A stretch of 64,000 bases of DNA from an uncultured Algibacter sp. Lineage in GTDB: Bacteria > Bacteroidota > Bacteroidia > Flavobacteriales > Flavobacteriaceae. A model generated the notes under the pieces. It saw only the letters and a list, made by a program, of their open reading frames with translations. It searched no databases and was not told the origin of the DNA. A program made the translations under genes and the position numbers. This document shows, one piece after another, positions 1 to 64,000 of this stretch (its first letter is position 1; each line of letters opens with the position of its first letter). The DNA lies in assembly GCF_947487575.1 (NCBI RefSeq), contig NZ_CANKXG010000006.1, positions 1-64,000 of the forward strand. Reading direction: 5' to 3'.

Positions 1-225
1 CAATCATATGATTGTTCAGTTTTAATTAATAAATTTAATCCTTTAATAATCTGTATCGACTATTTAGGACTAGACATATCATCCAATAGTTCTTAAGATG
101 AAAATTCAAATTTTATTTGAGTTAGTCATTAACAAATGACTGAATGTTATTTTTAAAAACCAATATTATTTCTAAAAAAACGCAGCTATTTAACTATTTT
201 CAATTATACTAAGTGCTACATATTA

Positions 226-233
226 TATATTTG
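226..233 (+). promoter_or_regulatory. Probable -7 promoter element of rnhB
   Basis: The octamer TATATTTG matches the Bacteroidota -7 consensus TAnnTTTG and lies 14 bases before the rnhB ATG. No TTG is present at the usual 19-base distance upstream, so the match is partial. The leader would be only a few bases long. Confidence 0.4.
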
Positions 234-247
234 TTTATATTTTATTT

Positions 248-847
248 ATGCTACTACTAAACCATTCAAAACACAAGTTAGAATGCGGAACTGATGAAGC
301 TGGACGTGGCTGTTTAGCTGGGCCAGTTACTGCCGCCGCAGTAATACTTCCTAACACTTTTAAAAATTCAATTTTAAATGATTCAAAACAATTAAGCGAA
401 AAGAAAAAAACCATTTTAAAACCTATTATTGAAAATCAAGCCCTATGTTATGGAATTGCTCATGTATTTCAAGAAAAAATTGACAGTATTAATATATTGA
501 ATGCATCTATTCTGGCCATGCACCTTTCTATTGATAAATTAAATAAAACTCCAGAATTCATTATTGTAGATGGAAATAAATTTAAACCGTATAAAAATAT
601 TCCGCATGCAACTATTATTAAAGGTGATGGTAAATATTTAAGTATTGCTGCAGCTTCCGTTTTAGCTAAAACGTATAGAGATTTATATATGGACAAGATT
701 CATAAAGAATTTCCGATGTATAATTGGAAACAAAACAAAGGCTATCCAACAAAAGAACACAGAGCTGCTATTAAAAAATACGGCATAACAAAGTATCATA
801 GAAAATCGTTTAAATTATTACCTGAGCAATTAAAATTAGATTTGTAA
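248..847 (+). CDS. rnhB: Ribonuclease HII
   Basis: RNase HII cuts the RNA strand of RNA:DNA hybrids and removes single misincorporated ribonucleotides from DNA in the cytoplasm. The 199-residue length is normal for the family. The N-terminal DEAGRG motif supplies Asp16 and Glu17. Asp108 in IIVDGNKF and Asp145 in the KTYRD segment complete the metal-binding set, and the [17 protein letters not shown] block is the usual substrate-contact region. The ATG follows a TATATTTG element by 14 bases. The next gene, a lipoprotein in the same direction, begins 55 bases downstream. Nothing is unusual; the identification is firm. Confidence 0.96.
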
Positions 848-902
848 AATCTATTTTAAAACAGGCACTAAGTTTATATATTTACAGAAATTAATTCAAT
901 CC

Positions 903-3335
903 ATGAGATTCCTTTGCTCCCTCCTCCTTCTTATATTATTAATTGGTTGCTCTAAATCTAAAACAGAAAGTTCTAATCTTTTAGATTTTGTACCCAAAAA
1001 CACCTCAGTAATTATTAAAACTTCTAATCTAGAAAATTTAAATAGTAGTATTAGTAACAGTGATTTATTACAACGCATTTCAAAAACGGAAACCTATCAA
1101 TATTTAGAGCAGAAACTATCTCTTTTAACAAACTTAAATACATCAAAAGATGTATTAATTTGTTTTACTAAAGATATAAATGATAGTTTGCATTATTCAA
1201 TCGCAACCAGGCTTACTAAAAATTTATTTTTAACCGACTCGCTACCAAACTACACAGAAGAAAAGCTTTCATATAAAAATAAATCTATAACAAAATCCAC
1301 CTTTAATGATGATGTACTTTATAGCACCATCATTGACAGTACTTTTTTTGCATCATCATCAAAAGCAATTGTTGATGCGGCTTTTCATAATATTAATGAA
1401 GATGCGGAACTTAAAAAAATACTCAAAGCATCAAGCAATCACAAAACGTTTTCATTAGTTTTAATGCCAAATGAAAGCTTTAAACCATTCATTTTTGTAA
1501 AAGACTCATTATCAATTGACAATTTTACAAAATATCTTTCTGTTGATATTGAATTAAACCAAAATGAAACCTATTTTAATGGCATTGCAAAAGCCACAGA
1601 TTCTACTGAAAGTTTAATTAATATTTTCAAGAACACAATTCCTCAAATAAATCAAATACAAAATATTACACCATCTAACAGTGATGGTTTTATGAGTTTT
1701 ACATTTAACAATTTTGATATTATAAAAACTAATTTACTTAAGTATAATAAGGTGGACTCTCTGGATGCTAACACAAAGCTCTTTAACGATATTATTGAAG
1801 TTGGTGTTATTTATGAAGATGATAATCGAGCCATCGTTTTAAACTCTCTTGATATTATAGCCACTAATGATGCCCTTTTAAGTGAACAAACCATTAACAG
1901 CACTTACAGAGAAATTGATATTTATAATTTTAGCAGACCGAACTTGCTTGCTAAAACATTTAAACCTTTAATAAGTGAAACAAGCATTAATTTGTATTGT
2001 ATTTTAGACGACTTTTTTGTATTTACAAATGACGCAGAAATGCTTCAAAACATTATTGCAAACTATCAAAACAAAACAACTTTAAGTAACACATTTTATT
2101 TTAAAAACGTAAAAGAAAAGCTTAGTGACGCCTCGTCATTATTACAGGTTACAGACGCATCTACTCTAAAAACTATTTTAAATAAAAACATTTATGCGAA
2201 TAACAACTATAAACTAAAAAACTATAATGCTTCAGCTATTCAGTTTATATATGACAACAATTTTGCACATGTTAATGGCATCATCCAAAAGAATAAGACA
2301 AGAGCATCTATAAATTCAATTTCGGAAGAATTAAACATTAAACTTGACAAAGCTATTTTAACAAATCCTCAATTAGTTAAAAATCATATTACCAAACAAA
2401 AAGAAATTGCAGTACAAGATGTAAATAATAATTTGTATTTAATTTCAAACAAAGGAAAAATTCTTTGGAAAAAACAACTACAAGGACCTATTTTAGGAGA
2501 AATAGAACAAATTGACATTTATAAAAACGGACGACTACAATTAGCTTTTGCAACGCCTAACCGCATATATGTTTTAGATAGAAACGGAAATGAAGTTAAG
2601 CCTTTTTCATTAAAGTTTAATGATGCCATCACACAACCATTAGCTGTTTTTGATTATGATAATCACAAAAAATACCGATTATTAGTAACTCAAGGTAAAA
2701 ACGTTTTAATGTATGATGTTAAAGGAAAAAGAGTTAATGGATTTACTTTTAAATCAGCCAATAACACCATAATCTGTCAACCAAAACACTTTAGAATTGG
2801 CAGTAAAGATTACCTTGTTTTAAAAACTAAAAACAAACTATACATTTTAGACAGGTTAGGAAAAACAAGAGTTAAACCTAAACAATCTTTTACTTATTCT
2901 AACCAACCCATGTTTTTATACAATAACACATTTACAACCACTACTGCTTCTGGCGATTTAATTTCTGTTGACACAAAAGGAAACGTTTCTTCAAAAAACT
3001 TAAACCTTTCTGAAAATCATAATATTGAAACCACCAGCAAAACTTTAGTTACTCAAAACGAAAACAAACTTTCAATAAAAAACAGAACCACAACCTTAGA
3101 TTTTGGAGAATATTCAAACCCAAAACTTTTTTATATAGATAATAAAATTTATGTTTCCACTACAGATTTACAGTCACATAAAATCTATTTATACGATAGC
3201 CAATCAAAACTGCTCCCAAATTTCCCTGTTTACGGAAACTCATTAATTGCACTTGATAATATTGATAAAGACAGGAATTTAGAGTTTGTAACCAAAGGAG
3301 AATCTAATGCTATAATTTTGTATCAAATAAATTAA
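903..3335 (+). CDS. Large lipoprotein with C-terminal propeller-like repeats
   Basis: This 810-residue protein has an N-terminal lipoprotein signal: a hydrophobic leucine-rich stretch ending in LLIGC, so Cys16 would be lipidated. Residues of about 25-450 form a mixed region of unknown fold, with short blocks about susceptibility of variables such as 'NTSVIIKTSNLENLN' that recall DUF3352-like secreted proteins. From about residue 490 there are repeated strand motifs of the type 'NLYLISNKGKILWKK' and 'RIYVLDRNGNEV', which resemble PQQ/FG-GAP-like propeller blades. It follows rnhB closely and could be cotranscribed. I cannot assign a function; cell-envelope location is inferred from the signal alone. 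Confidence 0.8.
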   Translation: MRFLCSLLLLILLIGCSKSKTESSNLLDFVPKNTSVIIKTSNLENLNSSISNSDLLQRISKTETYQYLEQKLSLLTNLNTSKDVLICFTKDINDSLHYSIATRLTKNLFLTDSLPNYTEEKLSYKNKSITKSTFNDDVLYSTIIDSTFFASSSKAIVDAAFHNINEDAELKKILKASSNHKTFSLVLMPNESFKPFIFVKDSLSIDNFTKYLSVDIELNQNETYFNGIAKATDSTESLINIFKNTIPQINQIQNITPSNSDGFMSFTFNNFDIIKTNLLKYNKVDSLDANTKLFNDIIEVGVIYEDDNRAIVLNSLDIIATNDALLSEQTINSTYREIDIYNFSRPNLLAKTFKPLISETSINLYCILDDFFVFTNDAEMLQNIIANYQNKTTLSNTFYFKNVKEKLSDASSLLQVTDASTLKTILNKNIYANNNYKLKNYNASAIQFIYDNNFAHVNGIIQKNKTRASINSISEELNIKLDKAILTNPQLVKNHITKQKEIAVQDVNNNLYLISNKGKILWKKQLQGPILGEIEQIDIYKNGRLQLAFATPNRIYVLDRNGNEVKPFSLKFNDAITQPLAVFDYDNHKKYRLLVTQGKNVLMYDVKGKRVNGFTFKSANNTIICQPKHFRIGSKDYLVLKTKNKLYILDRLGKTRVKPKQSFTYSNQPMFLYNNTFTTTTASGDLISVDTKGNVSSKNLNLSENHNIETTSKTLVTQNENKLSIKNRTTTLDFGEYSNPKLFYIDNKIYVSTTDLQSHKIYLYDSQSKLLPNFPVYGNSLIALDNIDKDRNLEFVTKGESNAIILYQIN

Positions 3336-3401
3336 TAAGCCATCTATATTTAATAGCAAAACTGAATTGATTATAAATATTAAGAAATTTAACAATACAT
3401 T

Positions 3402-3432
3402 TTTGTCGATAAAAAACTAATCTTTATCTTTA
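3402..3432 (+). promoter_or_regulatory. Promoter of the OmpA-domain operon
   Basis: TTTG at 3402-3405 is followed after exactly 19 bases by TATCTTTA at 3425-3432. This equals the Bacteroidota consensus TTTG-N19-TAnnTTTG with a single mismatch in the last base. It lies 28 bases before the ATG at 3460, giving a leader of about 20 bases. Confidence 0.6.
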
Positions 3433-3459
3433 ACACAGCTATTAATCAAATAATTACAA

Positions 3460-5004
3460 ATGAAATTACCAAAAAATGCAATAGGCATCCTAGTCTTTTG
3501 GCTAGCTATTGTATTTATTATTCCCAATACTGAGGCACAAACCAAACCATTAAAACGCCCAAAAAGCAAAGTTGGTGTATCTAGTGTCGACACTTTTGTT
3601 TCAGAATCTTTTGATATTTATGATAAAGTTTACAAATATGATGCTTATGCCAAAGCAGGCACGCCTTTAGACGATGAAGATATTGATGTTTTAGAAGATG
3701 CTCTTGATGACTTAACAGGCTTAGGCGACAGTGCTCCTAATATATTAGGAGATATTGACGGTTTAAGTATTTTAAAACAAGGGAAAGCTACCCTGCAAAT
3801 GAATAAGGCAAAAAAAGCACTTAAATATAGCATAAAAACTGCAAAAGAACTCTTACTGGGGCAAAGAGAACGTGATAAAAAAGAGGAGGATTCTGAGGAG
3901 GAAGAATCAAATACTAATAATGAGTCTTCTAAAAACCCTTCCGATTCATCAACCAATAAAGAAGAAACATCAAATATTTCAGATAACATTGAGGTTTATA
4001 GCAAATTTGATTTTGTACCTGGAGATGAATTACTCTTTTTTGATGATTTCTCTCAAGATTTCATTGGAGATTTTCCGAGTAAATGGAACACAAACGGCTC
4101 GGGCGAAGTCGTTAAAACGAACAAGGTAAAGGGCAATTGGTTTCAATTAAAATCTGGCTATAACATTCATTTTATTCCCGATTTAAATAACCTACCAGAA
4201 GATTACACTATTGAGTTTGATGTATTAGTTAATGGCGTAGATAAAAATACATCTTCCACTGCTAGATTACATATTATTATAAGTGATAACCCCAAATTTA
4301 ATAAAGGGAATGCGCATTACGTTGAAGCCTCAATTCCTTTTGGGCAGTATGGTGCCTTCGATTTTAGGTTGAGTAATTTTTTCAATAAAAACACAGGAGA
4401 TATTAACTCAAACATTAAAGCAGACATAAGAGACCAAGTTTTAAATCAGCCACACATATCAATCTCGGTAACAAAAAAAAGATATCGTTTGTGGATAAAT
4501 CAAGTAAAATATGTTGATATACCAAGATTCGTTCAAGAATTGAATGTATTAAACTTCATCAAATTTCACATAAACAACTTTAAAGATGATAAAGAGCAAC
4601 TTTTTATAAGAAATCTAAAAGTTGCTAAAGGTGGTGTAGATTTGCGTAGAGAATTACTAAGTAAAGGAAAAGTTTCTACTAATGGTATTTTATTTGATTC
4701 TGGTTCAGCATCTATACAACCTCAATCTTATGGTATTATTCGTCAAATTTCTCAAGTTTTAATGCAAGATGAAAATTTAAAATTGAACATAATAGGTCAT
4801 ACTGATTCTGACGGAAATGACGATACTAATTTAAAATTATCAAAAAACAGAGCTGATGCAGTAAAAGAAGCACTAATTAAAGTTTACAAGATTTCTGGCG
4901 ACAGACTTCAAACTGATGGAAAAGGCGAAAGTATACCTGTTGTAGATAATAGTAATTCTGCTGAAAAAGCTAAAAACAGACGCGTAGAATTTGTGAAAAT
5001 ATAA
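3460..5004 (+). CDS. Secreted OmpA-family protein
   Basis: The 514-residue protein starts with a cleavable signal peptide (hydrophobic residues about 9-24, then EAQ). An acidic, serine-rich low-complexity linker lies near residues 138-175. The middle region, about residues 185-395, is all-beta and resembles a concanavalin-like or laminin-G-like sandwich, with a clear WFQLKSG and IEFDVLVNG strand pattern. The C-terminus, about 405-514, is an OmpA peptidoglycan-binding domain: GILFDSGSASI, the IIGHTDSDG block and the closing KNRRVEFVK. The protein therefore likely anchors to peptidoglycan. A small secreted protein gene follows five bases after the stop, so the two are cotranscribed. Confidence 0.9.
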   Translation: MKLPKNAIGILVFWLAIVFIIPNTEAQTKPLKRPKSKVGVSSVDTFVSESFDIYDKVYKYDAYAKAGTPLDDEDIDVLEDALDDLTGLGDSAPNILGDIDGLSILKQGKATLQMNKAKKALKYSIKTAKELLLGQRERDKKEEDSEEEESNTNNESSKNPSDSSTNKEETSNISDNIEVYSKFDFVPGDELLFFDDFSQDFIGDFPSKWNTNGSGEVVKTNKVKGNWFQLKSGYNIHFIPDLNNLPEDYTIEFDVLVNGVDKNTSSTARLHIIISDNPKFNKGNAHYVEASIPFGQYGAFDFRLSNFFNKNTGDINSNIKADIRDQVLNQPHISISVTKKRYRLWINQVKYVDIPRFVQELNVLNFIKFHINNFKDDKEQLFIRNLKVAKGGVDLRRELLSKGKVSTNGILFDSGSASIQPQSYGIIRQISQVLMQDENLKLNIIGHTDSDGNDDTNLKLSKNRADAVKEALIKVYKISGDRLQTDGKGESIPVVDNSNSAEKAKNRRVEFVKI

Positions 5005-5009
5005 ATGTT

Positions 5010-5687
5010 ATGAAAACAAAAGTTTTAATTTCAATTTGCTCATTTCTTATAAGCTTTATGGCATTTAGCCAAAACGCTTGTAAAACCTATTACCCTTTTG
5101 AAGAAGGCTCAAAATTTGAAATCACAAATTACAACAAAAAAGGCAAAAAAGAAGGCTCTATAAACTATGAAGTTACTAACGTTCAAAACAATGTAGCAAC
5201 TGTAAAAACAATAATATTTGATGCTAAAGGAAAAGAAATAACTACTACTGACTATAAAATAACTTGCGTAGGCAATAGTATTTCAATTGATTTTAAATCT
5301 TTAATGAACCCAGATATGTTTAAACAATATAAAGACATGGATGTGGATTTTACAGGAACCAATGTTGAGTTACCCAACAACTTACAATTAGGGCAGTCTT
5401 TAAAAGATGCCAATATGAATATGGCTATAAATATGGGCGGCATGAAAATGAATATGAGCATAAATATGGTTAACAGAACAGTAGACAAAAAAGAATCTAT
5501 AACTACACCAGCAGGCACTTTTGATTGTTTTGCTTTAAGCTATAACTCAGAAATGAAGATGGGAATGAAAATGAAATTTTCCATCAAAGAATGGATAGCA
5601 GAAGGTGTTGGCGTAGTAAGAAATGAATCATACAATAAAAATGGTAAACTCATGGGATATTCTGAACTTACAAGTCTTAATAAATAA
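5010..5687 (+). CDS. Secreted TapB/DUF3108-like protein
   Basis: The 225-residue protein has a signal peptide (residues 1-20, ending AFSQN). The mature part contains YYPFEEGSKFEI near the start and 'TPAGTFDCFALSY...IKEWIAEGVGVVRNESYNKNGKL' near the end, a pattern I know from TapB/DUF3108-like secreted proteins of Bacteroidota. A methionine-rich run around residues 133-150 and again near 186-192 is striking and could be flexible or metal-interacting, but that is speculation. It lies five bases after the OmpA-domain gene and is followed by a strong terminator, so the two form a short operon. No biochemical function is known to me. Confidence 0.75.
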   Translation: MKTKVLISICSFLISFMAFSQNACKTYYPFEEGSKFEITNYNKKGKKEGSINYEVTNVQNNVATVKTIIFDAKGKEITTTDYKITCVGNSISIDFKSLMNPDMFKQYKDMDVDFTGTNVELPNNLQLGQSLKDANMNMAINMGGMKMNMSINMVNRTVDKKESITTPAGTFDCFALSYNSEMKMGMKMKFSIKEWIAEGVGVVRNESYNKNGKLMGYSELTSLNK

Positions 5688-5722
5688 CGGTTTTTAACCA
5701 CCAAAAGTAAGTCCTCAAATCT

Positions 5723-5759
5723 TGAGCGTCAAAATGTAATGTTTTGGCGCTCATTTTTT
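5723..5759 (+). terminator. Rho-independent terminator after the OmpA-domain operon
   Basis: The stem TGAGCG/CGCTCA extends through a G-U pair and further A-T pairs to about 12 pairs with a 7-base loop, followed by six T residues. A nominal ATG at 5739 lies inside this hairpin, which argues against that codon as the start of the following gene. Confidence 0.85.
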
Positions 5760-5810
5760 GTACTAATTCAAGGTTTATTTTATAGTATTGTAGTCTTAAT
5801 AAAAACACTT

Positions 5811-6860
5811 ATGATTTCAAGAAAAAATGCAGCTATTTCAAAATTTATTATTCATAAAGTTGGTAATAAATTTAACGATACTAAAAATGCTTTTTCAGAA
5901 AAACTAGTCGATTTTGACGAAGCTAGTTATGATTTAATGCTACCATTTTTATTAAGACCATTTGGTAGTGTGGTGCAAAGTTACCGCTTTAATCATCATG
6001 CAAATATTTCTTTAAACGAAATAAATAGTTATTGCACGCAACTGTTTAATGATGAAGATGGATTTATAGAAATTTCAAAACATATAGTAACTCATTTATA
6101 TGAACAATCTAGCTCTGCTCAAATAAAAACAGGTGATGTATTAGTGGTTATGTTTGAAGGTATCGAGTTCAGAGATATGATTACCAATGCCATTGGAATT
6201 TTTAAAATAGAAAGTAAAGTTAATTTCTTTCAAACTTATTTAGAAAATAAAAGTTATGATGTTTTAGTGCAAAAAGGAATTAACTCAAAAAAAGTAGATA
6301 AAGGCTGTTTAATTTTAAATCAGAGCGACACTGAAGGCAATATTATTTTAAGTGTAGACAATAATAGTTATGATGCGCAATATTGGATTAATCATTTTTT
6401 AAACATAAAATATGCTGATGATGCTAATAATCATACTCAACAATACATAGAGCTTTGCAAAGAATTCTCAACCGAGGTTTTAAAAACCAATTATGGCGCG
6501 CAAGAGCGAAACACATTTTTAGCACAAACCATAGATTTCTTTAAAGAAAATGAAGTTGTCAATATTGAACGTTTTAAAGAAGAACTTTTTGAAGAAGAAA
6601 AGCACATTCGAGAATTTGAAAATTACAAAAAAGAATTTGAAGGCGAACAAAATCTGGTCATCAGAAACCAATTTGATGTTGCTGAATCTGTAGTTACTAA
6701 GGAAAAACGAAAAATTAAAACAGATATTAAATTAGACACAAACATTCAAATTAAATTAGACATTGACGCTCCTGATGCCTCGAGCGAATATTTAGAACGT
6801 GGTTATGATGATGAAAAGAAAATGCACTACTATAAAGTGTTCTTTAATGCCGAAGATTAA
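5811..6860 (+). CDS. NdpA-like nucleoid-associated protein
   Basis: This protein of about 349 residues resembles the 37-kDa nucleoid-associated family (NdpA/YejK, PF04245). The family is associated with the nucleoid, but its exact role is not settled. Supporting features are the opening 'ISKFIIHKVGNK', the central 'SAQIKTGDVLVVMFEG' and 'AIGIFKIESK' strands, and the 'KGCLILNQ' block. I chose ATG 5811 instead of the longer reading from 5739, because 5739 lies within a terminator hairpin and the extra 24 residues would add a hydrophobic segment alien to the family. No operon partner is evident. Confidence 0.8.
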   Translation: MISRKNAAISKFIIHKVGNKFNDTKNAFSEKLVDFDEASYDLMLPFLLRPFGSVVQSYRFNHHANISLNEINSYCTQLFNDEDGFIEISKHIVTHLYEQSSSAQIKTGDVLVVMFEGIEFRDMITNAIGIFKIESKVNFFQTYLENKSYDVLVQKGINSKKVDKGCLILNQSDTEGNIILSVDNNSYDAQYWINHFLNIKYADDANNHTQQYIELCKEFSTEVLKTNYGAQERNTFLAQTIDFFKENEVVNIERFKEELFEEEKHIREFENYKKEFEGEQNLVIRNQFDVAESVVTKEKRKIKTDIKLDTNIQIKLDIDAPDASSEYLERGYDDEKKMHYYKVFFNAED

Positions 6861-6895
6861 TTTTTTGAATATCTGCTTTAAATAGCCGAACTTGT

Positions 6896-6925
6896 TGTGA
6901 TAAATTCAACTAATAATTAATTTTG
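6896..6925 (+). promoter_or_regulatory. Promoter of the NTF2-like gene
   Basis: TTG at 6896-6898 is separated by 19 bases from TAATTTTG at 6918-6925, a full match to the Bacteroidota promoter consensus. The ATG follows only five bases after the -7 element, so transcription should begin at or next to the start codon and the mRNA may be leaderless. Confidence 0.65.
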
Positions 6926-6930
6926 TAATT

Positions 6931-7467
6931 ATGAAAAAAACACTTGTCTTTTTAGCTATTATGCTTATTACAAACATTAAAACTACCTACGCTTTTATTC
7001 CAAAAAAATCAAATACAGAAATCAATAAAGATTCACTTCGTATAGCTGAACTGAATCAGTATTGGAAAGCACTCTCCAAAACAGTAAAAGAAGGAGATTT
7101 TGAAGGATATGCCGCTGCATATCATGAAGATGCTGTAGTTATTTTTGCAACTGGAAAAAATAAAGTTTCAGTTCCGCTGGCTAAAGCATTAGCAAGTTGG
7201 AAACAAGGATTTAACGACACGAAAGCTGGAAAGAACAAAAGCGGTGTAACGTTCCGGTTTTCACAACGCATTGGAGATGCCACTACTGCGCACGAAACAG
7301 GCATTTTTAAATATTATACTTCAGACAGTAACAATAAAAACAATGTAGAGATTATGATACATTTTGAAATGCTATTGGTTAAAAAAAATGACAAATGGTT
7401 AGGCGTTATGGAATACCAAAAAAATCAAGCCACACTTAAAGAATGGGAAGCATTAAAAAACAAATAA
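6931..7467 (+). CDS. Secreted NTF2-like (DUF4440/SnoaL-type) protein
   Basis: The 178-residue protein carries a signal peptide (residues 1-21, ending TYA). The mature part, about residues 40-165, has the NTF2-like cone-fold pattern: a helix 'LNQYWKALSKTVKEGDFEGYAAAYHEDAVVIF' followed by strands ending in 'FEMLLVKKNDKWLGVMEYQ'. Such proteins can be ketosteroid-isomerase-like enzymes or binding modules; the substrate cannot be read from the sequence. The gene has its own promoter and terminator and appears to be a single-gene unit. Confidence 0.8.
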   Translation: MKKTLVFLAIMLITNIKTTYAFIPKKSNTEINKDSLRIAELNQYWKALSKTVKEGDFEGYAAAYHEDAVVIFATGKNKVSVPLAKALASWKQGFNDTKAGKNKSGVTFRFSQRIGDATTAHETGIFKYYTSDSNNKNNVEIMIHFEMLLVKKNDKWLGVMEYQKNQATLKEWEALKNK

Positions 7468-7494
7468 GAATCTATATAAATTACATGTATTACC

Positions 7495-7535
7495 CACAAA
7501 AAGACTAAGTAGCACTTGGTCTTTTTGTGTTTTTT
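7495..7535 (+). terminator. Rho-independent terminator
   Basis: ACAAAAAGACTAAG pairs with CTTGGTCTTTTTGT over about 14 pairs (one G-U) around the loop TAGCA, followed by a run of T residues. It separates the NTF2-like gene from ppk2. Confidence 0.9.
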
Positions 7536-7564
7536 ATTAACTTGTGCTTATCCAAAGCACAAGC

Positions 7565-8344
7565 ATGTCAAAAGACAAAAAATTTAACTACGACGAAGAA
7601 CTAGCCATATTACATGAAGAACTGGTGCATCTACAAGAATGGGTAAAAAACCAAGGTTTAAAAGTAGTTATCGTTTTTGAAGGCAGAGATGCTTCAGGAA
7701 AAGGTGGCACAATAAAACGATTTACCGAGCCTTTAAATCCGCGCGTATGCAAAGTAGTTGCTTTAGGAGTACCTACCGAAAGAGAGAAAACCCAATGGTA
7801 TTTCCAAAGATATGCTTACCATTTACCCGCCGCTGGCGAAATTGTTCTTTTTGATAGAAGTTGGTACAATAGAGCTGGAGTTGAAAAAGTTATGGGGTTT
7901 TGTACCAATGATGAGTATGATGAATTTTTAAGGTCCTGTCCTGAATTTGAGCGTATGCTAGTTCGTTCTGGTATTATTGTTTTGAAATACTGGTTTTCTG
8001 TAAGCGATGAAGAACAAGAACGTCGTTTTAAGAATAGAATAAGTAATCCATTAAAACGCTGGAAATTTAGCCCTATGGATTTAGAATCGCGCTCTAGATG
8101 GTTAGAATATTCTAAGGCTAAGGATAATATGTTTGCGCATACTGATACCAAACAAGTACCTTGGTATGTTGTAAACTCAGATAATAAGAAAAAAGCACGT
8201 TTAAATTGTATTAGCCATGTATTGAGCCAGATTCCTTATAAACACATGGATATAAAACCTATTGAATTACCTGAATTACCAGACTATAAAGCTTATGTAA
8301 GACCGCCTATGAACTACCAAACTTTTGTACCCGAGAAGTATTAA
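7565..8344 (+). CDS. ppk2: Polyphosphate kinase 2
   Basis: PPK2 transfers phosphate between polyphosphate and nucleoside phosphates in the cytosol. The 259-residue protein has Walker A 'FEGRDASGKGGTIKR' (about residues 40-54) and Walker B/lid motif 'FDRSWYNRAGVE' (about 97-108), followed by the lid region 'SDEEQERRFKNR'. Length and motifs fit a short single-domain PPK2; whether it prefers NDP (class I) or NMP (class II) cannot be decided. I chose the ATG at 7565 (MSKDKK) over a non-ATG codon at 7544 seven residues upstream. It lies just after a terminator and just before a large inverted-repeat element. Confidence 0.92.
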   Translation: MSKDKKFNYDEELAILHEELVHLQEWVKNQGLKVVIVFEGRDASGKGGTIKRFTEPLNPRVCKVVALGVPTEREKTQWYFQRYAYHLPAAGEIVLFDRSWYNRAGVEKVMGFCTNDEYDEFLRSCPEFERMLVRSGIIVLKYWFSVSDEEQERRFKNRISNPLKRWKFSPMDLESRSRWLEYSKAKDNMFAHTDTKQVPWYVVNSDNKKKARLNCISHVLSQIPYKHMDIKPIELPELPDYKAYVRPPMNYQTFVPEKY

Positions 8345-8377
8345 ATCTACTTGACTTTGTAAAAGTTTTCAACTAAC

Positions 8378-8558
8378 TTCGCTAACGACTGATATAAGTC
8401 ATTAAAACGACGTCATATCATGCTAGTTGGAGTGAATTCCTGCGTCATTCACTCCAACGTCCCCGCGAATAAGATTTGGAGCGACTGCCAAAAGGCACTC
8501 ACACCAACAACGAATAAAATTCATTGAAACAAATCTTATTCGCGGGGACGTTAGCGAA
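8378..8558. repeat. Nested inverted-repeat element (MITE-like)
   Basis: Three sets of arms nest within about 181 bp. The outer arms are TTCGCTAACG (8378-8387) and its complement (8549-8558). A 12-bp perfect hairpin, GTTGGAGTGAAT, lies at 8426-8437 with 8447-8458. A perfect 22-bp inverted repeat pairs 8457-8478 with 8530-8551 and includes CCCCGCGAATAAG. The element is richer in G+C than its surroundings and fills the gap between the convergent ppk2 and lipB genes, ending next to the lipB stop codon. It has no coding capacity. It may be a small non-autonomous mobile element that now acts as a bidirectional terminator. Confidence 0.75.
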
Positions 8559-8559
8559 C

Positions 8560-9258
8560 CTAAAAAAACTCGGCCTCAAAAAGCTTAGAAAAGTGCTTTA
8601 ATAATTTCTCTTTAACCTCAGCTTCATCAACTTCCTTTTTTCCTAATTCAACGTTTAAAGACGTTACTGCCTTACCACGAATACCACAAGGAATCATTAA
8701 ATCAAAATAGCCCAAATTGGCATTGACGTTAAGCGCAAAACCATGCATAGTAACCCAACGGCTAGCACGAACGCCCATGGCACAAATTTTACGTGCAAAT
8801 GGTGTTCCTACATCTAACCAAACTCCTGTTTCGCCTGGGCTATGCTCGGCTTTTAAACCATATTCTGCCAGGGTTAGGATTATCATTTCTTCTAGAAAGC
8901 GCAGATATTTATGAATATCGGTAAAAAAATTATCTAAATCTAAAATAGGGTAACCTACAATTTGCCCGGGGCCATGATAGGTAATATCGCCACCACGGTT
9001 TACTTTATAAAAGCTTGCATTTTTTTCTTTTAATTGGGCTTCGTCAATTAACAGATTTGACATATCGCCACTTTTACCTAAAGTATAAACATGCGGGTGC
9101 TCTACAAATAAAAAATAATTGCTAGTTTCTATACCAGCATCTTCTCGCCTATTTTTAATTTTAGTATCTACAATACTTCTAAACAATTGCTCTTGGTAAT
9201 TCCAAGTTTGTTTGTAGTCTTTAAGCCCTAAATCTTGTAACTTAATGGTTTTATTCAA
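8560..9258 (-). CDS. lipB: Lipoyl(octanoyl) transferase
   Basis: LipB moves octanoate from acyl carrier protein to the lipoyl domains of 2-oxoacid dehydrogenases and GcvH, the first step of lipoate synthesis. The 232-residue protein shows 'RGGDITYHGPGQIVGYPILDL', 'GVWLD', 'KICAMGVRASRWVTMHGFALNVN' and the catalytic Cys/Lys region 'MIPCGIRGKAVTSL', all family hallmarks. The start codon is TTG, two bases after the stop of the upstream lipoprotein gene; no ATG fits the expected N-terminus MNKTIKLQDLG. It is probably translated from the same mRNA as that lipoprotein gene. Confidence 0.95.
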   Translation of the reverse strand: MNKTIKLQDLGLKDYKQTWNYQEQLFRSIVDTKIKNRREDAGIETSNYFLFVEHPHVYTLGKSGDMSNLLIDEAQLKEKNASFYKVNRGGDITYHGPGQIVGYPILDLDNFFTDIHKYLRFLEEMIILTLAEYGLKAEHSPGETGVWLDVGTPFARKICAMGVRASRWVTMHGFALNVNANLGYFDLMIPCGIRGKAVTSLNVELGKKEVDEAEVKEKLLKHFSKLFEAEFF

Positions 9259-9260
9259 AC

Positions 9261-10019
9261 TTAATTTTCTAGTACAATTTCTAAATTCATTACTTCTGGA
9301 TTTGTCATGTAATCCATTAAACCGTATTCAATTATAACGGTTTTACCATCAGCACTAAACAGCGCTTTATCATTTGATACAGATTTAACTCTTTTTGGGA
9401 AGTGATAATTAAGTTTATATTTAGAATTTGCAAACATCATTGCTGCTTGCCCTAAACTGTCAATAATTTGTTGTTGCACTTCTTTATCTATAACCTTTAC
9501 TGTTCTTTTAAAAACACCATTTTTAAACGAGTAACTTAAATTAGAATTTCCTCCTGAAGCCATAGACGAAAATGGATTTGTTGGGTCATTTGCTTTTACT
9601 ACACCTTTTCCTTTTAAATTACCAACGGCACTTACAGCTGAAAACATATCTTGTAATTCATCAGCATTTTTAAAATCAGTAAAAATTTCCATGTTGAATT
9701 TCTTTTCATTTTCATTCATTAACATGTGTACTGAAAATTGTTCTAAAGCTTTAAGTTGTTCTTGTTGTTCGGTTGTTAATTTAGCAATACTATCTCTTTT
9801 TTTATCAAAAATCTCCTTGAATGTAAATGTGGAATCCATATCCTTATCGCCTGAACCTTCAGCTAATTTATCTCCTGCCATTTGCATGATTTCAGAAGCA
9901 TCAAAACTAAATTCCATCTTACCAGAACCGTCTTCATTAAAATAAATACTTTCAGAAAATTGACAACCAACAAAAAATATAGTAATAAATACTAATAAGA
10001 AAAATTTAAGTCTGTTCAT
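9261..10019 (-). CDS. Lipoprotein of unknown function
   Basis: The 252-residue protein has a lipoprotein signal with lipobox FVGC (Cys19). The mature N-terminus 'SESIYFNEDGSGKMEFSFDASEIM' recalls secreted flavobacterial proteins that begin with an amphipathic beta segment. The rest is helix and strand with no recognisable catalytic motif. Its stop is two bases before the TTG start of lipB, so the two are probably cotranscribed, although a functional link with lipoylation is not evident. Confidence 0.75.
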   Translation of the reverse strand: MNRLKFFLLVFITIFFVGCQFSESIYFNEDGSGKMEFSFDASEIMQMAGDKLAEGSGDKDMDSTFTFKEIFDKKRDSIAKLTTEQQEQLKALEQFSVHMLMNENEKKFNMEIFTDFKNADELQDMFSAVSAVGNLKGKGVVKANDPTNPFSSMASGGNSNLSYSFKNGVFKRTVKVIDKEVQQQIIDSLGQAAMMFANSKYKLNYHFPKRVKSVSNDKALFSADGKTVIIEYGLMDYMTNPEVMNLEIVLEN

Positions 10020-10057
10020 TCTAAATAAATTAGTGTTATAATACAGACAAAGATAAT

Positions 10058-10216
10058 TTAATTTTTAGGATTATTAAGTATAACTAGTGCTGCTATAACT
10101 CCCGGTACCCAGTCACAAAGCCATAACAGGAAGACAATAATAATGGAGCCACAGCCCTTATCTATGACGGCTAAAGGAGGACAAATAATTGAGAGTAAAA
10201 CTCTGAAGAAACTCAT
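10058..10216 (-). CDS. YqaE/Pmp3-family small membrane protein
   Basis: This 52-residue reading frame encodes two hydrophobic segments joined by a short loop: an N-terminal one with LSIICPPLAVIDKGCG and a second with IVFLLWLCDWVPGVIAAL. The CPPLAV and W-x-PGVIAAL motifs are diagnostic of the YqaE/Pmp3 proteolipid family, whose members influence membrane potential and ion balance in yeast and are stress-induced in many organisms. The length is typical. The gene lies upstream of the lipoprotein-lipB pair on the same strand with a 38-base gap. Confidence 0.88.
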   Translation of the reverse strand: MSFFRVLLSIICPPLAVIDKGCGSIIIVFLLWLCDWVPGVIAALVILNNPKN

Positions 10217-10304
10217 GTTTGATTTAATTTAATACTGAAACAAGTTCAGCACATGTTGATGATTTTAATAGTTTGACGTAAAAGTTGATTGTTTGTTACA
10301 CCGT

Positions 10305-10403
10305 GCGCTAGGGATTGCAGTGGAAAGCCCACAGCGGAGGCACGGAGTGAGGACTTGTAACGAAAAGCCCGACCTCCCGATAGCTATCGGGAGTGGTAAC
10401 GCC
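10305..10403 (+). repeat. Dispersed intergenic repeat, copy A
   Basis: The element begins with GCGCTAGGGATTG, contains AAAGCCCGACC, a perfect palindrome CTCCCGATAGCTATCGGGAG (10374-10393), and ends with GGTAACGCC. Its ends are roughly inverted copies of each other. Copy B (13737-13842, opposite strand) and copy C (38734-38825) share these blocks. Such roughly 100-bp repeats occur in intergenic regions of many Flavobacteriaceae; no coding capacity is seen. Confidence 0.75.
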
Positions 10404-10409
10404 AAAAAA

Positions 10410-10443
10410 ATCATAAATCAATAATCGTAAATCGTGAATCAAA
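10410..10443 (+). repeat. Degenerate AATCR-type word repeat
   Basis: Short words of the type AATCA, AATCG and AAATC recur in the 34 bases before the lysS promoter. They form a low-complexity tract next to repeat copy A. No function is assigned. Confidence 0.45.
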
Positions 10444-10447
10444 TGTT

Positions 10448-10455
10448 TATCTTTG
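10448..10455 (+). promoter_or_regulatory. -7 promoter element of lysS
   Basis: TATCTTTG matches TAnnTTTG and lies 32 bases before the lysS ATG at 10488. This supports 10488 as the start, because a longer reading from 10434 would run through the promoter. No clear -33 TTG is seen. Confidence 0.5.
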
Positions 10456-10487
10456 TGGCTTTAAAATTTTCACACAGTAAATTGACT

Positions 10488-12182
10488 ATGTCGCAATTAT
10501 CAGAACAAGAACTTGTAAGAAGAGAAAAGTTAGCAAAATTACGTGATTTGGGCATAAACCCATATCCGGCAGATTTATATCCTGTAAAGGACACATCGAA
10601 ATCTATAAAACGTGATTTTAAGGAAAGAAACAAGGTTGTTATTGCAGGTAGATTAATGTCTAGACGCATTCAAGGCAGCGCTAGTTTTGCTGAATTACAG
10701 GATGCTGAGGGACGCATACAGGTGTATTTTAATAGAGATGAAATTTGTACTGGTGATGATAAAAGCAAGTACAATGATGTATATAAAAAATTGCTAGACA
10801 TTGGTGATTTTATTGGTATTGAAGGTGAATTATTCACAACTAAGGTTGGTGAAAAAAGTGTTAGAGTTAACCATTTTTCTTTGCTTAGTAAAGCTTTAAA
10901 ACCTTTACCATTACCAAGAACAGATGCTGAAGGCAAAGTGCATGATGCTTTTACTGACCCTGAGCAACGTTATAGACAACGTTATGCTGATCTAGTGGTA
11001 AACCCGCAAGTTAAAGAGGTGTTTGTAAAGCGTACCAAATTGTTTAATGCCATGCGTTCTTTCTTTAATGATGCTGGATATTTTGAAGTAGAAACGCCTG
11101 TATTACAGCCTATACCAGGTGGTGCAGCGGCGCGTCCGTTTATTACGCATCATAACGCTTTAGATATTCCTTTGTACATGCGAATTGCAAATGAGTTATA
11201 CCTAAAACGGTTAATTGTTGGTGGTTTTGACGGGGTTTATGAGTTTTCTAAAAACTTTAGAAACGAGGGTATGGACAGAACGCATAACCCAGAGTTTACT
11301 GCCATGGAAATCTATGTAGCCTATAAGGACTATAATTGGATGATGGATTTCTGTGAACAATTGCTAGAATACTGTGCAATTGCTGTAAACGGAAGTACGA
11401 AAGCTACTTTTGGCGAACATGAAATTGATTTTAAAGCGCCATACGCAAGAGTAACTATGGCAGATTCTATAAAGCATTTTACCGGTTTTGATATTACTGG
11501 AAAAAGCGAGGATGAAATAAGACATGCTGCTAAAGATTTAGGTGTTGAAGTTGATGCCACCATGGGAAAAGGAAAGCTTATTGATGAGATTTTTGGTGAG
11601 AAATGTGAAGGCAACTACATACAGCCAACTTACATAACAGACTACCCGAAAGAGATGAGCCCGTTGTGTAAAGAGCATCGTGATAATCCGGAATTAACTG
11701 AACGTTTTGAGCTTATGGTTTGTGGTAAAGAAATAGCAAACGCCTATTCTGAGCTTAATGACCCAATTGACCAACGTGAGCGTTTTGAACACCAACTTAA
11801 ATTAGCTGCAAAAGGTGACGATGAAGCCACCGAGTTTATAGATTACGATTTTTTACGCGCCTTAGAATACGGCATGCCTCCTACATCTGGTATGGGTATA
11901 GGTATGGATAGGCTAATTATGTTTTTAACAAATAATCAGTCTATACAAGAGGTTTTATTCTTTCCACAAATGCGCCCAGAGAAAAAAGCTATTGCTATTA
12001 GCGATGATGCAAAAGCTGTTTTTGAGGTTTTAAAGAAAGCTGAAAAACTAGAGCTTATTGACTTGAAATCTCAATCTGGTTTATCAAATAAAAAATGGGA
12101 TAAATCCATTAAAGAATTGACTAAAAATAATCTTGCAAAAGTTGAAAAGACAGATGAAGGATTATTTGTTAGTGCTGTTTAA
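10488..12182 (+). CDS. lysS: Lysyl-tRNA synthetase (class II)
   Basis: LysRS charges tRNA-Lys in the cytosol. The protein of about 564 residues has an N-terminal OB-fold anticodon-binding domain ('KVVIAGRLMSRRIQGSASFAELQD'), then the class II core with motif 1 near 'FVKRTKLFNAMRSFFNDAGYFEVETP', motif 2 'NFRNEGMDRTHNPEFT' and motif 3 'GMGIGMDRLIMF'. Some 65 extra residues follow the core, a C-terminal extension of lysine-rich helical sequence common in Bacteroidota LysRS. I chose ATG 10488 (MSQLSEQE) because a TATCTTTG promoter element sits within the longer reading. A strong terminator follows. Confidence 0.96.
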   Translation: MSQLSEQELVRREKLAKLRDLGINPYPADLYPVKDTSKSIKRDFKERNKVVIAGRLMSRRIQGSASFAELQDAEGRIQVYFNRDEICTGDDKSKYNDVYKKLLDIGDFIGIEGELFTTKVGEKSVRVNHFSLLSKALKPLPLPRTDAEGKVHDAFTDPEQRYRQRYADLVVNPQVKEVFVKRTKLFNAMRSFFNDAGYFEVETPVLQPIPGGAAARPFITHHNALDIPLYMRIANELYLKRLIVGGFDGVYEFSKNFRNEGMDRTHNPEFTAMEIYVAYKDYNWMMDFCEQLLEYCAIAVNGSTKATFGEHEIDFKAPYARVTMADSIKHFTGFDITGKSEDEIRHAAKDLGVEVDATMGKGKLIDEIFGEKCEGNYIQPTYITDYPKEMSPLCKEHRDNPELTERFELMVCGKEIANAYSELNDPIDQRERFEHQLKLAAKGDDEATEFIDYDFLRALEYGMPPTSGMGIGMDRLIMFLTNNQSIQEVLFFPQMRPEKKAIAISDDAKAVFEVLKKAEKLELIDLKSQSGLSNKKWDKSIKELTKNNLAKVEKTDEGLFVSAV

Positions 12183-12488
12183 TTTCTTACCAAGATATAA
12201 AGCATTAAAAAAGCCAGTAATTTAAAATTACTGGCTTTTTTTAAAACTAACTAAATATATTAACTAAACTCAATACAAATATCAGTTAATTATACAGGCT
12301 TGGTGTTGTCTTTTAGAAATGTTTAACAATAGTTATTGGTATTTTAATTTTTATTTAAGATTTGATTATTTGTTATGTTAATTTTTTTAAGAAAAGACTA
12401 GTTTAGACTTGCAACTAATAAAACAAGCCCAGATAGAATTATTAAACACATAATTAATACTTATTCAAACTTTACCTATTTTTACACA
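12183..12488. other. Non-coding gap between lysS and the next gene
   Basis: Apart from the lysS terminator, I see only AT-rich sequence. A weak promoter-like TATTTTTA lies at 12478-12485, seven to ten bases before the next ATG, without a supporting -33 element. No RNA gene or repeat was recognised. Confidence 0.6.
12207..12243 (+). terminator. Rho-independent terminator of lysS
   Basis: AGCCAGTAATT pairs with AATTACTGGCT around a short AT loop and is followed by seven or more T residues; A residues on the left side extend the pairing. Confidence 0.92.
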
Positions 12489-13706
12489 ATGCTAAAAAAA
12501 AGACTATTTGTTTTACTCTATTTATGTAGTTTAATTATAACCGCGCAAAAACAAGATAGCCTATCATTTAAAAATGGAATAGATAACCCGAGTATATTAT
12601 CCACTCATCATTTTGGTATATTTAGTTCAAGGATAAACACCAATTTTAAGTATACTCCTCCAAAAAAAACCATATTAGCAGTCCATTATACTAGCGGAAA
12701 TAATTTTCATCCTTTTGTTGAGGCATATTACCCAAAAGACCCAGCAATTAGAGAGCATCTTAGTCAATTTAAGTGGCATGACCGCCCTTTTAGTTTTATT
12801 AATCAAGACATAACACCTGCCGATTATTTAAACATTGTTATCGATGCCGTTATTAAAGAGTTTAGAGTTACCACAAACATCCCAATAAACAAACAACACG
12901 AATTAGGCATTACCCTTCGCTCCTATTTAATAACCAAAGGAAAATACCCGTTTTCACTTTTCACCAGTGATGAAAGTATTGAATGGTTTCATAGCAACGT
13001 AGCTGGTGGCGAAGACCCTTTCGGGAGGAGATACTATGGGCTCAATCAAGTTAATTTCAAATATCTTGATAGAAACGGCAACACTCTAGAGCTAAAAAAC
13101 AACGATTTTTTTATTGGCGGACTTGAAATAAATCACCACTATTACCCAAAGCTATCCATAAATAAAACCCGAAATATATTTCTTAATTTTGGCACACATT
13201 TAGGATGGAATACTTCAAAATTCAATGCATCAATAGATGTTGGTATTTCCGCAAACGCCATTAAAAAACTTGTACTCAAAAACAATCATGAGCTTAATTT
13301 TGCCCTTGGCGCTAATTTGTTACGCAAAAACATCATTAACTTTAAAGAAGTTATTGACCTAGGCAACAATCCATATCTAGGAACTCTTGAGGCCGAAGTA
13401 GAAATCACCAAATACACAAAAAAAGGTAACTTCAACGCTTTTGGTATTAATTATCATATTCAAACCCGGTATAACAAAAAATCTGAAGCCGAATATTACA
13501 AGCTATTAGGCAAATGGCGCGAAATTAATGGCGGTTGGCAAAACGGCGTTTTCACACTCTACGAACCGCTTTCCAGCTGGAATTTCATTTACACATACGG
13601 CACACCCAAATACCTACTTACACTCTTTGTAAAAGAAGACTTAAGAGTAAACAACGCCCCCGATTTTCAAACAGGCATAAGTTTAAAATTCCCTCTATCT
13701 AAATAA
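12489..13706 (+). CDS. Predicted outer-membrane beta-barrel protein of unknown function
   Basis: The 405-residue protein starts with a signal peptide (residues 1-19, ending ITAQ). The mature part is dominated by alternating hydrophobic/polar strands with frequent aromatic residues ('TNFKYTPPKKTILAVHYTSG', 'NIFLNFGTHLGWNTSKFNASIDVGIS', 'NFIYTYGTPKYLLTLFVKEDL') and ends in a strand (ISLKFPLSK), a pattern typical of outer-membrane barrels. I do not recognise a specific family. It stands alone between the lysS terminator and repeat copy B. Confidence 0.7.
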   Translation: MLKKRLFVLLYLCSLIITAQKQDSLSFKNGIDNPSILSTHHFGIFSSRINTNFKYTPPKKTILAVHYTSGNNFHPFVEAYYPKDPAIREHLSQFKWHDRPFSFINQDITPADYLNIVIDAVIKEFRVTTNIPINKQHELGITLRSYLITKGKYPFSLFTSDESIEWFHSNVAGGEDPFGRRYYGLNQVNFKYLDRNGNTLELKNNDFFIGGLEINHHYYPKLSINKTRNIFLNFGTHLGWNTSKFNASIDVGISANAIKKLVLKNNHELNFALGANLLRKNIINFKEVIDLGNNPYLGTLEAEVEITKYTKKGNFNAFGINYHIQTRYNKKSEAEYYKLLGKWREINGGWQNGVFTLYEPLSSWNFIYTYGTPKYLLTLFVKEDLRVNNAPDFQTGISLKFPLSK

Positions 13707-13736
13707 TTCGCAGCAATTCTGTATTATTATAGTGGT

Positions 13737-13842
13737 TGGGCGTTACCACTCCCGATAGCTATCGGGAGGTCGGGCTTTCACTACTCGCTTCCTCCTGCGT
13801 CGGCGAGCTCAAACATGCCGTTCAATCCCTAACGCAAACCCG
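13737..13842 (-). repeat. Dispersed intergenic repeat, copy B
   Basis: On the minus strand it reads GCGTTAGGGATTGAA near its start, AAAGCCCGACC, then the same perfect palindrome as copy A (13749-13768), and ends GGTAACGCCC. It lies between the barrel protein gene and the Spy-like gene. The central part differs from copies A and C, whereas the ends are conserved. Confidence 0.75.
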
Positions 13843-13955
13843 TTTCCATAATAAAAACACAAATATGTTAATATGTCGTTAAAATCCTCAGGCATATTAA
13901 ACCCTTTTAAACTTTTAAAGTCCAAAAGACAAATACATATAAAAACAATATAAAA

Positions 13956-14426
13956 ATGAAAAAACTAATAATTATCGCATTAGCACTTGTAAGCTTACAA
14001 GCTATAGCACAAGAAGGGAAAAAAGAAAAACAAAACAAACCTGAAAGAGCAGAAAAAATGATGAATCTTCCTGCTGAAGATATTGCCACTCTAAAAACAA
14101 AGAAAATGACTTTGTTTTTAGATTTAAACGAATCTCAACAAGCTAAGATTCAGAAAATAAATTTAGAAAATGCCACAAAAAGAAAAGAAATGATGGCAAA
14201 ACGTAAAGCCAAAAAAGAAAATGGCGATGCTAAAAGGCCAACGCCAGAGCAACGTTTAAAAATGGAAAATGCCAGATTAGATTACAAAATTGCTATGAAA
14301 GCTAAAATGAAAACCATTTTAAATGATGAGCAATATGCTAAATGGGAAAAGGCACAAATACGAAAAGCAAAAAAAGGAAAAGAGAAAATTAAAGCCAAAA
14401 AAAAAGGTGCTAACAAAAAATATTAG
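13956..14426 (+). CDS. Secreted, very basic Spy/CpxP-like helical protein
   Basis: The 156-residue protein has a signal peptide (residues 1-18, ending AIAQ). The mature part is almost wholly helical and rich in Lys, with the LTxxQ-like element 'FLDLNESQQAKIQKINLENATKRKEMMAKRKAK' and a second 'TPEQRLKMENARLDYKIAMKAKMKTILNDEQYAKWEKA'. This pattern of short helices ending in 'LNDEQYAKWEK' is typical of flavobacterial Spy/CpxP-like proteins, periplasmic chaperone-like or metal-responsive factors. The tail 'AKKGKEKIKAKKKGANKKY' is strongly positive. It ends at a bidirectional terminator shared with hemL. Confidence 0.8.
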   Translation: MKKLIIIALALVSLQAIAQEGKKEKQNKPERAEKMMNLPAEDIATLKTKKMTLFLDLNESQQAKIQKINLENATKRKEMMAKRKAKKENGDAKRPTPEQRLKMENARLDYKIAMKAKMKTILNDEQYAKWEKAQIRKAKKGKEKIKAKKKGANKKY

Positions 14427-14467
14427 AAAAATTTTTGTTGGTTAATTTGATTATAGTTTAGTTGATG

Positions 14468-14502
14468 AAAAACGCATCCCAATAATTGGGATGCGTTTTT
14501 TA
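14468..14502. terminator. Bidirectional terminator between the Spy-like gene and hemL
   Basis: AAAAACGCATCCC pairs perfectly with GGGATGCGTTTTT around the 7-base loop AATAATT; A and T tracts on both sides let it work in both directions for the two convergent genes. Confidence 0.92.
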
Positions 14503-14503
14503 T

Positions 14504-15790
14504 TTATAGTGTTTTCGCAACCGTATTCACAGCAGTAATCGTAAAATCTAAATCCTCATAACTTAATGCATCTGTTAAAAACCAAGTTTCAAAAGCGCTA
14601 GGTGCAATATATACCCCTTCATTTAGCATACCGTGAAAGAATTTTTTAAATGTATCATTATTGCCTTTTGCAGCTGTATCAAAGTCAATAACATCTGCTT
14701 CATCAAAATGCACAGAAATCATAGAACCTACTCTATTAATAGTATGCGTAATATTATTATCAATCAAAACCTTGGAGATACCTTCGTGCAAATAGGCTGT
14801 TTTTTCCTCAAGTCTATTAAACACTTGAGTATCCGTATTTAATTCGGTAAGCATTGCTAGTCCAGCAGCCATAGCTAACGGATTTCCGCTTAAAGTCCCT
14901 GCTTGGTATACAGGCCCTAAGGGCGCTAAATGATTCATAATCTCATTTCTAGCAGCAAAGGCACCAACTGGCAACCCACCACCAATCACTTTACCAAAAC
15001 ATACAATATCAGCTTGTATTCCAAACAATTCTTGTACACCACCTTTAGCTAAACGAAATCCCGTCATCACCTCATCAAAAACTAATAATATATCATTGGC
15101 ATCACATAAATCTCTTAATGCTTGCAAAAAGCCTTCTTTAGGCGGAATACACCCCATATTTCCAGCAACAGGCTCAATGATAATACAGGCTATTTCATTC
15201 TTATTAGAATTTATAAGCTCAGATACATTATCAATATCATTATATCTAGCCAGCAATGTATCCTTAGCAGTTCCTTGTGTAACACCCGGACTATTAGGTG
15301 TTCCAAATGTGCTTGCACCACTTCCTGCCTGAATTAAAAACGAATCTGAATGCCCGTGATAACACCCTGCAAACTTGATAATTTTATCTTTCCCTGTAAA
15401 ACCTCTTGCTAAACGCACCGCACTCATACAAGCTTCAGTACCAGAATTCACAAAACGAATTTTATCAACATTAGGCACCATAGAAACTGCTAATTCTGCA
15501 ATTTTCGTTTCAATTTCGGTTGGCATTCCAAACGAGGTTCCTTTTTTCGCTTTTTCAACAACCGCATTCACAACAGGTTCGTGAGCATGACCTAAAATCA
15601 TAGGCCCCCAAGAATTTATGTAATCAACTAATCGATTTCCATCTTCATCATACAAATACGCTCCTTTTGCCTCTTTTACAAAAATAGGTGTTCCACCAAC
15701 TCCTTTAAACGCCCTAACCGGAGAGTTTACACCTCCTGGAATTACTTTTTCTGCTTCTGCGAACAACGCACTGCTTCTCTTATAAATCAT
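14504..15790 (-). CDS. hemL: Glutamate-1-semialdehyde 2,1-aminomutase
   Basis: HemL is a PLP enzyme that turns glutamate-1-semialdehyde into 5-aminolevulinate in the C5 route to heme. The 428-residue length is standard. Visible features: '[13 protein letters not shown]' near residues 21-33, '[16 protein letters not shown]' (115-130), 'FDEVMTGFR' (238-246), and the PLP lysine in '[15 protein letters not shown]' (Lys267). It is the first of a set of minus-strand genes reading toward the shared terminator; the gene upstream of it is a glucosaminidase lipoprotein nine bases away, so they may be cotranscribed. Confidence 0.97.
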
Positions 15791-15799
15791 GAATTCTTA

Positions 15800-16588
15800 T
15801 TAATTTTTTGATGATGGTTTTACAACTAATACTTGCCCAATACTTAAAGCTGAATCACGTAAACCATTTATATTTTGAAGTTTTTCTACTGAAATATTAT
15901 AGCGTTTGGAAATAGAATACAAAGTATCACCCTTAACAACTGTACAAGTCTCTGCCTCATTAACCACGGGGCTTTTATATTTAACATAAGTATCACCCAT
16001 AACTTCTTTATCAAACTCATACAACTTATAACGCTCAATTAAACTAATAAGCTTTTGTGGGTATTTTTTATCGGTAGCATATCCAGCTGCTTTCAAACCT
16101 TTTGCCCAACCTTTATAGTCTTCTTTTTTTAACTTGAAAAGTTTTGAGTAACGCTTTCTTTCACTTAAAAATAAAGAATGATCTCTAAATGAATACTTAG
16201 CATCTTTATATTTTCTGAAACATTCTTGTTTTTTATCATCATCATGATAGATTTTTTTACCCGTCCAACCATGACATTTTATTCCAAAATGATTATTAGC
16301 CTCAACAGATAATCTACCCTTTCCTGAACCAGATTCTAAAATACCTTGAGCCAAAGTGATACTTGCAGGTATATCGTATAGACTCATTTCTTGTTGTGCC
16401 GTAGTTTTATGAACATCAATATAACGCTCTGTATTATTAGCATAAACTTTAGTTGCGGAATCGGCAGTTTCTTTTTGTTTATCTACTTGCTTCGTAGTAT
16501 TACCAGCCTTTCTCGTGACAATGCCTTTTTTAGATTTACAGCTAAAAAGGACACAACTAAAACATAAGATTACAATTATTCTATTCAT
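15800..16588 (-). CDS. Glucosaminidase-domain lipoprotein with LysM
   Basis: The 262-residue protein is probably a peptidoglycan hydrolase. It has a lipoprotein signal with lipobox LFSC (about residue 17). A glucosaminidase domain (PF01832) covers about residues 65-195: 'IPASITLAQGILESGSGKGRLSVEANNHFGIKCHG', where the Glu of LESGSG is the expected catalytic acid, and 'CFRKYKDAKYSFRDHSLFL'. A single LysM repeat closes the protein ('VVKGDTLYSISKRYNISVEKLQNINGL'). The start is the ATG at 16588; one codon further upstream is TTG. It is likely envelope-attached and acts on N-acetylglucosaminyl bonds. Confidence 0.9.
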   Translation of the reverse strand: MNRIIVILCFSCVLFSCKSKKGIVTRKAGNTTKQVDKQKETADSATKVYANNTERYIDVHKTTAQQEMSLYDIPASITLAQGILESGSGKGRLSVEANNHFGIKCHGWTGKKIYHDDDKKQECFRKYKDAKYSFRDHSLFLSERKRYSKLFKLKKEDYKGWAKGLKAAGYATDKKYPQKLISLIERYKLYEFDKEVMGDTYVKYKSPVVNEAETCTVVKGDTLYSISKRYNISVEKLQNINGLRDSALSIGQVLVVKPSSKN

Positions 16589-16592
16589 CAAT

Positions 16593-17504
16593 CTAAATAA
16601 TTACTGGTAAATTTTTCTTTTTTAAAACCACATTCATCCCATCAATGCCTTGTAAACCACCAGTATGAATGGTTAATAGTTTTGAACCTTCAGGAAAATA
16701 ACCATTTTTAATTAAATCAAAAATTCCAAACAGCGTTTTACCTGTATAAACAGGATCTAACGGCACTCCTTGATTTATCTTAAACCGATTGATAAACGCC
16801 ACTAATTCTTCATTTATTTTAGCGTAACCACCAAAATGGTAGTCGGTAATTAATTTCCAATTGGTTTGCGTTACAAATTTACTAATATCTTCCTTTAAAA
16901 AATCTCCTTTTAGGGCAGGAAAACCTAAAACTTGTTGACTGGGTTTTGAACAATTTATAAGTCCAGAAATTGTACCTCCCGTACCTACCGAACAACAGAT
17001 ATAATCAAAGGCTTCATCATCTTTATTTAAAATTTCTTCGCAACCTTTAACAGCTAATGCGTTTGTTCCACCTTCTGGAATTAGGTAAAATTCACCAAAC
17101 TCATCTTCTAAAGATTTTAAAAAAATTTCAGAAGTTTTATTTCTATAAACTTCACGAGACACAAATTTAAATTGCATACCATTTTCTTTTGCAAAGCTTA
17201 AGGTTGGATTATTTTCTATTTTATTTTGCAGTTCATCACCTCTAATAATTCCAATAGTATTAAATCCGATTATATTCCCAGCAGAAGCTACCGCAGCAAT
17301 ATGATTTGAAAATGCACCTCCAAAAGTCAACAGGGTTTTAAAACTTGTTTTTTCGGCTTTTAAAAGATTATATTTAAGTTTTCTGTATTTATTTCCTGAA
17401 ACAAAGGAATGAAGTTTATCTTCACGCTTTAAATACAGTTCAACACCCTTTGCATTAGGAAGGTTTACTCGCTCATTTACTGTATTTTCAAACTCAAATT
17501 TCAT
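16593..17504 (-). CDS. 1-aminocyclopropane-1-carboxylate deaminase/D-cysteine desulfhydrase-like PLP enzyme
   Basis: The 303-residue protein belongs to the fold-type II PLP enzymes. The PLP lysine is in 'SGNKYRKLKYNLL' (Lys39), followed by 'TFGGAFSNHIAAVASAG' with the Ser-Asn-His loop and the glycine-rich phosphate loop 'CSVGTGGTISGLI'. These motifs define the ACC deaminase/D-cysteine desulfhydrase group; which substrate is used cannot be decided from sequence alone, and D-cysteine desulfhydrase is more common in such bacteria. Its start overlaps the stop of the upstream HExxH protein gene by 11 bases, indicating translational coupling. Confidence 0.88.
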   Translation of the reverse strand: MKFEFENTVNERVNLPNAKGVELYLKREDKLHSFVSGNKYRKLKYNLLKAEKTSFKTLLTFGGAFSNHIAAVASAGNIIGFNTIGIIRGDELQNKIENNPTLSFAKENGMQFKFVSREVYRNKTSEIFLKSLEDEFGEFYLIPEGGTNALAVKGCEEILNKDDEAFDYICCSVGTGGTISGLINCSKPSQQVLGFPALKGDFLKEDISKFVTQTNWKLITDYHFGGYAKINEELVAFINRFKINQGVPLDPVYTGKTLFGIFDLIKNGYFPEGSKLLTIHTGGLQGIDGMNVVLKKKNLPVII

Positions 17505-17832
17505 TAGCGCTAAGATACTTCAAAAAACTCCAAATTAAACGGTTTTGAAGGTATTCTAAATTTGCCTGATTGCAATAGGCTTCTCTTTCAAATGAAATAT
17601 TTCTATAAGCCTTTTGCCAATTTCTGTATTTTACTAATCGTATTAAAAACTCTATCACATAGAACACATAAAAAGGAATAACCAAAAGTTCTAACTGCTG
17701 TTTTAAATGAATTTTTTCATGATTAATTAAAACTTTATTCTCTTTTAATTGCTTGGTTTTCAAAAACACAAAGGGGAATATAGTCATTCCGGTATAGCCT
17801 TTAGGTACTAAATATTTCGAAATAAAAATCAT
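17494..17832 (-). CDS. Small membrane protein with HExxH motif
   Basis: This 112-residue protein contains 'NHEKIHLKQQLELL' (HEKIH fits the zinc-protease signature HExxH), a hydrophobic segment 'LVIPFYVFYVIEFLIRLV' and, about 30-35 residues after HExxH, 'FEREAY', whose glutamate could be a third zinc ligand as in gluzincins. That arrangement suggests a minimal membrane metalloprotease or a relic of the M56-like family. No further domain is present. Its stop overlaps the start of the PLP enzyme gene. Confidence 0.6.
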   Translation of the reverse strand: MIFISKYLVPKGYTGMTIFPFVFLKTKQLKENKVLINHEKIHLKQQLELLVIPFYVFYVIEFLIRLVKYRNWQKAYRNISFEREAYCNQANLEYLQNRLIWSFLKYLSANEI

Positions 17833-17881
17833 ATTTATAGTATTTCAAAAATCAACCCAATTTACATTATATTTGTTATTA

Positions 17882-18046
17882 ATGAAAAAAATAATCCTCA
17901 TTGAAGAAGGCGATTACTACCTAACCCCTGAAGGTTATCGTTGTTTTACCAAACAATACCATTTAAAGCGTGGCTATTGCTGCCAAAGTGGTTGTAGGCA
18001 TTGCCCTTATGGTTATGACAAAGCGACTAACTCTATAAAAAAGTAA
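17882..18046 (+). CDS. DUF5522 small cysteine-rich protein
   Basis: A 54-residue reading frame encodes the DUF5522 signature 'YHLKRGYCCQSGCRHCPYGY' preceded by a 'EGDYYLTPEGYRCFT' segment. Four cysteines in CC-x3-C-x2-C plus a histidine suggest zinc or iron-sulfur binding, though no function has been established for the family as far as I know. It is divergent from the HExxH protein gene, with 49 bases between the two starts. The frame is too short for most gene finders but the match is clear. Confidence 0.85.
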   Translation: MKKIILIEEGDYYLTPEGYRCFTKQYHLKRGYCCQSGCRHCPYGYDKATNSIKK

Positions 18047-18171
18047 CTATACCCTGTAAAAACACAAGTATCTTGGTATGATTATTGATAATATTTACAC
18101 ACTAAGTTATTAAAAAAAAGCTGCTAAGAATATACTTTTTATACAGCTATAGCAACCTAAAAAATTGTATT

Positions 18172-18720
18172 ATGAAAAAAATTATTAAAACATTACCACT
18201 TTTAGCATTGTTTATAGTGGTATCGTCTTGTAGCTCCATTAGAGTAGCTGCAGACTACGACAGAGAGGCAACTTTTAACGATTACAAAACCTTTGCTTTT
18301 TTTAAAACAGGAATAGATAAAGCTGAAATTAGCGATTTAGATAAGCGCAGAATTTTAAGAGCCATTGAAGCCGAACTTTTAGCTAAAGGTTTTACAAAAT
18401 CTGAAAAACCAGATTTATTAGTAAGCCTGTTTACCAAATCTCAACAACGCGTTGATGTTTACAACAATTCCTGGGGCATGAATGGCTGGGGTTGGGGAGG
18501 CTTTGGTCCTGGTTGGGGCTGGGGTTGGAATCAGCCTAGCGTTTCAACGAGTACTCAGGGGCACCTATACATAGACCTTATCGATGCAGATAAAAAAGAA
18601 TTAGTGTGGCAAGGTATGGGCACAGGCTATTTAAGCAGAAATATGGATAAGAAAGAAGCCCGAATAAAAGAATTTGTTACCAAAATCATGGAGAAATATC
18701 CTCCAGGATCTGAACAATAA
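18172..18720 (+). CDS. DUF4136 lipoprotein
   Basis: The 182-residue protein has a lipoprotein signal (lipobox VSSC, Cys20) and the DUF4136 pattern: 'RVAADYDREATFNDYKTFAFF' at the start, 'ILRAIEAELLAKGFTKSEKPDLLVSLF' in the middle and 'LYIDLIDADKKELVWQGMGTGYL' near the end. A Gly/Trp-rich low-complexity loop (about residues 102-122, 'GWGWGGFGPGWGWGW') interrupts the domain, which is common in this family. It is presumably an outer-membrane lipoprotein of unknown role. A terminator follows directly. Confidence 0.9.
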   Translation: MKKIIKTLPLLALFIVVSSCSSIRVAADYDREATFNDYKTFAFFKTGIDKAEISDLDKRRILRAIEAELLAKGFTKSEKPDLLVSLFTKSQQRVDVYNNSWGMNGWGWGGFGPGWGWGWNQPSVSTSTQGHLYIDLIDADKKELVWQGMGTGYLSRNMDKKEARIKEFVTKIMEKYPPGSEQ

Positions 18721-18751
18721 AAAAAAGGCAACTCAATGAGTTGCTTTTTTA
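18719..18751. terminator. Bidirectional terminator
   Basis: GCAACTC pairs with GAGTTGC around AAT, flanked by an A-run on the left and a T-run on the right. It serves the convergent DUF4136 and bestrophin genes. Confidence 0.85.
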
Positions 18752-19855
18752 TTACATCACAATATCATTCTCCCATTTATAAGGTTCAGGGATATCGGTA
18801 TCATCTATAAGTTGTCTGATATCAATTTCTATACCTCTACTCATATCTGTAATAGGAATATCATTTGGTCCGCCTTCAAAAGGGTTCTCTGTATTTTCTC
18901 CAATAGCTTCCATGGTATGAAACACCCAAGAAATTAATGCACTAAAGGGTATAGAAAACCACACAAAATGCTTTGCTATAAACTCTTGTATTAAATGCCC
19001 TAGAGAAGTATGAGATTGATGGTTTGCTAAATCTTCTAGAATATGGTCGCCAATAGATTCAAAACCCTCCATAATTCCAAACGGCAATAGAATAATAAAT
19101 ATCCATACAAAAAGATAATTTAAAGTAGCAAACTGCCTTGGGTATGGAAAATTTTTAATGCGCTCACTCTTTCCTTGTAAGGTATAAAATTCAACAAGCA
19201 TATTTGCCATTTCCATGTGCCTAAAATCTTCAATTAAACCTTCATTCATAAGTGTTTTTAGATGTCTTGACTGAATTCCTAAAATTTGAGAGGCTTGATT
19301 TCCTTTTGCAAATATTTCTTTGAATTCATCTTCAGAAAGATAGTCTTTAATGGCATCTTCCACTATAATTTCATCTTCACATACTCTAAAATGATTGCTT
19401 CTAAATTCTGCATTTTGTTTTCCTTGCTTTAAATGCATCTCCCATGGCTTATCTTGCCTTAATTGATACCTTAGAGCTGTTAACCAAGCTACATGCCTAT
19501 GCACCAATTTACGTTTTATAGCTTGTAATTCCGTGTCTGTTCTTTTCTTCTTTGCATGTGTATTATCAATAAAATCCTTAACCATAATTGTCCAAGAACG
19601 AGAAGCGTTAACAATACCGCCCCAAATTTTTCGAGCTTCCCATAACCTATCATAAGACGCATTATTTTTAAAACTTACAATAAATGCCACAGCGGTACCT
19701 AAAACACCTAATGGTAACCATGGCACATGCAACCACTTTAGGCCAACAACATCAAATAATACAACTGGAATTAGCGCAATTAATAAAAACAAAAAAATAT
19801 GTCTGCGCGTCCATTTTAAAACACCTCTTACAGGAAATATTCGTCTAGTATACAT
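18752..19855 (-). CDS. Bestrophin-family anion channel
   Basis: The 367-residue protein belongs to the bestrophin/UPF0187 family of pentameric anion (or, in some bacteria, cation) channels of the inner membrane. Features are the N-terminal 'HIFLFLLIALIPVVLF' helix, the family block 'GTAVAFIVSFKNNASYDRLWEARKIWGGIVNASRSW' (about residues 55-92), and the C-terminal membrane pair 'LFVWIFIILLPFGIME' and 'WFSIPFSALISWVFHTMEAIGENTENPFE', where the ENPFE-type motif is characteristic. Length is normal for bacterial members. Confidence 0.92.
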   Translation of the reverse strand: MYTRRIFPVRGVLKWTRRHIFLFLLIALIPVVLFDVVGLKWLHVPWLPLGVLGTAVAFIVSFKNNASYDRLWEARKIWGGIVNASRSWTIMVKDFIDNTHAKKKRTDTELQAIKRKLVHRHVAWLTALRYQLRQDKPWEMHLKQGKQNAEFRSNHFRVCEDEIIVEDAIKDYLSEDEFKEIFAKGNQASQILGIQSRHLKTLMNEGLIEDFRHMEMANMLVEFYTLQGKSERIKNFPYPRQFATLNYLFVWIFIILLPFGIMEGFESIGDHILEDLANHQSHTSLGHLIQEFIAKHFVWFSIPFSALISWVFHTMEAIGENTENPFEGGPNDIPITDMSRGIEIDIRQLIDDTDIPEPYKWENDIVM

Positions 19856-20018
19856 GAAGTTTGATTAAAAAATTAGGTGTTCTAAATATATGGAAATCTT
19901 TAAGGTTTTCTTAAACAGAATAAACTAATAGATTCTAATATTGAAAGAAAACCTAAATTTAACGATATATAGTGAATAATTCGTATTTTTATAAAGGATT
20001 TACATGTAAAAATTAACG

Positions 20019-21782
20019 ATGTCGAAATTATTTGAATCTAACGAAATTCTTCAAAAGCTACCAAAGCATTTGAAACAGTTTATAAAACCTCAAAATTATG
20101 AGGATTATTCTGCTATTAATCAAGCGGTATGGCGATATGTTATGCGAAAAAATGTAGATTTCCTAAGCACTGTTGCTCATCATTCTTACTTAAAAGGCTT
20201 AAAACAAACAGGTATTTCAATTGATAGTATTCCAAATATGTATGGCATGAACCGTATTTTAAAAGATATAGGTTGGGCTGCTGTTGCTGTTGATGGATTT
20301 ATTCCTCCAAATGCCTTTATGGAATTTCAAGCTTACAATGTTTTAGTTATAGCTAGCGATATCCGACAATTAGAACATATTGAATACACCCCTGCACCAG
20401 ATATTATTCATGAGGGTGCAGGACATGCTCCTATTATCGCAAACCCTGAGTATGCTGAGTACTTAAGGCGTTTTGGAGAAATTGGAAGCAAAGCGATTTC
20501 ATCAGCAAAAGATTATGAATTATATGAAGCCGTAAGGCATTTATCCATAATAAAAGAAGCTCCAACTTCCAAAGAAGATGATATCGCTTCCGCGGAAGCT
20601 AAAGTAGACGCTTTACAAAAAAATATGGGGGAACCCAGTGAAATGGCACTCATTAGAAACTTACATTGGTGGACCGTAGAGTATGGCTTAATTGGAAGCC
20701 TTGAAAACCCAAAAATATATGGAGCAGGTCTGCTTTCATCAATAGGTGAAAGTGCTTGGTGCATGACCAACGAAGTTATAAAACTACCTTATAATATTAA
20801 TGCTACGTATAAAGATTTTGATATCACCAAACCTCAACCACAACTATACGTAACACCAGATTTTGCAAATTTAAGTTTGATATTGGAGGAATATGCAAAC
20901 ACTATGGCACTCCGTAGAGGCGGTCTTTCTGGAGTTAATAAGCTAATAAAATCAAACGCATTAGGAACAATCGAACTGAGTACAGGACTTCAAATTTCAG
21001 GAGTTTTTAATCATACTATTGAACACGAAGGCAAACCCATTTATATTCAAACTATTGGAAAAACTGCTTTAGCTTATCGCGAAAAAGAACTTGTTGGCCA
21101 TGGTACACATTCACATCTAGAGGGTTTTGGTTCTCCTATCGGAAAATTAAAAGGGATTAACCTTGCTATTGAAGATATGAGTCCGCGAGATTTAGCTGCT
21201 TATAATATTTACGAAGAACGCATTGTAAACTTAGAATTTGAAGGTGGCATTAAGGTTTCTGGAGAAATTATTACTGGAAAACGAAACCTTCAAGGTAAAA
21301 TTATACTTATCAGTTTTAAAAACTGTGTCGTTACACACAACGAAACTATATTATTTAAACCTGAATGGGGTAATTATGATATGGCTGTTGGAAAAGATAT
21401 TGTTTCTGCCTTTTCTGGACCTGCTGATTTGAGTAGTTTTGATTTAATAACACACAAAACTTCTTCAAATACCATTCATATTGAAAAACCTAAAGAACAA
21501 TTAGCTCTTGAAGTATTATACCAACAAGTTAGAGATTATCGAGAAGGCACAAACAAAACCATATCAAGAACGAAAGTTTTAGAGCAACTTATAGATGAGC
21601 ATCCTAATGATTGGTTGTTACCTGTTGAACTTTATGAACTAGCCCAAATTGGAAATGAAAGAGAATTATGCGAAAAAATCATGAACCACCTAGAGTCAAT
21701 CAAACAAAACAAACCTCAAGTTGGACATTTGATTGATGATGGGTTGAGGATTGCGAGGAATGATAAAATTAATAATCATTAA
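20019..21782 (+). CDS. Biopterin-dependent aromatic amino acid hydroxylase with long C-terminal extension
   Basis: The N-terminal roughly 300 residues form the iron- and pterin-dependent hydroxylase core. Iron ligands are visible as His131 and His136 in 'DIIHEGAGHAP' and Glu221 in 'HWWTVEYGLIG'; 'YGAGLLSSIGE' matches the family's conserved C-terminal catalytic block. The probable reaction is phenylalanine to tyrosine. About 280 further residues, beyond about residue 305, are not part of any hydroxylase I know from Proteobacteria or animals; they read as beta-rich followed by helices. No 4a-carbinolamine dehydratase gene lies nearby. Confidence 0.9.
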   Translation: MSKLFESNEILQKLPKHLKQFIKPQNYEDYSAINQAVWRYVMRKNVDFLSTVAHHSYLKGLKQTGISIDSIPNMYGMNRILKDIGWAAVAVDGFIPPNAFMEFQAYNVLVIASDIRQLEHIEYTPAPDIIHEGAGHAPIIANPEYAEYLRRFGEIGSKAISSAKDYELYEAVRHLSIIKEAPTSKEDDIASAEAKVDALQKNMGEPSEMALIRNLHWWTVEYGLIGSLENPKIYGAGLLSSIGESAWCMTNEVIKLPYNINATYKDFDITKPQPQLYVTPDFANLSLILEEYANTMALRRGGLSGVNKLIKSNALGTIELSTGLQISGVFNHTIEHEGKPIYIQTIGKTALAYREKELVGHGTHSHLEGFGSPIGKLKGINLAIEDMSPRDLAAYNIYEERIVNLEFEGGIKVSGEIITGKRNLQGKIILISFKNCVVTHNETILFKPEWGNYDMAVGKDIVSAFSGPADLSSFDLITHKTSSNTIHIEKPKEQLALEVLYQQVRDYREGTNKTISRTKVLEQLIDEHPNDWLLPVELYELAQIGNERELCEKIMNHLESIKQNKPQVGHLIDDGLRIARNDKINNH

Positions 21783-21816
21783 ATTTTAAAACAAGCTTAA
21801 AATAACAAATAAAACC

Positions 21817-22566
21817 TTACCTAAACCGCTTTAATGTGTGTTTTGTAAACTCACTTAAAACAAGTCTTCCACTCATTTCAGCACGTTCAGATAATAAATC
21901 ATCCCAATGCTCAGTGCCTTTCCAAAATACTTTTTTCATTTCGCTTAATGCTTCTGGGTTATATGCAGCTAACTTTTCTGCTAAAGTTTTAACTGCATCA
22001 TCTAATACTTCAGTGGTTTCAAAAACATCAGCATATAAACCTTTATCTAATGCAAATTTTGGCGAGAAAAAAGTTTCTGCATCAATTGTCATTTGAGACA
22101 TAGCTGTTACGCCTATTTTTCTAGATACTGCAGGCTCAATAACAAAAGGTCCAATACCAATACTTAATTCACTTAATCGAATAGAGGCGTATTGAGTAGC
22201 CAAACAATAATCTGTAGCAGCAGCCAAACCAACACCACCACCTACTGTTTTTCCTTGTATTCTTCCTATAATCAATTTAGGGCATTTACGCATGGCGTTA
22301 ATTACATTCGCGAAACCCAAAAAGAATTTTTTTCCAGATGCTTCATTATTAATTGCAATAACTTCATTAAAACTAGCTCCTGCACAAAACGTTCTATCGC
22401 CTCCACTTTTTAGCACAATAACTTTTATCTCGTCATTTTTACCAGCTTTAATAATTGTGCCTTCTAGTTTTGATAAAACATCACTAGGCATTGAATTTCT
22501 ATTGGGATGATAAAACTCGATAAAACCAACTTCATTTTCAATTGTAAGTGCAACATAGGCTTCCAT
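21817..22566 (-). CDS. Enoyl-CoA hydratase/isomerase, methylglutaconyl-CoA hydratase-like
   Basis: The 249-residue crotonase-fold protein has an oxyanion-hole region 'FCAGASFNEV' and 'VGGGVGLAAATDYCLAT' followed by 'RLSELSIGIGPFVIEP'. The Gly-Val-Gly triplet in place of a Glu in the first catalytic position, with Glu kept in LSEL, is the pattern of LiuC/methylglutaconyl-CoA hydratases of leucine catabolism. Substrate is an inference. It is convergent with the hydroxylase gene and stands alone on its strand. Confidence 0.85.
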   Translation of the reverse strand: MEAYVALTIENEVGFIEFYHPNRNSMPSDVLSKLEGTIIKAGKNDEIKVIVLKSGGDRTFCAGASFNEVIAINNEASGKKFFLGFANVINAMRKCPKLIIGRIQGKTVGGGVGLAAATDYCLATQYASIRLSELSIGIGPFVIEPAVSRKIGVTAMSQMTIDAETFFSPKFALDKGLYADVFETTEVLDDAVKTLAEKLAAYNPEALSEMKKVFWKGTEHWDDLLSERAEMSGRLVLSEFTKHTLKRFR

Positions 22567-22678
22567 AATACTCTATTTTTAAAAGTTGAATATACATAAA
22601 ATTTTAATGTGCTTTAATGCAACATTTGTTACCAATACATTAAAAAAAATTAAAGTAATTTGTCATAAAATTTAAATT

Positions 22679-22984
22679 ATGGGTTTATTCGATTTTCTAT
22701 TCGGCAATAAAAAAAACAAAATAAAAGATTTACATTCTAAAGGCGCAATTATTATAGATGTAAGAACAATTAAAGAATATAATCAAGGTGCTATCTCTGG
22801 TTCAAAAAACATTCCTTTGCAAACAATCAAATCAAAAATTGAAGAGATAAAAAAATACAACAAACCTGTAATTACCTGTTGCGCAAGCGGAATGCGCTCT
22901 GGAAGCGCTAGTGTTATTTTAAAAAACAATGGCATTGAAGCTATTAATGGGGGCGGTTGGATGAGTTTAAAAAGTAAACTATAA
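22679..22984 (+). CDS. Single-domain rhodanese-like protein
   Basis: The 101-residue protein is one rhodanese domain: 'GAIIIDVRTIKEYNQGAISGSKNIPL' at the start and the active-site loop 'CASGMRSGSA' with Cys68 as the likely persulfide carrier. It has no signal peptide, so it should act in the cytosol in sulfur transfer. Its last six bases overlap the stop of the convergent DUF4230 gene. Confidence 0.92.
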   Translation: MGLFDFLFGNKKNKIKDLHSKGAIIIDVRTIKEYNQGAISGSKNIPLQTIKSKIEEIKKYNKPVITCCASGMRSGSASVILKNNGIEAINGGGWMSLKSKL

Positions 22985-23593
22985 TTTAAGGTTTTGAAAA
23001 TCTTTAAAGGATTGAACTGAATTTTCGTTATATTTTAAGGTCCAACCTAAAGAGTTTGTTAGAATATAAAACTTTGAAAGTTCACTAATTAATCTGTTTT
23101 TGGCATTTGCTTTTAAATCTGATTTATCAATTTTATTTGATAGAGATTTGTTGATTGTATTTTTAATATCATTATAATCTTTAGCCTCAAACGGATTTAA
23201 ATAATCTGCTTGAACATCATAATACTCTAAATCTGGATTAATTTTTATTTCTTCCTCAGGAATACTTAAAATAGTAAGTGTTTTATTTGCTTCATCAACT
23301 TCAAATTCAATTTTACTTAAATCATAAGCAATAGTAACTTCTGCATTTACAACTACCAGAGCTTTCTTTTCAACAGACAGTAAATCGCCAAAAATATCTT
23401 TTGAGTTTTTATAATTAAAAACTTCGCTAAAATGCCCTTCGGTAACTATAAGCTTTCCAACATTATTAATTTGTTGCTGTATTAGGGCTGAATTTTCTTG
23501 AAGTACAATTTTGTCTTCGCGTTTATCACCACAATATTTAAAAGTAAAGAGTACAATTAGAGTAATTATAACTCCGAATAGAATTTTTCGCAT
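22979..23593 (-). CDS. DUF4230 protein, membrane-anchored
   Basis: The 204-residue protein has one N-terminal hydrophobic segment (residues 4-19) and the DUF4230 pattern 'NVGKLIVTEGHFSEVFNYK' followed by 'KKALVVVNAEVTIAYDLSKIEFEVDEANKTLTILSIPEEEI' and a helical C-terminus. The family is widespread in Bacteroidota, with no known function. Its end overlaps the rhodanese gene's end by six bases in convergent orientation. Confidence 0.85.
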   Translation of the reverse strand: MRKILFGVIITLIVLFTFKYCGDKREDKIVLQENSALIQQQINNVGKLIVTEGHFSEVFNYKNSKDIFGDLLSVEKKALVVVNAEVTIAYDLSKIEFEVDEANKTLTILSIPEEEIKINPDLEYYDVQADYLNPFEAKDYNDIKNTINKSLSNKIDKSDLKANAKNRLISELSKFYILTNSLGWTLKYNENSVQSFKDFQNLKL

Positions 23594-23770
23594 GCACTAA
23601 TTTAGACATAATTTGAGAAATCTGTGCATTTACAACTTAAATTTAGAGCAAAAAAAACATCAGTTTCCTTCGACATAAGAAGTCCAAACCAATGTAATTA
23701 ATCAACTAAACTAACACTACAAATATATAAGCTTTATAATTTATTATGTTACCTCAAAGTTAAACCTAGT

Positions 23771-24421
23771 TTAAATTAAGTTATTCTTTTTTGCTTTTTG
23801 CACTGCTTCTAGTTTATTATGTACTTGAAGTTTTTTATAAATATTTTCAATATGTTTTCTTATAGTTCCTAAAGATAAAATAAGGTTGTCTGCTATAGCA
23901 TTATAACTTAAGCCTTTGCTAAGGTGTTCTAAAACCTCAACCTCTCTTGGGGTAAGTTTAATCTTTTCTTGCTCTTGAGTGTTATCTATTTCTAATGGGT
24001 TTCTAAGCAATTTTAAGGTTTTTAGCGCAATGGATGGATTCATTGCAGCACCACCATTTAAAGTATCAACAATACCATCATGCAAGTTTTTTGCATTTAC
24101 TTCTTTCAACAAATAACCATCTGCTCCAGCTTTTATAGCATTAAAAATATTTTCATCATTATCAAAAACAGTAAGCATTATAATTTTTATGTGTGGATAC
24201 TTTTGTTTTACTATTTCGGTGGTTTCTATGCCGTTTAGAACTGGCATTTCTATATCCATTAAAATAATATCGATATTATGATTGTCTTGAAGCTTTTTTA
24301 ATAAATCTGAGCCATTCAAGGTTGTAAATTTCACTTTTAAATTTTCAAAAAAGGATAGTTTTTCTTTAACAGTTTTAATTAGAAAAGAATTATCATCTGC
24401 AATGGCAATTTTAACAATCAT
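23771..24421 (-). CDS. NarL/FixJ-type response regulator
   Basis: The 216-residue protein has a receiver domain (residues 1-120) with acidic pocket 'ADD' (Asp9, Asp10), phosphoacceptor Asp56 in 'IILMDIEMP', and Lys in 'LLKEV'. A LuxR-type helix-turn-helix (about 150-210) reads 'LTPREVEVLEHLSKGLSYNAIADNLILSLGTIRKHIENIYKKL'. It lies 76 bases downstream of two histidine kinase genes on the same strand and is presumably their phosphorylation target. No target genes can be inferred from the sequence. Confidence 0.95.
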   Translation of the reverse strand: MIVKIAIADDNSFLIKTVKEKLSFFENLKVKFTTLNGSDLLKKLQDNHNIDIILMDIEMPVLNGIETTEIVKQKYPHIKIIMLTVFDNDENIFNAIKAGADGYLLKEVNAKNLHDGIVDTLNGGAAMNPSIALKTLKLLRNPLEIDNTQEQEKIKLTPREVEVLEHLSKGLSYNAIADNLILSLGTIRKHIENIYKKLQVHNKLEAVQKAKKNNLI

Positions 24422-24497
24422 ATAATTTTATTTATGGACGAAAAAGGCACTCTTTAATTAGAAACAATCATATACGCAATTGGTCGTATATTTCACT

Positions 24498-26465
24498 TTA
24501 TATTGGCAAAATTAAAGCCACATTAGTCCCTGTATTTATATCACTCTCTATATTGAGATTAGCACTCATATCTTGGGCTCTTTTCCGTATATTGTTTAGC
24601 CCATTTCCTTCTTCAGTTTCGCTTTCCTTAAATCCTTTACCATTGTCTTTTATTTCAATTTTAACGCTTTTGTTTTCTTTTAAAATATTAACCGAAATAT
24701 TTTTAGCATCTGAATATTTTATAGCGTTATTTAAAGCTTCCTGGATAATTCTATACACATTCATACCTATAACTGATGTAAATTCTATATCCTTAGAAAG
24801 TGATTGATTAATATTAAAATCAAACTGAATTGAACTTGAAGAAATATCAGCTTTATCAATAAAATTTGAAATACGTGTTTGCAAATCTTTTAAAGAAATA
24901 GCATTTTTATTCATTGCCCAAATAGTATCCCTGAGTTCATATATCGTATCTCTAGAAAAATCACTTATACTAGACAACTTATTAATTAGCTTCTCATTTT
25001 TAATTTTTAAACCGTATTGTAAATTTTCAATTGAAGAAATTATAAAAGTAAGCTGCGCACCAATATTATCATGTAAATCTCTTGATATCCTTAAACGCTG
25101 GTCTTGTAACCTATTTTGTGTTTCTATTTTAACTAATGCTTCCTTAAGTTCACTTTCTCTTTGAAGTTGATTGTTTTTTAATTTTTGTTGTTTAAAAAGT
25201 AAATAGCCTAAAAGAGAAATAACTACCGCTAAAATAATCAACCCTATAAGCTGCGTGTTTTTTTTGTTTAAATTAAGTTCTTTTTCGGCTAAATCTGCAC
25301 GCTGGGAAAGGATTTGCTTTTCTTTTTTTTCTGTTTGATACTTAACTTCTAAGCTAGCCAAACCATTAGCATTAGAATCCGAAAACATAGAATCTTTCAT
25401 TTTTACAAAGCTATTAATGAGTTCTCTAGCTTTGGATGCATTACCAATCCTAAAATAGCTTTCAGCTGAATTAACATAAAAATCATCAGAATAATTATTG
25501 TAGTGCGGGTTTTCTATTAGAATACTCTCTGCTTTTTTAGAATATTTAAGTGCTTGAATTGGTTTATTCAATTTATTATAAACCCCCGTAATTTTCGCAA
25601 GTACAATCAGTTGTCCTTTCCTATTAGACTTTAACTCAACACTACCGTCATATGATTTATTATAATATTCTAAGGCTTTATTATATTGTCCTAACTCATC
25701 ATACAATGTTCCTATATTTTCTAATATTTTGTAGTAATGTAATAAATTACCAGACTCCAAACCTATTTCAAGGCCTTTAGTATAGGCATCAAAAGCTTCA
25801 TCAAAACGCTTTAATTCTTTTAAACAAATTCCTATATTATTATATGAATTTGTTTGTTCCTTTTTTAAGCTGTAAGTTTTTCGGATTTTAAGACTCTGTA
25901 AATGATATTCTAAAGCCTCTTCTACCATATTCAATTCTTGATAGATTAACCCAATATTACTTAGTGGAATCGCCCTTGATTTTTCATCCTTTAAAACTTC
26001 ATACATTTTTAAAGCTTTAAAAAAGAAATCTTGAGCCTCTTTAAATTCCCCTCTATTCCAATTAAACATACCTAGATTATTTAGACACCTAACCTCTGTT
26101 GTTGGAATTTGATGCTCTTTACTTAATTGTAAAGCTCTATTAAAATAATATTTAGCTGAATCAGATTTACCAGACACATCCATATAAATACCATATGTAT
26201 TTATAAGTTCTGACAATCCTATATATTCATTTTTTTTTTTAGCAATTTGGATTCCTTGTTTTAAAACCTGATTTGCGTTTTTTAAATCGTTAAAAATAGA
26301 GTAAAACCCAACTTTGTTATACAAGCTAACCTTAACAGAATCATTTTTCGTATGTCTTGCCACAACCAATAAGCTATCGAGGTTTTGAGAAAAAACAATT
26401 GTAGTTGTAGAACAGAAAAGTGCTAACGTAAAAAAAATCTTAATAATCATAATTACCAATCGCAT
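24498..26465 (-). CDS. TPR-containing HisKA_3 sensor histidine kinase (copy 1)
   Basis: The 655-residue membrane kinase has a signal/anchor at the N-terminus, about seven TPR-type helical repeats in the periplasm (about residues 30-360, with motifs such as 'NNLGMFNWNRGEFKEAQDFFFKALKMY'), a coiled stretch, one membrane helix ('LIGLIILAVVISLLGYLLF', about 405-424), and a cytoplasmic kinase part: phosphoacceptor box 'LRISRDLHDNIGAQLTFIISS' and ATPase motifs 'EALNNAIKYSDAKN', 'DNGKGF' and 'GNGLNNIRKRA'. It sits directly after a closely similar kinase gene and before the response regulator. Confidence 0.93.
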   Translation of the reverse strand: MRLVIMIIKIFFTLALFCSTTTIVFSQNLDSLLVVARHTKNDSVKVSLYNKVGFYSIFNDLKNANQVLKQGIQIAKKKNEYIGLSELINTYGIYMDVSGKSDSAKYYFNRALQLSKEHQIPTTEVRCLNNLGMFNWNRGEFKEAQDFFFKALKMYEVLKDEKSRAIPLSNIGLIYQELNMVEEALEYHLQSLKIRKTYSLKKEQTNSYNNIGICLKELKRFDEAFDAYTKGLEIGLESGNLLHYYKILENIGTLYDELGQYNKALEYYNKSYDGSVELKSNRKGQLIVLAKITGVYNKLNKPIQALKYSKKAESILIENPHYNNYSDDFYVNSAESYFRIGNASKARELINSFVKMKDSMFSDSNANGLASLEVKYQTEKKEKQILSQRADLAEKELNLNKKNTQLIGLIILAVVISLLGYLLFKQQKLKNNQLQRESELKEALVKIETQNRLQDQRLRISRDLHDNIGAQLTFIISSIENLQYGLKIKNEKLINKLSSISDFSRDTIYELRDTIWAMNKNAISLKDLQTRISNFIDKADISSSSIQFDFNINQSLSKDIEFTSVIGMNVYRIIQEALNNAIKYSDAKNISVNILKENKSVKIEIKDNGKGFKESETEEGNGLNNIRKRAQDMSANLNIESDINTGTNVALILPI

Positions 26466-26509
26466 TAGTTTTGTTTATTTATAGCAGAGTTAATTTAACA
26501 AAAAAATGA

Positions 26510-28456
26510 TTACAGTTGAAGAACAACCGATGTTCCTTCATTTTCAACAGAGGTAATGCTAATCACACCATCAATATCATGCGCTCTTTTTTTTATATTG
26601 TTTAGCCCGTTTCCTGAGCTAACTTTTTCAGGATTAAATCCTTTTCCATTGTCTTTTATTTCAATTTTAACGCCTTGATTATTCTCAGACATATTAACAG
26701 ACACAGCTTTTGCTTCCGAATATTTAATGGCATTATTTATAGCCTCCTGAATTATTCTATATATATTCATACCTTTTACCGATGCAAATTCAATGTCTTT
26801 AGAAAATGATTCATCAATATTTAAATCAAACCGAATTGAACAAGAAGAAATATCAGCTTTATCAATAAAATTTGAAATACGTGTTTCCAAATCTTCCAAA
26901 GAAATAGCATTTTTATTCATAGCCCAAATAGTATCCCTTAATTCATAAATAGTTTCTTTTGTAAAACCACTTATGCTTAACAATTTATTAGTAAGCTTTT
27001 CATTTTTAATTTTAAAACCATATTGCAAATTCTCTAAAGAAGAAATAATAAAGGTAAGTTGCGCGCCAATATTATCATGTAAATCTCTGGAAATTCTTAA
27101 GCGTTGTTCTTGTAATCTGTTTTGGGTTTCAATTTTAATTAATGCTTCACTAAGCTCCTTTTCTTTTTGAAGCTGACGGTTTTTAAGCTTTTGCTGATTG
27201 TATAACAAATACCCTAATACAGATAAAACAATTGCTAAAACGCCTAAACCAATAAGCTGGGTGTTTTTCTTGTTTAGACTAAGTTCTTTTTCTGCTATAT
27301 CTGCACGTTGAGTAAGAATTTCTTTTTCACGTTCTGCAGTATTGTATCGTTCTTGTACCTCAGCTATTTCTTTTGTAACTCTGTTACCATATATTGAATC
27401 ATTAAGCTTGATATATTGATTATGATAATGAACAATACTATCTGAATTTAATTTATTAGAATAATAATAGAGTAATAAATTGTATGCTTCAAGTTCATGT
27501 TTTTTATCTTTTATTTTTTTTGAAATAGCCAGCCCTTTATACAATTTACTTTTTGCTTCTAAATAATTTTTATTAATAGTATTTATATTACCAATATTTA
27601 GCAAAGCATTAGTTAATCCAAAATCATCATCAATTTTTTCACTTAACAAATAGGCTTCTTTATAAAAAATTAAGGCTTCAGAATACTTTTTTTGCCTCTC
27701 TTTCATCAATCCATAGTTTGCGTATAAATTTGACAATGTTCTATAGTAGTTGTTAGATTTGGAAATTTTTATAGCCTTTTCAAAATAACTAAACCCTTTA
27801 ATTGTATCATTTAAAGACAAATATGTGTTTCCGATATTAGAATACACATTTGCTAAACCTAATGAATCATTAATCTCTTTGGATAAATCTAATGTTTCAA
27901 AATGTATTTTTAAGGCCTTATCATATTGCTTCATTTCTTCATATAAAGCAGCAATATTTCCTTTAATTAAAAAAACATGTCTAGGGCTTTTTAGACCATT
28001 ATAAATATTAAGCGCCTTTATAGTATATTTTAAACAAGAATCCATTTGGAACTTCTTATAGTATGAAACTCCTAATTTATTATACAAACTAGCTAAACCA
28101 ACAGAATCGTTAAGAATTTTTCTAATTTTTAATGACTTATGATAATGCTTTATTGACTCATCAAAATTAGATTCATAAGTATGTATAATACCTATATCAT
28201 TATAGGCTTGAGCTTCTCCAACCAAATTATTAGTTTTTTGAGATAATTTGAGTGCTAAATTCCCATAATGAAAAGCTGAATCATTTGAAACTCTCCCGTA
28301 ATACCAACATAAATCACTATACGTTTTAATTTTAATTGAGTCGTTAGGTTTTGATTCAATTACTAATTTTAAACTATCAATTATTTTTAAGTTTTTTTGA
28401 GAAATACAATGATAACTTATTGAAATAAATAAAAATGAGAGAACTATTTTTTTCAT
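26510..28456 (-). CDS. TPR-containing HisKA_3 sensor histidine kinase (copy 2)
   Basis: The protein of about 648 residues has the same layout as its neighbour: signal peptide (ending HCISQ), periplasmic TPR repeats, one membrane helix ('LIGLGVLAIVLSVLGYLLY'), phosphoacceptor box 'LRISRDLHDNIGAQLTFIISS' and ATPase motifs 'EAINNAIKYSEAKA', 'DNGKGF' and 'GNGLNNIKKRA'. The cytoplasmic halves are nearly identical, whereas the TPR halves diverge, so this is a tandem duplication with sensor divergence. I chose ATG 28456; the upstream codon at 28477 is TTG and would add seven residues before the signal peptide. Confidence 0.93.
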   Translation of the reverse strand: MKKIVLSFLFISISYHCISQKNLKIIDSLKLVIESKPNDSIKIKTYSDLCWYYGRVSNDSAFHYGNLALKLSQKTNNLVGEAQAYNDIGIIHTYESNFDESIKHYHKSLKIRKILNDSVGLASLYNKLGVSYYKKFQMDSCLKYTIKALNIYNGLKSPRHVFLIKGNIAALYEEMKQYDKALKIHFETLDLSKEINDSLGLANVYSNIGNTYLSLNDTIKGFSYFEKAIKISKSNNYYRTLSNLYANYGLMKERQKKYSEALIFYKEAYLLSEKIDDDFGLTNALLNIGNINTINKNYLEAKSKLYKGLAISKKIKDKKHELEAYNLLLYYYSNKLNSDSIVHYHNQYIKLNDSIYGNRVTKEIAEVQERYNTAEREKEILTQRADIAEKELSLNKKNTQLIGLGVLAIVLSVLGYLLYNQQKLKNRQLQKEKELSEALIKIETQNRLQEQRLRISRDLHDNIGAQLTFIISSLENLQYGFKIKNEKLTNKLLSISGFTKETIYELRDTIWAMNKNAISLEDLETRISNFIDKADISSCSIRFDLNIDESFSKDIEFASVKGMNIYRIIQEAINNAIKYSEAKAVSVNMSENNQGVKIEIKDNGKGFNPEKVSSGNGLNNIKKRAHDIDGVISITSVENEGTSVVLQL

Positions 28457-28466
28457 AAAAGCATGG

Positions 28467-28742
28467 TTACTTACCAAATATAAGCTTTTGAAATAAAATT
28501 AATTCTTTAGTAATAAAAAATAAACGATCTAAAATTGAATCATTAAAGCCATTGGCAATTTTACTTTTTTGAGAATTTAAATGATTTATTTTTCGCTCTA
28601 ATTTATACTTTTCCATAAGGAAAATATAATTATTATCTGTATTTTTTCTAATAAGACGAGAATCTGAATATACTTTTACTACACAAAAAAGCAATAGAAA
28701 TACAATTAAAAAGATTATAACACCAAACCAATCAAAAACCAT
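28467..28742 (-). CDS. Small membrane protein of unknown function at head of the kinase operon
   Basis: The 91-residue protein has one N-terminal hydrophobic segment (VFDWFGVIIFLIVFLLLFCVVKVY) and a charged helical tail that reads 'LMEKYKLERKINHLNSQKSKIANGF'. I recognise no family. It lies ten bases upstream of the copy 2 kinase start and probably starts the four-gene operon. The ATG at 28742 is preferred over a GTG two codons upstream. Confidence 0.6.
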   Translation of the reverse strand: MVFDWFGVIIFLIVFLLLFCVVKVYSDSRLIRKNTDNNYIFLMEKYKLERKINHLNSQKSKIANGFNDSILDRLFFITKELILFQKLIFGK

Positions 28743-28796
28743 AATCACAAATAATTTTTAGTGTTATTTAAATGATAAAATGGTCTACAAAAAAAA

Positions 28797-28842
28797 CACC
28801 AATTACCAATCATTTTTTTGATTAATAGCATTGGTGCTTTTT
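28797..28842 (-). terminator. Terminator downstream of the propeller-protein gene
   Basis: On the minus strand GCACCAAT pairs with ATTGGTG across a loop of about 26 bases, followed by eight T residues. It lies about 140 bases after the stop of the gene at 28983-30833, before the kinase operon. Confidence 0.65.
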
Positions 28843-28982
28843 GATATGAACTGATTAATAGCATTTTAAATCTACAATTAAAAGTAATACATCATTAAAA
28901 TTTTCGACCAAATGTGATAAAAAAAGATTAAGCGTAATAATCTGATTATCACGCCCAATCAAACAAATCTCAACAACAAGAT

Positions 28983-30833
28983 TTATTTTTTAAGGTCGTA
29001 AGCATATATGCTATTATTGCTAGCTAAGTAGTACAGGTAACCTCCAAAGTCATCCACTTCGTAGATTGGCTTTTTATCTTTTAATAAAATTTCCTTTTCA
29101 ACTTTCCCTGAATCCTTGTTTATTTTTACTAAGCTCACACCTTCATCCAATTTAGTTAAAGTGAATTGTGCATTTTCAGTAGCGGAAGTCGCTCTAAACC
29201 GTTTTGCCATTTCATTAAAAGATGCTGTTGCTATGGCAGCATACGCATCCGCTTCTCTTTGTTTTTGAGCACCGTATTGATTGTATTGCCCAAGATAGTT
29301 TTTATTTGCCCCAGCTTGAAAGCTCGCATCCGCCATTGCTGCAGTTGATGCCAATGCTACCGCACTTAAAGCTACTATAGCAAAAGCACTTTTGCCTGGC
29401 GCCCTATAATATTCATGAAATTTCTCTGAACCATCAAAATCGAGCATCATAACATTTTGATCTGAGGACAGCAAAAGTCCTTCATCCCTTATCTCAAAAC
29501 TTTTGGGATTTTCTTTAGCTTCAAAATCATAAGTAGCTAACGTACTAATATCTCCAGATTCTTCATTAATGGCAATCATCTCTTCACCCGTACTTATTAA
29601 ATATCTGCCCCTATTCTGATCATAAACACTTGTAACAGCCTTAGCTCTTTTGTATTTTATTGGTTTGCTCCAAATAGATTCACCTGTATTTAAATTTATA
29701 ATATTGGCATCACTATCTGTTATATAAATCATACCTTGTTTAGTTAGCGCCATGGTATGAATGTTTTCACCCGTTTTTAATGGCTTATTGAATAATGGCT
29801 TCCCATCAAAAGAAATCTTATTAATACCACCTTCACCAAGTCCAAATAAAATACCATCATCCATTATATAAAAATGCTGAACATAACCTTTTGTTTTTGG
29901 CGCTTTTTCCCATAAGTCCTCACCAGTACTCGACGACAAAAATGAAATATTACTTTGCGCTTTGGCAGAAGCCAATTTTCCTAAACCTTTTTTACCAGAA
30001 TCTGCAACATCGCTTACAATAGCCAAGCCTTTAGGAGTTACTTCAAAATTTGAAACAACACCTTTCAATTTTTTGCCTTCACCCCACATTTGCGACCCAG
30101 AAGCACTTATTTTATGAATCATATGGTTTTTACCTTTACCTTGAACAGCATACATAGATTTACCATCATTGTCAGGAATAATGTAAGCCACATTTTTCAA
30201 ATCCACTACCCAATTTTCTGCTCCAGTATTCATGTCTATTCTATAAATACCCTTATAAGTTGGCAATATTACACCCCCATCTATTATACTAGGCCTTCCG
30301 GTAAGCGAATTAGAACCTTTTAGTTTAAACAGTTTTATTTCATTGCCAGTTCCCATATCGTAAATACCTACTGCTTGCGTGTACTTTTCTTTTGCAGTAC
30401 GTTGCCCTGACACAATTAATTTGTTCTCTGGCATAATTAAAGTTGGCCTTCCAGCGGCTTTCCAGCCATTAGCTTTAGTATCGAACAAACGCTTACCAGA
30501 CACTACGTCTATTACGCTTTGTTTGGCAGCAATTCCGCCAAAACCAGCTTGACCCACCATAACATAAGGCGTGTTAGGCACAATAAAAATCTCTTCTTGC
30601 TTTACTTTTCCATAATCGTCAAAGTTAAATACTAAGCCATCTTGCCCAGGTTTTATTCCTGCTAACCCTTTACCATGTGTAATTAACATCACGCCCGAAG
30701 TCGTTAGAGTCATTTGATCTATTTTTCCACCTAAATTATATGTAAAATTAGGCGTCTCTGCCTTTTGAGCCTGTGTTACGCTAACCATTAGTATACATAC
30801 TAATAGGAAACTAATTTGTTTTAATTTTTTCAT
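28983..30833 (-). CDS. Secreted PQQ-like beta-propeller protein
   Basis: The 616-residue protein has a signal peptide (residues 1-22, ending TQAQ). Repeated blade motifs run through about residues 40-480, for example 'GVILPTYKGIYRIDMNTGAENWVVDL', 'DSDANIINLNTGESIWSKPI' and 'GRYLISTGEEMIAINEESGDI'. This 'N-T-G-x-x-x-W' pattern is that of PQQ-like/WD-like propellers. About residues 480-510 are a hydrophobic Ala-rich stretch ('SAFAIVALSAVALASTAAM'), odd for a soluble propeller and possibly a membrane segment. No catalytic residues or cofactor ligands could be assigned. A terminator-like hairpin lies just upstream, ending the preceding DUF6252 gene. Confidence 0.8.
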   Translation of the reverse strand: MKKLKQISFLLVCILMVSVTQAQKAETPNFTYNLGGKIDQMTLTTSGVMLITHGKGLAGIKPGQDGLVFNFDDYGKVKQEEIFIVPNTPYVMVGQAGFGGIAAKQSVIDVVSGKRLFDTKANGWKAAGRPTLIMPENKLIVSGQRTAKEKYTQAVGIYDMGTGNEIKLFKLKGSNSLTGRPSIIDGGVILPTYKGIYRIDMNTGAENWVVDLKNVAYIIPDNDGKSMYAVQGKGKNHMIHKISASGSQMWGEGKKLKGVVSNFEVTPKGLAIVSDVADSGKKGLGKLASAKAQSNISFLSSSTGEDLWEKAPKTKGYVQHFYIMDDGILFGLGEGGINKISFDGKPLFNKPLKTGENIHTMALTKQGMIYITDSDANIINLNTGESIWSKPIKYKRAKAVTSVYDQNRGRYLISTGEEMIAINEESGDISTLATYDFEAKENPKSFEIRDEGLLLSSDQNVMMLDFDGSEKFHEYYRAPGKSAFAIVALSAVALASTAAMADASFQAGANKNYLGQYNQYGAQKQREADAYAAIATASFNEMAKRFRATSATENAQFTLTKLDEGVSLVKINKDSGKVEKEILLKDKKPIYEVDDFGGYLYYLASNNSIYAYDLKK

Positions 30834-30860
30834 TGTTGAATTTGTTTTGTTAATAATAGC

Positions 30861-30890
30861 AAAAGAGTCGTGCGAAAGTCACACAACTCT
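30861..30890 (-). terminator. Terminator of the DUF6252 gene
   Basis: On the minus strand AGAGTTGTGTG pairs with CGCACGACTCT (two G-U pairs) around a short loop, then TTTT follows. It lies 12 bases after the DUF6252 stop and before the propeller-protein start. Confidence 0.7.
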
Positions 30891-30902
30891 AATTTTTAAA
30901 AC

Positions 30903-31442
30903 CTAAATGGTTTGTTTTGACAGATTGAATGAACCACTAGTTACATCCTTTATAGAATTGTCTCCATTTACATTCTTGCACATAAAACTAAAAGTGCCTT
31001 TTACATTGGAATTTGTTTCTTCAGAAATGGATACAGACCCCACTTTTGTATTGTCATATGGTGCTTGCCATATTTCTGTTGTAGATGCTGTTGGATTACT
31101 TAAATTAACATCTGTTTCAGTATAAGTAGCTACAACATTTCCTAAACTAGCACCAGTAATATCGTAAGTTCCTTCACCTGCATACCCAGAAATAGTAATT
31201 GCAAAGGCATTTCCGTCGCTGTTTGACGCAATGATGATTAAATTGTTAATACCACCTGCACTGGCAAGTGTTGCTTTTGACGAAATTTCCATGGATTGAA
31301 AAGATACCCCTCCAATATTTGCCGTTAGAGTTCCTGAAGCAGCATTTCCGTCACTACCGCCATCGTCACTTGATGAACATGATGTAAATGTTAGTAATGA
31401 TCCTATCATTACTAACAGCATGATTTGTTTTAAATTTCTCAT
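30903..31442 (-). CDS. DUF6252-like lipoprotein
   Basis: The 179-residue protein has a lipoprotein signal (lipobox FTSC, Cys22) followed by a Ser/Asp/Gly-rich spacer. The mature domain is all-beta: 'GTLTANIGGVSFQSMEISSKATL', 'LIIIASNSDGNAFAITISGYAGEGTYDI' and the terminal 'NVKGTFSFMCKNVNGDNSIKDVTSGSFNL', the layout of DUF6252 lipoproteins of Flavobacteriia. Function is unknown. Its 5-prime region resembles that of the neighbouring propeller gene (both read about AATTCAACAATGA at the start codon). Confidence 0.8.
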   Translation of the reverse strand: MRNLKQIMLLVMIGSLLTFTSCSSSDDGGSDGNAASGTLTANIGGVSFQSMEISSKATLASAGGINNLIIIASNSDGNAFAITISGYAGEGTYDITGASLGNVVATYTETDVNLSNPTASTTEIWQAPYDNTKVGSVSISEETNSNVKGTFSFMCKNVNGDNSIKDVTSGSFNLSKQTI

Positions 31443-31568
31443 TGTTGAATTATTTTATTGATTAATAGTATTACAAAACTGCAACAATGAGCAAGGGAAA
31501 TCAATACGATGAATTACGTATATTTTAATTTACGATGGAAAATTTTTGATTTATGAAAAAATTTTTCG

Positions 31569-32513
31569 CTAAAATTTAATGAAAGGAAATTGTGATTGAA
31601 GCGTTTTTGTCTTTGCTTCTATATTTTGAAGAAATGCTTTGTAAGATTGAGATTGCGGATTGAATGGTTTATGCTGAAGCCCTTTTTGAATTGCATCAAC
31701 GTCATCCATAACTTTGGAAGATTCATCAGAAACCCAAACGTTTTTAAAGGTATTCCAGATATAATTGATGGCTAATTGATTTGGGTGAATCATATCTTCG
31801 CTATAAAAACGATAATCACGAAGTTCGTCCATCATTATTTCATAAGACGGAAAATAGAATGATTGATTCTTTACAACTTGATGAATAGCAGAAATTAAAT
31901 GTGCTTTACTTTGCGTGTTTTCTACAAATCCATCATTTAAATGGCGAATTGGAGAAACTGTGAAAATTATTGAAACTTTAGAGTTTACTTTTCTAATTAA
32001 ATCTACAATGCTATCCAAAGATGCTGTTACTTCTTCAACTGAAAGTAGTTTTTTGGTAAATTCCTTTTGAGATACTTTATGGCAGTTTGCAACTGTTTTA
32101 TTTGCCTTATTAAAATGATAAACCCAAGCCGTTCCTAAAGTAATGATTATATGCGTTGTTTTACTAAGTTGCGAAGCTATGACGTTGATGCTATTGTTAA
32201 GTTGTCTTATTAATTCTTCTTTTGAAGTGTTGCTTAACTTTGAATGTGCATCAAAACAATGCCATTGCTCGTTATGAAAAAAGACATCATCTTCAGAAAA
32301 TACTTTTTGATTTACTGTATTTTCAATTAAAGTCTGAATAGCTTTTGGATGAAATAATATCCCAAAAGGATTTTGAACACTTTGAAATTTGAAATACTCT
32401 AATTTATCTCCAATGTTTTCTGAAAAGCAAGAACCTATCAATAGAATATTAGACTCGTAATCTATTAGGTTATTAGATTGTTTTCCAAGTGATATTTTAG
32501 TTTGAAGATTCAA
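31569..32513 (-). CDS. GSCFA-domain protein
   Basis: The 314-residue protein shows the GSCFA family signature 'ILLIGSCFSENIGDKLEYFKFQSVQNPFGILFHP' near residues 24-57 and a C-terminal block with 'DYRFYSEDMIHPNQLAINYIWN'. The Gly-Ser-Cys-Phe opening resembles the nucleophile loop of SGNH/GDSL hydrolases and the closing Asp-x-x-His (DMIH) could complete the triad, so an esterase-like activity is plausible but unproven. The start is a TTG three bases after the alaS stop; no ATG fits the expected N-terminus. Confidence 0.88.
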   Translation of the reverse strand: MNLQTKISLGKQSNNLIDYESNILLIGSCFSENIGDKLEYFKFQSVQNPFGILFHPKAIQTLIENTVNQKVFSEDDVFFHNEQWHCFDAHSKLSNTSKEELIRQLNNSINVIASQLSKTTHIIITLGTAWVYHFNKANKTVANCHKVSQKEFTKKLLSVEEVTASLDSIVDLIRKVNSKVSIIFTVSPIRHLNDGFVENTQSKAHLISAIHQVVKNQSFYFPSYEIMMDELRDYRFYSEDMIHPNQLAINYIWNTFKNVWVSDESSKVMDDVDAIQKGLQHKPFNPQSQSYKAFLQNIEAKTKTLQSQFPFIKF

Positions 32514-32516
32514 AAC

Positions 32517-35129
32517 TTAAGAAACATAGTTCTTAGCGTTATTTAAAGCCTCATCAATACCTGCAAGGTTCTTACCGCCTGCAGTAGCAAAAAATGGTTG
32601 TCCACCACCACCTCCTTCGATGTATTTCCCCAATTCTCTAACTACTTGTCCTGCATTTAAATCTTTAGTTGCAACTAATTCTTTTGAAATATAACATGAT
32701 AATAATGCTTTACCTTTTTGCTCTGAAGCTAAAAGTAAAAACAAGTTATCAAATTGACTTCCTAATTCAAAAGCAACATCTTTTAAACCTCCAGCATCCA
32801 AGTCTAACTTTTTAGCTAAAAATTGAACACCATTAATATTTTCCAACTCACTTTTAAGTTCGCTTTTAATATTTTTAGCTTTATCCTTAAGTAATCCTTC
32901 TATTTGTTTTTTAAGATTTATATTTTCTTCTTGAAGATTCTGGAGTGCTTTTACTGGTTCTTTGGCATTGTTTAATAAATCTCTCATTTCAAAATAAGCG
33001 CGGTTATTTTCAAAATAAAAATCTTTTACAGCATCATTAGTAATCGCTTCAATTCTTCTAATTCCAGCAGCAACAGCTCCTTCAGAAACTATTTTAAAAT
33101 GCCATATATCAGAAGTATTTTGTACGTGTGTACCTCCACAAAGTTCTATAGATTTTCCAAATCTAATTGCTCGAACAGTATCTCCATATTTTTCACCAAA
33201 TAAACTCATCGCACCTTCAGCAATTGCTTGTTCTTTTGGAACATTACGCATTTCTTCTAAAGGCAATTTACCTTCAATACGTCTGTTTACAAAATTCTCA
33301 ACGTCTCTTATTTCTTCAACAGTTAATTTTGAAAAGTGTGAAAAATCGAAACGTAAATATTTTGAATGTACTGCACTTCCTTTTTGCTCTACATGCGTTC
33401 CTAAAATTTCTCGTAAAGCTTGGTGTAGTAAATGTGTTGCTGTATGATTACACTCTGTTCTATGTCGCTGTTTAGAGTCCACGACTGCTTTAAAAGATTC
33501 ATTAATATGCTTAGGTAAGTTTTTAGCAAAATGGATAATAACGTTATTTTCCTTTTTAGTATCTAAAATATAAACCACATCACCATGCGTATCTTCCAAG
33601 TAGCCTTTATCGCCTACTTGTCCGCCTCCTTCTGGATAAAACGGTGTTAAATTAAATACTAACTGATACATGTCGCCTTCTTTTTTTGAAGTTACTTTTC
33701 TGTATCGTGTTAATTTTACATTAGCCTCTAAGGTGTCATAACCAACAAATTCTTCTTCAGCATCATTAACTAAAATTGTCCAATCATCTGTAGACATTTC
33801 ACTTGCTGCACGAGATCTACTTTTTTGTTTTTGTAACTCAATATTAAAGCCTTCTTCATCAAGCTTCAATCCTTTTTCAGATAGAATCAACGCAGTTAAA
33901 TCTATTGGAAATCCATAAGTATCATATAATTCAAACGCTTTTTCGCCTGAAACAGTTGTTCCTTGAGTTTCGTCAACAATTTTATTTAGTAATACTAAAC
34001 CTTGATCTAAGGTTCTTAAAAACGACTGTTCTTCTTCTTTAATTACATTTTCAATAAGTTGTTTTTGAGCTTTAAGTTCTGGAAACGCCTTTCCCATTCG
34101 ATTACTCAATACATCAACCAACCTATAAATAAAAGGTTCTTTTTTATCAAGAAATGTAAATCCGTATCGTACAGCACGACGCAAAATTCTTCTAATAACA
34201 TAACCAGCTCCTGTATTACTTGGAAGCTGTCCATCTGCTATTGAGAAGGCTACAGCACGAACATGGTCTGAAATAACACGAATAGCTACATCTTCCTTTT
34301 CGTTTTTACCGTAATTTTTATTCGTAATCGTTTCAATCTCTCTAATAAGCGGTGTAAAAACATCGGTATCATAATTTGACTGCACCCCTTGAAGTACCAT
34401 ACACAAACGCTCAAAACCCATTCCTGTATCAATATGCTTATTTGGTAAATTTTCAAGAGAACCATTAGCTTTTCGGTTGTATTGCATGAAAACTAAATTC
34501 CATATTTCCACTACTTGTGGGTGGTCTTCGTTTACTAAATTTTTTCCAGAAATTTTTGCTTTTTCTTCCACAGAACGAATATCTACATGTATTTCGCTAC
34601 AAGGTCCACATGGTCCTTGATCTCCCATTTCCCAAAAATTATCCTTTTTATTCCCTTTTAAAATACGGTCTTCAGAAATGTATTGCTTCCAAATATCATA
34701 AGCCTCATTATCCATTCCAATACCATCCTTTTCATCACCTTCAAAAACAGTAACGTATAAAATATCTTTATCAATACCGTAAACTTCAGTTAGAAGTTCC
34801 CAAGCCCAAGCAATAGCTTCTTTCTTAAAATAATCACCAAAACTCCAGTTACCAAGCATTTCAAAAAGTGTATGATGATATGTATCATAACCAACCTCTT
34901 CCAAATCATTATGCTTCCCAGACACGCGTAAGCATTTTTGAGAATCTGCAATACGGTTGTTTTTTGGCTGCGCATTTCCTAAAAAATACTCTTTAAAAGG
35001 TGCCATCCCAGAATTAACAAACATTAAAGTTGGGTCGTCTTTTAAAACCATAGGTGCAGAGGGCACTATGCTATGTTTCTTTTCTTGAAAAAAACTTAAA
35101 AATTTTGATCTTACGTCTTGTGATTTCAT
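32517..35129 (-). CDS. alaS: Alanyl-tRNA synthetase
   Basis: AlaRS charges tRNA-Ala and clears mischarged serine and glycine. The 870-residue protein has class II motifs in the N-terminal third ('[22 protein letters not shown]', 'GMGFERL'), the editing domain with zinc ligands '[24 protein letters not shown]' and 'CGGTHV', and a C-terminal DHHA1 region ending in '[16 protein letters not shown]'. Length and order are normal. It probably leads an operon with the GSCFA gene three bases downstream. The 222-base divergent region upstream contains a TAnnTTTG element on its strand about 200 bases before the start. Confidence 0.97.
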
Positions 35130-35351
35130 CTATTGTTATTGAGCATCTTTGTCTCTATTAAATTCTTTTTAATAGGAAACAATTTTTATATTTACTCTCC
35201 AAAATTATTTAAAATAAAGGAGTTCATTAACCTCGAATTAAGTTTTTAGTTTAATTACTATAAAAATAATTTCGTAGGTTTGTTCGTTTACACACTAGAA
35301 ACAGTAGTAATACTGTTTAAAATTAGTTGCAAAAATAGTATAATTTAAGGA
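35130..35351. promoter_or_regulatory. Divergent promoter region, alaS and M23 peptidase gene
   Basis: The gap holds TAGGTTTG at 35275-35282 on the plus strand and, on the minus strand, TATTTTTG at 35330-35337; both match TAnnTTTG. A perfect 8-bp hairpin AAACAGTA-GTAA-TACTGTTT lies at 35299-35318 between them. If the minus-strand element is used, alaS would have a leader of about 195 bases that begins near this hairpin. No -33 element is evident for either. Confidence 0.45.
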
Positions 35352-36323
35352 ATGAGTAAGGTAAAATATTACTACGATAAAGAATCGCTTTCTTACCGAA
35401 AAATTGAGCGCAAAAAACGTACTACATTTAAATATGCTACTATATTTATTTTAGCAGCTGCTTTTTTTGCTTTTATTTTTGTTTTTATTGCCAGTCAATA
35501 CATAGAATCTCCAAAAGAACGTGCTTTAAAAAGAGAACTTCAAAATGCACAATTACAATTTGAGTTGCTTAATAAAAAGATGGAACATGCGGAAGCTGTT
35601 TTAGAAAACATTGCAGATAGAGATAATAATATTTACCGTGTTTATTTTGAGGCAAACCCCATTCCTGATGAACAACGTAGGGCTGGATTTGGAGGAATTA
35701 ACAGGTATAAAAATCTGGAAGGTTTTGATAATTCTAAATTAATTATTGAAAGTAACAAACGATTAGATATTTTACAAAAGCAAATTGTAGTTCAATCTAA
35801 ATCGCTAGACGAAATTAAAATACTTGCTGAAGAAAAAGAAAAACTTTTAGAAGCAATTCCTGCAATACAACCTGTTAGTAATGAAAATTTAACGCGAATG
35901 GCTTCTGGGTATGGTATGCGTTCAGACCCATTTACTAAGGTAAGAAAAATGCATTGGGGTATGGATTTTACAGCGCCGAGAGGAACGCCAGTTTACGCAA
36001 GCGGAGATGGTGTTGTAGAACGTGCAGACAGTAACTCTTCTGGCTATGGAAAACATATACGAATTAAACACGGCTATGGGTACACCAGTTTATATGCCCA
36101 CTTATACAAGTACAACGTTAGAAAAAATCAAAAAGTAAAACGAGGCGATTTAATTGCTTTTGTAGGCAGTACAGGACGCTCTGAAGCACCACATTTACAT
36201 TATGAAATATTTAAAGATGGAGATCGTATAAACCCTATAAACTTTTACTATGGAAGTTTAACTGCCGAAGAATTTAATAAACTACTAGAACATGCTTCTT
36301 TAGAAAACCAATCCCTCGATTAA
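35352..36323 (+). CDS. M23-family peptidase, membrane-anchored
   Basis: The 323-residue protein is a LytM/M23 zinc endopeptidase that probably cuts peptidoglycan cross-links. One membrane helix (about residues 27-46) follows a basic N-terminus, then a coiled coil (about 55-85 and 128-160). The peptidase domain (about 185-300) has ligands in 'HWGMDFTAPRGTPVYASGDGVV' (His and Asp) and 'HLHYE', with the catalytic His in 'SLYAHL'. All four motif parts are intact, so it should be active rather than a degenerate activator. Its stop overlaps the ATG of the following MerR gene (TAATG). Confidence 0.93.
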   Translation: MSKVKYYYDKESLSYRKIERKKRTTFKYATIFILAAAFFAFIFVFIASQYIESPKERALKRELQNAQLQFELLNKKMEHAEAVLENIADRDNNIYRVYFEANPIPDEQRRAGFGGINRYKNLEGFDNSKLIIESNKRLDILQKQIVVQSKSLDEIKILAEEKEKLLEAIPAIQPVSNENLTRMASGYGMRSDPFTKVRKMHWGMDFTAPRGTPVYASGDGVVERADSNSSGYGKHIRIKHGYGYTSLYAHLYKYNVRKNQKVKRGDLIAFVGSTGRSEAPHLHYEIFKDGDRINPINFYYGSLTAEEFNKLLEHASLENQSLD

Positions 36324-36652
36324 TGCATATAGAATTACCTGAAAAACGATATTATGGTATAGGCGAAGTAGCTAAGGCTTTTGGCGTTAACACTTCTCTT
36401 ATACGTTTCTGGGAAAAAGAGTTTGATGTACTCAAACCTAAGAAGAATGCTAAAGGCAATCGCAAGTTTACACCTGAGGATGTTAAAAACCTTAAATTCA
36501 TTTACCACCTAGTTAAGGAACGCGGTTTTACTCTTGAAGGTGCCAAGACACATCTAAAAGAAGAAAAAAAACAGGCTCTTAATAATTTTGAAATTATTAA
36601 TAAGCTTGAGGATGTAAAAAATCAGCTTATTAAAATAAAGCAACATCTGTAA
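36323..36652 (+). CDS. MerR-type transcriptional regulator
   Basis: The 109-residue protein carries the MerR winged helix ('RYYGIGEVAKAFGVNTSLIRFWEKEFDVLKPKKNAKGNRKFTPEDVKNLKFIYHLVKERGFTLEGAKTHLKEEKK'), followed by a short coiled coil and no effector domain. This short form is common in Bacteroidota and often lies directly downstream of an M23 peptidase gene, as here, where start and stop overlap. Effector, if any, and targets are unknown. Confidence 0.93.
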   Translation: MHIELPEKRYYGIGEVAKAFGVNTSLIRFWEKEFDVLKPKKNAKGNRKFTPEDVKNLKFIYHLVKERGFTLEGAKTHLKEEKKQALNNFEIINKLEDVKNQLIKIKQHL

Positions 36653-36740
36653 AAATTTGTTATAGTAAATAAGTAACTTTTATAGAAAACATGTGTCTTA
36701 TCTAACAACAACAAAATTAATTCACTAAACCATTTTTATC

Positions 36741-37328
36741 ATGAAAAAATTTTTACCATTAATTATTATAGCAATTCTTGTATTAGGAATCTATTCTTGG
36801 GCAAAGGGATTTAACAATACTGCAGTTGAGTATGAAGCTGATGCTAAAACAGCCTGGTCTAATGTTGAAAGTGACTACCAGCGTCGCGCAGATTTAATTC
36901 CAAACCTAGTTGCTACAGTAAAAGGTTACGCAGCTCATGAAAAAGAAACTTTAGAAGGCGTTATTAAAGCACGATCTGAAGCTACAAAAACTACTATTGA
37001 TGTTGGAGATTTAACCCCAGAAAAAATGGCTCAATTCCAAAAAGCGCAACAAGGCTTAAGTGGTGCTTTATCTAGATTATTAGTAACTGTAGAAAAATAT
37101 CCTGAATTGAAAGCTGACAGAAGCTTTCTTGAACTACAATCTCAGTTAGAAGGTACCGAAAATAGAATTAAAGTCTCTAGAGATCGTTTTAATGAAAAGG
37201 TGAATATTTATGATAAATTCACAACAAAATTTCCAGGAAAGTTATTAGCTAGCCTATTTGGTTTTGAAGAAATGGCTCGTTTTAAAAGCGCTCCAGGAAG
37301 TGAAAACGCTCCTAAAGTAGAGTTTTAA
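36741..37328 (+). CDS. LemA-family protein
   Basis: The 195-residue protein has an N-terminal membrane helix (residues 4-20) and a helical LemA domain: 'WSNVESDYQRRADLIPNLVATVKGYAAHEKETLEGVIKARSEA', 'LSRLLVTVEKYPELKADRSFLELQSQLEGTENRIKVSRDRFNEKV'. It is exposed on the outer face of the inner membrane in family members. The next two genes encode TPM-domain proteins, the usual partner set of LemA in Bacteroidota. Confidence 0.95.
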   Translation: MKKFLPLIIIAILVLGIYSWAKGFNNTAVEYEADAKTAWSNVESDYQRRADLIPNLVATVKGYAAHEKETLEGVIKARSEATKTTIDVGDLTPEKMAQFQKAQQGLSGALSRLLVTVEKYPELKADRSFLELQSQLEGTENRIKVSRDRFNEKVNIYDKFTTKFPGKLLASLFGFEEMARFKSAPGSENAPKVEF

Positions 37329-37329
37329 A

Positions 37330-37770
37330 ATGTCAAATAAAGTTGAAGACTTTTTAACACCTGATGAAGAACAGGACGTTATTGAAGCTATTCGGGTAGC
37401 AGAGTTAAATACTTCTGGAGAAATCCGTGTTCATATTGAAAAAACATGTGAAGGCAATGCTACAAATCGTGCTTTAGATCTTTTTCATACGCTTAAAATG
37501 GACAATACCAAACTTCAAAATGCGGTATTAATTTATTTAGCTATTGAAGATAAAACCTTTGTGATTTATGGTGACAAAGGTATAAATGACGTTGTTGAAA
37601 ACGAGTTTTGGGACAGTACTAAAGAGATTATGCAATTATATTTCAAAAAAGGAGATTTTAAACAAGGTTTAATTGAAGGTGTTTTAAAATCTGGGGAACA
37701 ACTTAAAAAATATTTCCCTTACACTGATTCTGATTCAAACGAATTAACAAACGAAATTTCTAAAGGATAA
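37330..37770 (+). CDS. Cytosolic TPM-domain protein
   Basis: The 146-residue protein is one TPM domain ('LTPDEEQDVIEAIRVAELNTSGEIRVHIEKTCEGNATNRALDLFHTLKMDNTKLQNAVLIYLAIEDKTFVIYGDKGINDVV') without signal peptide or membrane helix. TPM domains have been linked to acid phosphatase activity in plants and to photosystem repair, but the bacterial role is unknown. The gene begins one base after the lemA-like gene stop, so coupling is tight. Confidence 0.9.
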   Translation: MSNKVEDFLTPDEEQDVIEAIRVAELNTSGEIRVHIEKTCEGNATNRALDLFHTLKMDNTKLQNAVLIYLAIEDKTFVIYGDKGINDVVENEFWDSTKEIMQLYFKKGDFKQGLIEGVLKSGEQLKKYFPYTDSDSNELTNEISKG

Positions 37771-37775
37771 TTTTT

Positions 37776-37838
37776 CAGTATGCAGTATTCAGTATTCAGT
37801 TTGCAGTTGCAGTATAGCTTTAAAAACAAAGCTATACT
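37776..37838 (+). repeat. CAGTAT/CAGTTT word repeat and hairpin at start of second TPM gene
   Basis: Words of the type CAGTAT, CAGTATT, CAGTTT and CAGTTG repeat from 37776 to about 37816. A perfect 11-bp hairpin AGTATAGCTTT/AAAGCTATACT follows (37811-37821 with 37828-37838). All of this lies over the ATG and the first 20 codons of the next gene. Confidence 0.55.
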
Positions 37839-38634
37839 TAGTTTACTATTCGCTGTATTATCTATTAGTTTTTCTTCTGCTCAATATGATATCCCTGAAA
37901 AACCAACAAAAGCAAATCCAGATGCTGTATATGACTATATAAGCTTACTTTCTACCTCTCAAAAAAGTAGTTTAGAAAGAAAATTAATTAAGTATTCTGA
38001 TACAACCTCAACTCAAATTGTTGTTGCTATAATTAACTCCACTAATGGCGAAAATATTAATTATTTAGGTGCTAAATGGGGGCAAAAATGGGGTATTGGT
38101 CAAGACAAAGAAGATAATGGTGTTTTAATACTATTAGCAAAAGGAGATAGAAGAATTGCTATAAATACAGGATATGGTGTTGAACATCTATTAACAGATG
38201 CCATGTCTAAACGTATTATAGAACGTGACATTATCCCTTATTTTAAACAAAATGATTACCCTGGAGGCTTAAATAGAGGCACTGATGCCATTTTTGAAGT
38301 CTTGAATGGCGAATACAAAGGTACACGTCAGTCCAATCAAAGTGAATTCCCTATAGGATTGATTTTTATTTTGATTTTCATATTTATAATTATCCTTATC
38401 TCAATTTCTAAAAATAGACGTGGAGGCGGCGATGGAAATCGCGGAAACCGATCTTCAGGAAGTGACTTATTAGAAGCCATAATTTTAAGTAATATGGGAC
38501 GTGGTAGTTACCGTAGAGGTTCAAGCGGCTGGGGCGGAAGCTCTGGCGGTGGAGGATTTTCTGGTGGTGGTGGGTTCGGTGGCGGATTTGGCGGCGGTGG
38601 CTTCGGCGGTGGCGGTGCTTCAGGAGGGTGGTAG
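37780..38634 (+). CDS. Membrane TPM-domain protein with Gly-rich tail
   Basis: The 284-residue protein has a signal peptide whose hydrophobic core is about residues 19-33 (cleavage near SSAQ), preceded by an unusual 14-residue Gln/Tyr/Ser-rich start encoded by a word repeat. The TPM domain (about 45-175) reads 'YDYISLLSTSQKSSLERKLIKYSDTTSTQIVVAII' and 'KEDNGVLILLAKGDRRIAINTGYGVEHLLTD'. One membrane helix follows ('PIGLIFILIFIFIIILISI'), then a cytoplasmic tail rich in Gly and Ser (SGGGGFSGGGGFGGGFGGGGFGG), typical of this family. It is the third gene of the LemA-TPM-TPM operon. Confidence 0.92.
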   Translation: MQYSVFSLQLQYSFKNKAILSLLFAVLSISFSSAQYDIPEKPTKANPDAVYDYISLLSTSQKSSLERKLIKYSDTTSTQIVVAIINSTNGENINYLGAKWGQKWGIGQDKEDNGVLILLAKGDRRIAINTGYGVEHLLTDAMSKRIIERDIIPYFKQNDYPGGLNRGTDAIFEVLNGEYKGTRQSNQSEFPIGLIFILIFIFIIILISISKNRRGGGDGNRGNRSSGSDLLEAIILSNMGRGSYRRGSSGWGGSSGGGGFSGGGGFGGGFGGGGFGGGGASGGW

Positions 38635-38733
38635 TAGTTTAATCTACAGCACATAACACAATCTTATATCGAACTTATATCACTAAACTAGACAGCATAT
38701 AATATTAGTTTCAAAACAGACTTTGATGGATTT

Positions 38734-38825
38734 GCCCGCGTTAGGGATTGAAGTGTATAGCCCACAGCCCGACGTAGGAGGTGCGAGGACTTGTAACGGA
38801 AAGCACGACCCCTTAGGGTAACGCC
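38734..38825 (+). repeat. Dispersed intergenic repeat, copy C
   Basis: It begins GCCCGCGTTAGGGATTGAAG, contains AGCCCACAGCCCGACG and GGACTTGTAACGGAAAGC, and ends GGGTAACGCCC. It lacks the perfect palindrome of copies A and B. It lies in the 230-base gap before der. Confidence 0.7.
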
Positions 38826-38864
38826 CAAATTAATTATTATTAAAACTACTGTACTGGAACAGGT

Positions 38865-40169
38865 TTACTTTTTACGCATATATACACTAATAGGTACGCC
38901 ATTAAACCCAAAATTCTCTCGAAGTTTGTTTTCTAGATAACGTTTGTAAGCGTCTTTAACGTACTGAGGTAGATTACAGAAAAATGCGAATTGTGGTTGT
39001 GCTGTTGGTAATTGCATGATGTATTTAATCTTTACAAATTTACCTTTATAAGCAGGAGGAGGATAACGCTCTATAATTGGCAACATAATATCATTTAACT
39101 GACTTGTTTTTATCTTTTTAGAACGGTTTTTGTAAACCTCAACAGCAGTTTCGATGGCTTTAAAAATACGTTGTTTAGTTAAGGCAGATATAAAAACTAC
39201 TGGAACGTCTGTAAATGGCTCCATTTGTTTTTTTATAGCCTTTTCGTATTCCTTCATAGACTTATGGTCTTTTTCAACTAAATCCCACTTATTTACTAAA
39301 ACCACAATCCCTTTTCTGTTACGCTCTGCTAACCAAAATATATTTTGCACTTGTCCGTCAAAACCTCTATTAGCATCTAAAACCAATAAACATACATCGG
39401 CATGTTCAATAGCTCTTACGCTTCGCATTACAGAATAAAACTCTAAATCTTCTTTTACTTTAGATTTTCTTCTAATTCCAGCAGTGTCTACCAAATTAAA
39501 TTCGAATCCAAAACGATTGTATTTTGTATCAATAGAATCTCGTGTTGTTCCAGCAATATCAGTAACGATATATCTGTCTTCACCAATCAATGCGTTTATA
39601 AATGACGACTTTCCAGCATTAGGCCTTCCTACTACAGCAAATCTTGGCAACTCCTCTTCTATAACCTCTTCCTTTTCGGGTAAAGCTTCAATTAAAGCAT
39701 CTAAAAGTTCTCCTGTACCACTTCCGTTAATACTAGCAACGGTGTAATATTCGCCTAATCCTAAAGAATAAAACTCAACAGCATCTTCAGCTCGTTTTCC
39801 ATTATCTACCTTATTTACAACAAGAAATACAGGTTTAGTCACTTTTCTGAGTAATCTAGCCACATCTTCATCCATCCCTGTTACTCCAGATTCTACATCC
39901 ACCATAAAGATTATAGCATCAGCTTCATCTATAGCTAATTCAACTTGCTTATCAATTTCAGCTTCAAAAACATCATCACTCCCCAAAACATAACCGCCTG
40001 TATCTATTAAAGAAAATTCTTTTCCGTTCCAATCACTTTTACCATAATGACGGTCTCTAGTAACGCCACTAACAGCGTCAACAATAGCTTCGCGTCGTTG
40101 TATTAAACGATTAAAAAACGTTGATTTCCCAACATTTGGCCTTCCTACTATAGCAACAATATTACTCAT
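38865..40169 (-). CDS. der: Ribosome biogenesis GTPase Der
   Basis: Der has two tandem GTPase domains and a KH-like domain and is needed for 50S subunit assembly. The 434-residue protein shows G1 '[14 protein letters not shown]' near residue 8, with DTGG and 'NKVDN' of domain 1, and '[14 protein letters not shown]' (about 181), DTAGI and 'NKWDL' of domain 2. The C-terminal KH-like part contains '[40 protein letters not shown]'. Upstream, on the minus strand, TATTTTTG (40232-40239) may be the promoter. Confidence 0.97.
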
Positions 40170-40231
40170 ATCCTTTGTATTACGTTTTACATCTATCCGA
40201 TGCCTCTATTATTTCTATCCGAAATATTTTG

Positions 40232-40239
40232 CAAAAATA
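40232..40239 (-). promoter_or_regulatory. Probable -7 promoter element of der
   Basis: On the minus strand TATTTTTG matches TAnnTTTG, about 63 bases before the der start; a TTTG lies 16 bases further upstream, slightly closer than the usual 19. Confidence 0.45.
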
Positions 40240-40337
40240 GGAAATATAGACGACGCAAAGTTCTTTTTTAATAAAGATTGAATGTATTTAAAGTTTAAAG
40301 AAAAAATAGTACTTTACTGTTCTAAACTTAACTACAA

Positions 40338-40838
40338 ATGCCACTAAGTAATGACATTGTTTTAAGACCGAGGTTTAAAATGGAAATACCAAGGTATAAT
40401 GAAGCCATTTTAAGTGATTTCGAGAATGCAAAAACTACTCAAAAGGATTTTGTTATAACTCGAGTAGATGACCATGTATTCATAAAATTCCCTAGAGACA
40501 AACAAACATTTTGGACGCCACAACTTCATCTTGAAATTAATAAAATTGACGATAATTCAAGTAAACTTCACGGATTATTTGGACCAAACCCAACAGTTTG
40601 GACACTTTTTATGTTTCTTCATTTTATAGTAGCTGGATTATTTATAGCATTTGCCATTTGGACTTATACCAACATGACTATAAAAGAAAGTTATGCTGTT
40701 CAAGCTAGTGTTACATTTCTGATGGTTTTGGTTTGGATAACGTTATATTTTGCAGGAAGTATAGGAAAGGCTTCAGGTACAAGTGACATGCGATTACTTA
40801 ATAATTTTATGAACAGTATATTAAACGCTGAAAGTTAA
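40338..40838 (+). CDS. Membrane protein of unknown function
   Basis: The 166-residue protein has a soluble N-terminal half with 'ARFKMEIPRYNE'-like strands ('HVFIKFPRDKQTFWTPQLHLEINKI') and two membrane helices near the C-terminus ('LFMFLHFIVAGLFIAFAIW' and 'VTFLMVLVWITLYFAGS'). I recognise no family, but it resembles small GTPase-flanking membrane proteins found in other Flavobacteriaceae. It stands alone on the plus strand, convergent with the choice-of-anchor I gene. Confidence 0.75.
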   Translation: MPLSNDIVLRPRFKMEIPRYNEAILSDFENAKTTQKDFVITRVDDHVFIKFPRDKQTFWTPQLHLEINKIDDNSSKLHGLFGPNPTVWTLFMFLHFIVAGLFIAFAIWTYTNMTIKESYAVQASVTFLMVLVWITLYFAGSIGKASGTSDMRLLNNFMNSILNAES

Positions 40839-40865
40839 AACCAGAGTGTAAGTTACACTCTGGTT
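40839..40865. terminator. Palindromic hairpin between convergent genes
   Basis: AACCAGAGTGTAA pairs perfectly with TTACACTCTGGTT around a single G. The following CTCTTATTTACTCTTT is only moderately T-rich on the plus strand, so this is a probable but not classical terminator. Confidence 0.6.
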
Positions 40866-40898
40866 CTCTTATTTACTCTTTATAAATATCGTAAAATT

Positions 40899-42449
40899 CT
40901 ATTTTGAATAAATATTTAAAGTAGCGTCACTTGGAAACTCATTTGAAACAATTAATAATCTTTTTCCATTAGGACTTTCTTCTGGGTTTACTACTAATAA
41001 ACCTTCAGGTGAAGTATTCCTTAATCTTTGAACGAAAAATGGATTATATACATCTGTTATATTATAAATAAGTACATCCCCACTTCTTTCTAGTCCAATT
41101 ATTGCGAATGTATTTATTCCATCAGAATAAGTAGTTACAGCCTCTGGCTCAGTTCCTTTATCATCTGATCTGTTTTCAGGATAGTTTCCAAAATCAAACA
41201 AACTCGCTAGTGTAAACTCATTCCCAGAGTCAAAAATCAATTTACCTGTAGTATCCCATATAGAAAAGGAACGTGCTCCATAGCCATATATTTGATCTAT
41301 ATCACCGTCTCCATCTGTATCTCCATTAGCTGTGGTAACTTTTAAACGTCCTAAATTTTCTTCCTCTTGAAGTATTGCTGCATTTGGGTAAGCTACCGGA
41401 TCCAAAATTAAATCATCACCTCTTTCTTCTTCAGAATAACCATCATAATCTCTTGCATCTCCTTCATTAGCAGTAATAATATAACCAATACCTCCTATTT
41501 CAAAATAATCAATAGCATCAGGTTGATAAAAACTCAGTACTGGCCAATGTTTTAAATTTCCAATATCATCATCTCTATCACTTAAATCAAAAGCTATTTC
41601 AGAATAATCTTTTGTACCTAAAGGATAAATATTTGTTATTATTTTAGTATCAATATCCAATTTAGCAATACCATTATTCTCTTGTAGTGCTATAAAAGCT
41701 ATTTTTGAGTCTGATGATACTGTTATATACTCGGGCTCAACATCTGTACTTAAATCTGCTCCTGGACCAAATACTCTAAATCCATTATCCTCTAAAGTGG
41801 CTTCATCTGAATTAAAATTATCAAAGAAAATTTGAGTTGCAGTTTTAGTTTCTACTTCAATTAATGTTATAGACCCTTTAGGATCTATATCATAAGCATC
41901 ATTAGGCTCACCTTCATTTGCAGCTATAATATATTTTGCATCTGGTGTAAAAGTTACCATATCTGGTAATGCTCCAGCAGTAATTTCAGCATAAGGAGTG
42001 GTTAAATTATTTGTTTCAAAAACAATCACTTTACCATTGTCAGTAGATTCGTTTGCTTCTATTGCGATTGCCAAAAGACCACTTCTACAAGCTACAGAGT
42101 TTACATTACCTCCATACAAAGTAACATCAATTGGATTTTTAATCTCTGGGTTGTTTAAATCAGATATATTTATAACATCAACTTCTTTAGCTTCAGAATT
42201 TGTTGAAAACACAGTTTTAGTTGCAGCATCATAAGCAGAAATTTCCGGAACACCGTCGCCTAAGCTAATTTTAGCTTCAGTAGTAAAATAGGCAACATCC
42301 ATGCCGTCTTGCCCATTGCCCCCATCTTGTCCATCAAGACCATTTGTTCCGTCTTGCCCGTCCATGCCGTCTTCAACACATGAAGTGAATACTATAAAAG
42401 TTCCCACAAGGGTTACACTAAGTAATTTAAATAATTTGTTACGTTTCAT
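40899..42449 (-). CDS. Choice-of-anchor I lipoprotein with collagen-like linker
   Basis: The 516-residue protein has a lipoprotein signal with lipobox FTSC, then a short collagen-like Gly-x-x run (GMDGQDGTNGLDGQDGGNG). The body is a beta-propeller-like choice-of-anchor I domain: 'DMVTFTPDAKYIIAANEGEPND', 'YIITANEGDARDYDG' and the closing 'GLLVVNPEESPNGKRLLIVSNEFPSDATLNIY'. Related proteins are often fused to phosphoesterases, but no catalytic domain is present here. The ATG at 42449 (MKRNKLFK) was chosen because the 14 residues before it do not belong to a lipoprotein signal. Confidence 0.85.
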   Translation of the reverse strand: MKRNKLFKLLSVTLVGTFIVFTSCVEDGMDGQDGTNGLDGQDGGNGQDGMDVAYFTTEAKISLGDGVPEISAYDAATKTVFSTNSEAKEVDVINISDLNNPEIKNPIDVTLYGGNVNSVACRSGLLAIAIEANESTDNGKVIVFETNNLTTPYAEITAGALPDMVTFTPDAKYIIAANEGEPNDAYDIDPKGSITLIEVETKTATQIFFDNFNSDEATLEDNGFRVFGPGADLSTDVEPEYITVSSDSKIAFIALQENNGIAKLDIDTKIITNIYPLGTKDYSEIAFDLSDRDDDIGNLKHWPVLSFYQPDAIDYFEIGGIGYIITANEGDARDYDGYSEEERGDDLILDPVAYPNAAILQEEENLGRLKVTTANGDTDGDGDIDQIYGYGARSFSIWDTTGKLIFDSGNEFTLASLFDFGNYPENRSDDKGTEPEAVTTYSDGINTFAIIGLERSGDVLIYNITDVYNPFFVQRLRNTSPEGLLVVNPEESPNGKRLLIVSNEFPSDATLNIYSK

Positions 42450-42536
42450 AATTTTGAATTTATTAATTAATTCACAAATATGAAACAGCAACTTTATGAT
42501 AACGTTAATTTATCAAGAAACTACTATTAGGATTTA

Positions 42537-43418
42537 CTAGTTATTGTAACCAAAACGTTTCAGCTGATTTTGGTTACTACGCCAATTTTTATTCACTTTT
42601 ACATATAATTCTATATGAATTTGTTTTCCGAAGAACTTCTCTAAATCTTTTCTAGCCTCTATACCTACTCGTTTTAATGCGCTTCCTTTATGGCCTATAA
42701 TGATGCCTTTTTGAGTCTCGCGCTCTACCATAATTACAGATCGCACTCTTATTATATTTTCTTCTTCAAAGAATTCTTCGGTATCAACTTCGACAGCATA
42801 AGGAATTTCCTTTTTGTAATGCATTAGAATTTTTTCACGAATGGTTTCGTTAATAAAAAAACGTTCTGGTTTATCTGTTAATTGGTCTTTTGGATAAAAT
42901 GGTGGTGATTTAGGAAGTAAATCAATAATACGATTAAAAACTTCTTTTACATTAAACCCTTGAAGAGCAGATACAGGATAAATTTCAGCATTAGGCACTT
43001 TTTCAGTCCAAGATTGAACTTGATTTTCCAATTGTTCTTGATCTGATTTATCTATTTTGTTAAGTAATAACAAAATAGGTATTTTCGAATCTGTTATTTT
43101 ATTAAAAAAGGCTTCATCTTTCAACTCCTTTTCACCAATTTCAACCATATAAATAAGAACATCGGCATCTTCAAAAGCCGACTTCACAAAACCCATCATA
43201 GATTCTTGAAGCTCGTAAGCTGGTTTTATTATGCCTGGTGTATCGCTTAAAACCACTTGAAAATCATCTCCATTTACAATGCCTAAAATCCTATGTCTTG
43301 TAGTTTGTGCTTTTGAAGTAATAATGGAAAGCTTTTCGCCAACAAAGGCATTCATTAATGTTGACTTTCCAACATTAGGGTTTCCTATTATATTTACAAA
43401 ACCTGCTTTATGATTCAT
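42537..43418 (-). CDS. era: GTPase Era
   Basis: Era binds 16S rRNA and helps assemble the 30S subunit. The 293-residue protein has the GTPase domain with G1 'GNPNVGKSTLMNAF' (about residue 11), DTPG ('LSDTPGIIKPAYELQESMM') and 'NKIDK', followed by the C-terminal KH domain ('SVIMVERETQKGIIIGHKGSALKRVGIEARKDLEKFFGKQIHIELYVKV'). The gene is separated from der by one membrane protein and the choice-of-anchor I gene. Confidence 0.97.
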   Translation of the reverse strand: MNHKAGFVNIIGNPNVGKSTLMNAFVGEKLSIITSKAQTTRHRILGIVNGDDFQVVLSDTPGIIKPAYELQESMMGFVKSAFEDADVLIYMVEIGEKELKDEAFFNKITDSKIPILLLLNKIDKSDQEQLENQVQSWTEKVPNAEIYPVSALQGFNVKEVFNRIIDLLPKSPPFYPKDQLTDKPERFFINETIREKILMHYKKEIPYAVEVDTEEFFEEENIIRVRSVIMVERETQKGIIIGHKGSALKRVGIEARKDLEKFFGKQIHIELYVKVNKNWRSNQNQLKRFGYNN

Positions 43419-43439
43419 AGATGCCTTTATTTATAATTG

Positions 43440-43447
43440 CAAAGTTA
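43440..43447 (-). promoter_or_regulatory. Probable -7 promoter element of era
   Basis: On the minus strand TAACTTTG matches TAnnTTTG, 22 bases before the era start. No matching -33 element is seen. Confidence 0.5.
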
Positions 43448-43484
43448 CAACTTGAATATTTTATTCTACTAGAAATATATAAAA

Positions 43485-43517
43485 CAAAAAAAGCAGGAAG
43501 TATAACTTCCTGCTTTT
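43485..43517 (-). terminator. Rho-independent terminator of the FKBP gene
   Basis: AAAAGCAGGAAG pairs with CTTCCTGCTTTT around TTATA on the minus strand, followed by further T residues. It lies between FKBP and era. Confidence 0.9.
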
Positions 43518-43541
43518 AATATCTAAATAAGTAATTATAAA

Positions 43542-44243
43542 TTACTTTACCTCCAATAATTCTACATCAAAAATTAATGTTGAATTAGGTTGAATTACTC
43601 CACCTGGTCTTGGGTTTGCACCGTAAGCGATATCGCTTGGCACAAAAAACTTGTATTTAGCACCTTCTTTCATTAACTGTAAACCTTCGGTCCAACCTTT
43701 TATAACTTGAGTTACACCAAATTCTGCTGGCTGTCCTTTATCAACTGAACTATCAAACACAGTTCCATCAATTAAAGTACCATGATAGTGCACTTTTACT
43801 TTAGATGCAGTAGTTGGCTTTTCGCCTGTTCCTTCTTTTAAAACAATGTATTGTAAACCACTCTCTGTTGTTTGAACACCATCTTTAGATTTGTTTTCAG
43901 CTAAGAATTTCTCACCTGCCTCCTTATTCTCTGCTGCTGCTTCCTGACGCTTAATAGCATCTGCTTTTTGTTTCTTCTGAAAATAAGTTCTAACTATTTG
44001 TTGTGCTACATTTTCTTCAAGCAAGATATCTGTAGAATCGGTAACATTATTAAACCCTTGTATAAACAAATCATTATCAAAATCGTCAAAACTAGCTTTG
44101 ACATTTTTAGCAACATCCATTCCTATTGCATAGCTTACAGAATCTAATTCCGTTTTTATTGGTTTTTTAGTTGCTCCAGTTTGGTTACATGATACAACAA
44201 GCATTACCATAGTTACAAAACTTAAAAATTTCATTATTTTCAT
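43542..44243 (-). CDS. FKBP-type peptidyl-prolyl isomerase, lipoprotein
   Basis: The 233-residue protein has a lipoprotein signal (lipobox VVSC, near residue 19), an N-terminal helical dimerisation-like region (about 30-110, FKBP N-domain) and an FKBP domain (about 120-233) with 'VKVHYHGTLIDGTVFDSSVDKGQPAEFGVTQVIKGWTEGLQLMKEGAKYKFFVPSDIAYG', ending in 'LIFDVELLEVK'. It folds proteins in the periplasm or outer membrane. The minus strand carries TACATTTG (44269-44276) before the start, matching TAnnTTTG. A second ATG three codons downstream (44234) is also possible. Confidence 0.93.
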   Translation of the reverse strand: MKIMKFLSFVTMVMLVVSCNQTGATKKPIKTELDSVSYAIGMDVAKNVKASFDDFDNDLFIQGFNNVTDSTDILLEENVAQQIVRTYFQKKQKADAIKRQEAAAENKEAGEKFLAENKSKDGVQTTESGLQYIVLKEGTGEKPTTASKVKVHYHGTLIDGTVFDSSVDKGQPAEFGVTQVIKGWTEGLQLMKEGAKYKFFVPSDIAYGANPRPGGVIQPNSTLIFDVELLEVK

Positions 44244-44369
44244 TTTTATTATTTTTTTATTATGACGCCAAATGTAACAAATTTATAGGGAGTATAAAAG
44301 AAAAATAATTGCACTTGATAAATACCAATAGTCATTTAAATATGATACAAAAAGGACACTATACAAAAG

Positions 44370-44398
44370 TAAAGAGCCGCAAAAATTGCGGCCCTTTA
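44370..44398 (-). terminator. Terminator of the kdgK-eda operon
   Basis: GCCGCAA pairs with TTGCGGC, with flanking AAAG/CTTT pairs separated by one mismatch, and T-rich sequence follows on the minus strand. It lies just after the eda stop. Confidence 0.8.
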
Positions 44399-44420
44399 AA
44401 TATTTAATATAATTCTACAA

Positions 44421-45089
44421 TTATTTTCTAACAGATTTTACAATTGCCAAAGCAGCTCTAACATCGTTCTCTAATTTAGCATAATCTTTATTTGCTACTA
44501 TCTCTTTTGAAATTAGTTTAGACCCCATTCCAACACAGGTTACCCCTGCATCAAACCATCCTTTTAGGTTTTCTTCAGTTGGAGAAACACCTCCTGTTGG
44601 CATAATAGAAGTCCACTGTTGTGGCCCTTTAATACCTTTTACAAATTGAGGTCCATAAATATCACCAGGGAATAGTTTTACGATTTCACACCCTAACTCT
44701 TCAGCTCTAGTAATTTCAGTTAATGTACCACAGCCAGGAGACCAAAGTACCTTTCTTCTATTACAAACTATTGCAATATCTTCTCGTAATACTGGTGTTA
44801 CTATAAAATTAGCACCTAAAGCCATGTACAATGAAGCTTGTCCTGCATCTGTAACAGAACCCACACCCATTATCATACCAGGTAATTCTGTGATTGCATA
44901 TTTTGTTAATTCGCCAAAAACTTCATGAGCGAAATCTCCACGTGCTGTAAACTCCATTAAACGAGCCCCACCATCGTAACATGCTTTTAGTACTTTTTTA
45001 CTTAACTCAATATCATTATGAAAAAACAAAGGAATCATCCCTGTATCTTTCATTGTTTGTGCAACTTCTAATCTTGAAAATTGTGCCAT
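44421..45089 (-). CDS. eda: 2-keto-3-deoxy-6-phosphogluconate aldolase
   Basis: Eda splits KDPG into pyruvate and glyceraldehyde-3-phosphate, the last step of the Entner-Doudoroff and uronate pathways. The 222-residue TIM barrel has the Schiff-base lysine in 'CEIVKLFPG' (Lys138) and the general-base Glu in 'LMEFTARGD' (Glu46), with 'PTGGVSPTEENLKGWFDAGVTCVGMGSKL' near the C-terminus forming the phosphate site. It is the second gene after kdgK, separated by a 93-base gap that contains a hairpin. Confidence 0.95.
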   Translation of the reverse strand: MAQFSRLEVAQTMKDTGMIPLFFHNDIELSKKVLKACYDGGARLMEFTARGDFAHEVFGELTKYAITELPGMIMGVGSVTDAGQASLYMALGANFIVTPVLREDIAIVCNRRKVLWSPGCGTLTEITRAEELGCEIVKLFPGDIYGPQFVKGIKGPQQWTSIMPTGGVSPTEENLKGWFDAGVTCVGMGSKLISKEIVANKDYAKLENDVRAALAIVKSVRK

Positions 45090-45122
45090 TTTATTTAAAT
45101 GTTTAATTGTTAATTTGTGTAG

Positions 45123-45165
45123 TTGTTGAACTGAAAACCGATTAAACGATTCAACAGTTCAACAA
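45123..45165. repeat. Intergenic hairpin between kdgK and eda
   Basis: TTGTTGAACTG (45123-45133) pairs perfectly with CAGTTCAACAA (45155-45165) across a 21-base loop. The loop holds ATTAAACGATTCAA, a degenerate copy (two or three changes) of the operator core TTAAACGTTTAA found upstream. It could be an mRNA processing or attenuation structure, or a word-repeat relic. Confidence 0.6.
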
Positions 45166-45182
45166 TTAAACACTTATATTAT

Positions 45183-46229
45183 CTATCTAGCAACACGCCC
45201 AGAAGCATCACCTCCCATTAATTTTTCAACTTCTGCTACAGTAGCTAAGTTAGCATCACCCTTAATTGTATGTTTTAAACAAGATGCTGCAACTGCAAAA
45301 TCTAGTGCATTTTGATCATTCTCTGGGTATTTTAATAATCCGTAGATTAATCCGCCCATGAAAGAATCTCCACCACCAACTCTATCTACAATATCAGTAA
45401 TTTGGTATTGACGAGTTTCGTACATTTTCTTTCCATCATATAAAACACCAGCCCAAGTATTATGAGATGCCGAAATAGACCCTCTTAATGTAGTAATTAC
45501 CTTTTTAGCTCTTGGGAACTTTTCCATCATTTGCTGACAAACAGATAAGAAAGCTTCAGCTTTAACATCATGACCTTGTGTTTGAACTGTAATACCTTCT
45601 GGCTTAATTCCAAAATGCATTTCCGCATCTTCTTCATTTCCTAAAACAATATCACAATAAGAAGTTATTTCAGTCATTACTTTTTCTCTATGAGCATCGC
45701 TACAATATTTCCAAAGTTTAGCTCGGTAATTTAAATCTGTTGAAATGGTAATTCCTTTTGAGCTAGCAACTTTAACAGCTTCTAAACAAACATCTGCAGC
45801 ACCTTGAGAAATAGCAGGAGTAATCCCTGTCCAGTGAAACCATTCAACACCTTCAAAAACAGCATCCCAATCAATCATTCCTGATTCAATTTCAGAAATT
45901 GCAGAATGTGCTCTATCATATACTACTTTAGAACCTCTAGATACCGCTCCAGTTTCCAAGAAATAAATACCTAAACGATCTCCACCCCAAACAATTTTAT
46001 CAACTCCAACACCTCTTTTACGCATTTCCATCATAGCACACTCACCAATATCATTCTTTGGTAAACGTGTTACAAAATCACATGACACACCATAATTAGC
46101 TAAAGAAACAGCTACGTTAGATTCTCCTCCACCATAAATAGCGTCAAAATTATTTGCTTGCGAAAATCTTAAAAATCCTTGAGGAGCTAATCTTAACATG
46201 ATTTCTCCGAATGTTACTACTTTACTCAT
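45183..46229 (-). CDS. kdgK: 2-keto-3-deoxygluconate kinase (PfkB family)
   Basis: KdgK phosphorylates KDG to KDPG with ATP. The 348-residue ribokinase-fold protein has 'GGGESNVAVSLANYG' (about residues 33-47), the catalytic Asp in 'DIVDRVGGGDSFMGGLIYGLL' near residue 287 and the substrate-binding 'LGIYFLETGAVSRGSKVVYDRAHSAI', typical of KDG kinases. It begins the kdgK-eda operon. Two palindromes with core TTAAACGTTTAA lie upstream, the nearer one 37 bases from the start, so the LacI-type regulator encoded divergently is the probable repressor. Confidence 0.94.
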   Translation of the reverse strand: MSKVVTFGEIMLRLAPQGFLRFSQANNFDAIYGGGESNVAVSLANYGVSCDFVTRLPKNDIGECAMMEMRKRGVGVDKIVWGGDRLGIYFLETGAVSRGSKVVYDRAHSAISEIESGMIDWDAVFEGVEWFHWTGITPAISQGAADVCLEAVKVASSKGITISTDLNYRAKLWKYCSDAHREKVMTEITSYCDIVLGNEEDAEMHFGIKPEGITVQTQGHDVKAEAFLSVCQQMMEKFPRAKKVITTLRGSISASHNTWAGVLYDGKKMYETRQYQITDIVDRVGGGDSFMGGLIYGLLKYPENDQNALDFAVAASCLKHTIKGDANLATVAEVEKLMGGDASGRVAR

Positions 46230-46265
46230 TTTAATTAATCTTATTTAAAAAAGTTAGTTTTTTTA

Positions 46266-46279
46266 GTTAAACGTTTAAC
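46266..46279. promoter_or_regulatory. LacI-type operator O1 upstream of kdgK
   Basis: GTTAAACGTTTAAC is a perfect 14-bp palindrome with a central CG, the hallmark of LacI/GalR operators. It lies 37 bases before the kdgK start. It shares TTAAACGTTTAA with O2; their centres are 89 bp apart, which would allow DNA looping. Confidence 0.8.
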
Positions 46280-46323
46280 CTATATTTTAAAATTAAATAA
46301 AATCCTTTGAATTTATATTAGAT

Positions 46324-46354
46324 TTTGATTTAATCATATAATACTATATATTTG
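46324..46354 (+). promoter_or_regulatory. Promoter of the LacI-type regulator gene
   Basis: TTTG (46324-46327) is followed after exactly 19 bases by TATATTTG (46347-46354), a perfect match to the Bacteroidota consensus TTTG-N19-TAnnTTTG. Transcription should begin near 46360, which rules out the reading from TTG 46352 as the translation start. Confidence 0.8.
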
Positions 46355-46372
46355 CTTAAACGTTTAAGCAAA
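46351..46372. promoter_or_regulatory. LacI-type operator O2 over the regulator promoter
   Basis: This 22-bp stretch is a perfect palindrome with the core CTTAAACGTTTAAG. It overlaps the -7 element and the predicted transcription start of the regulator gene, so occupancy would repress the regulator itself. Confidence 0.85.
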
Positions 46373-46384
46373 TATATAAAAAAA

Positions 46385-47416
46385 TTGAATACCAAAAAGA
46401 AAACTACAATAAAAGATATAGCAAACGTTTTAAATATCTCTATAGCTGCAGTTTCTAAAGCACTTCATGACGACTCTAGGATTAGTAAAAAAACTAAAAA
46501 AGCCGTAAAGCAGGTTGCAAAAAACTTAAATTATCAACCAAATCATTTGGCTAGTGCCTTAAGAAAAGGAAAAAGTAAATTAGTTGGTGTAATTGTTCCT
46601 AGAACTAACAGCAATTTTTTTTCTTCAGTCATCGAAAATATTGAAGAAGTATTAAATAAAGAAGGTTATAACATCATTATAACTCAGTCTAATGAATCGT
46701 TTAAAAAAGAGTGTGACAATATAAACACTTTATTATTCACTCAAGTAGACGGTATTATTGCTTCGATGGCCAATGAAACTATTGATTTAGAATATTTCGA
46801 AAAAATTAAAGCCAAAGGAATTCCATTAATCTTATTTGATCGTGGTGAAAATGATTTGAATGTGGATTATATTGGTATTAATGATTATGATAGTAGCCAC
46901 AAGATTGTGGAGCACTTGGTAAACCAGGGATGCAAAAGAATTGCTCACATTGGTGGTTTTAAGCGTACTAGAATATACAATAACCGTATTAGGGGTTACA
47001 TGGATGCCTTAAAAAAACATAATCTGCCTTTAGATAATGAACTTCTTATTGAAAGCAATCTCACAATTGCAGATGGAAAAGAAAAAATGCTTGAATTACT
47101 GAAGCTAAAGAAAAGACCAGATGCTGTATACGTTGCTAGTGATTATGCTGCCTTAGGAGCATTACAAGCTCTAAAAGACAAAAACATAAAAGTTCCTCAA
47201 GACATTGCTTTAGTAGGTTTTGGAGATGAACCTTTTACCGCTTTGGTAACACCTTCTATTTCAAGCATAAATCAACATAGCGCGGAAATTGGAAAACAAG
47301 CGGCACAAGTGTTTTTATCTTACACTAAAGTAAAATCAGTAAAACAAACTTTGAATAAAATTATTTTAGAGGCTAAACTAGTGATTCGGGAATCTTCAAA
47401 CACAAACATAATTTAA
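46385..47416 (+). CDS. LacI-family transcriptional regulator
   Basis: The protein of about 343 residues has an N-terminal LacI HTH ('TTIKDIANVLNISIAAVSKALHDDSRISKKTKKAVKQVAKNLNYQPNHLASALRKGKS'), the hinge 'HLASALR', and a periplasmic-binding-type core ('LVGVIVPRTNSNFFSSVIENIEEVLNKEGYNIIITQSNES', 'GCKRIAHIGGF', 'DAVYVASDYAALGALQALKDKNIKVPQDIALVGFGDEPFT'). The start is most likely TTG 46385 (MNTKKK): an upstream in-frame TTG at 46352 lies within the -7 element and operator, and no ATG is available. It is divergent to kdgK, and both face shared operators, so it probably senses KDG, KDPG or a related sugar acid. Confidence 0.92.
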   Translation: MNTKKKTTIKDIANVLNISIAAVSKALHDDSRISKKTKKAVKQVAKNLNYQPNHLASALRKGKSKLVGVIVPRTNSNFFSSVIENIEEVLNKEGYNIIITQSNESFKKECDNINTLLFTQVDGIIASMANETIDLEYFEKIKAKGIPLILFDRGENDLNVDYIGINDYDSSHKIVEHLVNQGCKRIAHIGGFKRTRIYNNRIRGYMDALKKHNLPLDNELLIESNLTIADGKEKMLELLKLKKRPDAVYVASDYAALGALQALKDKNIKVPQDIALVGFGDEPFTALVTPSISSINQHSAEIGKQAAQVFLSYTKVKSVKQTLNKIILEAKLVIRESSNTNII

Positions 47417-47679
47417 CTATATTTTTAAAACAGAAAAAAATTCAAGACATTGAAAGGCTTTTCTCTAGTAATTGGAACTGGGCTCCAACCTGTGAAATTG
47501 GTCTTATGAATTCTGTGTTGGTATTTTTTTTAACACAAGCACCGAACTTCACATCTGTATTTTTTGAAAATCATGTCCTAAAACGTATTTCGTTTTTATC
47601 TTCATTTTTGTTATTAATAGTATTTATAAAAATTTAAATATTATTAACTAATTCAACATTATTTTATACCGTTAGCCTT
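47417..47679. other. Non-coding gap between two convergent genes
   Basis: The 263-base gap separates the regulator gene from cutC on the opposite strand. A short TGTGTT/AACACA pairing across a T-run (about 47511-47534) is the only structure seen and is not a convincing terminator. Confidence 0.4.
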
Positions 47680-48321
47680 TTATAATTCTCCAACAATTAA
47701 CTTACCATGATACGCTTTAGCATTCAAAATTTTGTGAGCCAATACTATATTTAAGTTTGTTATTTTTCCGCAGGGCATAATCTCTAATTTATCACCAGCT
47801 ACTTTAATCATTTGTTTTATTAATCCCCCCCCTTCTTGCCATGTGTTTCCCTTGCCTGAAGTTAAAACTGTTTCAATGTCATTTATTTTCATAAGTTGTT
47901 TTGTAGCTTCTATTGGGTCTTTAACTGTATCTATAGCTTTATGAATGGTAACTTTCATAGGAAAGGCTAGTTTCGTCAATAATTCAATTTTAGATATATC
48001 TAATTGACCACCAATAGTAGTTATTCCAAACACTACGCCTTCAACTCCTATAGATTTACATTCCTTTATTTCTGATTTCATTATGCGGAACTCCGTTTTC
48101 GAGTATATAAAATTGCCTTCACGAGGCCTTATAATTACTCTAATTGGAATACTACATGCTTCTTTCACAGCTATTACCGTGCTCATCTTTGGGGTTAATC
48201 CATCCAAATCTAAACGGGCGCATAATTCAATTCTATCTGCACCTTGTTTTTCAGCATTTATGGCTTGTTGTATGCCTTCTACACAAGCTTCTTTAATGTA
48301 TGAATGATTTATTTGATTCAT
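47680..48321 (-). CDS. cutC: CutC-family TIM-barrel protein
   Basis: The 213-residue protein matches the CutC family ('EACVEGIQQAINAEKQGADRIELCARLDLDGLTPK', 'IPIRVIIRPREGNFIYSKTEFRIMKSEIKECKSIGVEGVVFGI', 'VTIHKAIDTVKDPIEATKQL', 'TSGKGNTWQEGG'). It is about 25 residues shorter than the E. coli protein. CutC was named for copper tolerance, but its TIM barrel and its frequent location in glycan operons of Bacteroidota suggest a sugar-related role. It is the last gene of the mannosidase operon, starting directly at the stop of the GH85 gene. Confidence 0.9.
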   Translation of the reverse strand: MNQINHSYIKEACVEGIQQAINAEKQGADRIELCARLDLDGLTPKMSTVIAVKEACSIPIRVIIRPREGNFIYSKTEFRIMKSEIKECKSIGVEGVVFGITTIGGQLDISKIELLTKLAFPMKVTIHKAIDTVKDPIEATKQLMKINDIETVLTSGKGNTWQEGGGLIKQMIKVAGDKLEIMPCGKITNLNIVLAHKILNAKAYHGKLIVGEL

Positions 48322-50253
48322 CTATTTTAAGTGAACTATACTTCTTGAAACCTTACTTCGTGTTCCATCTTTAGCTATGGATTCCACAAGAATTTTTATA
48401 AAATTATCACTTTCTTTTATTTTGAAAGGTACCACGTAATAATCTGTACCTCTTGTTTTACCAAGCCATATTTTTTGGCTGCTATTTAGGTAATAAATAT
48501 TGTGAAATTTGGCTCGTTTATCTCCGTCTATATGTACATAAAGCTCTATTTTATTTTTATTAAAAAAGGGCGTTACTTTTACCTTTGGCTTTTTTATAGA
48601 TGATGCCTTAGCTTCTGTTATTGAAAGTGATCCCAGATTTACAAACTCATTTTTATTCCCAGTAAACAAAGCTTCAACCTTAATAACTCTAAGGCCTTTT
48701 AATTCTGATAAACTAAATTGACTTTTAGTCCAATCTTGATGTATTTCTGCTAAAAAAGACTGTTGAGAACCGTTATTGGTATAAATTACAAGACTCAATG
48801 TTCCTGAACCTTTAATTGCAAAAGACAATATTTCGCTGCCAGATAATTCTAGTGCTGTTTTATATAAAGGTATTTTAATGTTTTTAACACGTTTTACTGC
48901 CTGAAACTTAACAGAAGAGCCTCCTGTATAACTTTCGGTAAAATCAAAACCTGCTTTAACCATAGTTGTATCCACCTGCCATTGCCATGTAGGCAAAATA
49001 TCTTGAATACTTAAATTATGCCATTCTTTATTTGATAACAACTTACCTCCTTCATTATAAAACCGACCTAACCCATAATTAAAATTTGTAACAAAAGGAA
49101 GCTCACTAATAACGGAACGTGCAGGAAGATATTTTGAAAACCCTTTCCATTCTTTAGATTGCCATGCAGGAACATCTTCTTCTAAAATAGTACCATTCCA
49201 AAATTTTTGTTCCTCAACATAAACTGATTCTGGTTGTTTGTCTTTTGCAATATCAAACGTAGAATTTGGCCAGTACAAACCAATAGATGTTGTATAAGGC
49301 TTTTCGTTTTTATATAGCCCTTTCCAGTTTGTTGGTGTTTTATAACTTTTACCTTGTACATCTATGCCTGAGAATAACTCCCACGGACTTCTATTAAGTT
49401 CTTTTGCACGTTTATGAGAATCTTCCAATTGGGTTTCGCTCCAACCAAAATCTATGAACATAATATCTGATAGTTTTTCATCTCCATTTTGAAAATACAT
49501 ACTATTATGATGATTTAACTCATCTTGCCAAATAACACGACCGTCTTCTATCATCGCATCATACCACATAATTTTTAGTGATGCGTTTGATTTTTTTTGA
49601 TAGTATTTTAAAAAAGCTTGCATCAAATCTGCTTCTTTTTTCTCCATACCATTGGTTTCTTGATTGATGAACCAACCTTCAAATTTGTAAAGTTTAGCAA
49701 CTTCAATAAGTTTATCGGCGACGGGAAAATTGCCATTTGCATCTTGCTGCAAAAATTCGCGAACCCACTCCTCCTTACCTCCATAAACATTTGGTGGAAA
49801 AAACACAGTTCCTAAAATTTTAACACCATTCTGGTGAGCAGATTCTATCCAAAATACTGTTGGGCTTATAATAATACCTTCGCCTGCAGACCCACCCCAT
49901 TGCACTAAATAATCTATATATTGCCAATATGGAAATACATATTGCTCTACTGTTTGAAATCCTTGTGAAGGATGATTATTAGTAGTATGAGGCGCTATTA
50001 AAGACACAATAGAAGGCTTAGTAGTTAATGCAGGAGAAATTTGTGTTGCACTATCTATAAAACGCTGTTTTAAAGGCAAATGACTTATATTAAATTTGGT
50101 ATTAATGTCCGTTTCTGGATTCCATTTTAAAAGCTCATCTATAAACCAATATGATGAAAATGGCTGATGCTTGCTAAGTTTTCTTTGAGCATTAGAAAAA
50201 TTAAAAAAAACAACGAGTACAAGTATCTGAAATGGTATTTTAAATTGCTTCAT
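48322..50253 (-). CDS. Secreted GH85 endo-beta-N-acetylglucosaminidase
   Basis: The enzyme should cut between the two GlcNAc residues of the N-glycan core. The 643-residue protein has a signal peptide (ending SNAQ, about residue 22). The catalytic barrel has 'YIDYLVQWGGSAGEGIIISPTVFWIESAHQNGVKILGTVFFPP' and the catalytic pair Asn197/Glu199 in 'FEGWFINQETNG', equal to the N-x-E of family GH85. Beta-sandwich domains follow (about residues 430-643). It is cotranscribed with a GH76-like enzyme upstream and cutC downstream, consistent with use of high-mannose N-glycans. Confidence 0.93.
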   Translation of the reverse strand: MKQFKIPFQILVLVVFFNFSNAQRKLSKHQPFSSYWFIDELLKWNPETDINTKFNISHLPLKQRFIDSATQISPALTTKPSIVSLIAPHTTNNHPSQGFQTVEQYVFPYWQYIDYLVQWGGSAGEGIIISPTVFWIESAHQNGVKILGTVFFPPNVYGGKEEWVREFLQQDANGNFPVADKLIEVAKLYKFEGWFINQETNGMEKKEADLMQAFLKYYQKKSNASLKIMWYDAMIEDGRVIWQDELNHHNSMYFQNGDEKLSDIMFIDFGWSETQLEDSHKRAKELNRSPWELFSGIDVQGKSYKTPTNWKGLYKNEKPYTTSIGLYWPNSTFDIAKDKQPESVYVEEQKFWNGTILEEDVPAWQSKEWKGFSKYLPARSVISELPFVTNFNYGLGRFYNEGGKLLSNKEWHNLSIQDILPTWQWQVDTTMVKAGFDFTESYTGGSSVKFQAVKRVKNIKIPLYKTALELSGSEILSFAIKGSGTLSLVIYTNNGSQQSFLAEIHQDWTKSQFSLSELKGLRVIKVEALFTGNKNEFVNLGSLSITEAKASSIKKPKVKVTPFFNKNKIELYVHIDGDKRAKFHNIYYLNSSQKIWLGKTRGTDYYVVPFKIKESDNFIKILVESIAKDGTRSKVSRSIVHLK

Positions 50254-50280
50254 ATTAATACTACATTCTTAATAGTGTGA

Positions 50281-51681
50281 TTATTTATTTTGATTGCGAA
50301 TTACAGCTCCTAAAACATCTAAACCTATAGACTGGCAAACCCCATTTTTATTCTTTTCTTTCATCATATCCAGATTCCACTCATAAACCTCATCAGCTAA
50401 ACCCCAAAGTTGTTTAAATTGTTTAACATATAATTTATCATTTTCCAAAGTTGTAAACTCTGGTTGAAACTGATTATTAGATTTATCTCTTGTTTCCCAA
50501 ATAGCATTTAAAGTTTTTGATACGTTTTGGGCTAAATCTATATCTATTAAGTTATCTATTTCTTTTTGACCTAAGTAACGCATCATAATACCTCTACCAG
50601 CTAAATAATCTCTACCATGTTTGGGCCCAAAACTGGATAAGCATGGTGCTTCTCTAATAATACCATCAGTGTTAGATACAAATGCATTTTTTACACCTTT
50701 TCCCAGTAATTTTATATATTTTTTTAGTTTTGATTCGTAATCATCTATTTTAAAATCGGGGTCAATATTGTTTTCAATTAAATAATCAGATAATTCATTC
50801 TTAATAGCTAACATATCTACTAAAGCAGCAATTAACATTCCTTGATCCCCAGTCCAAACCCATCCTTCTGCCCATGGCGGGTGGACTTTTTCCTGATAAG
50901 TAGAACCTTCAACAAAAGCCATTGGTCGCTCTTGAACTAATGCCCCATTAGCGTCTAGTTTCTTTAGGTACTCGAATTCCTGTAGACCGAACCAGTTATC
51001 AAACCAAACCCATTGACTATAGGCCATATCTAGATATTTATTCTTATCTTCTTTAATACTTTCATCCAATAAAAGTCTATAAATACGTGATGATAATAAA
51101 AAAAGTAATACGTTAGTTACTGTATTTTTAACCCCTTTACTATGTCCGTTGGCATCTCCATTTCTACATCCGTGAAGGACAGGTTTTGCATCCTCTGTAT
51201 AATCGTAAGCTGTTTTCTTTTTATACTCCCAGCATAAATCGGTAGATAGCTTTAAATAAGTATCAGCCAACTCTTTATTATCAATTTTTAAAAGATGTTT
51301 TCTTGCATTTAGTGCCATTAACCCCAACCAACCAAAATCATCCGCCCAAAGTTCGCCAGGATCATAACTATTGAAAAAGGTTAAATTTTCCTCTAGCATT
51401 ACTTCAATTTGTTTTTGAATATCATTAACTTGATTATCATCAGGCCAACGTTTTTGTAGCGCATCAGCAAAAACAAGACAAGCATCGAAGGTATTTCCTC
51501 TTTTCCAAAAATCGTTAAAATTCCAAACTTCCGAAAAGCGCTTAAATGCTAATAAAGCTTGATTTTTTAATATCTTTTCTGGTACATTTGAATTAAAATG
51601 AGCAAAAGAAGTAAATGAAGAAAAACTCATTAAAGACACTCCAAATAAACTCGTATTTCGAATAAATTTTCTTCTTTCCAC
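50281..51681 (-). CDS. GH76-like alpha-mannanase with Tat-type signal
   Basis: The 466-residue protein has an N-terminal twin-arginine motif 'RRKFIRN' followed by a hydrophobic core (ending about residue 27), so it would be exported folded by the Tat system. The (alpha/alpha)6-type body shows the adjacent Asp pair in 'GELWADDFGWLGLMALNAR' (Asp114-Asp115), which equals the catalytic Asp-Asp of GH76 endo-alpha-1,6-mannanases, and 'WTGDQGMLIAALVDML', a family-like helix. The match is at the family/clan level and GH76 is a likely but not certain assignment. Position within the operon supports mannan or N-glycan as substrate. Confidence 0.75.
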   Translation of the reverse strand: MERRKFIRNTSLFGVSLMSFSSFTSFAHFNSNVPEKILKNQALLAFKRFSEVWNFNDFWKRGNTFDACLVFADALQKRWPDDNQVNDIQKQIEVMLEENLTFFNSYDPGELWADDFGWLGLMALNARKHLLKIDNKELADTYLKLSTDLCWEYKKKTAYDYTEDAKPVLHGCRNGDANGHSKGVKNTVTNVLLFLLSSRIYRLLLDESIKEDKNKYLDMAYSQWVWFDNWFGLQEFEYLKKLDANGALVQERPMAFVEGSTYQEKVHPPWAEGWVWTGDQGMLIAALVDMLAIKNELSDYLIENNIDPDFKIDDYESKLKKYIKLLGKGVKNAFVSNTDGIIREAPCLSSFGPKHGRDYLAGRGIMMRYLGQKEIDNLIDIDLAQNVSKTLNAIWETRDKSNNQFQPEFTTLENDKLYVKQFKQLWGLADEVYEWNLDMMKEKNKNGVCQSIGLDVLGAVIRNQNK

Positions 51682-51724
51682 GTCTTGACTTTTAATACTA
51701 TTTAATAATGATTATTCAATTTTA

Positions 51725-52795
51725 TTACTCATTCACAGCCCTTAAAGCTGCTTTCATAAAGCCCATAGCATAAGCCATACCTGCGTACCAAGAACCATCG
51801 CAACTCATTTGCGGTGTATGGTCGGGAATTAAAATGCCTTCAAAATTATTCTGTTTTAAAATTTCTAAAATTTTAAACATATCAATATCTCCTTCATCCA
51901 CAAATACCTCTTTATAATTAGGCACTTTACCTACTACATTTCTAAAATGGATATAAGCAATTTTATTTTGTTTACTATATTTGTTTGTTGCTTCGTAAAC
52001 GTTGCCATCTGTCATTTCTGCAATGGTGCCTAAGCAAAATTCAAGATTATTACTTTCACTGGGTTGCATGTCTATAAGACGCTGATACATATCTGGTTGA
52101 TAAACCAATCGCGGTGTGTTTCTAACATAGGGCATTGGTGGGTCGTCTGGGTGAGCAGCCATTTTCACACCCGCTTCTTCTGCAACAGGAATAATTTCAT
52201 CTAGAAAATACTGCAAGCGTTCCCATAGTGTATCATGAGATACGCGTTCTACGGTTCCTTCTGGTGCATTTTCATCGTAAATCATGTTCCAAACCATGCC
52301 GTTAGGAATAGGGGTTTCATCTACTGAACCTTCCATCCCTACAGAAACAGCGCCTCCCCTAGCAAATGGTTTTTCAACTCTACTGGATACACCCGCCAAA
52401 GAAAAATTGTATCCAAAAACAGGTATTCCTGCTTTTCCAACAATACGAATCTGCTCTTTAACCAATTCTATTTGTGCTTCTTTTTTTGGGCCATCCAAAA
52501 GAATATCATGCCAAATAGAAGGGTCGAAATTTTCAATGGCATACCATTCCAAACCGTGACTATTTATCTCTTTTTTAATTTTAAGAAGTTCATCTAAAGT
52601 CCATAGCTCGCCATTACCTGCTTTACCCCAACCTCTATCGCCACCAATAGGCTGGTTGGCGTTAGATTTACTGTTGTCTGCATTACCAAAATAATCTACC
52701 ATGTGCACTACTAAATGTGTAGCTCCACATTGCTTTGCAAATTTATAATGCTGCTCATTGAGCATGTGGCGGTATAATCCAAATCCTAATTTCAT
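51725..52795 (-). CDS. Mannonate dehydratase-family protein (UxuA type)
   Basis: The 356-residue TIM-barrel protein has the UxuA family metal and substrate motifs: 'AAHPDDPPMPYVRNTPRLVYQPDMYQRLI', 'YIHFRNVVGKVPNYKEVFVDEGDIDM' and 'LIPDHTPQMSCDG'. The cysteine block 'FCLGTIAEM' departs from the CxGS-type motif in E. coli UxuA, so it belongs to a divergent branch. The family reaction is D-mannonate to 2-keto-3-deoxygluconate, the substrate of KdgK encoded about 6 kb away. No signal peptide is present. It starts six bases before the CoA-transferase stop on the same mRNA. Confidence 0.85.
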   Translation of the reverse strand: MKLGFGLYRHMLNEQHYKFAKQCGATHLVVHMVDYFGNADNSKSNANQPIGGDRGWGKAGNGELWTLDELLKIKKEINSHGLEWYAIENFDPSIWHDILLDGPKKEAQIELVKEQIRIVGKAGIPVFGYNFSLAGVSSRVEKPFARGGAVSVGMEGSVDETPIPNGMVWNMIYDENAPEGTVERVSHDTLWERLQYFLDEIIPVAEEAGVKMAAHPDDPPMPYVRNTPRLVYQPDMYQRLIDMQPSESNNLEFCLGTIAEMTDGNVYEATNKYSKQNKIAYIHFRNVVGKVPNYKEVFVDEGDIDMFKILEILKQNNFEGILIPDHTPQMSCDGSWYAGMAYAMGFMKAALRAVNE

Positions 52796-52801
52796 CTTAT
52801 A

Positions 52802-53989
52802 CTATTTTTGTTTTAAAAATGCTTTAACCTCTTCATCTGTATAGCTACTAAAGTGTTTCAATATCTCTTCAGCATGTTGATTTAATAAAGGCGCTGGTTT
52901 ATCAATTTTTTGCGGTGTATCACTAAATTGAACAGGGAAACCTGTAGTTTTCACTTTACCTATTGTAGGGTGCTCATATTCTAAAATCATGTTGTTGTGT
53001 TTTATCTGAGGGTCTTCTACCATCTCTTTAAAACTATTAACCTGTGAGCACCAAATATCTTCAGCTAACAATATATCTAACCATTCGGTAGTAGTTTTTG
53101 TTTGAAAAACCGCGTTGAAATCATTGCGAATCTCATCCCTTCTTTCTATAATATTATTTGAATCGAATGTTTCATTATCGTACTTATCCAAACCGATGAC
53201 CTGGGCTAATTTTCGAACAGCATTCATGCCTATAGCAATATAGCCATCACTTGTATCATACAATCCATATGGCGCTCCAAGCCACGGATTTGGAATACCA
53301 CTTTCACTACGTTCAGGATTTTCGCCTTTGTGTAAAAACGCCGTAATTTCCTGAGTATGAAACCCTACTGCCGAACTCAATAAATTAGCTTCTATTTTCT
53401 GTCCTTTTCCTGTAACGCTGCGTGAATAAATCGCTGCCAAAACCGATTGTACAATAAACAAACTCGTTAATAAATCTGCTTGTCCAACCGCAGTCACTAC
53501 CGGTAAATCTCCTTTTTTTCCATTTAGGAATGGCCCACCACTAATAGATTGTGCCAGTAAATCTTGCCCTGGTCGTTTTAAATAAGGTCCAGATGCACCA
53601 TAACCTGAACTAGAGCAATACACTAATTTGGGGTTTAGCATTTTCATATCTTCATAACCTAATCCCAAACGCTCCATAACTCCTGGGCGAAAATTCTCTA
53701 AGAGTATATCGGCTTTGGCAATAATATCTTTTGCTATTTGTTTGCCCTCATCGGTTTTCATATCGAGCGCAATACTTTTTTTATTTCTGTTGAAACTAAT
53801 AAACGAAATACTTTCACCTTTTGGATATAGATTGCCATAAGCATAATGACGCATCCAATCGCCTTTGGGGGGCTCTATTTTTATGATTTCCGCACCCATG
53901 TCTCCTAACATCTGTGTTGCCCAAGGGCCTTGTGCTAATTGTGAAAAATCGGCAACAACCAATCCTTTTAATGGTCCGTTTTGTTCCAT
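52802..53989 (-). CDS. Class III (CaiB/BaiF) CoA-transferase
   Basis: The 395-residue protein has the family start 'LKGLVVADFSQLAQGPWATQMLGDMGAEIIKIEPPKGD', 'NRNKKSIALDMKTDEGKQI', 'LLENFRPGVMERLGLGYEDM' and catalytic Asp172 in 'VGQADLLTSLFIVQSVLAAIYSRSVTGKGQKIE', which forms the acyl-anhydride/CoA intermediate. Members move CoA between acyl-CoA and free carboxylic acids. Such an enzyme is unexpected in a glycan operon. The gene is tightly linked to an enoyl-CoA hydratase (two-base gap) and to a UxuA-type gene (six-base gap), implying that an acid derived from the pathway is activated with CoA. Substrate unknown. Confidence 0.93.
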   Translation of the reverse strand: MEQNGPLKGLVVADFSQLAQGPWATQMLGDMGAEIIKIEPPKGDWMRHYAYGNLYPKGESISFISFNRNKKSIALDMKTDEGKQIAKDIIAKADILLENFRPGVMERLGLGYEDMKMLNPKLVYCSSSGYGASGPYLKRPGQDLLAQSISGGPFLNGKKGDLPVVTAVGQADLLTSLFIVQSVLAAIYSRSVTGKGQKIEANLLSSAVGFHTQEITAFLHKGENPERSESGIPNPWLGAPYGLYDTSDGYIAIGMNAVRKLAQVIGLDKYDNETFDSNNIIERRDEIRNDFNAVFQTKTTTEWLDILLAEDIWCSQVNSFKEMVEDPQIKHNNMILEYEHPTIGKVKTTGFPVQFSDTPQKIDKPAPLLNQHAEEILKHFSSYTDEEVKAFLKQK

Positions 53990-53991
53990 AG

Positions 53992-54762
53992 TTATTTTTC
54001 TGATTTTTTTATAAAACTTTGAATGGCCTGTTGTGCTTCCTCATGCAAAAACAATTTTTTAACGGTGCGTGCTTCATTGTTTATGCGTTCTTCAAAGGGG
54101 GTAGCCGTCATACTTAAGTTTACCAAGCGTTTCAACTGCGCAATAGATTGTTGTGGTCGCCTTGATAATTTACCCGCGTAATTCATAGCCTGAGAAAGAA
54201 AATTATCACTTGGAAATATGGCGTTAACAACACCCCAATTGTTTAAGGTTTTAGCATCATATTGCCCTCCTAAAAACAACATTTCTTTAACACGGTTTAC
54301 ACCTATCTTTTGAATCAATCGCTGTGTACCACCACCTCCAGGAATTAAACTTAAAAATACTTCTGGTAATCCCATTTTGGCATCTTCTGAAGCTACAATC
54401 ATGTCACAAGACAAAGCAATTTCAAAGCCACCCCCTAGCGCAAAACCGTTTACGGCGGCAATCCATGGTTTTGATGCATGTTCTATAGCATCATACAATT
54501 GCATTCCTTTTTCTTGAAATGCATCAAACTCTTCAGCAGTTTGACTGCCATATTCTTTAATATCGGCTCCAGCCATAAATGCTCTTCCTTCTCCGGTTAT
54601 GACAGCGACGTTTACTTTATTATTTGAATTAATCCATCGAATACCTTCAACAATTTCATCCATCATCAGCCTATTCATGGCATTTAATTGTAAGGAGCGG
54701 TTAAATTTTAACACCGCTATTTTATCTGTAACTTCAATCTGTATCGTTTTAAATGTTTTCAT
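53992..54762 (-). CDS. Enoyl-CoA hydratase with complete catalytic pair
   Basis: The crotonase-fold protein of about 256 residues has the oxyanion loop 'FMAGADIKEYG' and both catalytic glutamates in 'LGGGFEIALSCDMIVASEDAKMGLPEVFLS' (numbered Glu116 and Glu136 from the longer reading), so it should be able to add water to an enoyl-CoA. I used the ATG at 54762; an upstream TTG would add two residues. The start overlaps the stop of the solute-binding-protein-like gene by 14 bases, and two bases separate it from the CoA-transferase gene, indicating joint translation. Confidence 0.93.
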   Translation of the reverse strand: MKTFKTIQIEVTDKIAVLKFNRSLQLNAMNRLMMDEIVEGIRWINSNNKVNVAVITGEGRAFMAGADIKEYGSQTAEEFDAFQEKGMQLYDAIEHASKPWIAAVNGFALGGGFEIALSCDMIVASEDAKMGLPEVFLSLIPGGGGTQRLIQKIGVNRVKEMLFLGGQYDAKTLNNWGVVNAIFPSDNFLSQAMNYAGKLSRRPQQSIAQLKRLVNLSMTATPFEERINNEARTVKKLFLHEEAQQAIQSFIKKSEK

Positions 54763-55903
54763 TACCAACTGATTTATAAAGTTCGTTTAAATTTTTCATG
54801 ATAATTTCAGAGCTTATATTTTTCAATATCCCTTCATGAATAATATCTGCACCATGCTCCTGAAATTGATTCCATCCTGGATGTTGTGGACGTATGTAAG
54901 CGTTTTCAATAGTTAACTTAGTGTCTTTAAAAAAGTTATTACATAGCTCATTGTTCTCTGCATTTTCCCAAGCAGTTTTACTTGCGGGTTGCCCCCCATT
55001 TAAAGTAAAAACACCTTTTTGAATAGCTGCACTTGCGGCATACATTACAAAATTTGCAGCTATTGAAGGGTGCTTACATAAAGCTGATACTGCTAGTCCT
55101 ACACCTCCCATTATCGTTGACACGTTTTGCTGCTGGCCAACTGGACTATTGGTGAAATGCACGATATTTTTGGTGTAACTTTTTCGGGAATAATTGGTAT
55201 ATCCAAATAAATAGGGTGAATAAATGATTTCATCTTCATTACCCATGCTGTCTAATATTTGAATAGGGTTCCAGTTTAAAGACTCTGGATGACTATGCGT
55301 TGCATGAAACTTTATATCGTCTAATGCCTCCACTCCAACTTGCGAATTTATATGTTGATTTTGAATAAAGCCTTTACCATAATTCTGAGCACAAAGGCTT
55401 AGAAACGTACACCAAATATCGGTTGGACATAGTGCCCATGCTACTGAAAACTCTGATGGTAGTTTTTTATAAAACCCTTTAAGTTCTTCACGGTTTTTTG
55501 GGAAGCTTAAACCTGTATTTCCAAGAAGGTCTTTTCTATATGAAGCCACTAAAGCCGCTGCATCTATAGGCGTTGCATAGAAATGGCTGTTGTAATTATA
55601 TATATCATAACATTTACCTAAAGCGTCAGATTTTAATAGTTCTAATGCTCCCGAAGAAACACATGTTTCTAATTTAAGTAACAATCCATTTTTATCGGCT
55701 TGCCCCATGTAAGGATGGTCAATAGTTATAAAATCGTACTTACCAATTAAATCCTCTATTGGCATGTCTCCAAATTCTTTTAAAGAGCGTACATCCCATT
55801 GAATATTTACTTTCGGATTTGTTTTTTTGAATGCCTTTGATGCTGCAATCAGAGGTTCATACCCTCGTGGGTGGTCCCACGCTATACCTTTAAGTTCAAT
55901 CAT
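54749..55903 (-). CDS. Solute-binding-protein-like protein without signal peptide
   Basis: The 384-residue protein has the class II periplasmic-binding fold pattern of family 1 extracellular solute-binding proteins: 'AASKAFKKTNPKVNIQWDVRSLKEF' followed by 'YDFITIDHPYMGQADKNGLLLKLE', the hinge-like 'YATPIDAAALVASYRKDLL' and later strands 'YSPYLFGYTNYSRKSYT'. It begins MIELKGIAWDHPRGYEPL, with no signal peptide, lipobox or membrane helix, and no ABC permease or ATPase gene lies in the window. It therefore seems to act in the cytosol, as a sensor, carrier or enzyme. Its end overlaps the hydratase start, so it belongs to the CoA unit. Confidence 0.75.
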   Translation of the reverse strand: MIELKGIAWDHPRGYEPLIAASKAFKKTNPKVNIQWDVRSLKEFGDMPIEDLIGKYDFITIDHPYMGQADKNGLLLKLETCVSSGALELLKSDALGKCYDIYNYNSHFYATPIDAAALVASYRKDLLGNTGLSFPKNREELKGFYKKLPSEFSVAWALCPTDIWCTFLSLCAQNYGKGFIQNQHINSQVGVEALDDIKFHATHSHPESLNWNPIQILDSMGNEDEIIYSPYLFGYTNYSRKSYTKNIVHFTNSPVGQQQNVSTIMGGVGLAVSALCKHPSIAANFVMYAASAAIQKGVFTLNGGQPASKTAWENAENNELCNNFFKDTKLTIENAYIRPQHPGWNQFQEHGADIIHEGILKNISSEIIMKNLNELYKSVGNENI

Positions 55904-55932
55904 TTTAGATTATGATTATTTATTTTTTCAAT

Positions 55933-56985
55933 TTACAACCAGCAAATATTTACTGGTGTTTGTACTTCTAATTTTGATTGTTCTCGCAGCGTTCCATTTT
56001 TTGGATTAATTTGAAAAACAACTAATGTATTTGAATCTTGATTTGCTGCAATCAACCATTTACCTGTGTTATCAATATTGAAATCTCTAGGTGTTTTACC
56101 ATTAGTAGATTGATGCCCCACAAGATTCAATTGTTTAGTTTCACTATCTATTCTAAATATTGTAATAGTTTCTGATCCTCGGTTTGAAGCATACAAAAAC
56201 TTCCCGTTTGGATGAATTCTTATAGCTGCACCACCAATAGCTCCCGTATGATTTTCTGGAATAAAACTTAGTTTTTGTACGATTTCAGGTTTACTTCCTT
56301 GTAAGTCAGCCACAGAAATTTCACCTGTTAACTCTCCCAATATATAAGCAAAATCTTCGGCGTTATCCATAACCATGTGCCTTGAACCGCTACCCTTCTC
56401 AATTATAATATCAAGATTTGGTTTAGCCTCCCATTTTTTAGAAATAGGATTTAGTTGATATGCCTTGGCCGTATCTAAAGTTAAGTCTACTCCATACATT
56501 TTATCTTCTCCAAAAGGATATACCATATGGGCATGTGCAGCTTCTTGTCGTTCTGCATTAGGCCCTGTACCTTTGTGTTTCATCTCTTGCGAACAAGGTG
56601 CTAAACTCCCATCGTTTAGAATTGGAAAAGACAATAAATTTCCTGAAACATAATTAGCTAACACCAGTTTATCCTCAATTATATCTAAATGACATGCATA
56701 ATCTCCATTTATTTTTTGTGAGTTTAAAAGTGTTAATGCCCCATCTTTTTCAATTTTATACGCATACACTTTAGGGTTTAAGTTTTCAAACATTTCCTCA
56801 AGAGCATAGAGATATTTTTTGTCTTCAGAAATTGTAAGATAACTAGGGCTACGTTGTTTTGTATAGTACAGGTTTTTAATTTCTCCAGTTTCTAAATTTA
56901 GCTGAAAGCACCCTATACCATTACCTGTTGGGTTTTCGGCAGGTGCACCCGCTTGCGTGTAACTTCCTGTATAGAATATTGCCAT
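55933..56985 (-). CDS. Lactonase, 6-phosphogluconolactonase-type propeller
   Basis: The 350-residue protein (from ATG 56985, MAIFYTGSYTQ) is a seven-bladed propeller of the Pgl/YbhE lactonase family (PF10282), with 'YTGSYTQAGAPAENPTGNGIGCFQLNLETGEIK' at the start, 'HAHMVYPFGEDKMYGVDL', 'GSGSRHMVMD' and 'NRGSETITIFRIDSETKQLNLVGHQSTNGKTPRDFNIDNTGKWLIAANQDSNTLVVFQI', in which the His, Arg and Asn residues form the family active site. It should open sugar lactones (glucono-, mannono- or phosphogluconolactone). Twelve residues upstream is another ATG (57021) that would add a short hydrophobic start. It follows the SDR gene by 17 bases or more. Confidence 0.88.
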   Translation of the reverse strand: MAIFYTGSYTQAGAPAENPTGNGIGCFQLNLETGEIKNLYYTKQRSPSYLTISEDKKYLYALEEMFENLNPKVYAYKIEKDGALTLLNSQKINGDYACHLDIIEDKLVLANYVSGNLLSFPILNDGSLAPCSQEMKHKGTGPNAERQEAAHAHMVYPFGEDKMYGVDLTLDTAKAYQLNPISKKWEAKPNLDIIIEKGSGSRHMVMDNAEDFAYILGELTGEISVADLQGSKPEIVQKLSFIPENHTGAIGGAAIRIHPNGKFLYASNRGSETITIFRIDSETKQLNLVGHQSTNGKTPRDFNIDNTGKWLIAANQDSNTLVVFQINPKNGTLREQSKLEVQTPVNICWL

Positions 56986-57038
56986 ACTTTGTAGCGTTAA
57001 TGTTAAGAAAATCAATTTCATAAATAAATTATGATTTA

Positions 57039-57836
57039 TTATTTTTTACGTGGTGGCCGTGGGTCATACTGTATGGTATGATTCATATACGCACCATCTA
57101 TATAAAGGTCTGAACCATTAATATAGGCTGCCATATCACTAGCAAGAAAGGCTACAGTATTTGCAACTTCGGTAACATTACCTACGCGACCAGATGGAAT
57201 CCAATTGTTGAATTTTTCTCGACCAAATTTGTTAATTTCTTCTCTATTCATATTGGTTTCTATGGCACCTGGTGCTACCGAAACCACTCTTATATTACTT
57301 TCTGCTAATTCTAGAGACAAGCATTTTGAGAACATTTTTAAACCCGCTTTTGCAGAACAGTAATGAATTAAGCCTTTTCTTGGTACAACATCATGAATGG
57401 ATGAAATGTTTATGATAACCCCAGATTTCTTTAATTCCATTCTTCGCCCCGCTTCTTGAGCACACAAAAAAGGACCTTTTAGATTGATGTCTAATACTCT
57501 ATCCCATTCATCTTCTTCTAAATCTAAAACATGCTCTACGCTTTCACTACCAGCATTATTTACTAAAATATCTAAACTGCCGAGTTCTTCATCTAGTTTA
57601 TTAAACATAGCTTTAACCTCTTTAAATTTAGATACGTTTGCTCTACCAATAGCTACTTTTACATCAAAAGACTTTCTTATCTCTTCGGCAACAACTTCTG
57701 CCTTTTCTTTATTACTGTAATAATTTATAAAAACATTTGCACCACAAGCTGCTAGTTGCTTACAAATTTCGGCTCCTATGCCTTGGCTTCCCCCAGTAAC
57801 TAAAGCTGTTTTTCCAGTTAAATCAATATGTTTCAT
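57039..57836 (-). CDS. Short-chain dehydrogenase, glucose-1-dehydrogenase-like
   Basis: The 265-residue Rossmann protein has the cofactor loop 'TGGSQGIG' (residues 14-21), the 'NNAG' strand (93-96) and the catalytic set Ser146, Tyr159, Lys163 in 'NISSIHDVVPRKGLIHYCSAKAG'. The sequence around 'NWIPSGRVGNVTEVANTVAFLASDMAAYINGSDLYIDGAYMNHT' resembles glucose 1-dehydrogenases. An aldose 1-dehydrogenase role would give a lactone for the next gene. It starts 11 bases after the cupin stop and is followed by the lactonase. NAD or NADP preference cannot be read with confidence. Confidence 0.85.
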   Translation of the reverse strand: MKHIDLTGKTALVTGGSQGIGAEICKQLAACGANVFINYYSNKEKAEVVAEEIRKSFDVKVAIGRANVSKFKEVKAMFNKLDEELGSLDILVNNAGSESVEHVLDLEEDEWDRVLDINLKGPFLCAQEAGRRMELKKSGVIINISSIHDVVPRKGLIHYCSAKAGLKMFSKCLSLELAESNIRVVSVAPGAIETNMNREEINKFGREKFNNWIPSGRVGNVTEVANTVAFLASDMAAYINGSDLYIDGAYMNHTIQYDPRPPRKK

Positions 57837-57847
57837 GTTGCTTATGT

Positions 57848-58264
57848 TTACTTTACTGTATTAAAAAGAGTTTTAACCTTTTCCTTTAATTCAATTTGTT
57901 TCTCTTTACTTAATTCAAAGAATTCAAAATCAGAAATGTGTGTGTTCGATTTTTCTATAATTATAACTTCACTACCTTCTTCCATGGCTATATTATGCCA
58001 CATATCTTGTGGGATATTATAAACTTTTTGTTGTTCCATGAGTTGCAATTCAAAAACGGGCTCTCCATCTTCTATTTTGGCTGCAATTAATACTGAGTTT
58101 CCTTTTGTTAAAACAAAAACCTCATCTGTTTCTAGATGAACATCTAGTTTTTTTATATTATCAATATGCTGCTCTTCTTGATAGTTAAGTTGAGCTACTT
58201 GCCATCCTTCTCGTATTAAAAAAGGATGGTACCCATCGCCCTCTATTTTATATGTTTCTATCAT
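57848..58264 (-). CDS. Small cupin-domain protein
   Basis: The 138-residue protein is a single cupin: 'LDVHLETDEVFVLTKGNSVLIAAKIEDG' (metal-site motif with His, Glu and Glu-like residues) and 'YNIPQDMWHNIAMEEGSEVIIIE' with the second His. The N-terminal block and short length match sugar-related cupins of unknown reaction. It lies between the MFS porter (one-base gap) and the SDR gene, so a role on the imported sugar or its lactone, such as isomerisation or binding, is plausible. Confidence 0.8.
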   Translation of the reverse strand: MIETYKIEGDGYHPFLIREGWQVAQLNYQEEQHIDNIKKLDVHLETDEVFVLTKGNSVLIAAKIEDGEPVFELQLMEQQKVYNIPQDMWHNIAMEEGSEVIIIEKSNTHISDFEFFELSKEKQIELKEKVKTLFNTVK

Positions 58265-58265
58265 T

Positions 58266-59726
58266 TTATGATTTGTTTCTAGTCTTAATTAATGAATGCC
58301 AGTGTTTTTCTATGTCTTCTAAAGTTTTTCCTTTTGTTTCTGGAACAAATTTCCATATAAACCAAATGGCTGGCATGGTTAAAAAGGCATATAAAAAGAA
58401 GGTTCCAGAAGCATTAATAGTTTCTATTAAAACAGGATTGGTAAGCGTGACTACAAAACCAGTAACCATTAATGAGAAACTTCCGATAGACACCGCTAAA
58501 CCTCGTATTCTAGTGGGGAAAATCTCACTAATAATAACCCAAACAATTGGACCAAATGAGAATGCGAAACTTGCTACGTACATTAGTAACGGTATGATAA
58601 CATATTGTGAACCAATAGCGAACAATATACCAACACCAGATAGTGAAATAAAAGCGCCTACAACTCCTATAAGTAGTAGTTTTTTTCTACCAAACTTTTC
58701 AATCTGAGAAATGGCTACAAACGTAAATGCACTATTTACAACCCCCACTAAAACCGCACCTAAAAAAGCACTTTCTACACTTTTTACAGATTCGTTAATA
58801 ATATTTGGTGCATAGTACATTATTGCTGCAATACCGCTTAAATGCGCAAACATTGGAAGTAGAATACCTATTAAAAGTGGAATTCTTAAAAACGGTTGAA
58901 ACAATTCTTTAAAGCCTCCTGTCTCTTCTTTTTCTAGAGCCTCTATTTCTTTCATCTCCAGTTGTGCTTCTTCTTTTCCAAGTATCTTTTCCATTATCGC
59001 TAACGCTTCAACTTTTCTCCCTTTAGTAATTAACCATCTAGGGGTTTCTGGCACTATAAAAAGTAAGCCTAAGAATAGTAATGCAATAGGAACTTCTGTA
59101 CCAAACATACCACGCCATAACTCATCTACAAATAGCCAATTCCAAAATGAAGACGGCTCTTTAGTAATGACTCCTGCCGCATCGCCTGCATTACTTAATA
59201 CAATCCAATCTATTAAAAAGGCTAATAAAATACCTAAAGTAATGGACAACTGATATAAAGACACCATTTTGCCTCTACTCTCTGGTTTAGAAAGTTCTGA
59301 AATATAAATTGGTGCTACTACAGATGTTATACCAACACCAATACCGCCTATTAATCTGACTACTATTAAGAAATTAAAAGATGTAGTAACATCTGATGTT
59401 ATCCAAAAGTTGTTATCCAAATTACCTAAAAATTGTGGCGGTAACATAGAACCTAAGGCCGATACGGTTAAACAAAGTGCCGCTAAAATAAGTGCCTTTT
59501 TTCTTCCAAATTTATCTGTTATAGACCCTGCCACTACGCAGCCTAAAATTGTACCCAGTAATGCTGATGATACTACCCAACCTAACATGGCTGCAGACAA
59601 TTGAAAGTGCTGTTCTAAAAACGAATTACAGCCAGAGATAATAGCTGTATCGTATCCAAACAGAAATCCTCCGATGGTAGACACAAAACTGATTCCCAAT
59701 AAATAGTTAGATTTTTTAGTACTCAT
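58266..59726 (-). CDS. MFS sugar porter
   Basis: The 486-residue protein has twelve predicted membrane helices and the sugar-porter motifs: 'GGFLFGYDTAIISG' in helix 1, 'DKFGRKKALILAA', 'ESRGKMVSLYQLSITLGILLAF', 'PETPRWLITKGRK' and the closing 'PETKGKTLEDIE'. It should bring a hexose or pentose across the inner membrane by proton symport. It lies between the RraA-like and cupin genes. It is the only transport gene of the operon; no SusC/SusD pair is visible. Confidence 0.95.
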   Translation of the reverse strand: MSTKKSNYLLGISFVSTIGGFLFGYDTAIISGCNSFLEQHFQLSAAMLGWVVSSALLGTILGCVVAGSITDKFGRKKALILAALCLTVSALGSMLPPQFLGNLDNNFWITSDVTTSFNFLIVVRLIGGIGVGITSVVAPIYISELSKPESRGKMVSLYQLSITLGILLAFLIDWIVLSNAGDAAGVITKEPSSFWNWLFVDELWRGMFGTEVPIALLFLGLLFIVPETPRWLITKGRKVEALAIMEKILGKEEAQLEMKEIEALEKEETGGFKELFQPFLRIPLLIGILLPMFAHLSGIAAIMYYAPNIINESVKSVESAFLGAVLVGVVNSAFTFVAISQIEKFGRKKLLLIGVVGAFISLSGVGILFAIGSQYVIIPLLMYVASFAFSFGPIVWVIISEIFPTRIRGLAVSIGSFSLMVTGFVVTLTNPVLIETINASGTFFLYAFLTMPAIWFIWKFVPETKGKTLEDIEKHWHSLIKTRNKS

Positions 59727-59764
59727 AATATGTGGTTTTAGTTTAGTTAGTTTGCATTTTACTT

Positions 59765-60469
59765 TTACATAATTCCGAATTTATTATAAGCGTCAACAGT
59801 ACTCATACCTTCTTCTAAAGCTTTTTTAACTAACTGTTCGCCTCTAGCTTTTCCTATGGCACCCATAAATGCTTCTTCTTCAACAGCTTTAGGTACTATA
59901 ATTACACCATCTCTATCTCCATAAATAATATCTCCTGGATTGATGCGCGTACCTTCAATTTCAATTGGCACTCTATAATCTATCACTTTTCCTCGTGGAC
60001 CTTGGTCTTGTGCATAACCACCATAAGAAAATGTTGGAAAATTAAGTGATAAAACTTCGTTTGTATCTCTGGAATAGCCATGAAGTACAGCCCCAGCTGC
60101 CTTGAGTTTCATAGCTCTTGTACTCATTAATCCACCCCAAAGTGCATATCTTGGAGACGAGCCTGAACAGATGTAAACTTCATCTTCCTTTAAATCGTCT
60201 AAAGCTTCGAACATAATCCCAAAAGGTTTTTTCATCATTGGGTTATTGGTATTTTCAGCAGACTCTTCAAAAACATCCGCTTCTAACACAGGCATAGCTC
60301 TTCCTATTAAAACAAAATCTGTGTTTAAAGGTTTTATATTTGGTGGAAGAAATTGATGTTGATAACCAAGTGTATCTAAAATATCGCCTACTAAGGCAAC
60401 GAATAATTCTGATTTAGCTATACTGAATAGCTCTTTATCATTTTTCCATATTTTCTTTGTACTGCTCAT
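59765..60469 (-). CDS. RraA-like/HMG aldolase-family protein
   Basis: The 234-residue protein has the RraA-fold motifs: 'VALVGDILDTLGYQHQFLPPNIKPLN', 'ALWGGLMSTRAMKLKAAGAVLHGYSRDTNEVLSLNFPTFSYG' with the R-D pair typical of the active site, and 'NPGDIIYGDRDGVIIVPKAVEEEA'. Members include 4-hydroxy-4-methyl-2-oxoglutarate aldolases, oxaloacetate decarboxylases and RNase E inhibitors; enzyme-like motifs suggest a lyase on an oxo-acid here. It follows the mannosidase gene by 23 bases. Confidence 0.88.
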   Translation of the reverse strand: MSSTKKIWKNDKELFSIAKSELFVALVGDILDTLGYQHQFLPPNIKPLNTDFVLIGRAMPVLEADVFEESAENTNNPMMKKPFGIMFEALDDLKEDEVYICSGSSPRYALWGGLMSTRAMKLKAAGAVLHGYSRDTNEVLSLNFPTFSYGGYAQDQGPRGKVIDYRVPIEIEGTRINPGDIIYGDRDGVIIVPKAVEEEAFMGAIGKARGEQLVKKALEEGMSTVDAYNKFGIM

Positions 60470-60492
60470 ATAATTTAATTACAAAATATTAA

Positions 60493-63348
60493 TTAGTTGT
60501 TTAGTAGAATTTTATAGGTTTCAATAGCGTTGTTACCTAAATCAATTTTTATATTCTTACCATTTACATCAAGTGTTTTAACTTCCTCTTCAATTAAATT
60601 TGTTTTAATCACTTCTGAAGCTGCTTTAGGTAAAGTAATTGTTGGTTGACTATTTTTCCCATCAAGCTCAACAAGTCTTAAAATAAGTGCATTTTCATCT
60701 TCCGCTTTTTTAATAGTACTAACGCGTACCATAGGGTCTGAAACGTTAAAGAAGCTATGACTTGTAGGTAAAGTTCCTGAATAGTTTTTCTTGTCTTGTT
60801 TTACAACTTGTAATGGGTGGTTTGAACCATTTCCAAATTGATAAGACGTTTCATCATTGGCTTTATTTGATGTTATTGAAAACTCAAAATGATGATCTCC
60901 TGTTTGATGGTACCAATTCCCTTCGCCGTGGCAACTTTTATGTGATGCCATAAGAATACCTTGAAGCACTGTATATTCTACCGATTCTCTCGTTGGATCT
61001 ATCCAGTCTGCTAATGAAACATCCGTAGCTAAGGTTACTTGAAAACCATCTTTTTCTGAAGAAATAAAATTCATTACTTCTCTTGGATGAATCTCTACAG
61101 GTTTTTGATCGTAAGTTCCACCCCACGCCCACCCGCGTGGTGCTTCTTTCATTTCTGACTTTCCTACTTCTGCAATTGCAAGAGGTACTTCATATTTAAT
61201 TGTGGAATCCTCCATATCTAAAGGTAGCATGAATCTAAACTCACGATTGTGAGTACCATCCCAGTTTAAAATATCAACTGAAAAATCGATTTTTTTAATA
61301 TGGTGATGCACTTTTACATATTGAACAATATCTGCATGTTTAAACTTAACCTTGTTTTTATACTCGGTATAAACTGCCCCATCACTTACTATTTCCCAAT
61401 TTGATGTATGTTGACTTGTTTTATTAAAACCGTCCATTTTAGGTTCTGTCATTTGGGTAAACTCCCCTGCACCATTACCATCATATTTCATGGTAATAAT
61501 ATCTCCACCTGCAAATCTTGTTGTTTTTACTACTTCTTTATTTAACTTCTTATCAAACAAATAAGTTAAACCACCATCTCCTAATCGTAATGTGTAAAAT
61601 TCGTTACTTAGTGCGTTAGGGGATACCGTTTTTTTAATCTTAACTGATTTTTTTCCTTTTTTTAAGTAAAATGTAGCATATCCTAAAGAAGGAATGTTTG
61701 GAGCCACAAATTCCAGTGTTCTTTTTCCGTCTCGTTTCGTTATTTGTGAAGCAACAGCTGTTCCGTTGGCATCAACAACGTAATAATTTGAATTATCCTT
61801 TAATTCTACAGCTGCGGTAGTGGTTCTTGCCCAAGAAAGGTCGTTATAAACAACAATGGCATTGTTGCGGTTGGTTTTTACTTTTTTAGTGATTGATTGA
61901 AGTGATTTTTCAATTAATCTATCTGCTTCAGAAGCTGCAAATTCTAATTTAGAACGAAAAATACTATCGGTTATATGTCCGTTCTTTCCTCCCCAACCAT
62001 GATCTGGATAAATGGATTCTTCAAAGGCATTAGAAATTGCTTCTGTTGGATAATTATTAAACGAATCATTTAAAACGGCATCTATTGAAGCAAAAATTTC
62101 TGCTGAAGGCAATAAACGTCCTGCTTTTCTTGAAGCAGTAATTGCTTTTGCATGTCCAGGTCCATGAATGTAAGACCATATATTTGGTCTTTCCCCAGAA
62201 ATTGTTTCAAAAACGGCATCTGGTGTTTTTACTTCATTCATTAATGCGGTTACCGTAGAATGCCTTAGTATTGGCATTTTTACACCTGTTTTCTTTATAA
62301 TAGCATTCCATTCAGACACAATATTCCCATAATTTGCAGGTCCAGCAGCGTCGTTACTAATTAATATAGCAAAATGAGGTGGCAGATTTCGTTCTTTATA
62401 ATAATCTCCCCACATTTTTACTCTTGATTGTAATTTGTGCATTGCCTCAATGGCATCTTGTTCAAAAAGTTTATAAAACATAACAGCCCAGCCATAATTC
62501 CCTGGGCTATATGTTGGTATTGATGAACCGTCGGGGGAGTACCAATTATAGAAACCTTCTTTCATCCTCGAAACAAATAAGTTTTCTACACCAGATTTTG
62601 CTAGTATTTGAGGAAACTGTAACGTTCTTCCTGGTACGTCTGTATTAAAAGCGGTAACCACATCGTTACCTTCAAAATTCTTTTTAAGCCAACGTCTTCC
62701 AAAATACATTTCTCGAATCAATTGTTCATCGGTTTGCATCCCTTCATAAGGTTGATTGTAGGTTGCTCCCCACGTAAATCTTCCTTCGTTAGAGCGTGTC
62801 ATAACCTCTTGCTTTCTATCTGGAAACTCTTCAATAAATTCTTTAAGGTTTAGCGTTTGTTCCATTCCAAAATGAAACCCTTTATCGTCATGCATGATGT
62901 CTAAGGCTGGCGCAATAATATCATGTATACGTTCATGTCTACAATGGCCAGGTGTATCCATCCACGCTATATCTTGGTGTGATGAAGAAATAACATGAAA
63001 TGTACCTTCTTCAAAATACCCCCAGTCTGTTGTCACTAAAGGTGTGAATAATTGCTTTGTAGTATACTTTCTAGAAGTACCAACGAATGTCATGCTTTCT
63101 GGAGTTCCAAAAACTGGCAACCAAAGCCACGCTTTACCATCTTCATATTTAACCTCTATTGTTTTACCACTTTCTAAAACTACTTTTTTATAATGTTGAT
63201 GCTTCTCAACATCTAAACTTGCTTTAGCTAATAAATTTCCGGTAACCTCTGTATATTCATAAGGTTCTACGTAATTAATGTTGATTGTTTTTTGTCCAAA
63301 TGCAAAACTAAAAACTAGCATTAGGATTAAAATTGAGTGTTTTTTCAT
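60493..63348 (-). CDS. Secreted GH38 alpha-mannosidase
   Basis: The 951-residue protein has a signal peptide (residues 1-19, ending FGQ). The GH38 domain shows 'SSSHQDIAWMDTPGHCRHERI' (His124 and Asp126 as metal ligands) and 'AFNTDVPGRTLQFPQIL' with Asp237 as the nucleophile. The C-terminal part, about residues 550-951, is the usual beta-sandwich region. Family members remove alpha-mannose units from N-glycans. It is the first gene of a 13-gene operon with GH76-like and GH85 genes. The regulator upstream is separated by 64 bases holding a palindromic operator. Confidence 0.93.
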   Translation of the reverse strand: MKKHSILILMLVFSFAFGQKTININYVEPYEYTEVTGNLLAKASLDVEKHQHYKKVVLESGKTIEVKYEDGKAWLWLPVFGTPESMTFVGTSRKYTTKQLFTPLVTTDWGYFEEGTFHVISSSHQDIAWMDTPGHCRHERIHDIIAPALDIMHDDKGFHFGMEQTLNLKEFIEEFPDRKQEVMTRSNEGRFTWGATYNQPYEGMQTDEQLIREMYFGRRWLKKNFEGNDVVTAFNTDVPGRTLQFPQILAKSGVENLFVSRMKEGFYNWYSPDGSSIPTYSPGNYGWAVMFYKLFEQDAIEAMHKLQSRVKMWGDYYKERNLPPHFAILISNDAAGPANYGNIVSEWNAIIKKTGVKMPILRHSTVTALMNEVKTPDAVFETISGERPNIWSYIHGPGHAKAITASRKAGRLLPSAEIFASIDAVLNDSFNNYPTEAISNAFEESIYPDHGWGGKNGHITDSIFRSKLEFAASEADRLIEKSLQSITKKVKTNRNNAIVVYNDLSWARTTTAAVELKDNSNYYVVDANGTAVASQITKRDGKRTLEFVAPNIPSLGYATFYLKKGKKSVKIKKTVSPNALSNEFYTLRLGDGGLTYLFDKKLNKEVVKTTRFAGGDIITMKYDGNGAGEFTQMTEPKMDGFNKTSQHTSNWEIVSDGAVYTEYKNKVKFKHADIVQYVKVHHHIKKIDFSVDILNWDGTHNREFRFMLPLDMEDSTIKYEVPLAIAEVGKSEMKEAPRGWAWGGTYDQKPVEIHPREVMNFISSEKDGFQVTLATDVSLADWIDPTRESVEYTVLQGILMASHKSCHGEGNWYHQTGDHHFEFSITSNKANDETSYQFGNGSNHPLQVVKQDKKNYSGTLPTSHSFFNVSDPMVRVSTIKKAEDENALILRLVELDGKNSQPTITLPKAASEVIKTNLIEEEVKTLDVNGKNIKIDLGNNAIETYKILLNN

Positions 63349-63373
63349 TACTATTAATTTTAATTATATTTTC

Positions 63374-63389
63374 ACTAAATCGGTTTAGT
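63374..63389. promoter_or_regulatory. LacI-type operator upstream of the mannosidase operon
   Basis: ACTAAATCGGTTTAGT is a 16-bp palindrome with one mismatched pair and a central CG, the pattern of LacI-type operators. It lies in the 64-base gap between the LacI-type gene and the GH38 gene, about 25 bases before the mannosidase ATG. Its core differs from O1 and O2 (TTAAACGTTTAA), so it fits a different regulator. Confidence 0.65.
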
Positions 63390-63412
63390 TATTGATTAAA
63401 AAATTATTTTAC

Positions 63413-64000
63413 TCATAATAATTGACCACAAGATTCTCTTATTTCAAGTTTTGTTTTTAAGACAGTTGGCTTTATGTCTTGCTGAACTGTGCTTTCAATT
63501 TTATTTAATAATATTTCTATGACTGAACAACCTATTTCTTTAATAGGCTGAATTACCGCTGTAATTGGTGGCTCAACAATATCAAAAGCACTTAACTCAT
63601 CAAAACTAACAATTGCTACATCTTGCGGGACATTTATATTTAGTTTTTTAAGTACTCTTAATCCTTGTGAAGCCAAATAATGCGTTGCAAATACAATAGC
63701 ATCAACAGGTGTTGAACTTAATATTAATTTTGATACAGCCTTTTCAATTTCCTCTAAATATGCTTCGCGCTCAATTTCAATTATATACTCTTTTCTTGGT
63801 TCAATATTAAAACTTTTCAATGCATCATTATATCCCAAAAGTCTTTGCGCAATAGGTTCTAAAGCTGGTTTCAATGTTATCAACCCTATTTGTTCTCTGC
63901 CTAAATTTAAAAGGTGCTCAGTAATTTTTTTAGTGCCTAAATAATTATCAACTACCACATAATCGGTATCCTTATTAGGGTAATGTCTATCAAACAAAAC
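63413..64000 (-). CDS. LacI-family transcriptional regulator (partial)
   Basis: The 3-prime part of the gene runs off the right edge of the window, so the DNA-binding domain is not visible. The roughly 195 visible residues are the effector-binding core: 'FDRHYPNKDTDYVVVDNYLGTKKITEHLLNLGREQIGLITLKP', 'VDAIVFATHYLASQGLRVLKKLNINVPQDVAIVSFDELSAFDIVEPPITAVIQPIKEIG' and the C-terminal 'TKLEIRESCG'. It lies directly upstream of the mannosidase operon, in the same direction, and is the likely regulator of that operon through the palindrome 24 bases downstream of its stop. The effector is presumably a product of the pathway. Confidence 0.85.
   Translation of the reverse strand, partial: VLFDRHYPNKDTDYVVVDNYLGTKKITEHLLNLGREQIGLITLKPALEPIAQRLLGYNDALKSFNIEPRKEYIIEIEREAYLEEIEKAVSKLILSSTPVDAIVFATHYLASQGLRVLKKLNINVPQDVAIVSFDELSAFDIVEPPITAVIQPIKEIGCSVIEILLNKIESTVQQDIKPTVLKTKLEIRESCGQLL

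Follow-up and report, generated by a model that had tools for sequence, protein, structure and literature searches.

A predicted LacI-controlled α-mannoside regulon with an oxidative mannose route and a separate CoA module in Algibacter

Does an operon that joins glycan hydrolases to an aldose-type dehydrogenase, a lactonase, and a mannonate dehydratase-like protein allow an uncultured Algibacter species to oxidize free mannose? The window, that is, the whole analyzed stretch of 64,000 nucleotides, contains all genes on which the original prediction of such a route relied: open reading frames and profile matches identified the GH38, GH76-like, GH85, SDR, lactonase, UxuA-type, KdgK, and Eda genes. 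The locus is likely to be the core of a LacI-controlled α-mannoside regulon, in which an oxidative mannose route is accompanied by a separate, dispensable group of three genes, the CoA trio.

The run from GH38 to CutC comprises thirteen minus-strand genes, spaced -20 to 43 bp apart. The first gene of the unit, on the same strand, is LacI2 (63413-64000, cut by the window end; 341 amino acids as the full-length open reading frame in L004), encoding a LacI-type repressor with a Pfam Peripla_BP_3 match. It is followed by the gene of a probably secreted GH38 α-mannosidase (60493-63348; Pfam GH38N, 38C, and 38C2, hydrophobic N-terminus), whose assignment as a mannosylglycerate hydrolase was rejected (74 of 1138 bits). 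Then come an RraA-like protein with a G-x-x-R-D motif (59765-60469; Pfam RraA-like), an XylE-like MFS sugar porter (58266-59726; Pfam Sugar_tr, and the NCBIfam sugar porter subfamily TIGR00879 above the cut-off), a small cupin (57848-58264) with no Pfam match and a weak match to the WbuC cupin, the SDR of the aldose 1-dehydrogenase type (57039-57836), and a seven-bladed β-propeller sugar lactonase of the Pgl family (55933-57021; Pfam Lactonase, 299 bits). The CoA trio consists of a solute-binding-protein-like (SBP) gene without an export signal (54749-55903; Pfam SBP_bac_1), a crotonase of the enoyl-CoA hydratase type (53992-54768), and a class III (CaiB/BaiF) CoA-transferase (52802-53989; Pfam CoA_transf_3, 374 bits). 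The remaining genes encode a UxuA-like mannonate dehydratase of a divergent subfamily (51725-52795; Pfam UxuA, 185.9 bits, cut-off 23.7), a GH76-like protein (50281-51681) with a weak Pfam match (29.8 bits, cut-off 25.9), a GH85 endo-β-N-acetylglucosaminidase (48322-50253; Pfam, 274 bits), and a CutC family protein (47680-48321; Pfam, 163 bits), whose gene is directly 3' of GH85 in the window and in all four named loci with GH85. The NCBIfam models for the lactonase and CutC scored below their cut-offs, though Pfam passed. Seven of these genes (RraA-like, MFS porter, cupin, SBP, crotonase, CoA-transferase, and CutC) had not been mentioned in the original prediction. No SusC/SusD pair was found among the operon genes of the window; TonB-receptor and SusD-like genes adjoin the operon in some relatives, for instance, L098, L102, and L104.

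Genomic evidence gives good support to a route from free mannose through mannonolactone, mannonate, and KDG to KDPG, in which all substrates and the sequence of steps are predicted. Mannose would be released by the secreted GH38, GH76-like, and GH85 enzymes together with co-regulated GH92 and GH38 enzymes encoded elsewhere, and the MFS porter may import it unphosphorylated. The SDR would oxidize C1 of mannose, giving mannonolactone, which the Pgl-type lactonase would open to D-mannonate; the UxuA-like enzyme would dehydrate D-mannonate to KDG, and KdgK and Eda would yield pyruvate and glyceraldehyde-3-phosphate. Alternatively, KDG may be split directly by the RraA-like protein, a possible 2-keto-acid aldolase, whose R134 and D135, presumably the functional motif of the RraA/HMG-aldolase family, are kept in all 44 alignment rows.

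Among 37 long loci, a sample drawn by the window-type SBP, the GH38 and UxuA-like genes are present in 33 each, the SDR and the CoA-transferase in 32 each, RraA and crotonase in 31 each, and the lactonase in 30 (seven are without it); a cupin-like protein of at least 27% identity is encoded in 33. The SDR passed the NCBIfam "glucose 1-dehydrogenase" model (230.5, cut-off 215), and its Glu98 and His148, which we take to be the sugar site, align with residues of the Bacillus glucose dehydrogenase. They are kept in 46 and 45 rows, respectively, of a 47-row alignment that takes in two reference SDRs, and S146, Y159, and K163, presumably the Ser-Tyr-Lys triad, in 46, 47, and 47. This similarity to glucose dehydrogenases, as well as the occurrence of related SBP-CoA-transferase modules in fucose/rhamnose-type loci, would also fit oxidation, by the same logic, of another or a modified glycan sugar, such as glucose or O-methylated mannose. 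We consider this unlikely, since the hydrolases of the LacI2 regulon belong mainly to the α-mannosidase families GH38 and GH92, and the UxuA-KdgK-Eda adjacency fits mannonate and KDG. The breadth of the SDR, lactonase, and UxuA families counts against the mannose route itself, and so do the loci without the lactonase and the NCBIfam scores of the UxuA-like protein and KdgK below their cut-offs.

The UxuA-like protein scored below the cut-offs of both NCBIfam uxuA models (121.2 bits against 199.55, and 158.2 against 191) and thus is a divergent relative rather than a UxuA equivalog. Alignment to 3BAN showed the two to be related, and in the tree the subfamily occupies a long branch apart from canonical UxuA. 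Within a 45-row alignment that takes in canonical UxuA and Microvirga UxuA, His215, Cys254, and His283 are kept in all 45 rows, Asp325 in 44, and the following His in 45; we take the first four to be metal ligands. In Microvirga and in L140/L141, UxuA-like genes are paired with SMP-30-type lactonases and other SDRs. The textbook role of UxuA is in the hexuronate pathway (UxaC-UxuB-UxuA-KdgK-Eda), which shares the UxuA family, KDG, KdgK, and Eda with the proposed route, but obtains mannonate from fructuronate and not from mannose. The UxuA-like protein could thus serve the use of glucuronate via fructuronate and mannonate, its proximity to mannosidases being incidental, and genes for a tagaturonate reductase and an altronate/galactarate-dehydratase-type protein do lie downstream of one co-regulated unit. 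This explanation is hardly credible, as the genome contains, separately from the mannose operon, a hexuronate-type locus where canonical UxuA is accompanied by UxaC- and TRAP-type genes, the UxuA-like subfamily stands apart in the tree, and the UxuA-like gene adjoins an aldose-type SDR and a lactonase.

The genes for the fate of KDG, also on the minus strand, encode KdgK, a 2-keto-3-deoxygluconate kinase by family (45183-46229; Pfam PfkB), and the KDPG aldolase Eda (44421-45089; NCBIfam equivalog NF005499 above the cut-off), the latter just outside the interval first assigned to the locus. The best NCBIfam model for KdgK, a KHG/KDPG aldolase-sugar kinase fusion, remained below its cut-off (483 of 700 bits). 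Both genes had been placed directly beyond the operon; they are indeed adjacent, but the gene of a second LacI-type regulator, identified by profile matches (46352-47416, plus strand), lies in between, divergent from kdgK-eda, which makes two transcription units here. The operator-like palindrome GTTAAACGTTTAAC between kdgK-eda and this regulator gene differs from the LacI2 operator. Among the 37 long loci, kdgK-eda is near the operon in only six. The dehydrogenase, lactonase, dehydratase, KdgK, and Eda genes form one gene run in L088, L092, L106, L107, and L113, kdgK-eda being directly 3' of the UxuA-like gene in L088 (25 bp) and L092 (22 bp), and in L126 the pair is 3' of a broken CoA-transferase.

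The LacI2 operator ACTAAATCGGTTTAGT (63374-63389), situated 5' of GH38, is the sole match in the window at two mismatches or fewer (0.15 expected; a match also occurred in 12 of 100 shuffles). The sequence MCTAAANCGNTTTAGK has three exact matches in the whole 3.5 Mb genome, all at α-mannosidase or repressor genes: 5' of the window GH38, 5' of LacI2 (C6:64447-64462), and between the CoA-transferase 2-GH92-GH92 genes and two GH38 genes. Across 55 named loci, 62 sites were found in 33 loci, and none with the reversed control; a site lies 5' of LacI2 in 17 of 22 loci. No exact operator was found in G539 or G454, though both carry parts of the operon.

In the CoA-transferase, Asp143, which we take to be the catalytic Asp of the class III family, is kept in 39 of 39 rows, and the crotonase E116 and E136, presumably the two catalytic Glu, in 40 of 40; in the SBP-like protein, W, D, H, and R residues are invariant. 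For the CoA-transferase, all NCBIfam models stayed below their cut-offs. The best solved relative of the crotonase is a 3-hydroxypropionyl-CoA dehydratase. Crotonase and ALDH genes that are neighbors in L063 and L067, and lie less near each other in L072, had suggested a hydroxycinnamoyl-CoA lyase; this was set aside, as the top models, none of which reached its cut-off, are enoyl-CoA hydratases. The ALDHs of these loci are nearest to PRK10090 (490.9, 446.4, and 479.5 of 500 bits, respectively). Glyceryl-CoA and lactate routes for the trio were weighed and found without evidence. A transport function of the SBP-like protein was likewise rejected, since a simple hydropathy test, with rows starting at the aligned first residue, detected a strongly hydrophobic N-terminal stretch in none of the 27 sequences of A2, and ABC permease and ATPase genes are absent from the operon genes of the window.

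The trio could itself be the main route, the aldonate being converted to a CoA thioester and then by the crotonase to 2-keto-3-deoxyacyl-CoA, with another part for the UxuA-like protein. Its genes are present in most loci of the SBP-drawn sample, the operator is directly 5' of the CoA-transferase-UxuA pair in nine of the 55 named loci, an overlap of 4 bp between these genes was seen in three of six loci measured, a second CoA-transferase is under the same operator, and in L097 and L101 the trio occurs with no SDR or UxuA-like gene within the sequence examined. Nevertheless, a main role is distinctly improbable: the trio is absent in L139 and broken in L133, L134, and the L126/L145 genome, all of which keep the SDR and the UxuA-like gene. 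Since several relatives have lost or disrupted it yet retain the oxidative enzymes, the trio looks like an add-on, probably a separate, dispensable module handling sugar acids as CoA thioesters; that the mannose route does not explain the trio counts against this route. The predicted order SDR-lactonase-UxuA-KdgK-Eda gains support from these relatives, as it does from conservation, the kept residues, the shared operator, kdgK-eda within the locus in six relatives, and the pairing, in other loci, of UxuA-like genes with a different family of lactonase. As a reading of the locus it was incomplete, leaving out the trio and RraA, and kdgK-eda belongs to a separate unit here.

Related modules are found in sugar-oxidation loci of Bacteroidota and Proteobacteria, SBP-CoA-transferase genes occur in fucose/rhamnose-type loci, and MaoC replaces the crotonase in the deoxy-sugar version. 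The oxidative pathways for L-fucose and L-rhamnose, composed of mutarotase, dehydrogenase, lactonase, dehydratase, and FAH, likewise lead from sugar through lactone and acid to a 2-keto-3-deoxy acid, but their substrates are deoxy sugars, import is by ABC systems or RhaT, the dehydrogenase is of the Gfo/Idh type, and MaoC takes the place of crotonase. We tentatively suggest, with considerable doubt, that the trio is a CoA-cycling module that epimerizes or dehydrates sugar acids as CaiB/CaiD treat carnitine. The CoA-transferase would form aldonyl-CoA, the crotonase (or MaoC) would take off and put back water at C2-C3, the cytoplasmic SBP-like protein might be a substrate-binding subunit or an enzyme, and stray aldonates, such as gluconate from the same SDR, would be channeled to the UxuA-like step. 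In the carnitine system, a class III CoA-transferase and a crotonase provide dehydratase and racemase activities, and CoA is cycled between substrate and product (PMC2131755). The parallel is mechanistic only: the substrate there is carnitine rather than sugar acids, and no SBP-like partner is named in the excerpt of that paper used here.

The absence of hexokinase and mannose-6-phosphate isomerase (PMI) genes from the region, noted in the original prediction, carries little weight alone, and a PMI gene is located on the same contig (C6:125330). ROK and Glk sugar kinases had no match in the whole genome (G000, 99.88% complete), but PfkB-type kinases may be present; in the Hexokinase_2 search the controls were silent. 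ROK is present in seven of the ten operon-bearing genomes searched and missing in 14 of the 29 others (17 of 39 overall). Its absence here is therefore weak support, and a link between the pathway and sugar kinase loss was rejected.

Non-phosphorylative mannose oxidation in Thermoplasma acidophilum involves AldT, ManD, and KDG aldolase (PMC6901390). There, as proposed here, a dehydrogenase oxidizes free mannose at C1 and mannonate dehydratase leads to KDG; the differences are the archaeal origin, lactone hydrolysis described as spontaneous, KDG aldolase instead of KdgK-Eda, and the setting, a designed cell-free cascade and not a glycan operon, with CoA genes not mentioned in the consulted portion of that paper. 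For a haloarchaeal β-mannan cluster of Natronoglomus mannanivorans, the authors propose a semi-phosphorylative ED route (PMC10963439). The cluster resembles our locus in combining mannan hydrolases, mannonate dehydratases, and a sugar-dehydrogenase-like protein, and an RraA gene is named in the clusters' legend; it differs in its β-mannan enzymes, IclR, and archaeal host, and a CoA-transferase, crotonase, and SBP trio is not mentioned in the available extract. Within the literature searched, mostly titles and abstract openings, the oxidative use of mannose is indeed described mainly for archaea, and no Bacteroidota counterpart was found. The new part is the link to α-mannosidases and the CoA trio.

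If the mannose route operates as predicted, some Bacteroidota use mannose of glycoproteins or mannan without prior phosphorylation, and the reading of mannose flux from genomes would change, as an annotation that relies on hexokinase and PMI would overlook this use. The operator provides a handle on a directly testable regulon. The trio raises the wider question of why CoA-transferases, hydratases, and a cytoplasmic SBP-like protein are found repeatedly, in different phyla, at loci for sugar oxidation; should the trio cycle CoA, CoA-thioester chemistry on neutral-sugar acids would be common to Bacteroidota and Proteobacteria. These CoA-handling genes may point to undescribed sugar-acid chemistry.

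The operon occupies 63348 to 47680 of the minus strand, on contig C6 (NZ_CANKXG010000006.1) of a 3.5-Mb genome that is 99.88% complete, and comprises thirteen tightly spaced genes (gaps of -20 to 43 bp) downstream of the LacI-type repressor gene LacI2 (63413-64000, minus strand, cut by the window end). Their order is GH38, RraA-like, MFS sugar porter, cupin, SDR, Pgl-type lactonase, SBP-like, crotonase, class III CoA-transferase, a divergent UxuA-like mannonate dehydratase (51725-52795), GH76-like, GH85, and CutC. Every gene named in the original prediction is present, but its operon list left seven further genes unmentioned; likewise, kdgK and eda do occur beyond the operon, although not directly, as a second, plus-strand LacI gene (46352-47416) intervenes. 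An open frame on the strand opposite the MFS gene (58252-58707, plus strand) shows no sign of being a gene. Upstream of the operon, locus L004 (C6:63.3-83 kb) contains further glycan enzymes (GH115, GH125, GH92, and GH28) and, as judged by eye, a FucP-type MFS transporter, a hybrid two-component regulator, and a phosphoesterase.

We infer all gene-to-reaction assignments in the pathway from sequence. Released mannose would be taken up unphosphorylated and oxidized by the SDR; after lactone opening, the UxuA-like enzyme would perform the dehydration to KDG, which would be phosphorylated by KdgK and cleaved by Eda. An uncertain alternative to the last two steps is that RraA cleaves KDG directly. 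The oxidative mannose route has been described for Thermoplasma enzymes (PMC6901390), and the same route is proposed for haloarchaeal clusters with mannonate dehydratases, where RraA appears in a figure legend (PMC10963439); those clusters concern beta-mannan, whereas the window operon encodes an alpha-mannosidase. No described counterpart in Bacteroidota was found in a literature search, mostly at title and abstract level, and the same search returned no report of an oxidative route tied to alpha-mannosidases. A legend for Gramella lists UxuA among hexuronate genes (PMC4891872).

The UxuA-like protein scores below both NCBIfam cut-offs, and a long branch of the tree separates its subfamily from canonical UxuA, which is encoded elsewhere in the host genome in a TRAP/UxaC/KduI/KduD-type locus (the names other than UxuA assigned by eye). 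KdgK falls under its NCBIfam cut-offs and Eda over. Among alignment rows picked by identity cut-offs, a few of them reference proteins, the His/Cys/His/Asp ligand set and the next His of the UxuA-like family are kept in 45, 45, 45, 44, and 45 of 45 rows, respectively. The SDR retains its catalytic triad, together with a Glu (46 of 47 rows) and a His (45 of 47) that both align with Bacillus glucose dehydrogenase. Both Glu of the crotonase (40/40), the Asp of the CoA-transferase (39/39), and the R-D pair of RraA (44/44) are invariant. The functional roles of the residues in these five proteins are taken from the literature.

The best evidence for KDG as the predicted product is the placement of kdgK-eda in six other loci. 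In L088 and L092, kdgK starts 25 and 22 bp after the UxuA-like gene and is followed by eda; L106, L107, and L113 share the run CoA-transferase, UxuA-like, GH38, GH76-like, kdgK, eda; and in L126 kdgK-eda come after a truncated CoA-transferase. The window kdgK-eda genes are set apart from the operon, with a different palindrome, GTTAAACGTTTAAC, adjoining the second LacI gene. This palindrome lies within 46230-46351, in the gap separating kdgK from the divergent LacI gene, and is perhaps the operator of that regulator. Searches for ROK and Glk kinases gave no match in the host genome (the same searches match 12 and 4 of 14 control genomes, respectively), and a PMI gene is present. ROK is absent from 17 of 39 genomes searched, host included, and among the ten that carry all or part of the operon, three lack and seven possess it. 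The kinase absence is weak, permissive support for the pathway, pertaining to the host genome alone.

Conservation was assessed in 55 loci obtained by scanning named genomes with an SBP profile, and this sample is therefore biased toward carriers of the trio formed by the SBP-like protein, crotonase, and CoA-transferase. By our identity cut-offs, 44 of the 55 have the window-type SBP, and 37 of those are at least 19.5 kb long (including L126, where the SBP is truncated). These long loci contain GH38, UxuA-like, and cupin genes in 33 cases each, SDR and CoA-transferase in 32, RraA and crotonase in 31, lactonase in 30, MFS in 28, LacI2 in 17, GH76-like in 9, kdgK and eda in 6 each, and GH85 and CutC in 4 each. 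The constant part is GH38 plus the metabolic genes, to which GH76, GH85, and CutC have been added locally. Some loci have an incomplete trio: at these cut-offs the CoA-transferase is missing in five and the crotonase in six of the 37; a crotonase of 40% is present in L117. The loci are spread over Flavobacteriaceae, Marinilabiliaceae, Marinifilaceae, Prolixibacteraceae, and Chitinophagaceae. The operon is not common: when 395 genomes from the class were sampled, four, host included, had a UxuA-like gene at E <= 1e-40, and two of the four are more distant in type (54-56% identity). The CutC gene immediately follows GH85 in the window (47680-50253) and in all four named GH85 loci (L081, L084, L085, and L127), and may contribute to the use of N-glycan cores. 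Further UxuA-like genes, 53-56% identical, occur with SMP-30- or Pgl-type lactonases and SDRs in L140, L141, L090, and L091, the last three also encoding FAH proteins; these loci are a diketo-type branch of the same pathway idea.

The trio and the oxidative genes can be separated. L139 (genome G326, apparently among those of an SBP scan and hence without an SBP match) has LacI2, GH38, RraA, MFS, SDR, lactonase, UxuA-like, and GH76-like genes and none of the trio genes within 20 kb. From the trio, L133 and L134 retain only the N-terminal stub of SBP and a C-terminal remnant of the CoA-transferase, followed by an intact UxuA-like gene (no lactonase was seen at L134), and L054 has CoA-transferase remnants only. 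In L126, SBP and CoA-transferase are broken and crotonase is absent; in its genome, G531, a UxuA-like gene is retained downstream of LacI2 and SusC/SusD-like genes, along with the LacI2 operator. L097 and L101 show the opposite pattern, with the trio and GH38 present and neither an SDR nor a UxuA-like gene in the locus DNA examined. Thus, the oxidative route can exist without the trio (L139, L133, L134, and L126) and the trio without the route. Since L139 and L133 occupy separate supported branches amid trio carriers in the UxuA-like tree, the trio appears to have been lost independently in the two, if the operon was inherited like this gene.

In 17 of 22 named loci, a palindrome, most commonly ACTAAAYCGRTTTAGT, is found no more than 300 bp upstream of LacI2; the exact palindrome is absent from this interval in L088, L094, L114, L130, and L134. 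Its strict form, with up to two mismatches, has one match in the window (0.15 expected; at least one in 12 of 100 shuffles). Exact MCTAAANCGNTTTAGK sites number three genome-wide: before GH38, before LacI2 (one base off the strict palindrome form), and at C6:101014. Only exact sites are informative, because with one mismatch allowed a reversed control gives 13 matches in the genome versus 9. The third site lies in L142 (1355-15293, C6:94-108 kb), between two GH38 genes and a divergent unit of CoA-transferase 2 and two GH92 genes, the latter followed in L005 by tagaturonate reductase and an altronate/galactarate-dehydratase-type gene. Fourteen chosen relatives have 18 exact sites versus 4 for the control, with two or three in each of eight of the ten genomes possessing the operon or part of it (none in G539 and G454) and none in the four operon-less genomes. 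A slightly relaxed form that accepts any base at each end yields 62 sites in 33 of the 55 named loci and none for the reversed control, and an operator immediately precedes the CoA-transferase-UxuA pair in nine loci. From this distribution we infer that LacI2 probably binds these sites and jointly controls alpha-mannosidases, oxidative enzymes, and CoA-transferases.

No published description of the trio was found in the literature search. Its SBP has no strongly hydrophobic N-terminus in 27 of 27 sequences, the window operon contains no ABC genes, and the SBP residues W9, D10, H11, R13, R39, D62, and H63 are invariant. The wider family has members in 146 of 72,556 plasmid records. Of 14 regions inspected, 13 carry annotation, and the CoA-transferase adjoins SBP in 11 of these; in Jannaschia it is 4.5 kb away, and the Microvirga region has none, SBP being accompanied there by a pair of UxuA-like genes, an SMP-30 lactonase, an SDR, and RraA. 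The Persicobacter, Rufibacter, Thalassospira, Nitratireductor, and Roseibium regions also encode proteins of the Gfo/Idh and MaoC types alongside fucose/rhamnose-type genes, Sinorhizobium K101 has the order SDR-CoA-transferase-SBP-crotonase, and in Methylobacterium nodulans MaoC occurs together with four-carbon-acid genes. The CoA-transferase adjoins SBP in all 16 Bacteroidota loci L020-L025 and L061-L070; a distant SBP in L060 has no adjoining CoA-transferase.

A more general module is seen in L015-L019, L020-L025, and L061-L070, with SBP1, one or two CoA-transferases, often SBP2, Gfo/Idh, and MaoC, many of these loci including RhaT- or FucP-type transporters, fucosidases, and lactonase- or FAH-type genes. 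The one SBP2 examined, from Persicobacter, likewise lacks a hydrophobic N-terminus. In L070 (by eye) and L076 (annotated), the SBP-CoA-transferase genes adjoin PdxA-type and four-carbon-acid kinase genes, which suggests C4 sugar acid use.

In the CaiB/CaiD system, CoA is cycled by a transferase of class III, and the dehydratase and racemase activities involve a crotonase (PMC2131755). By analogy, we favor the reading that the trio would handle sugar acids as CoA thioesters.
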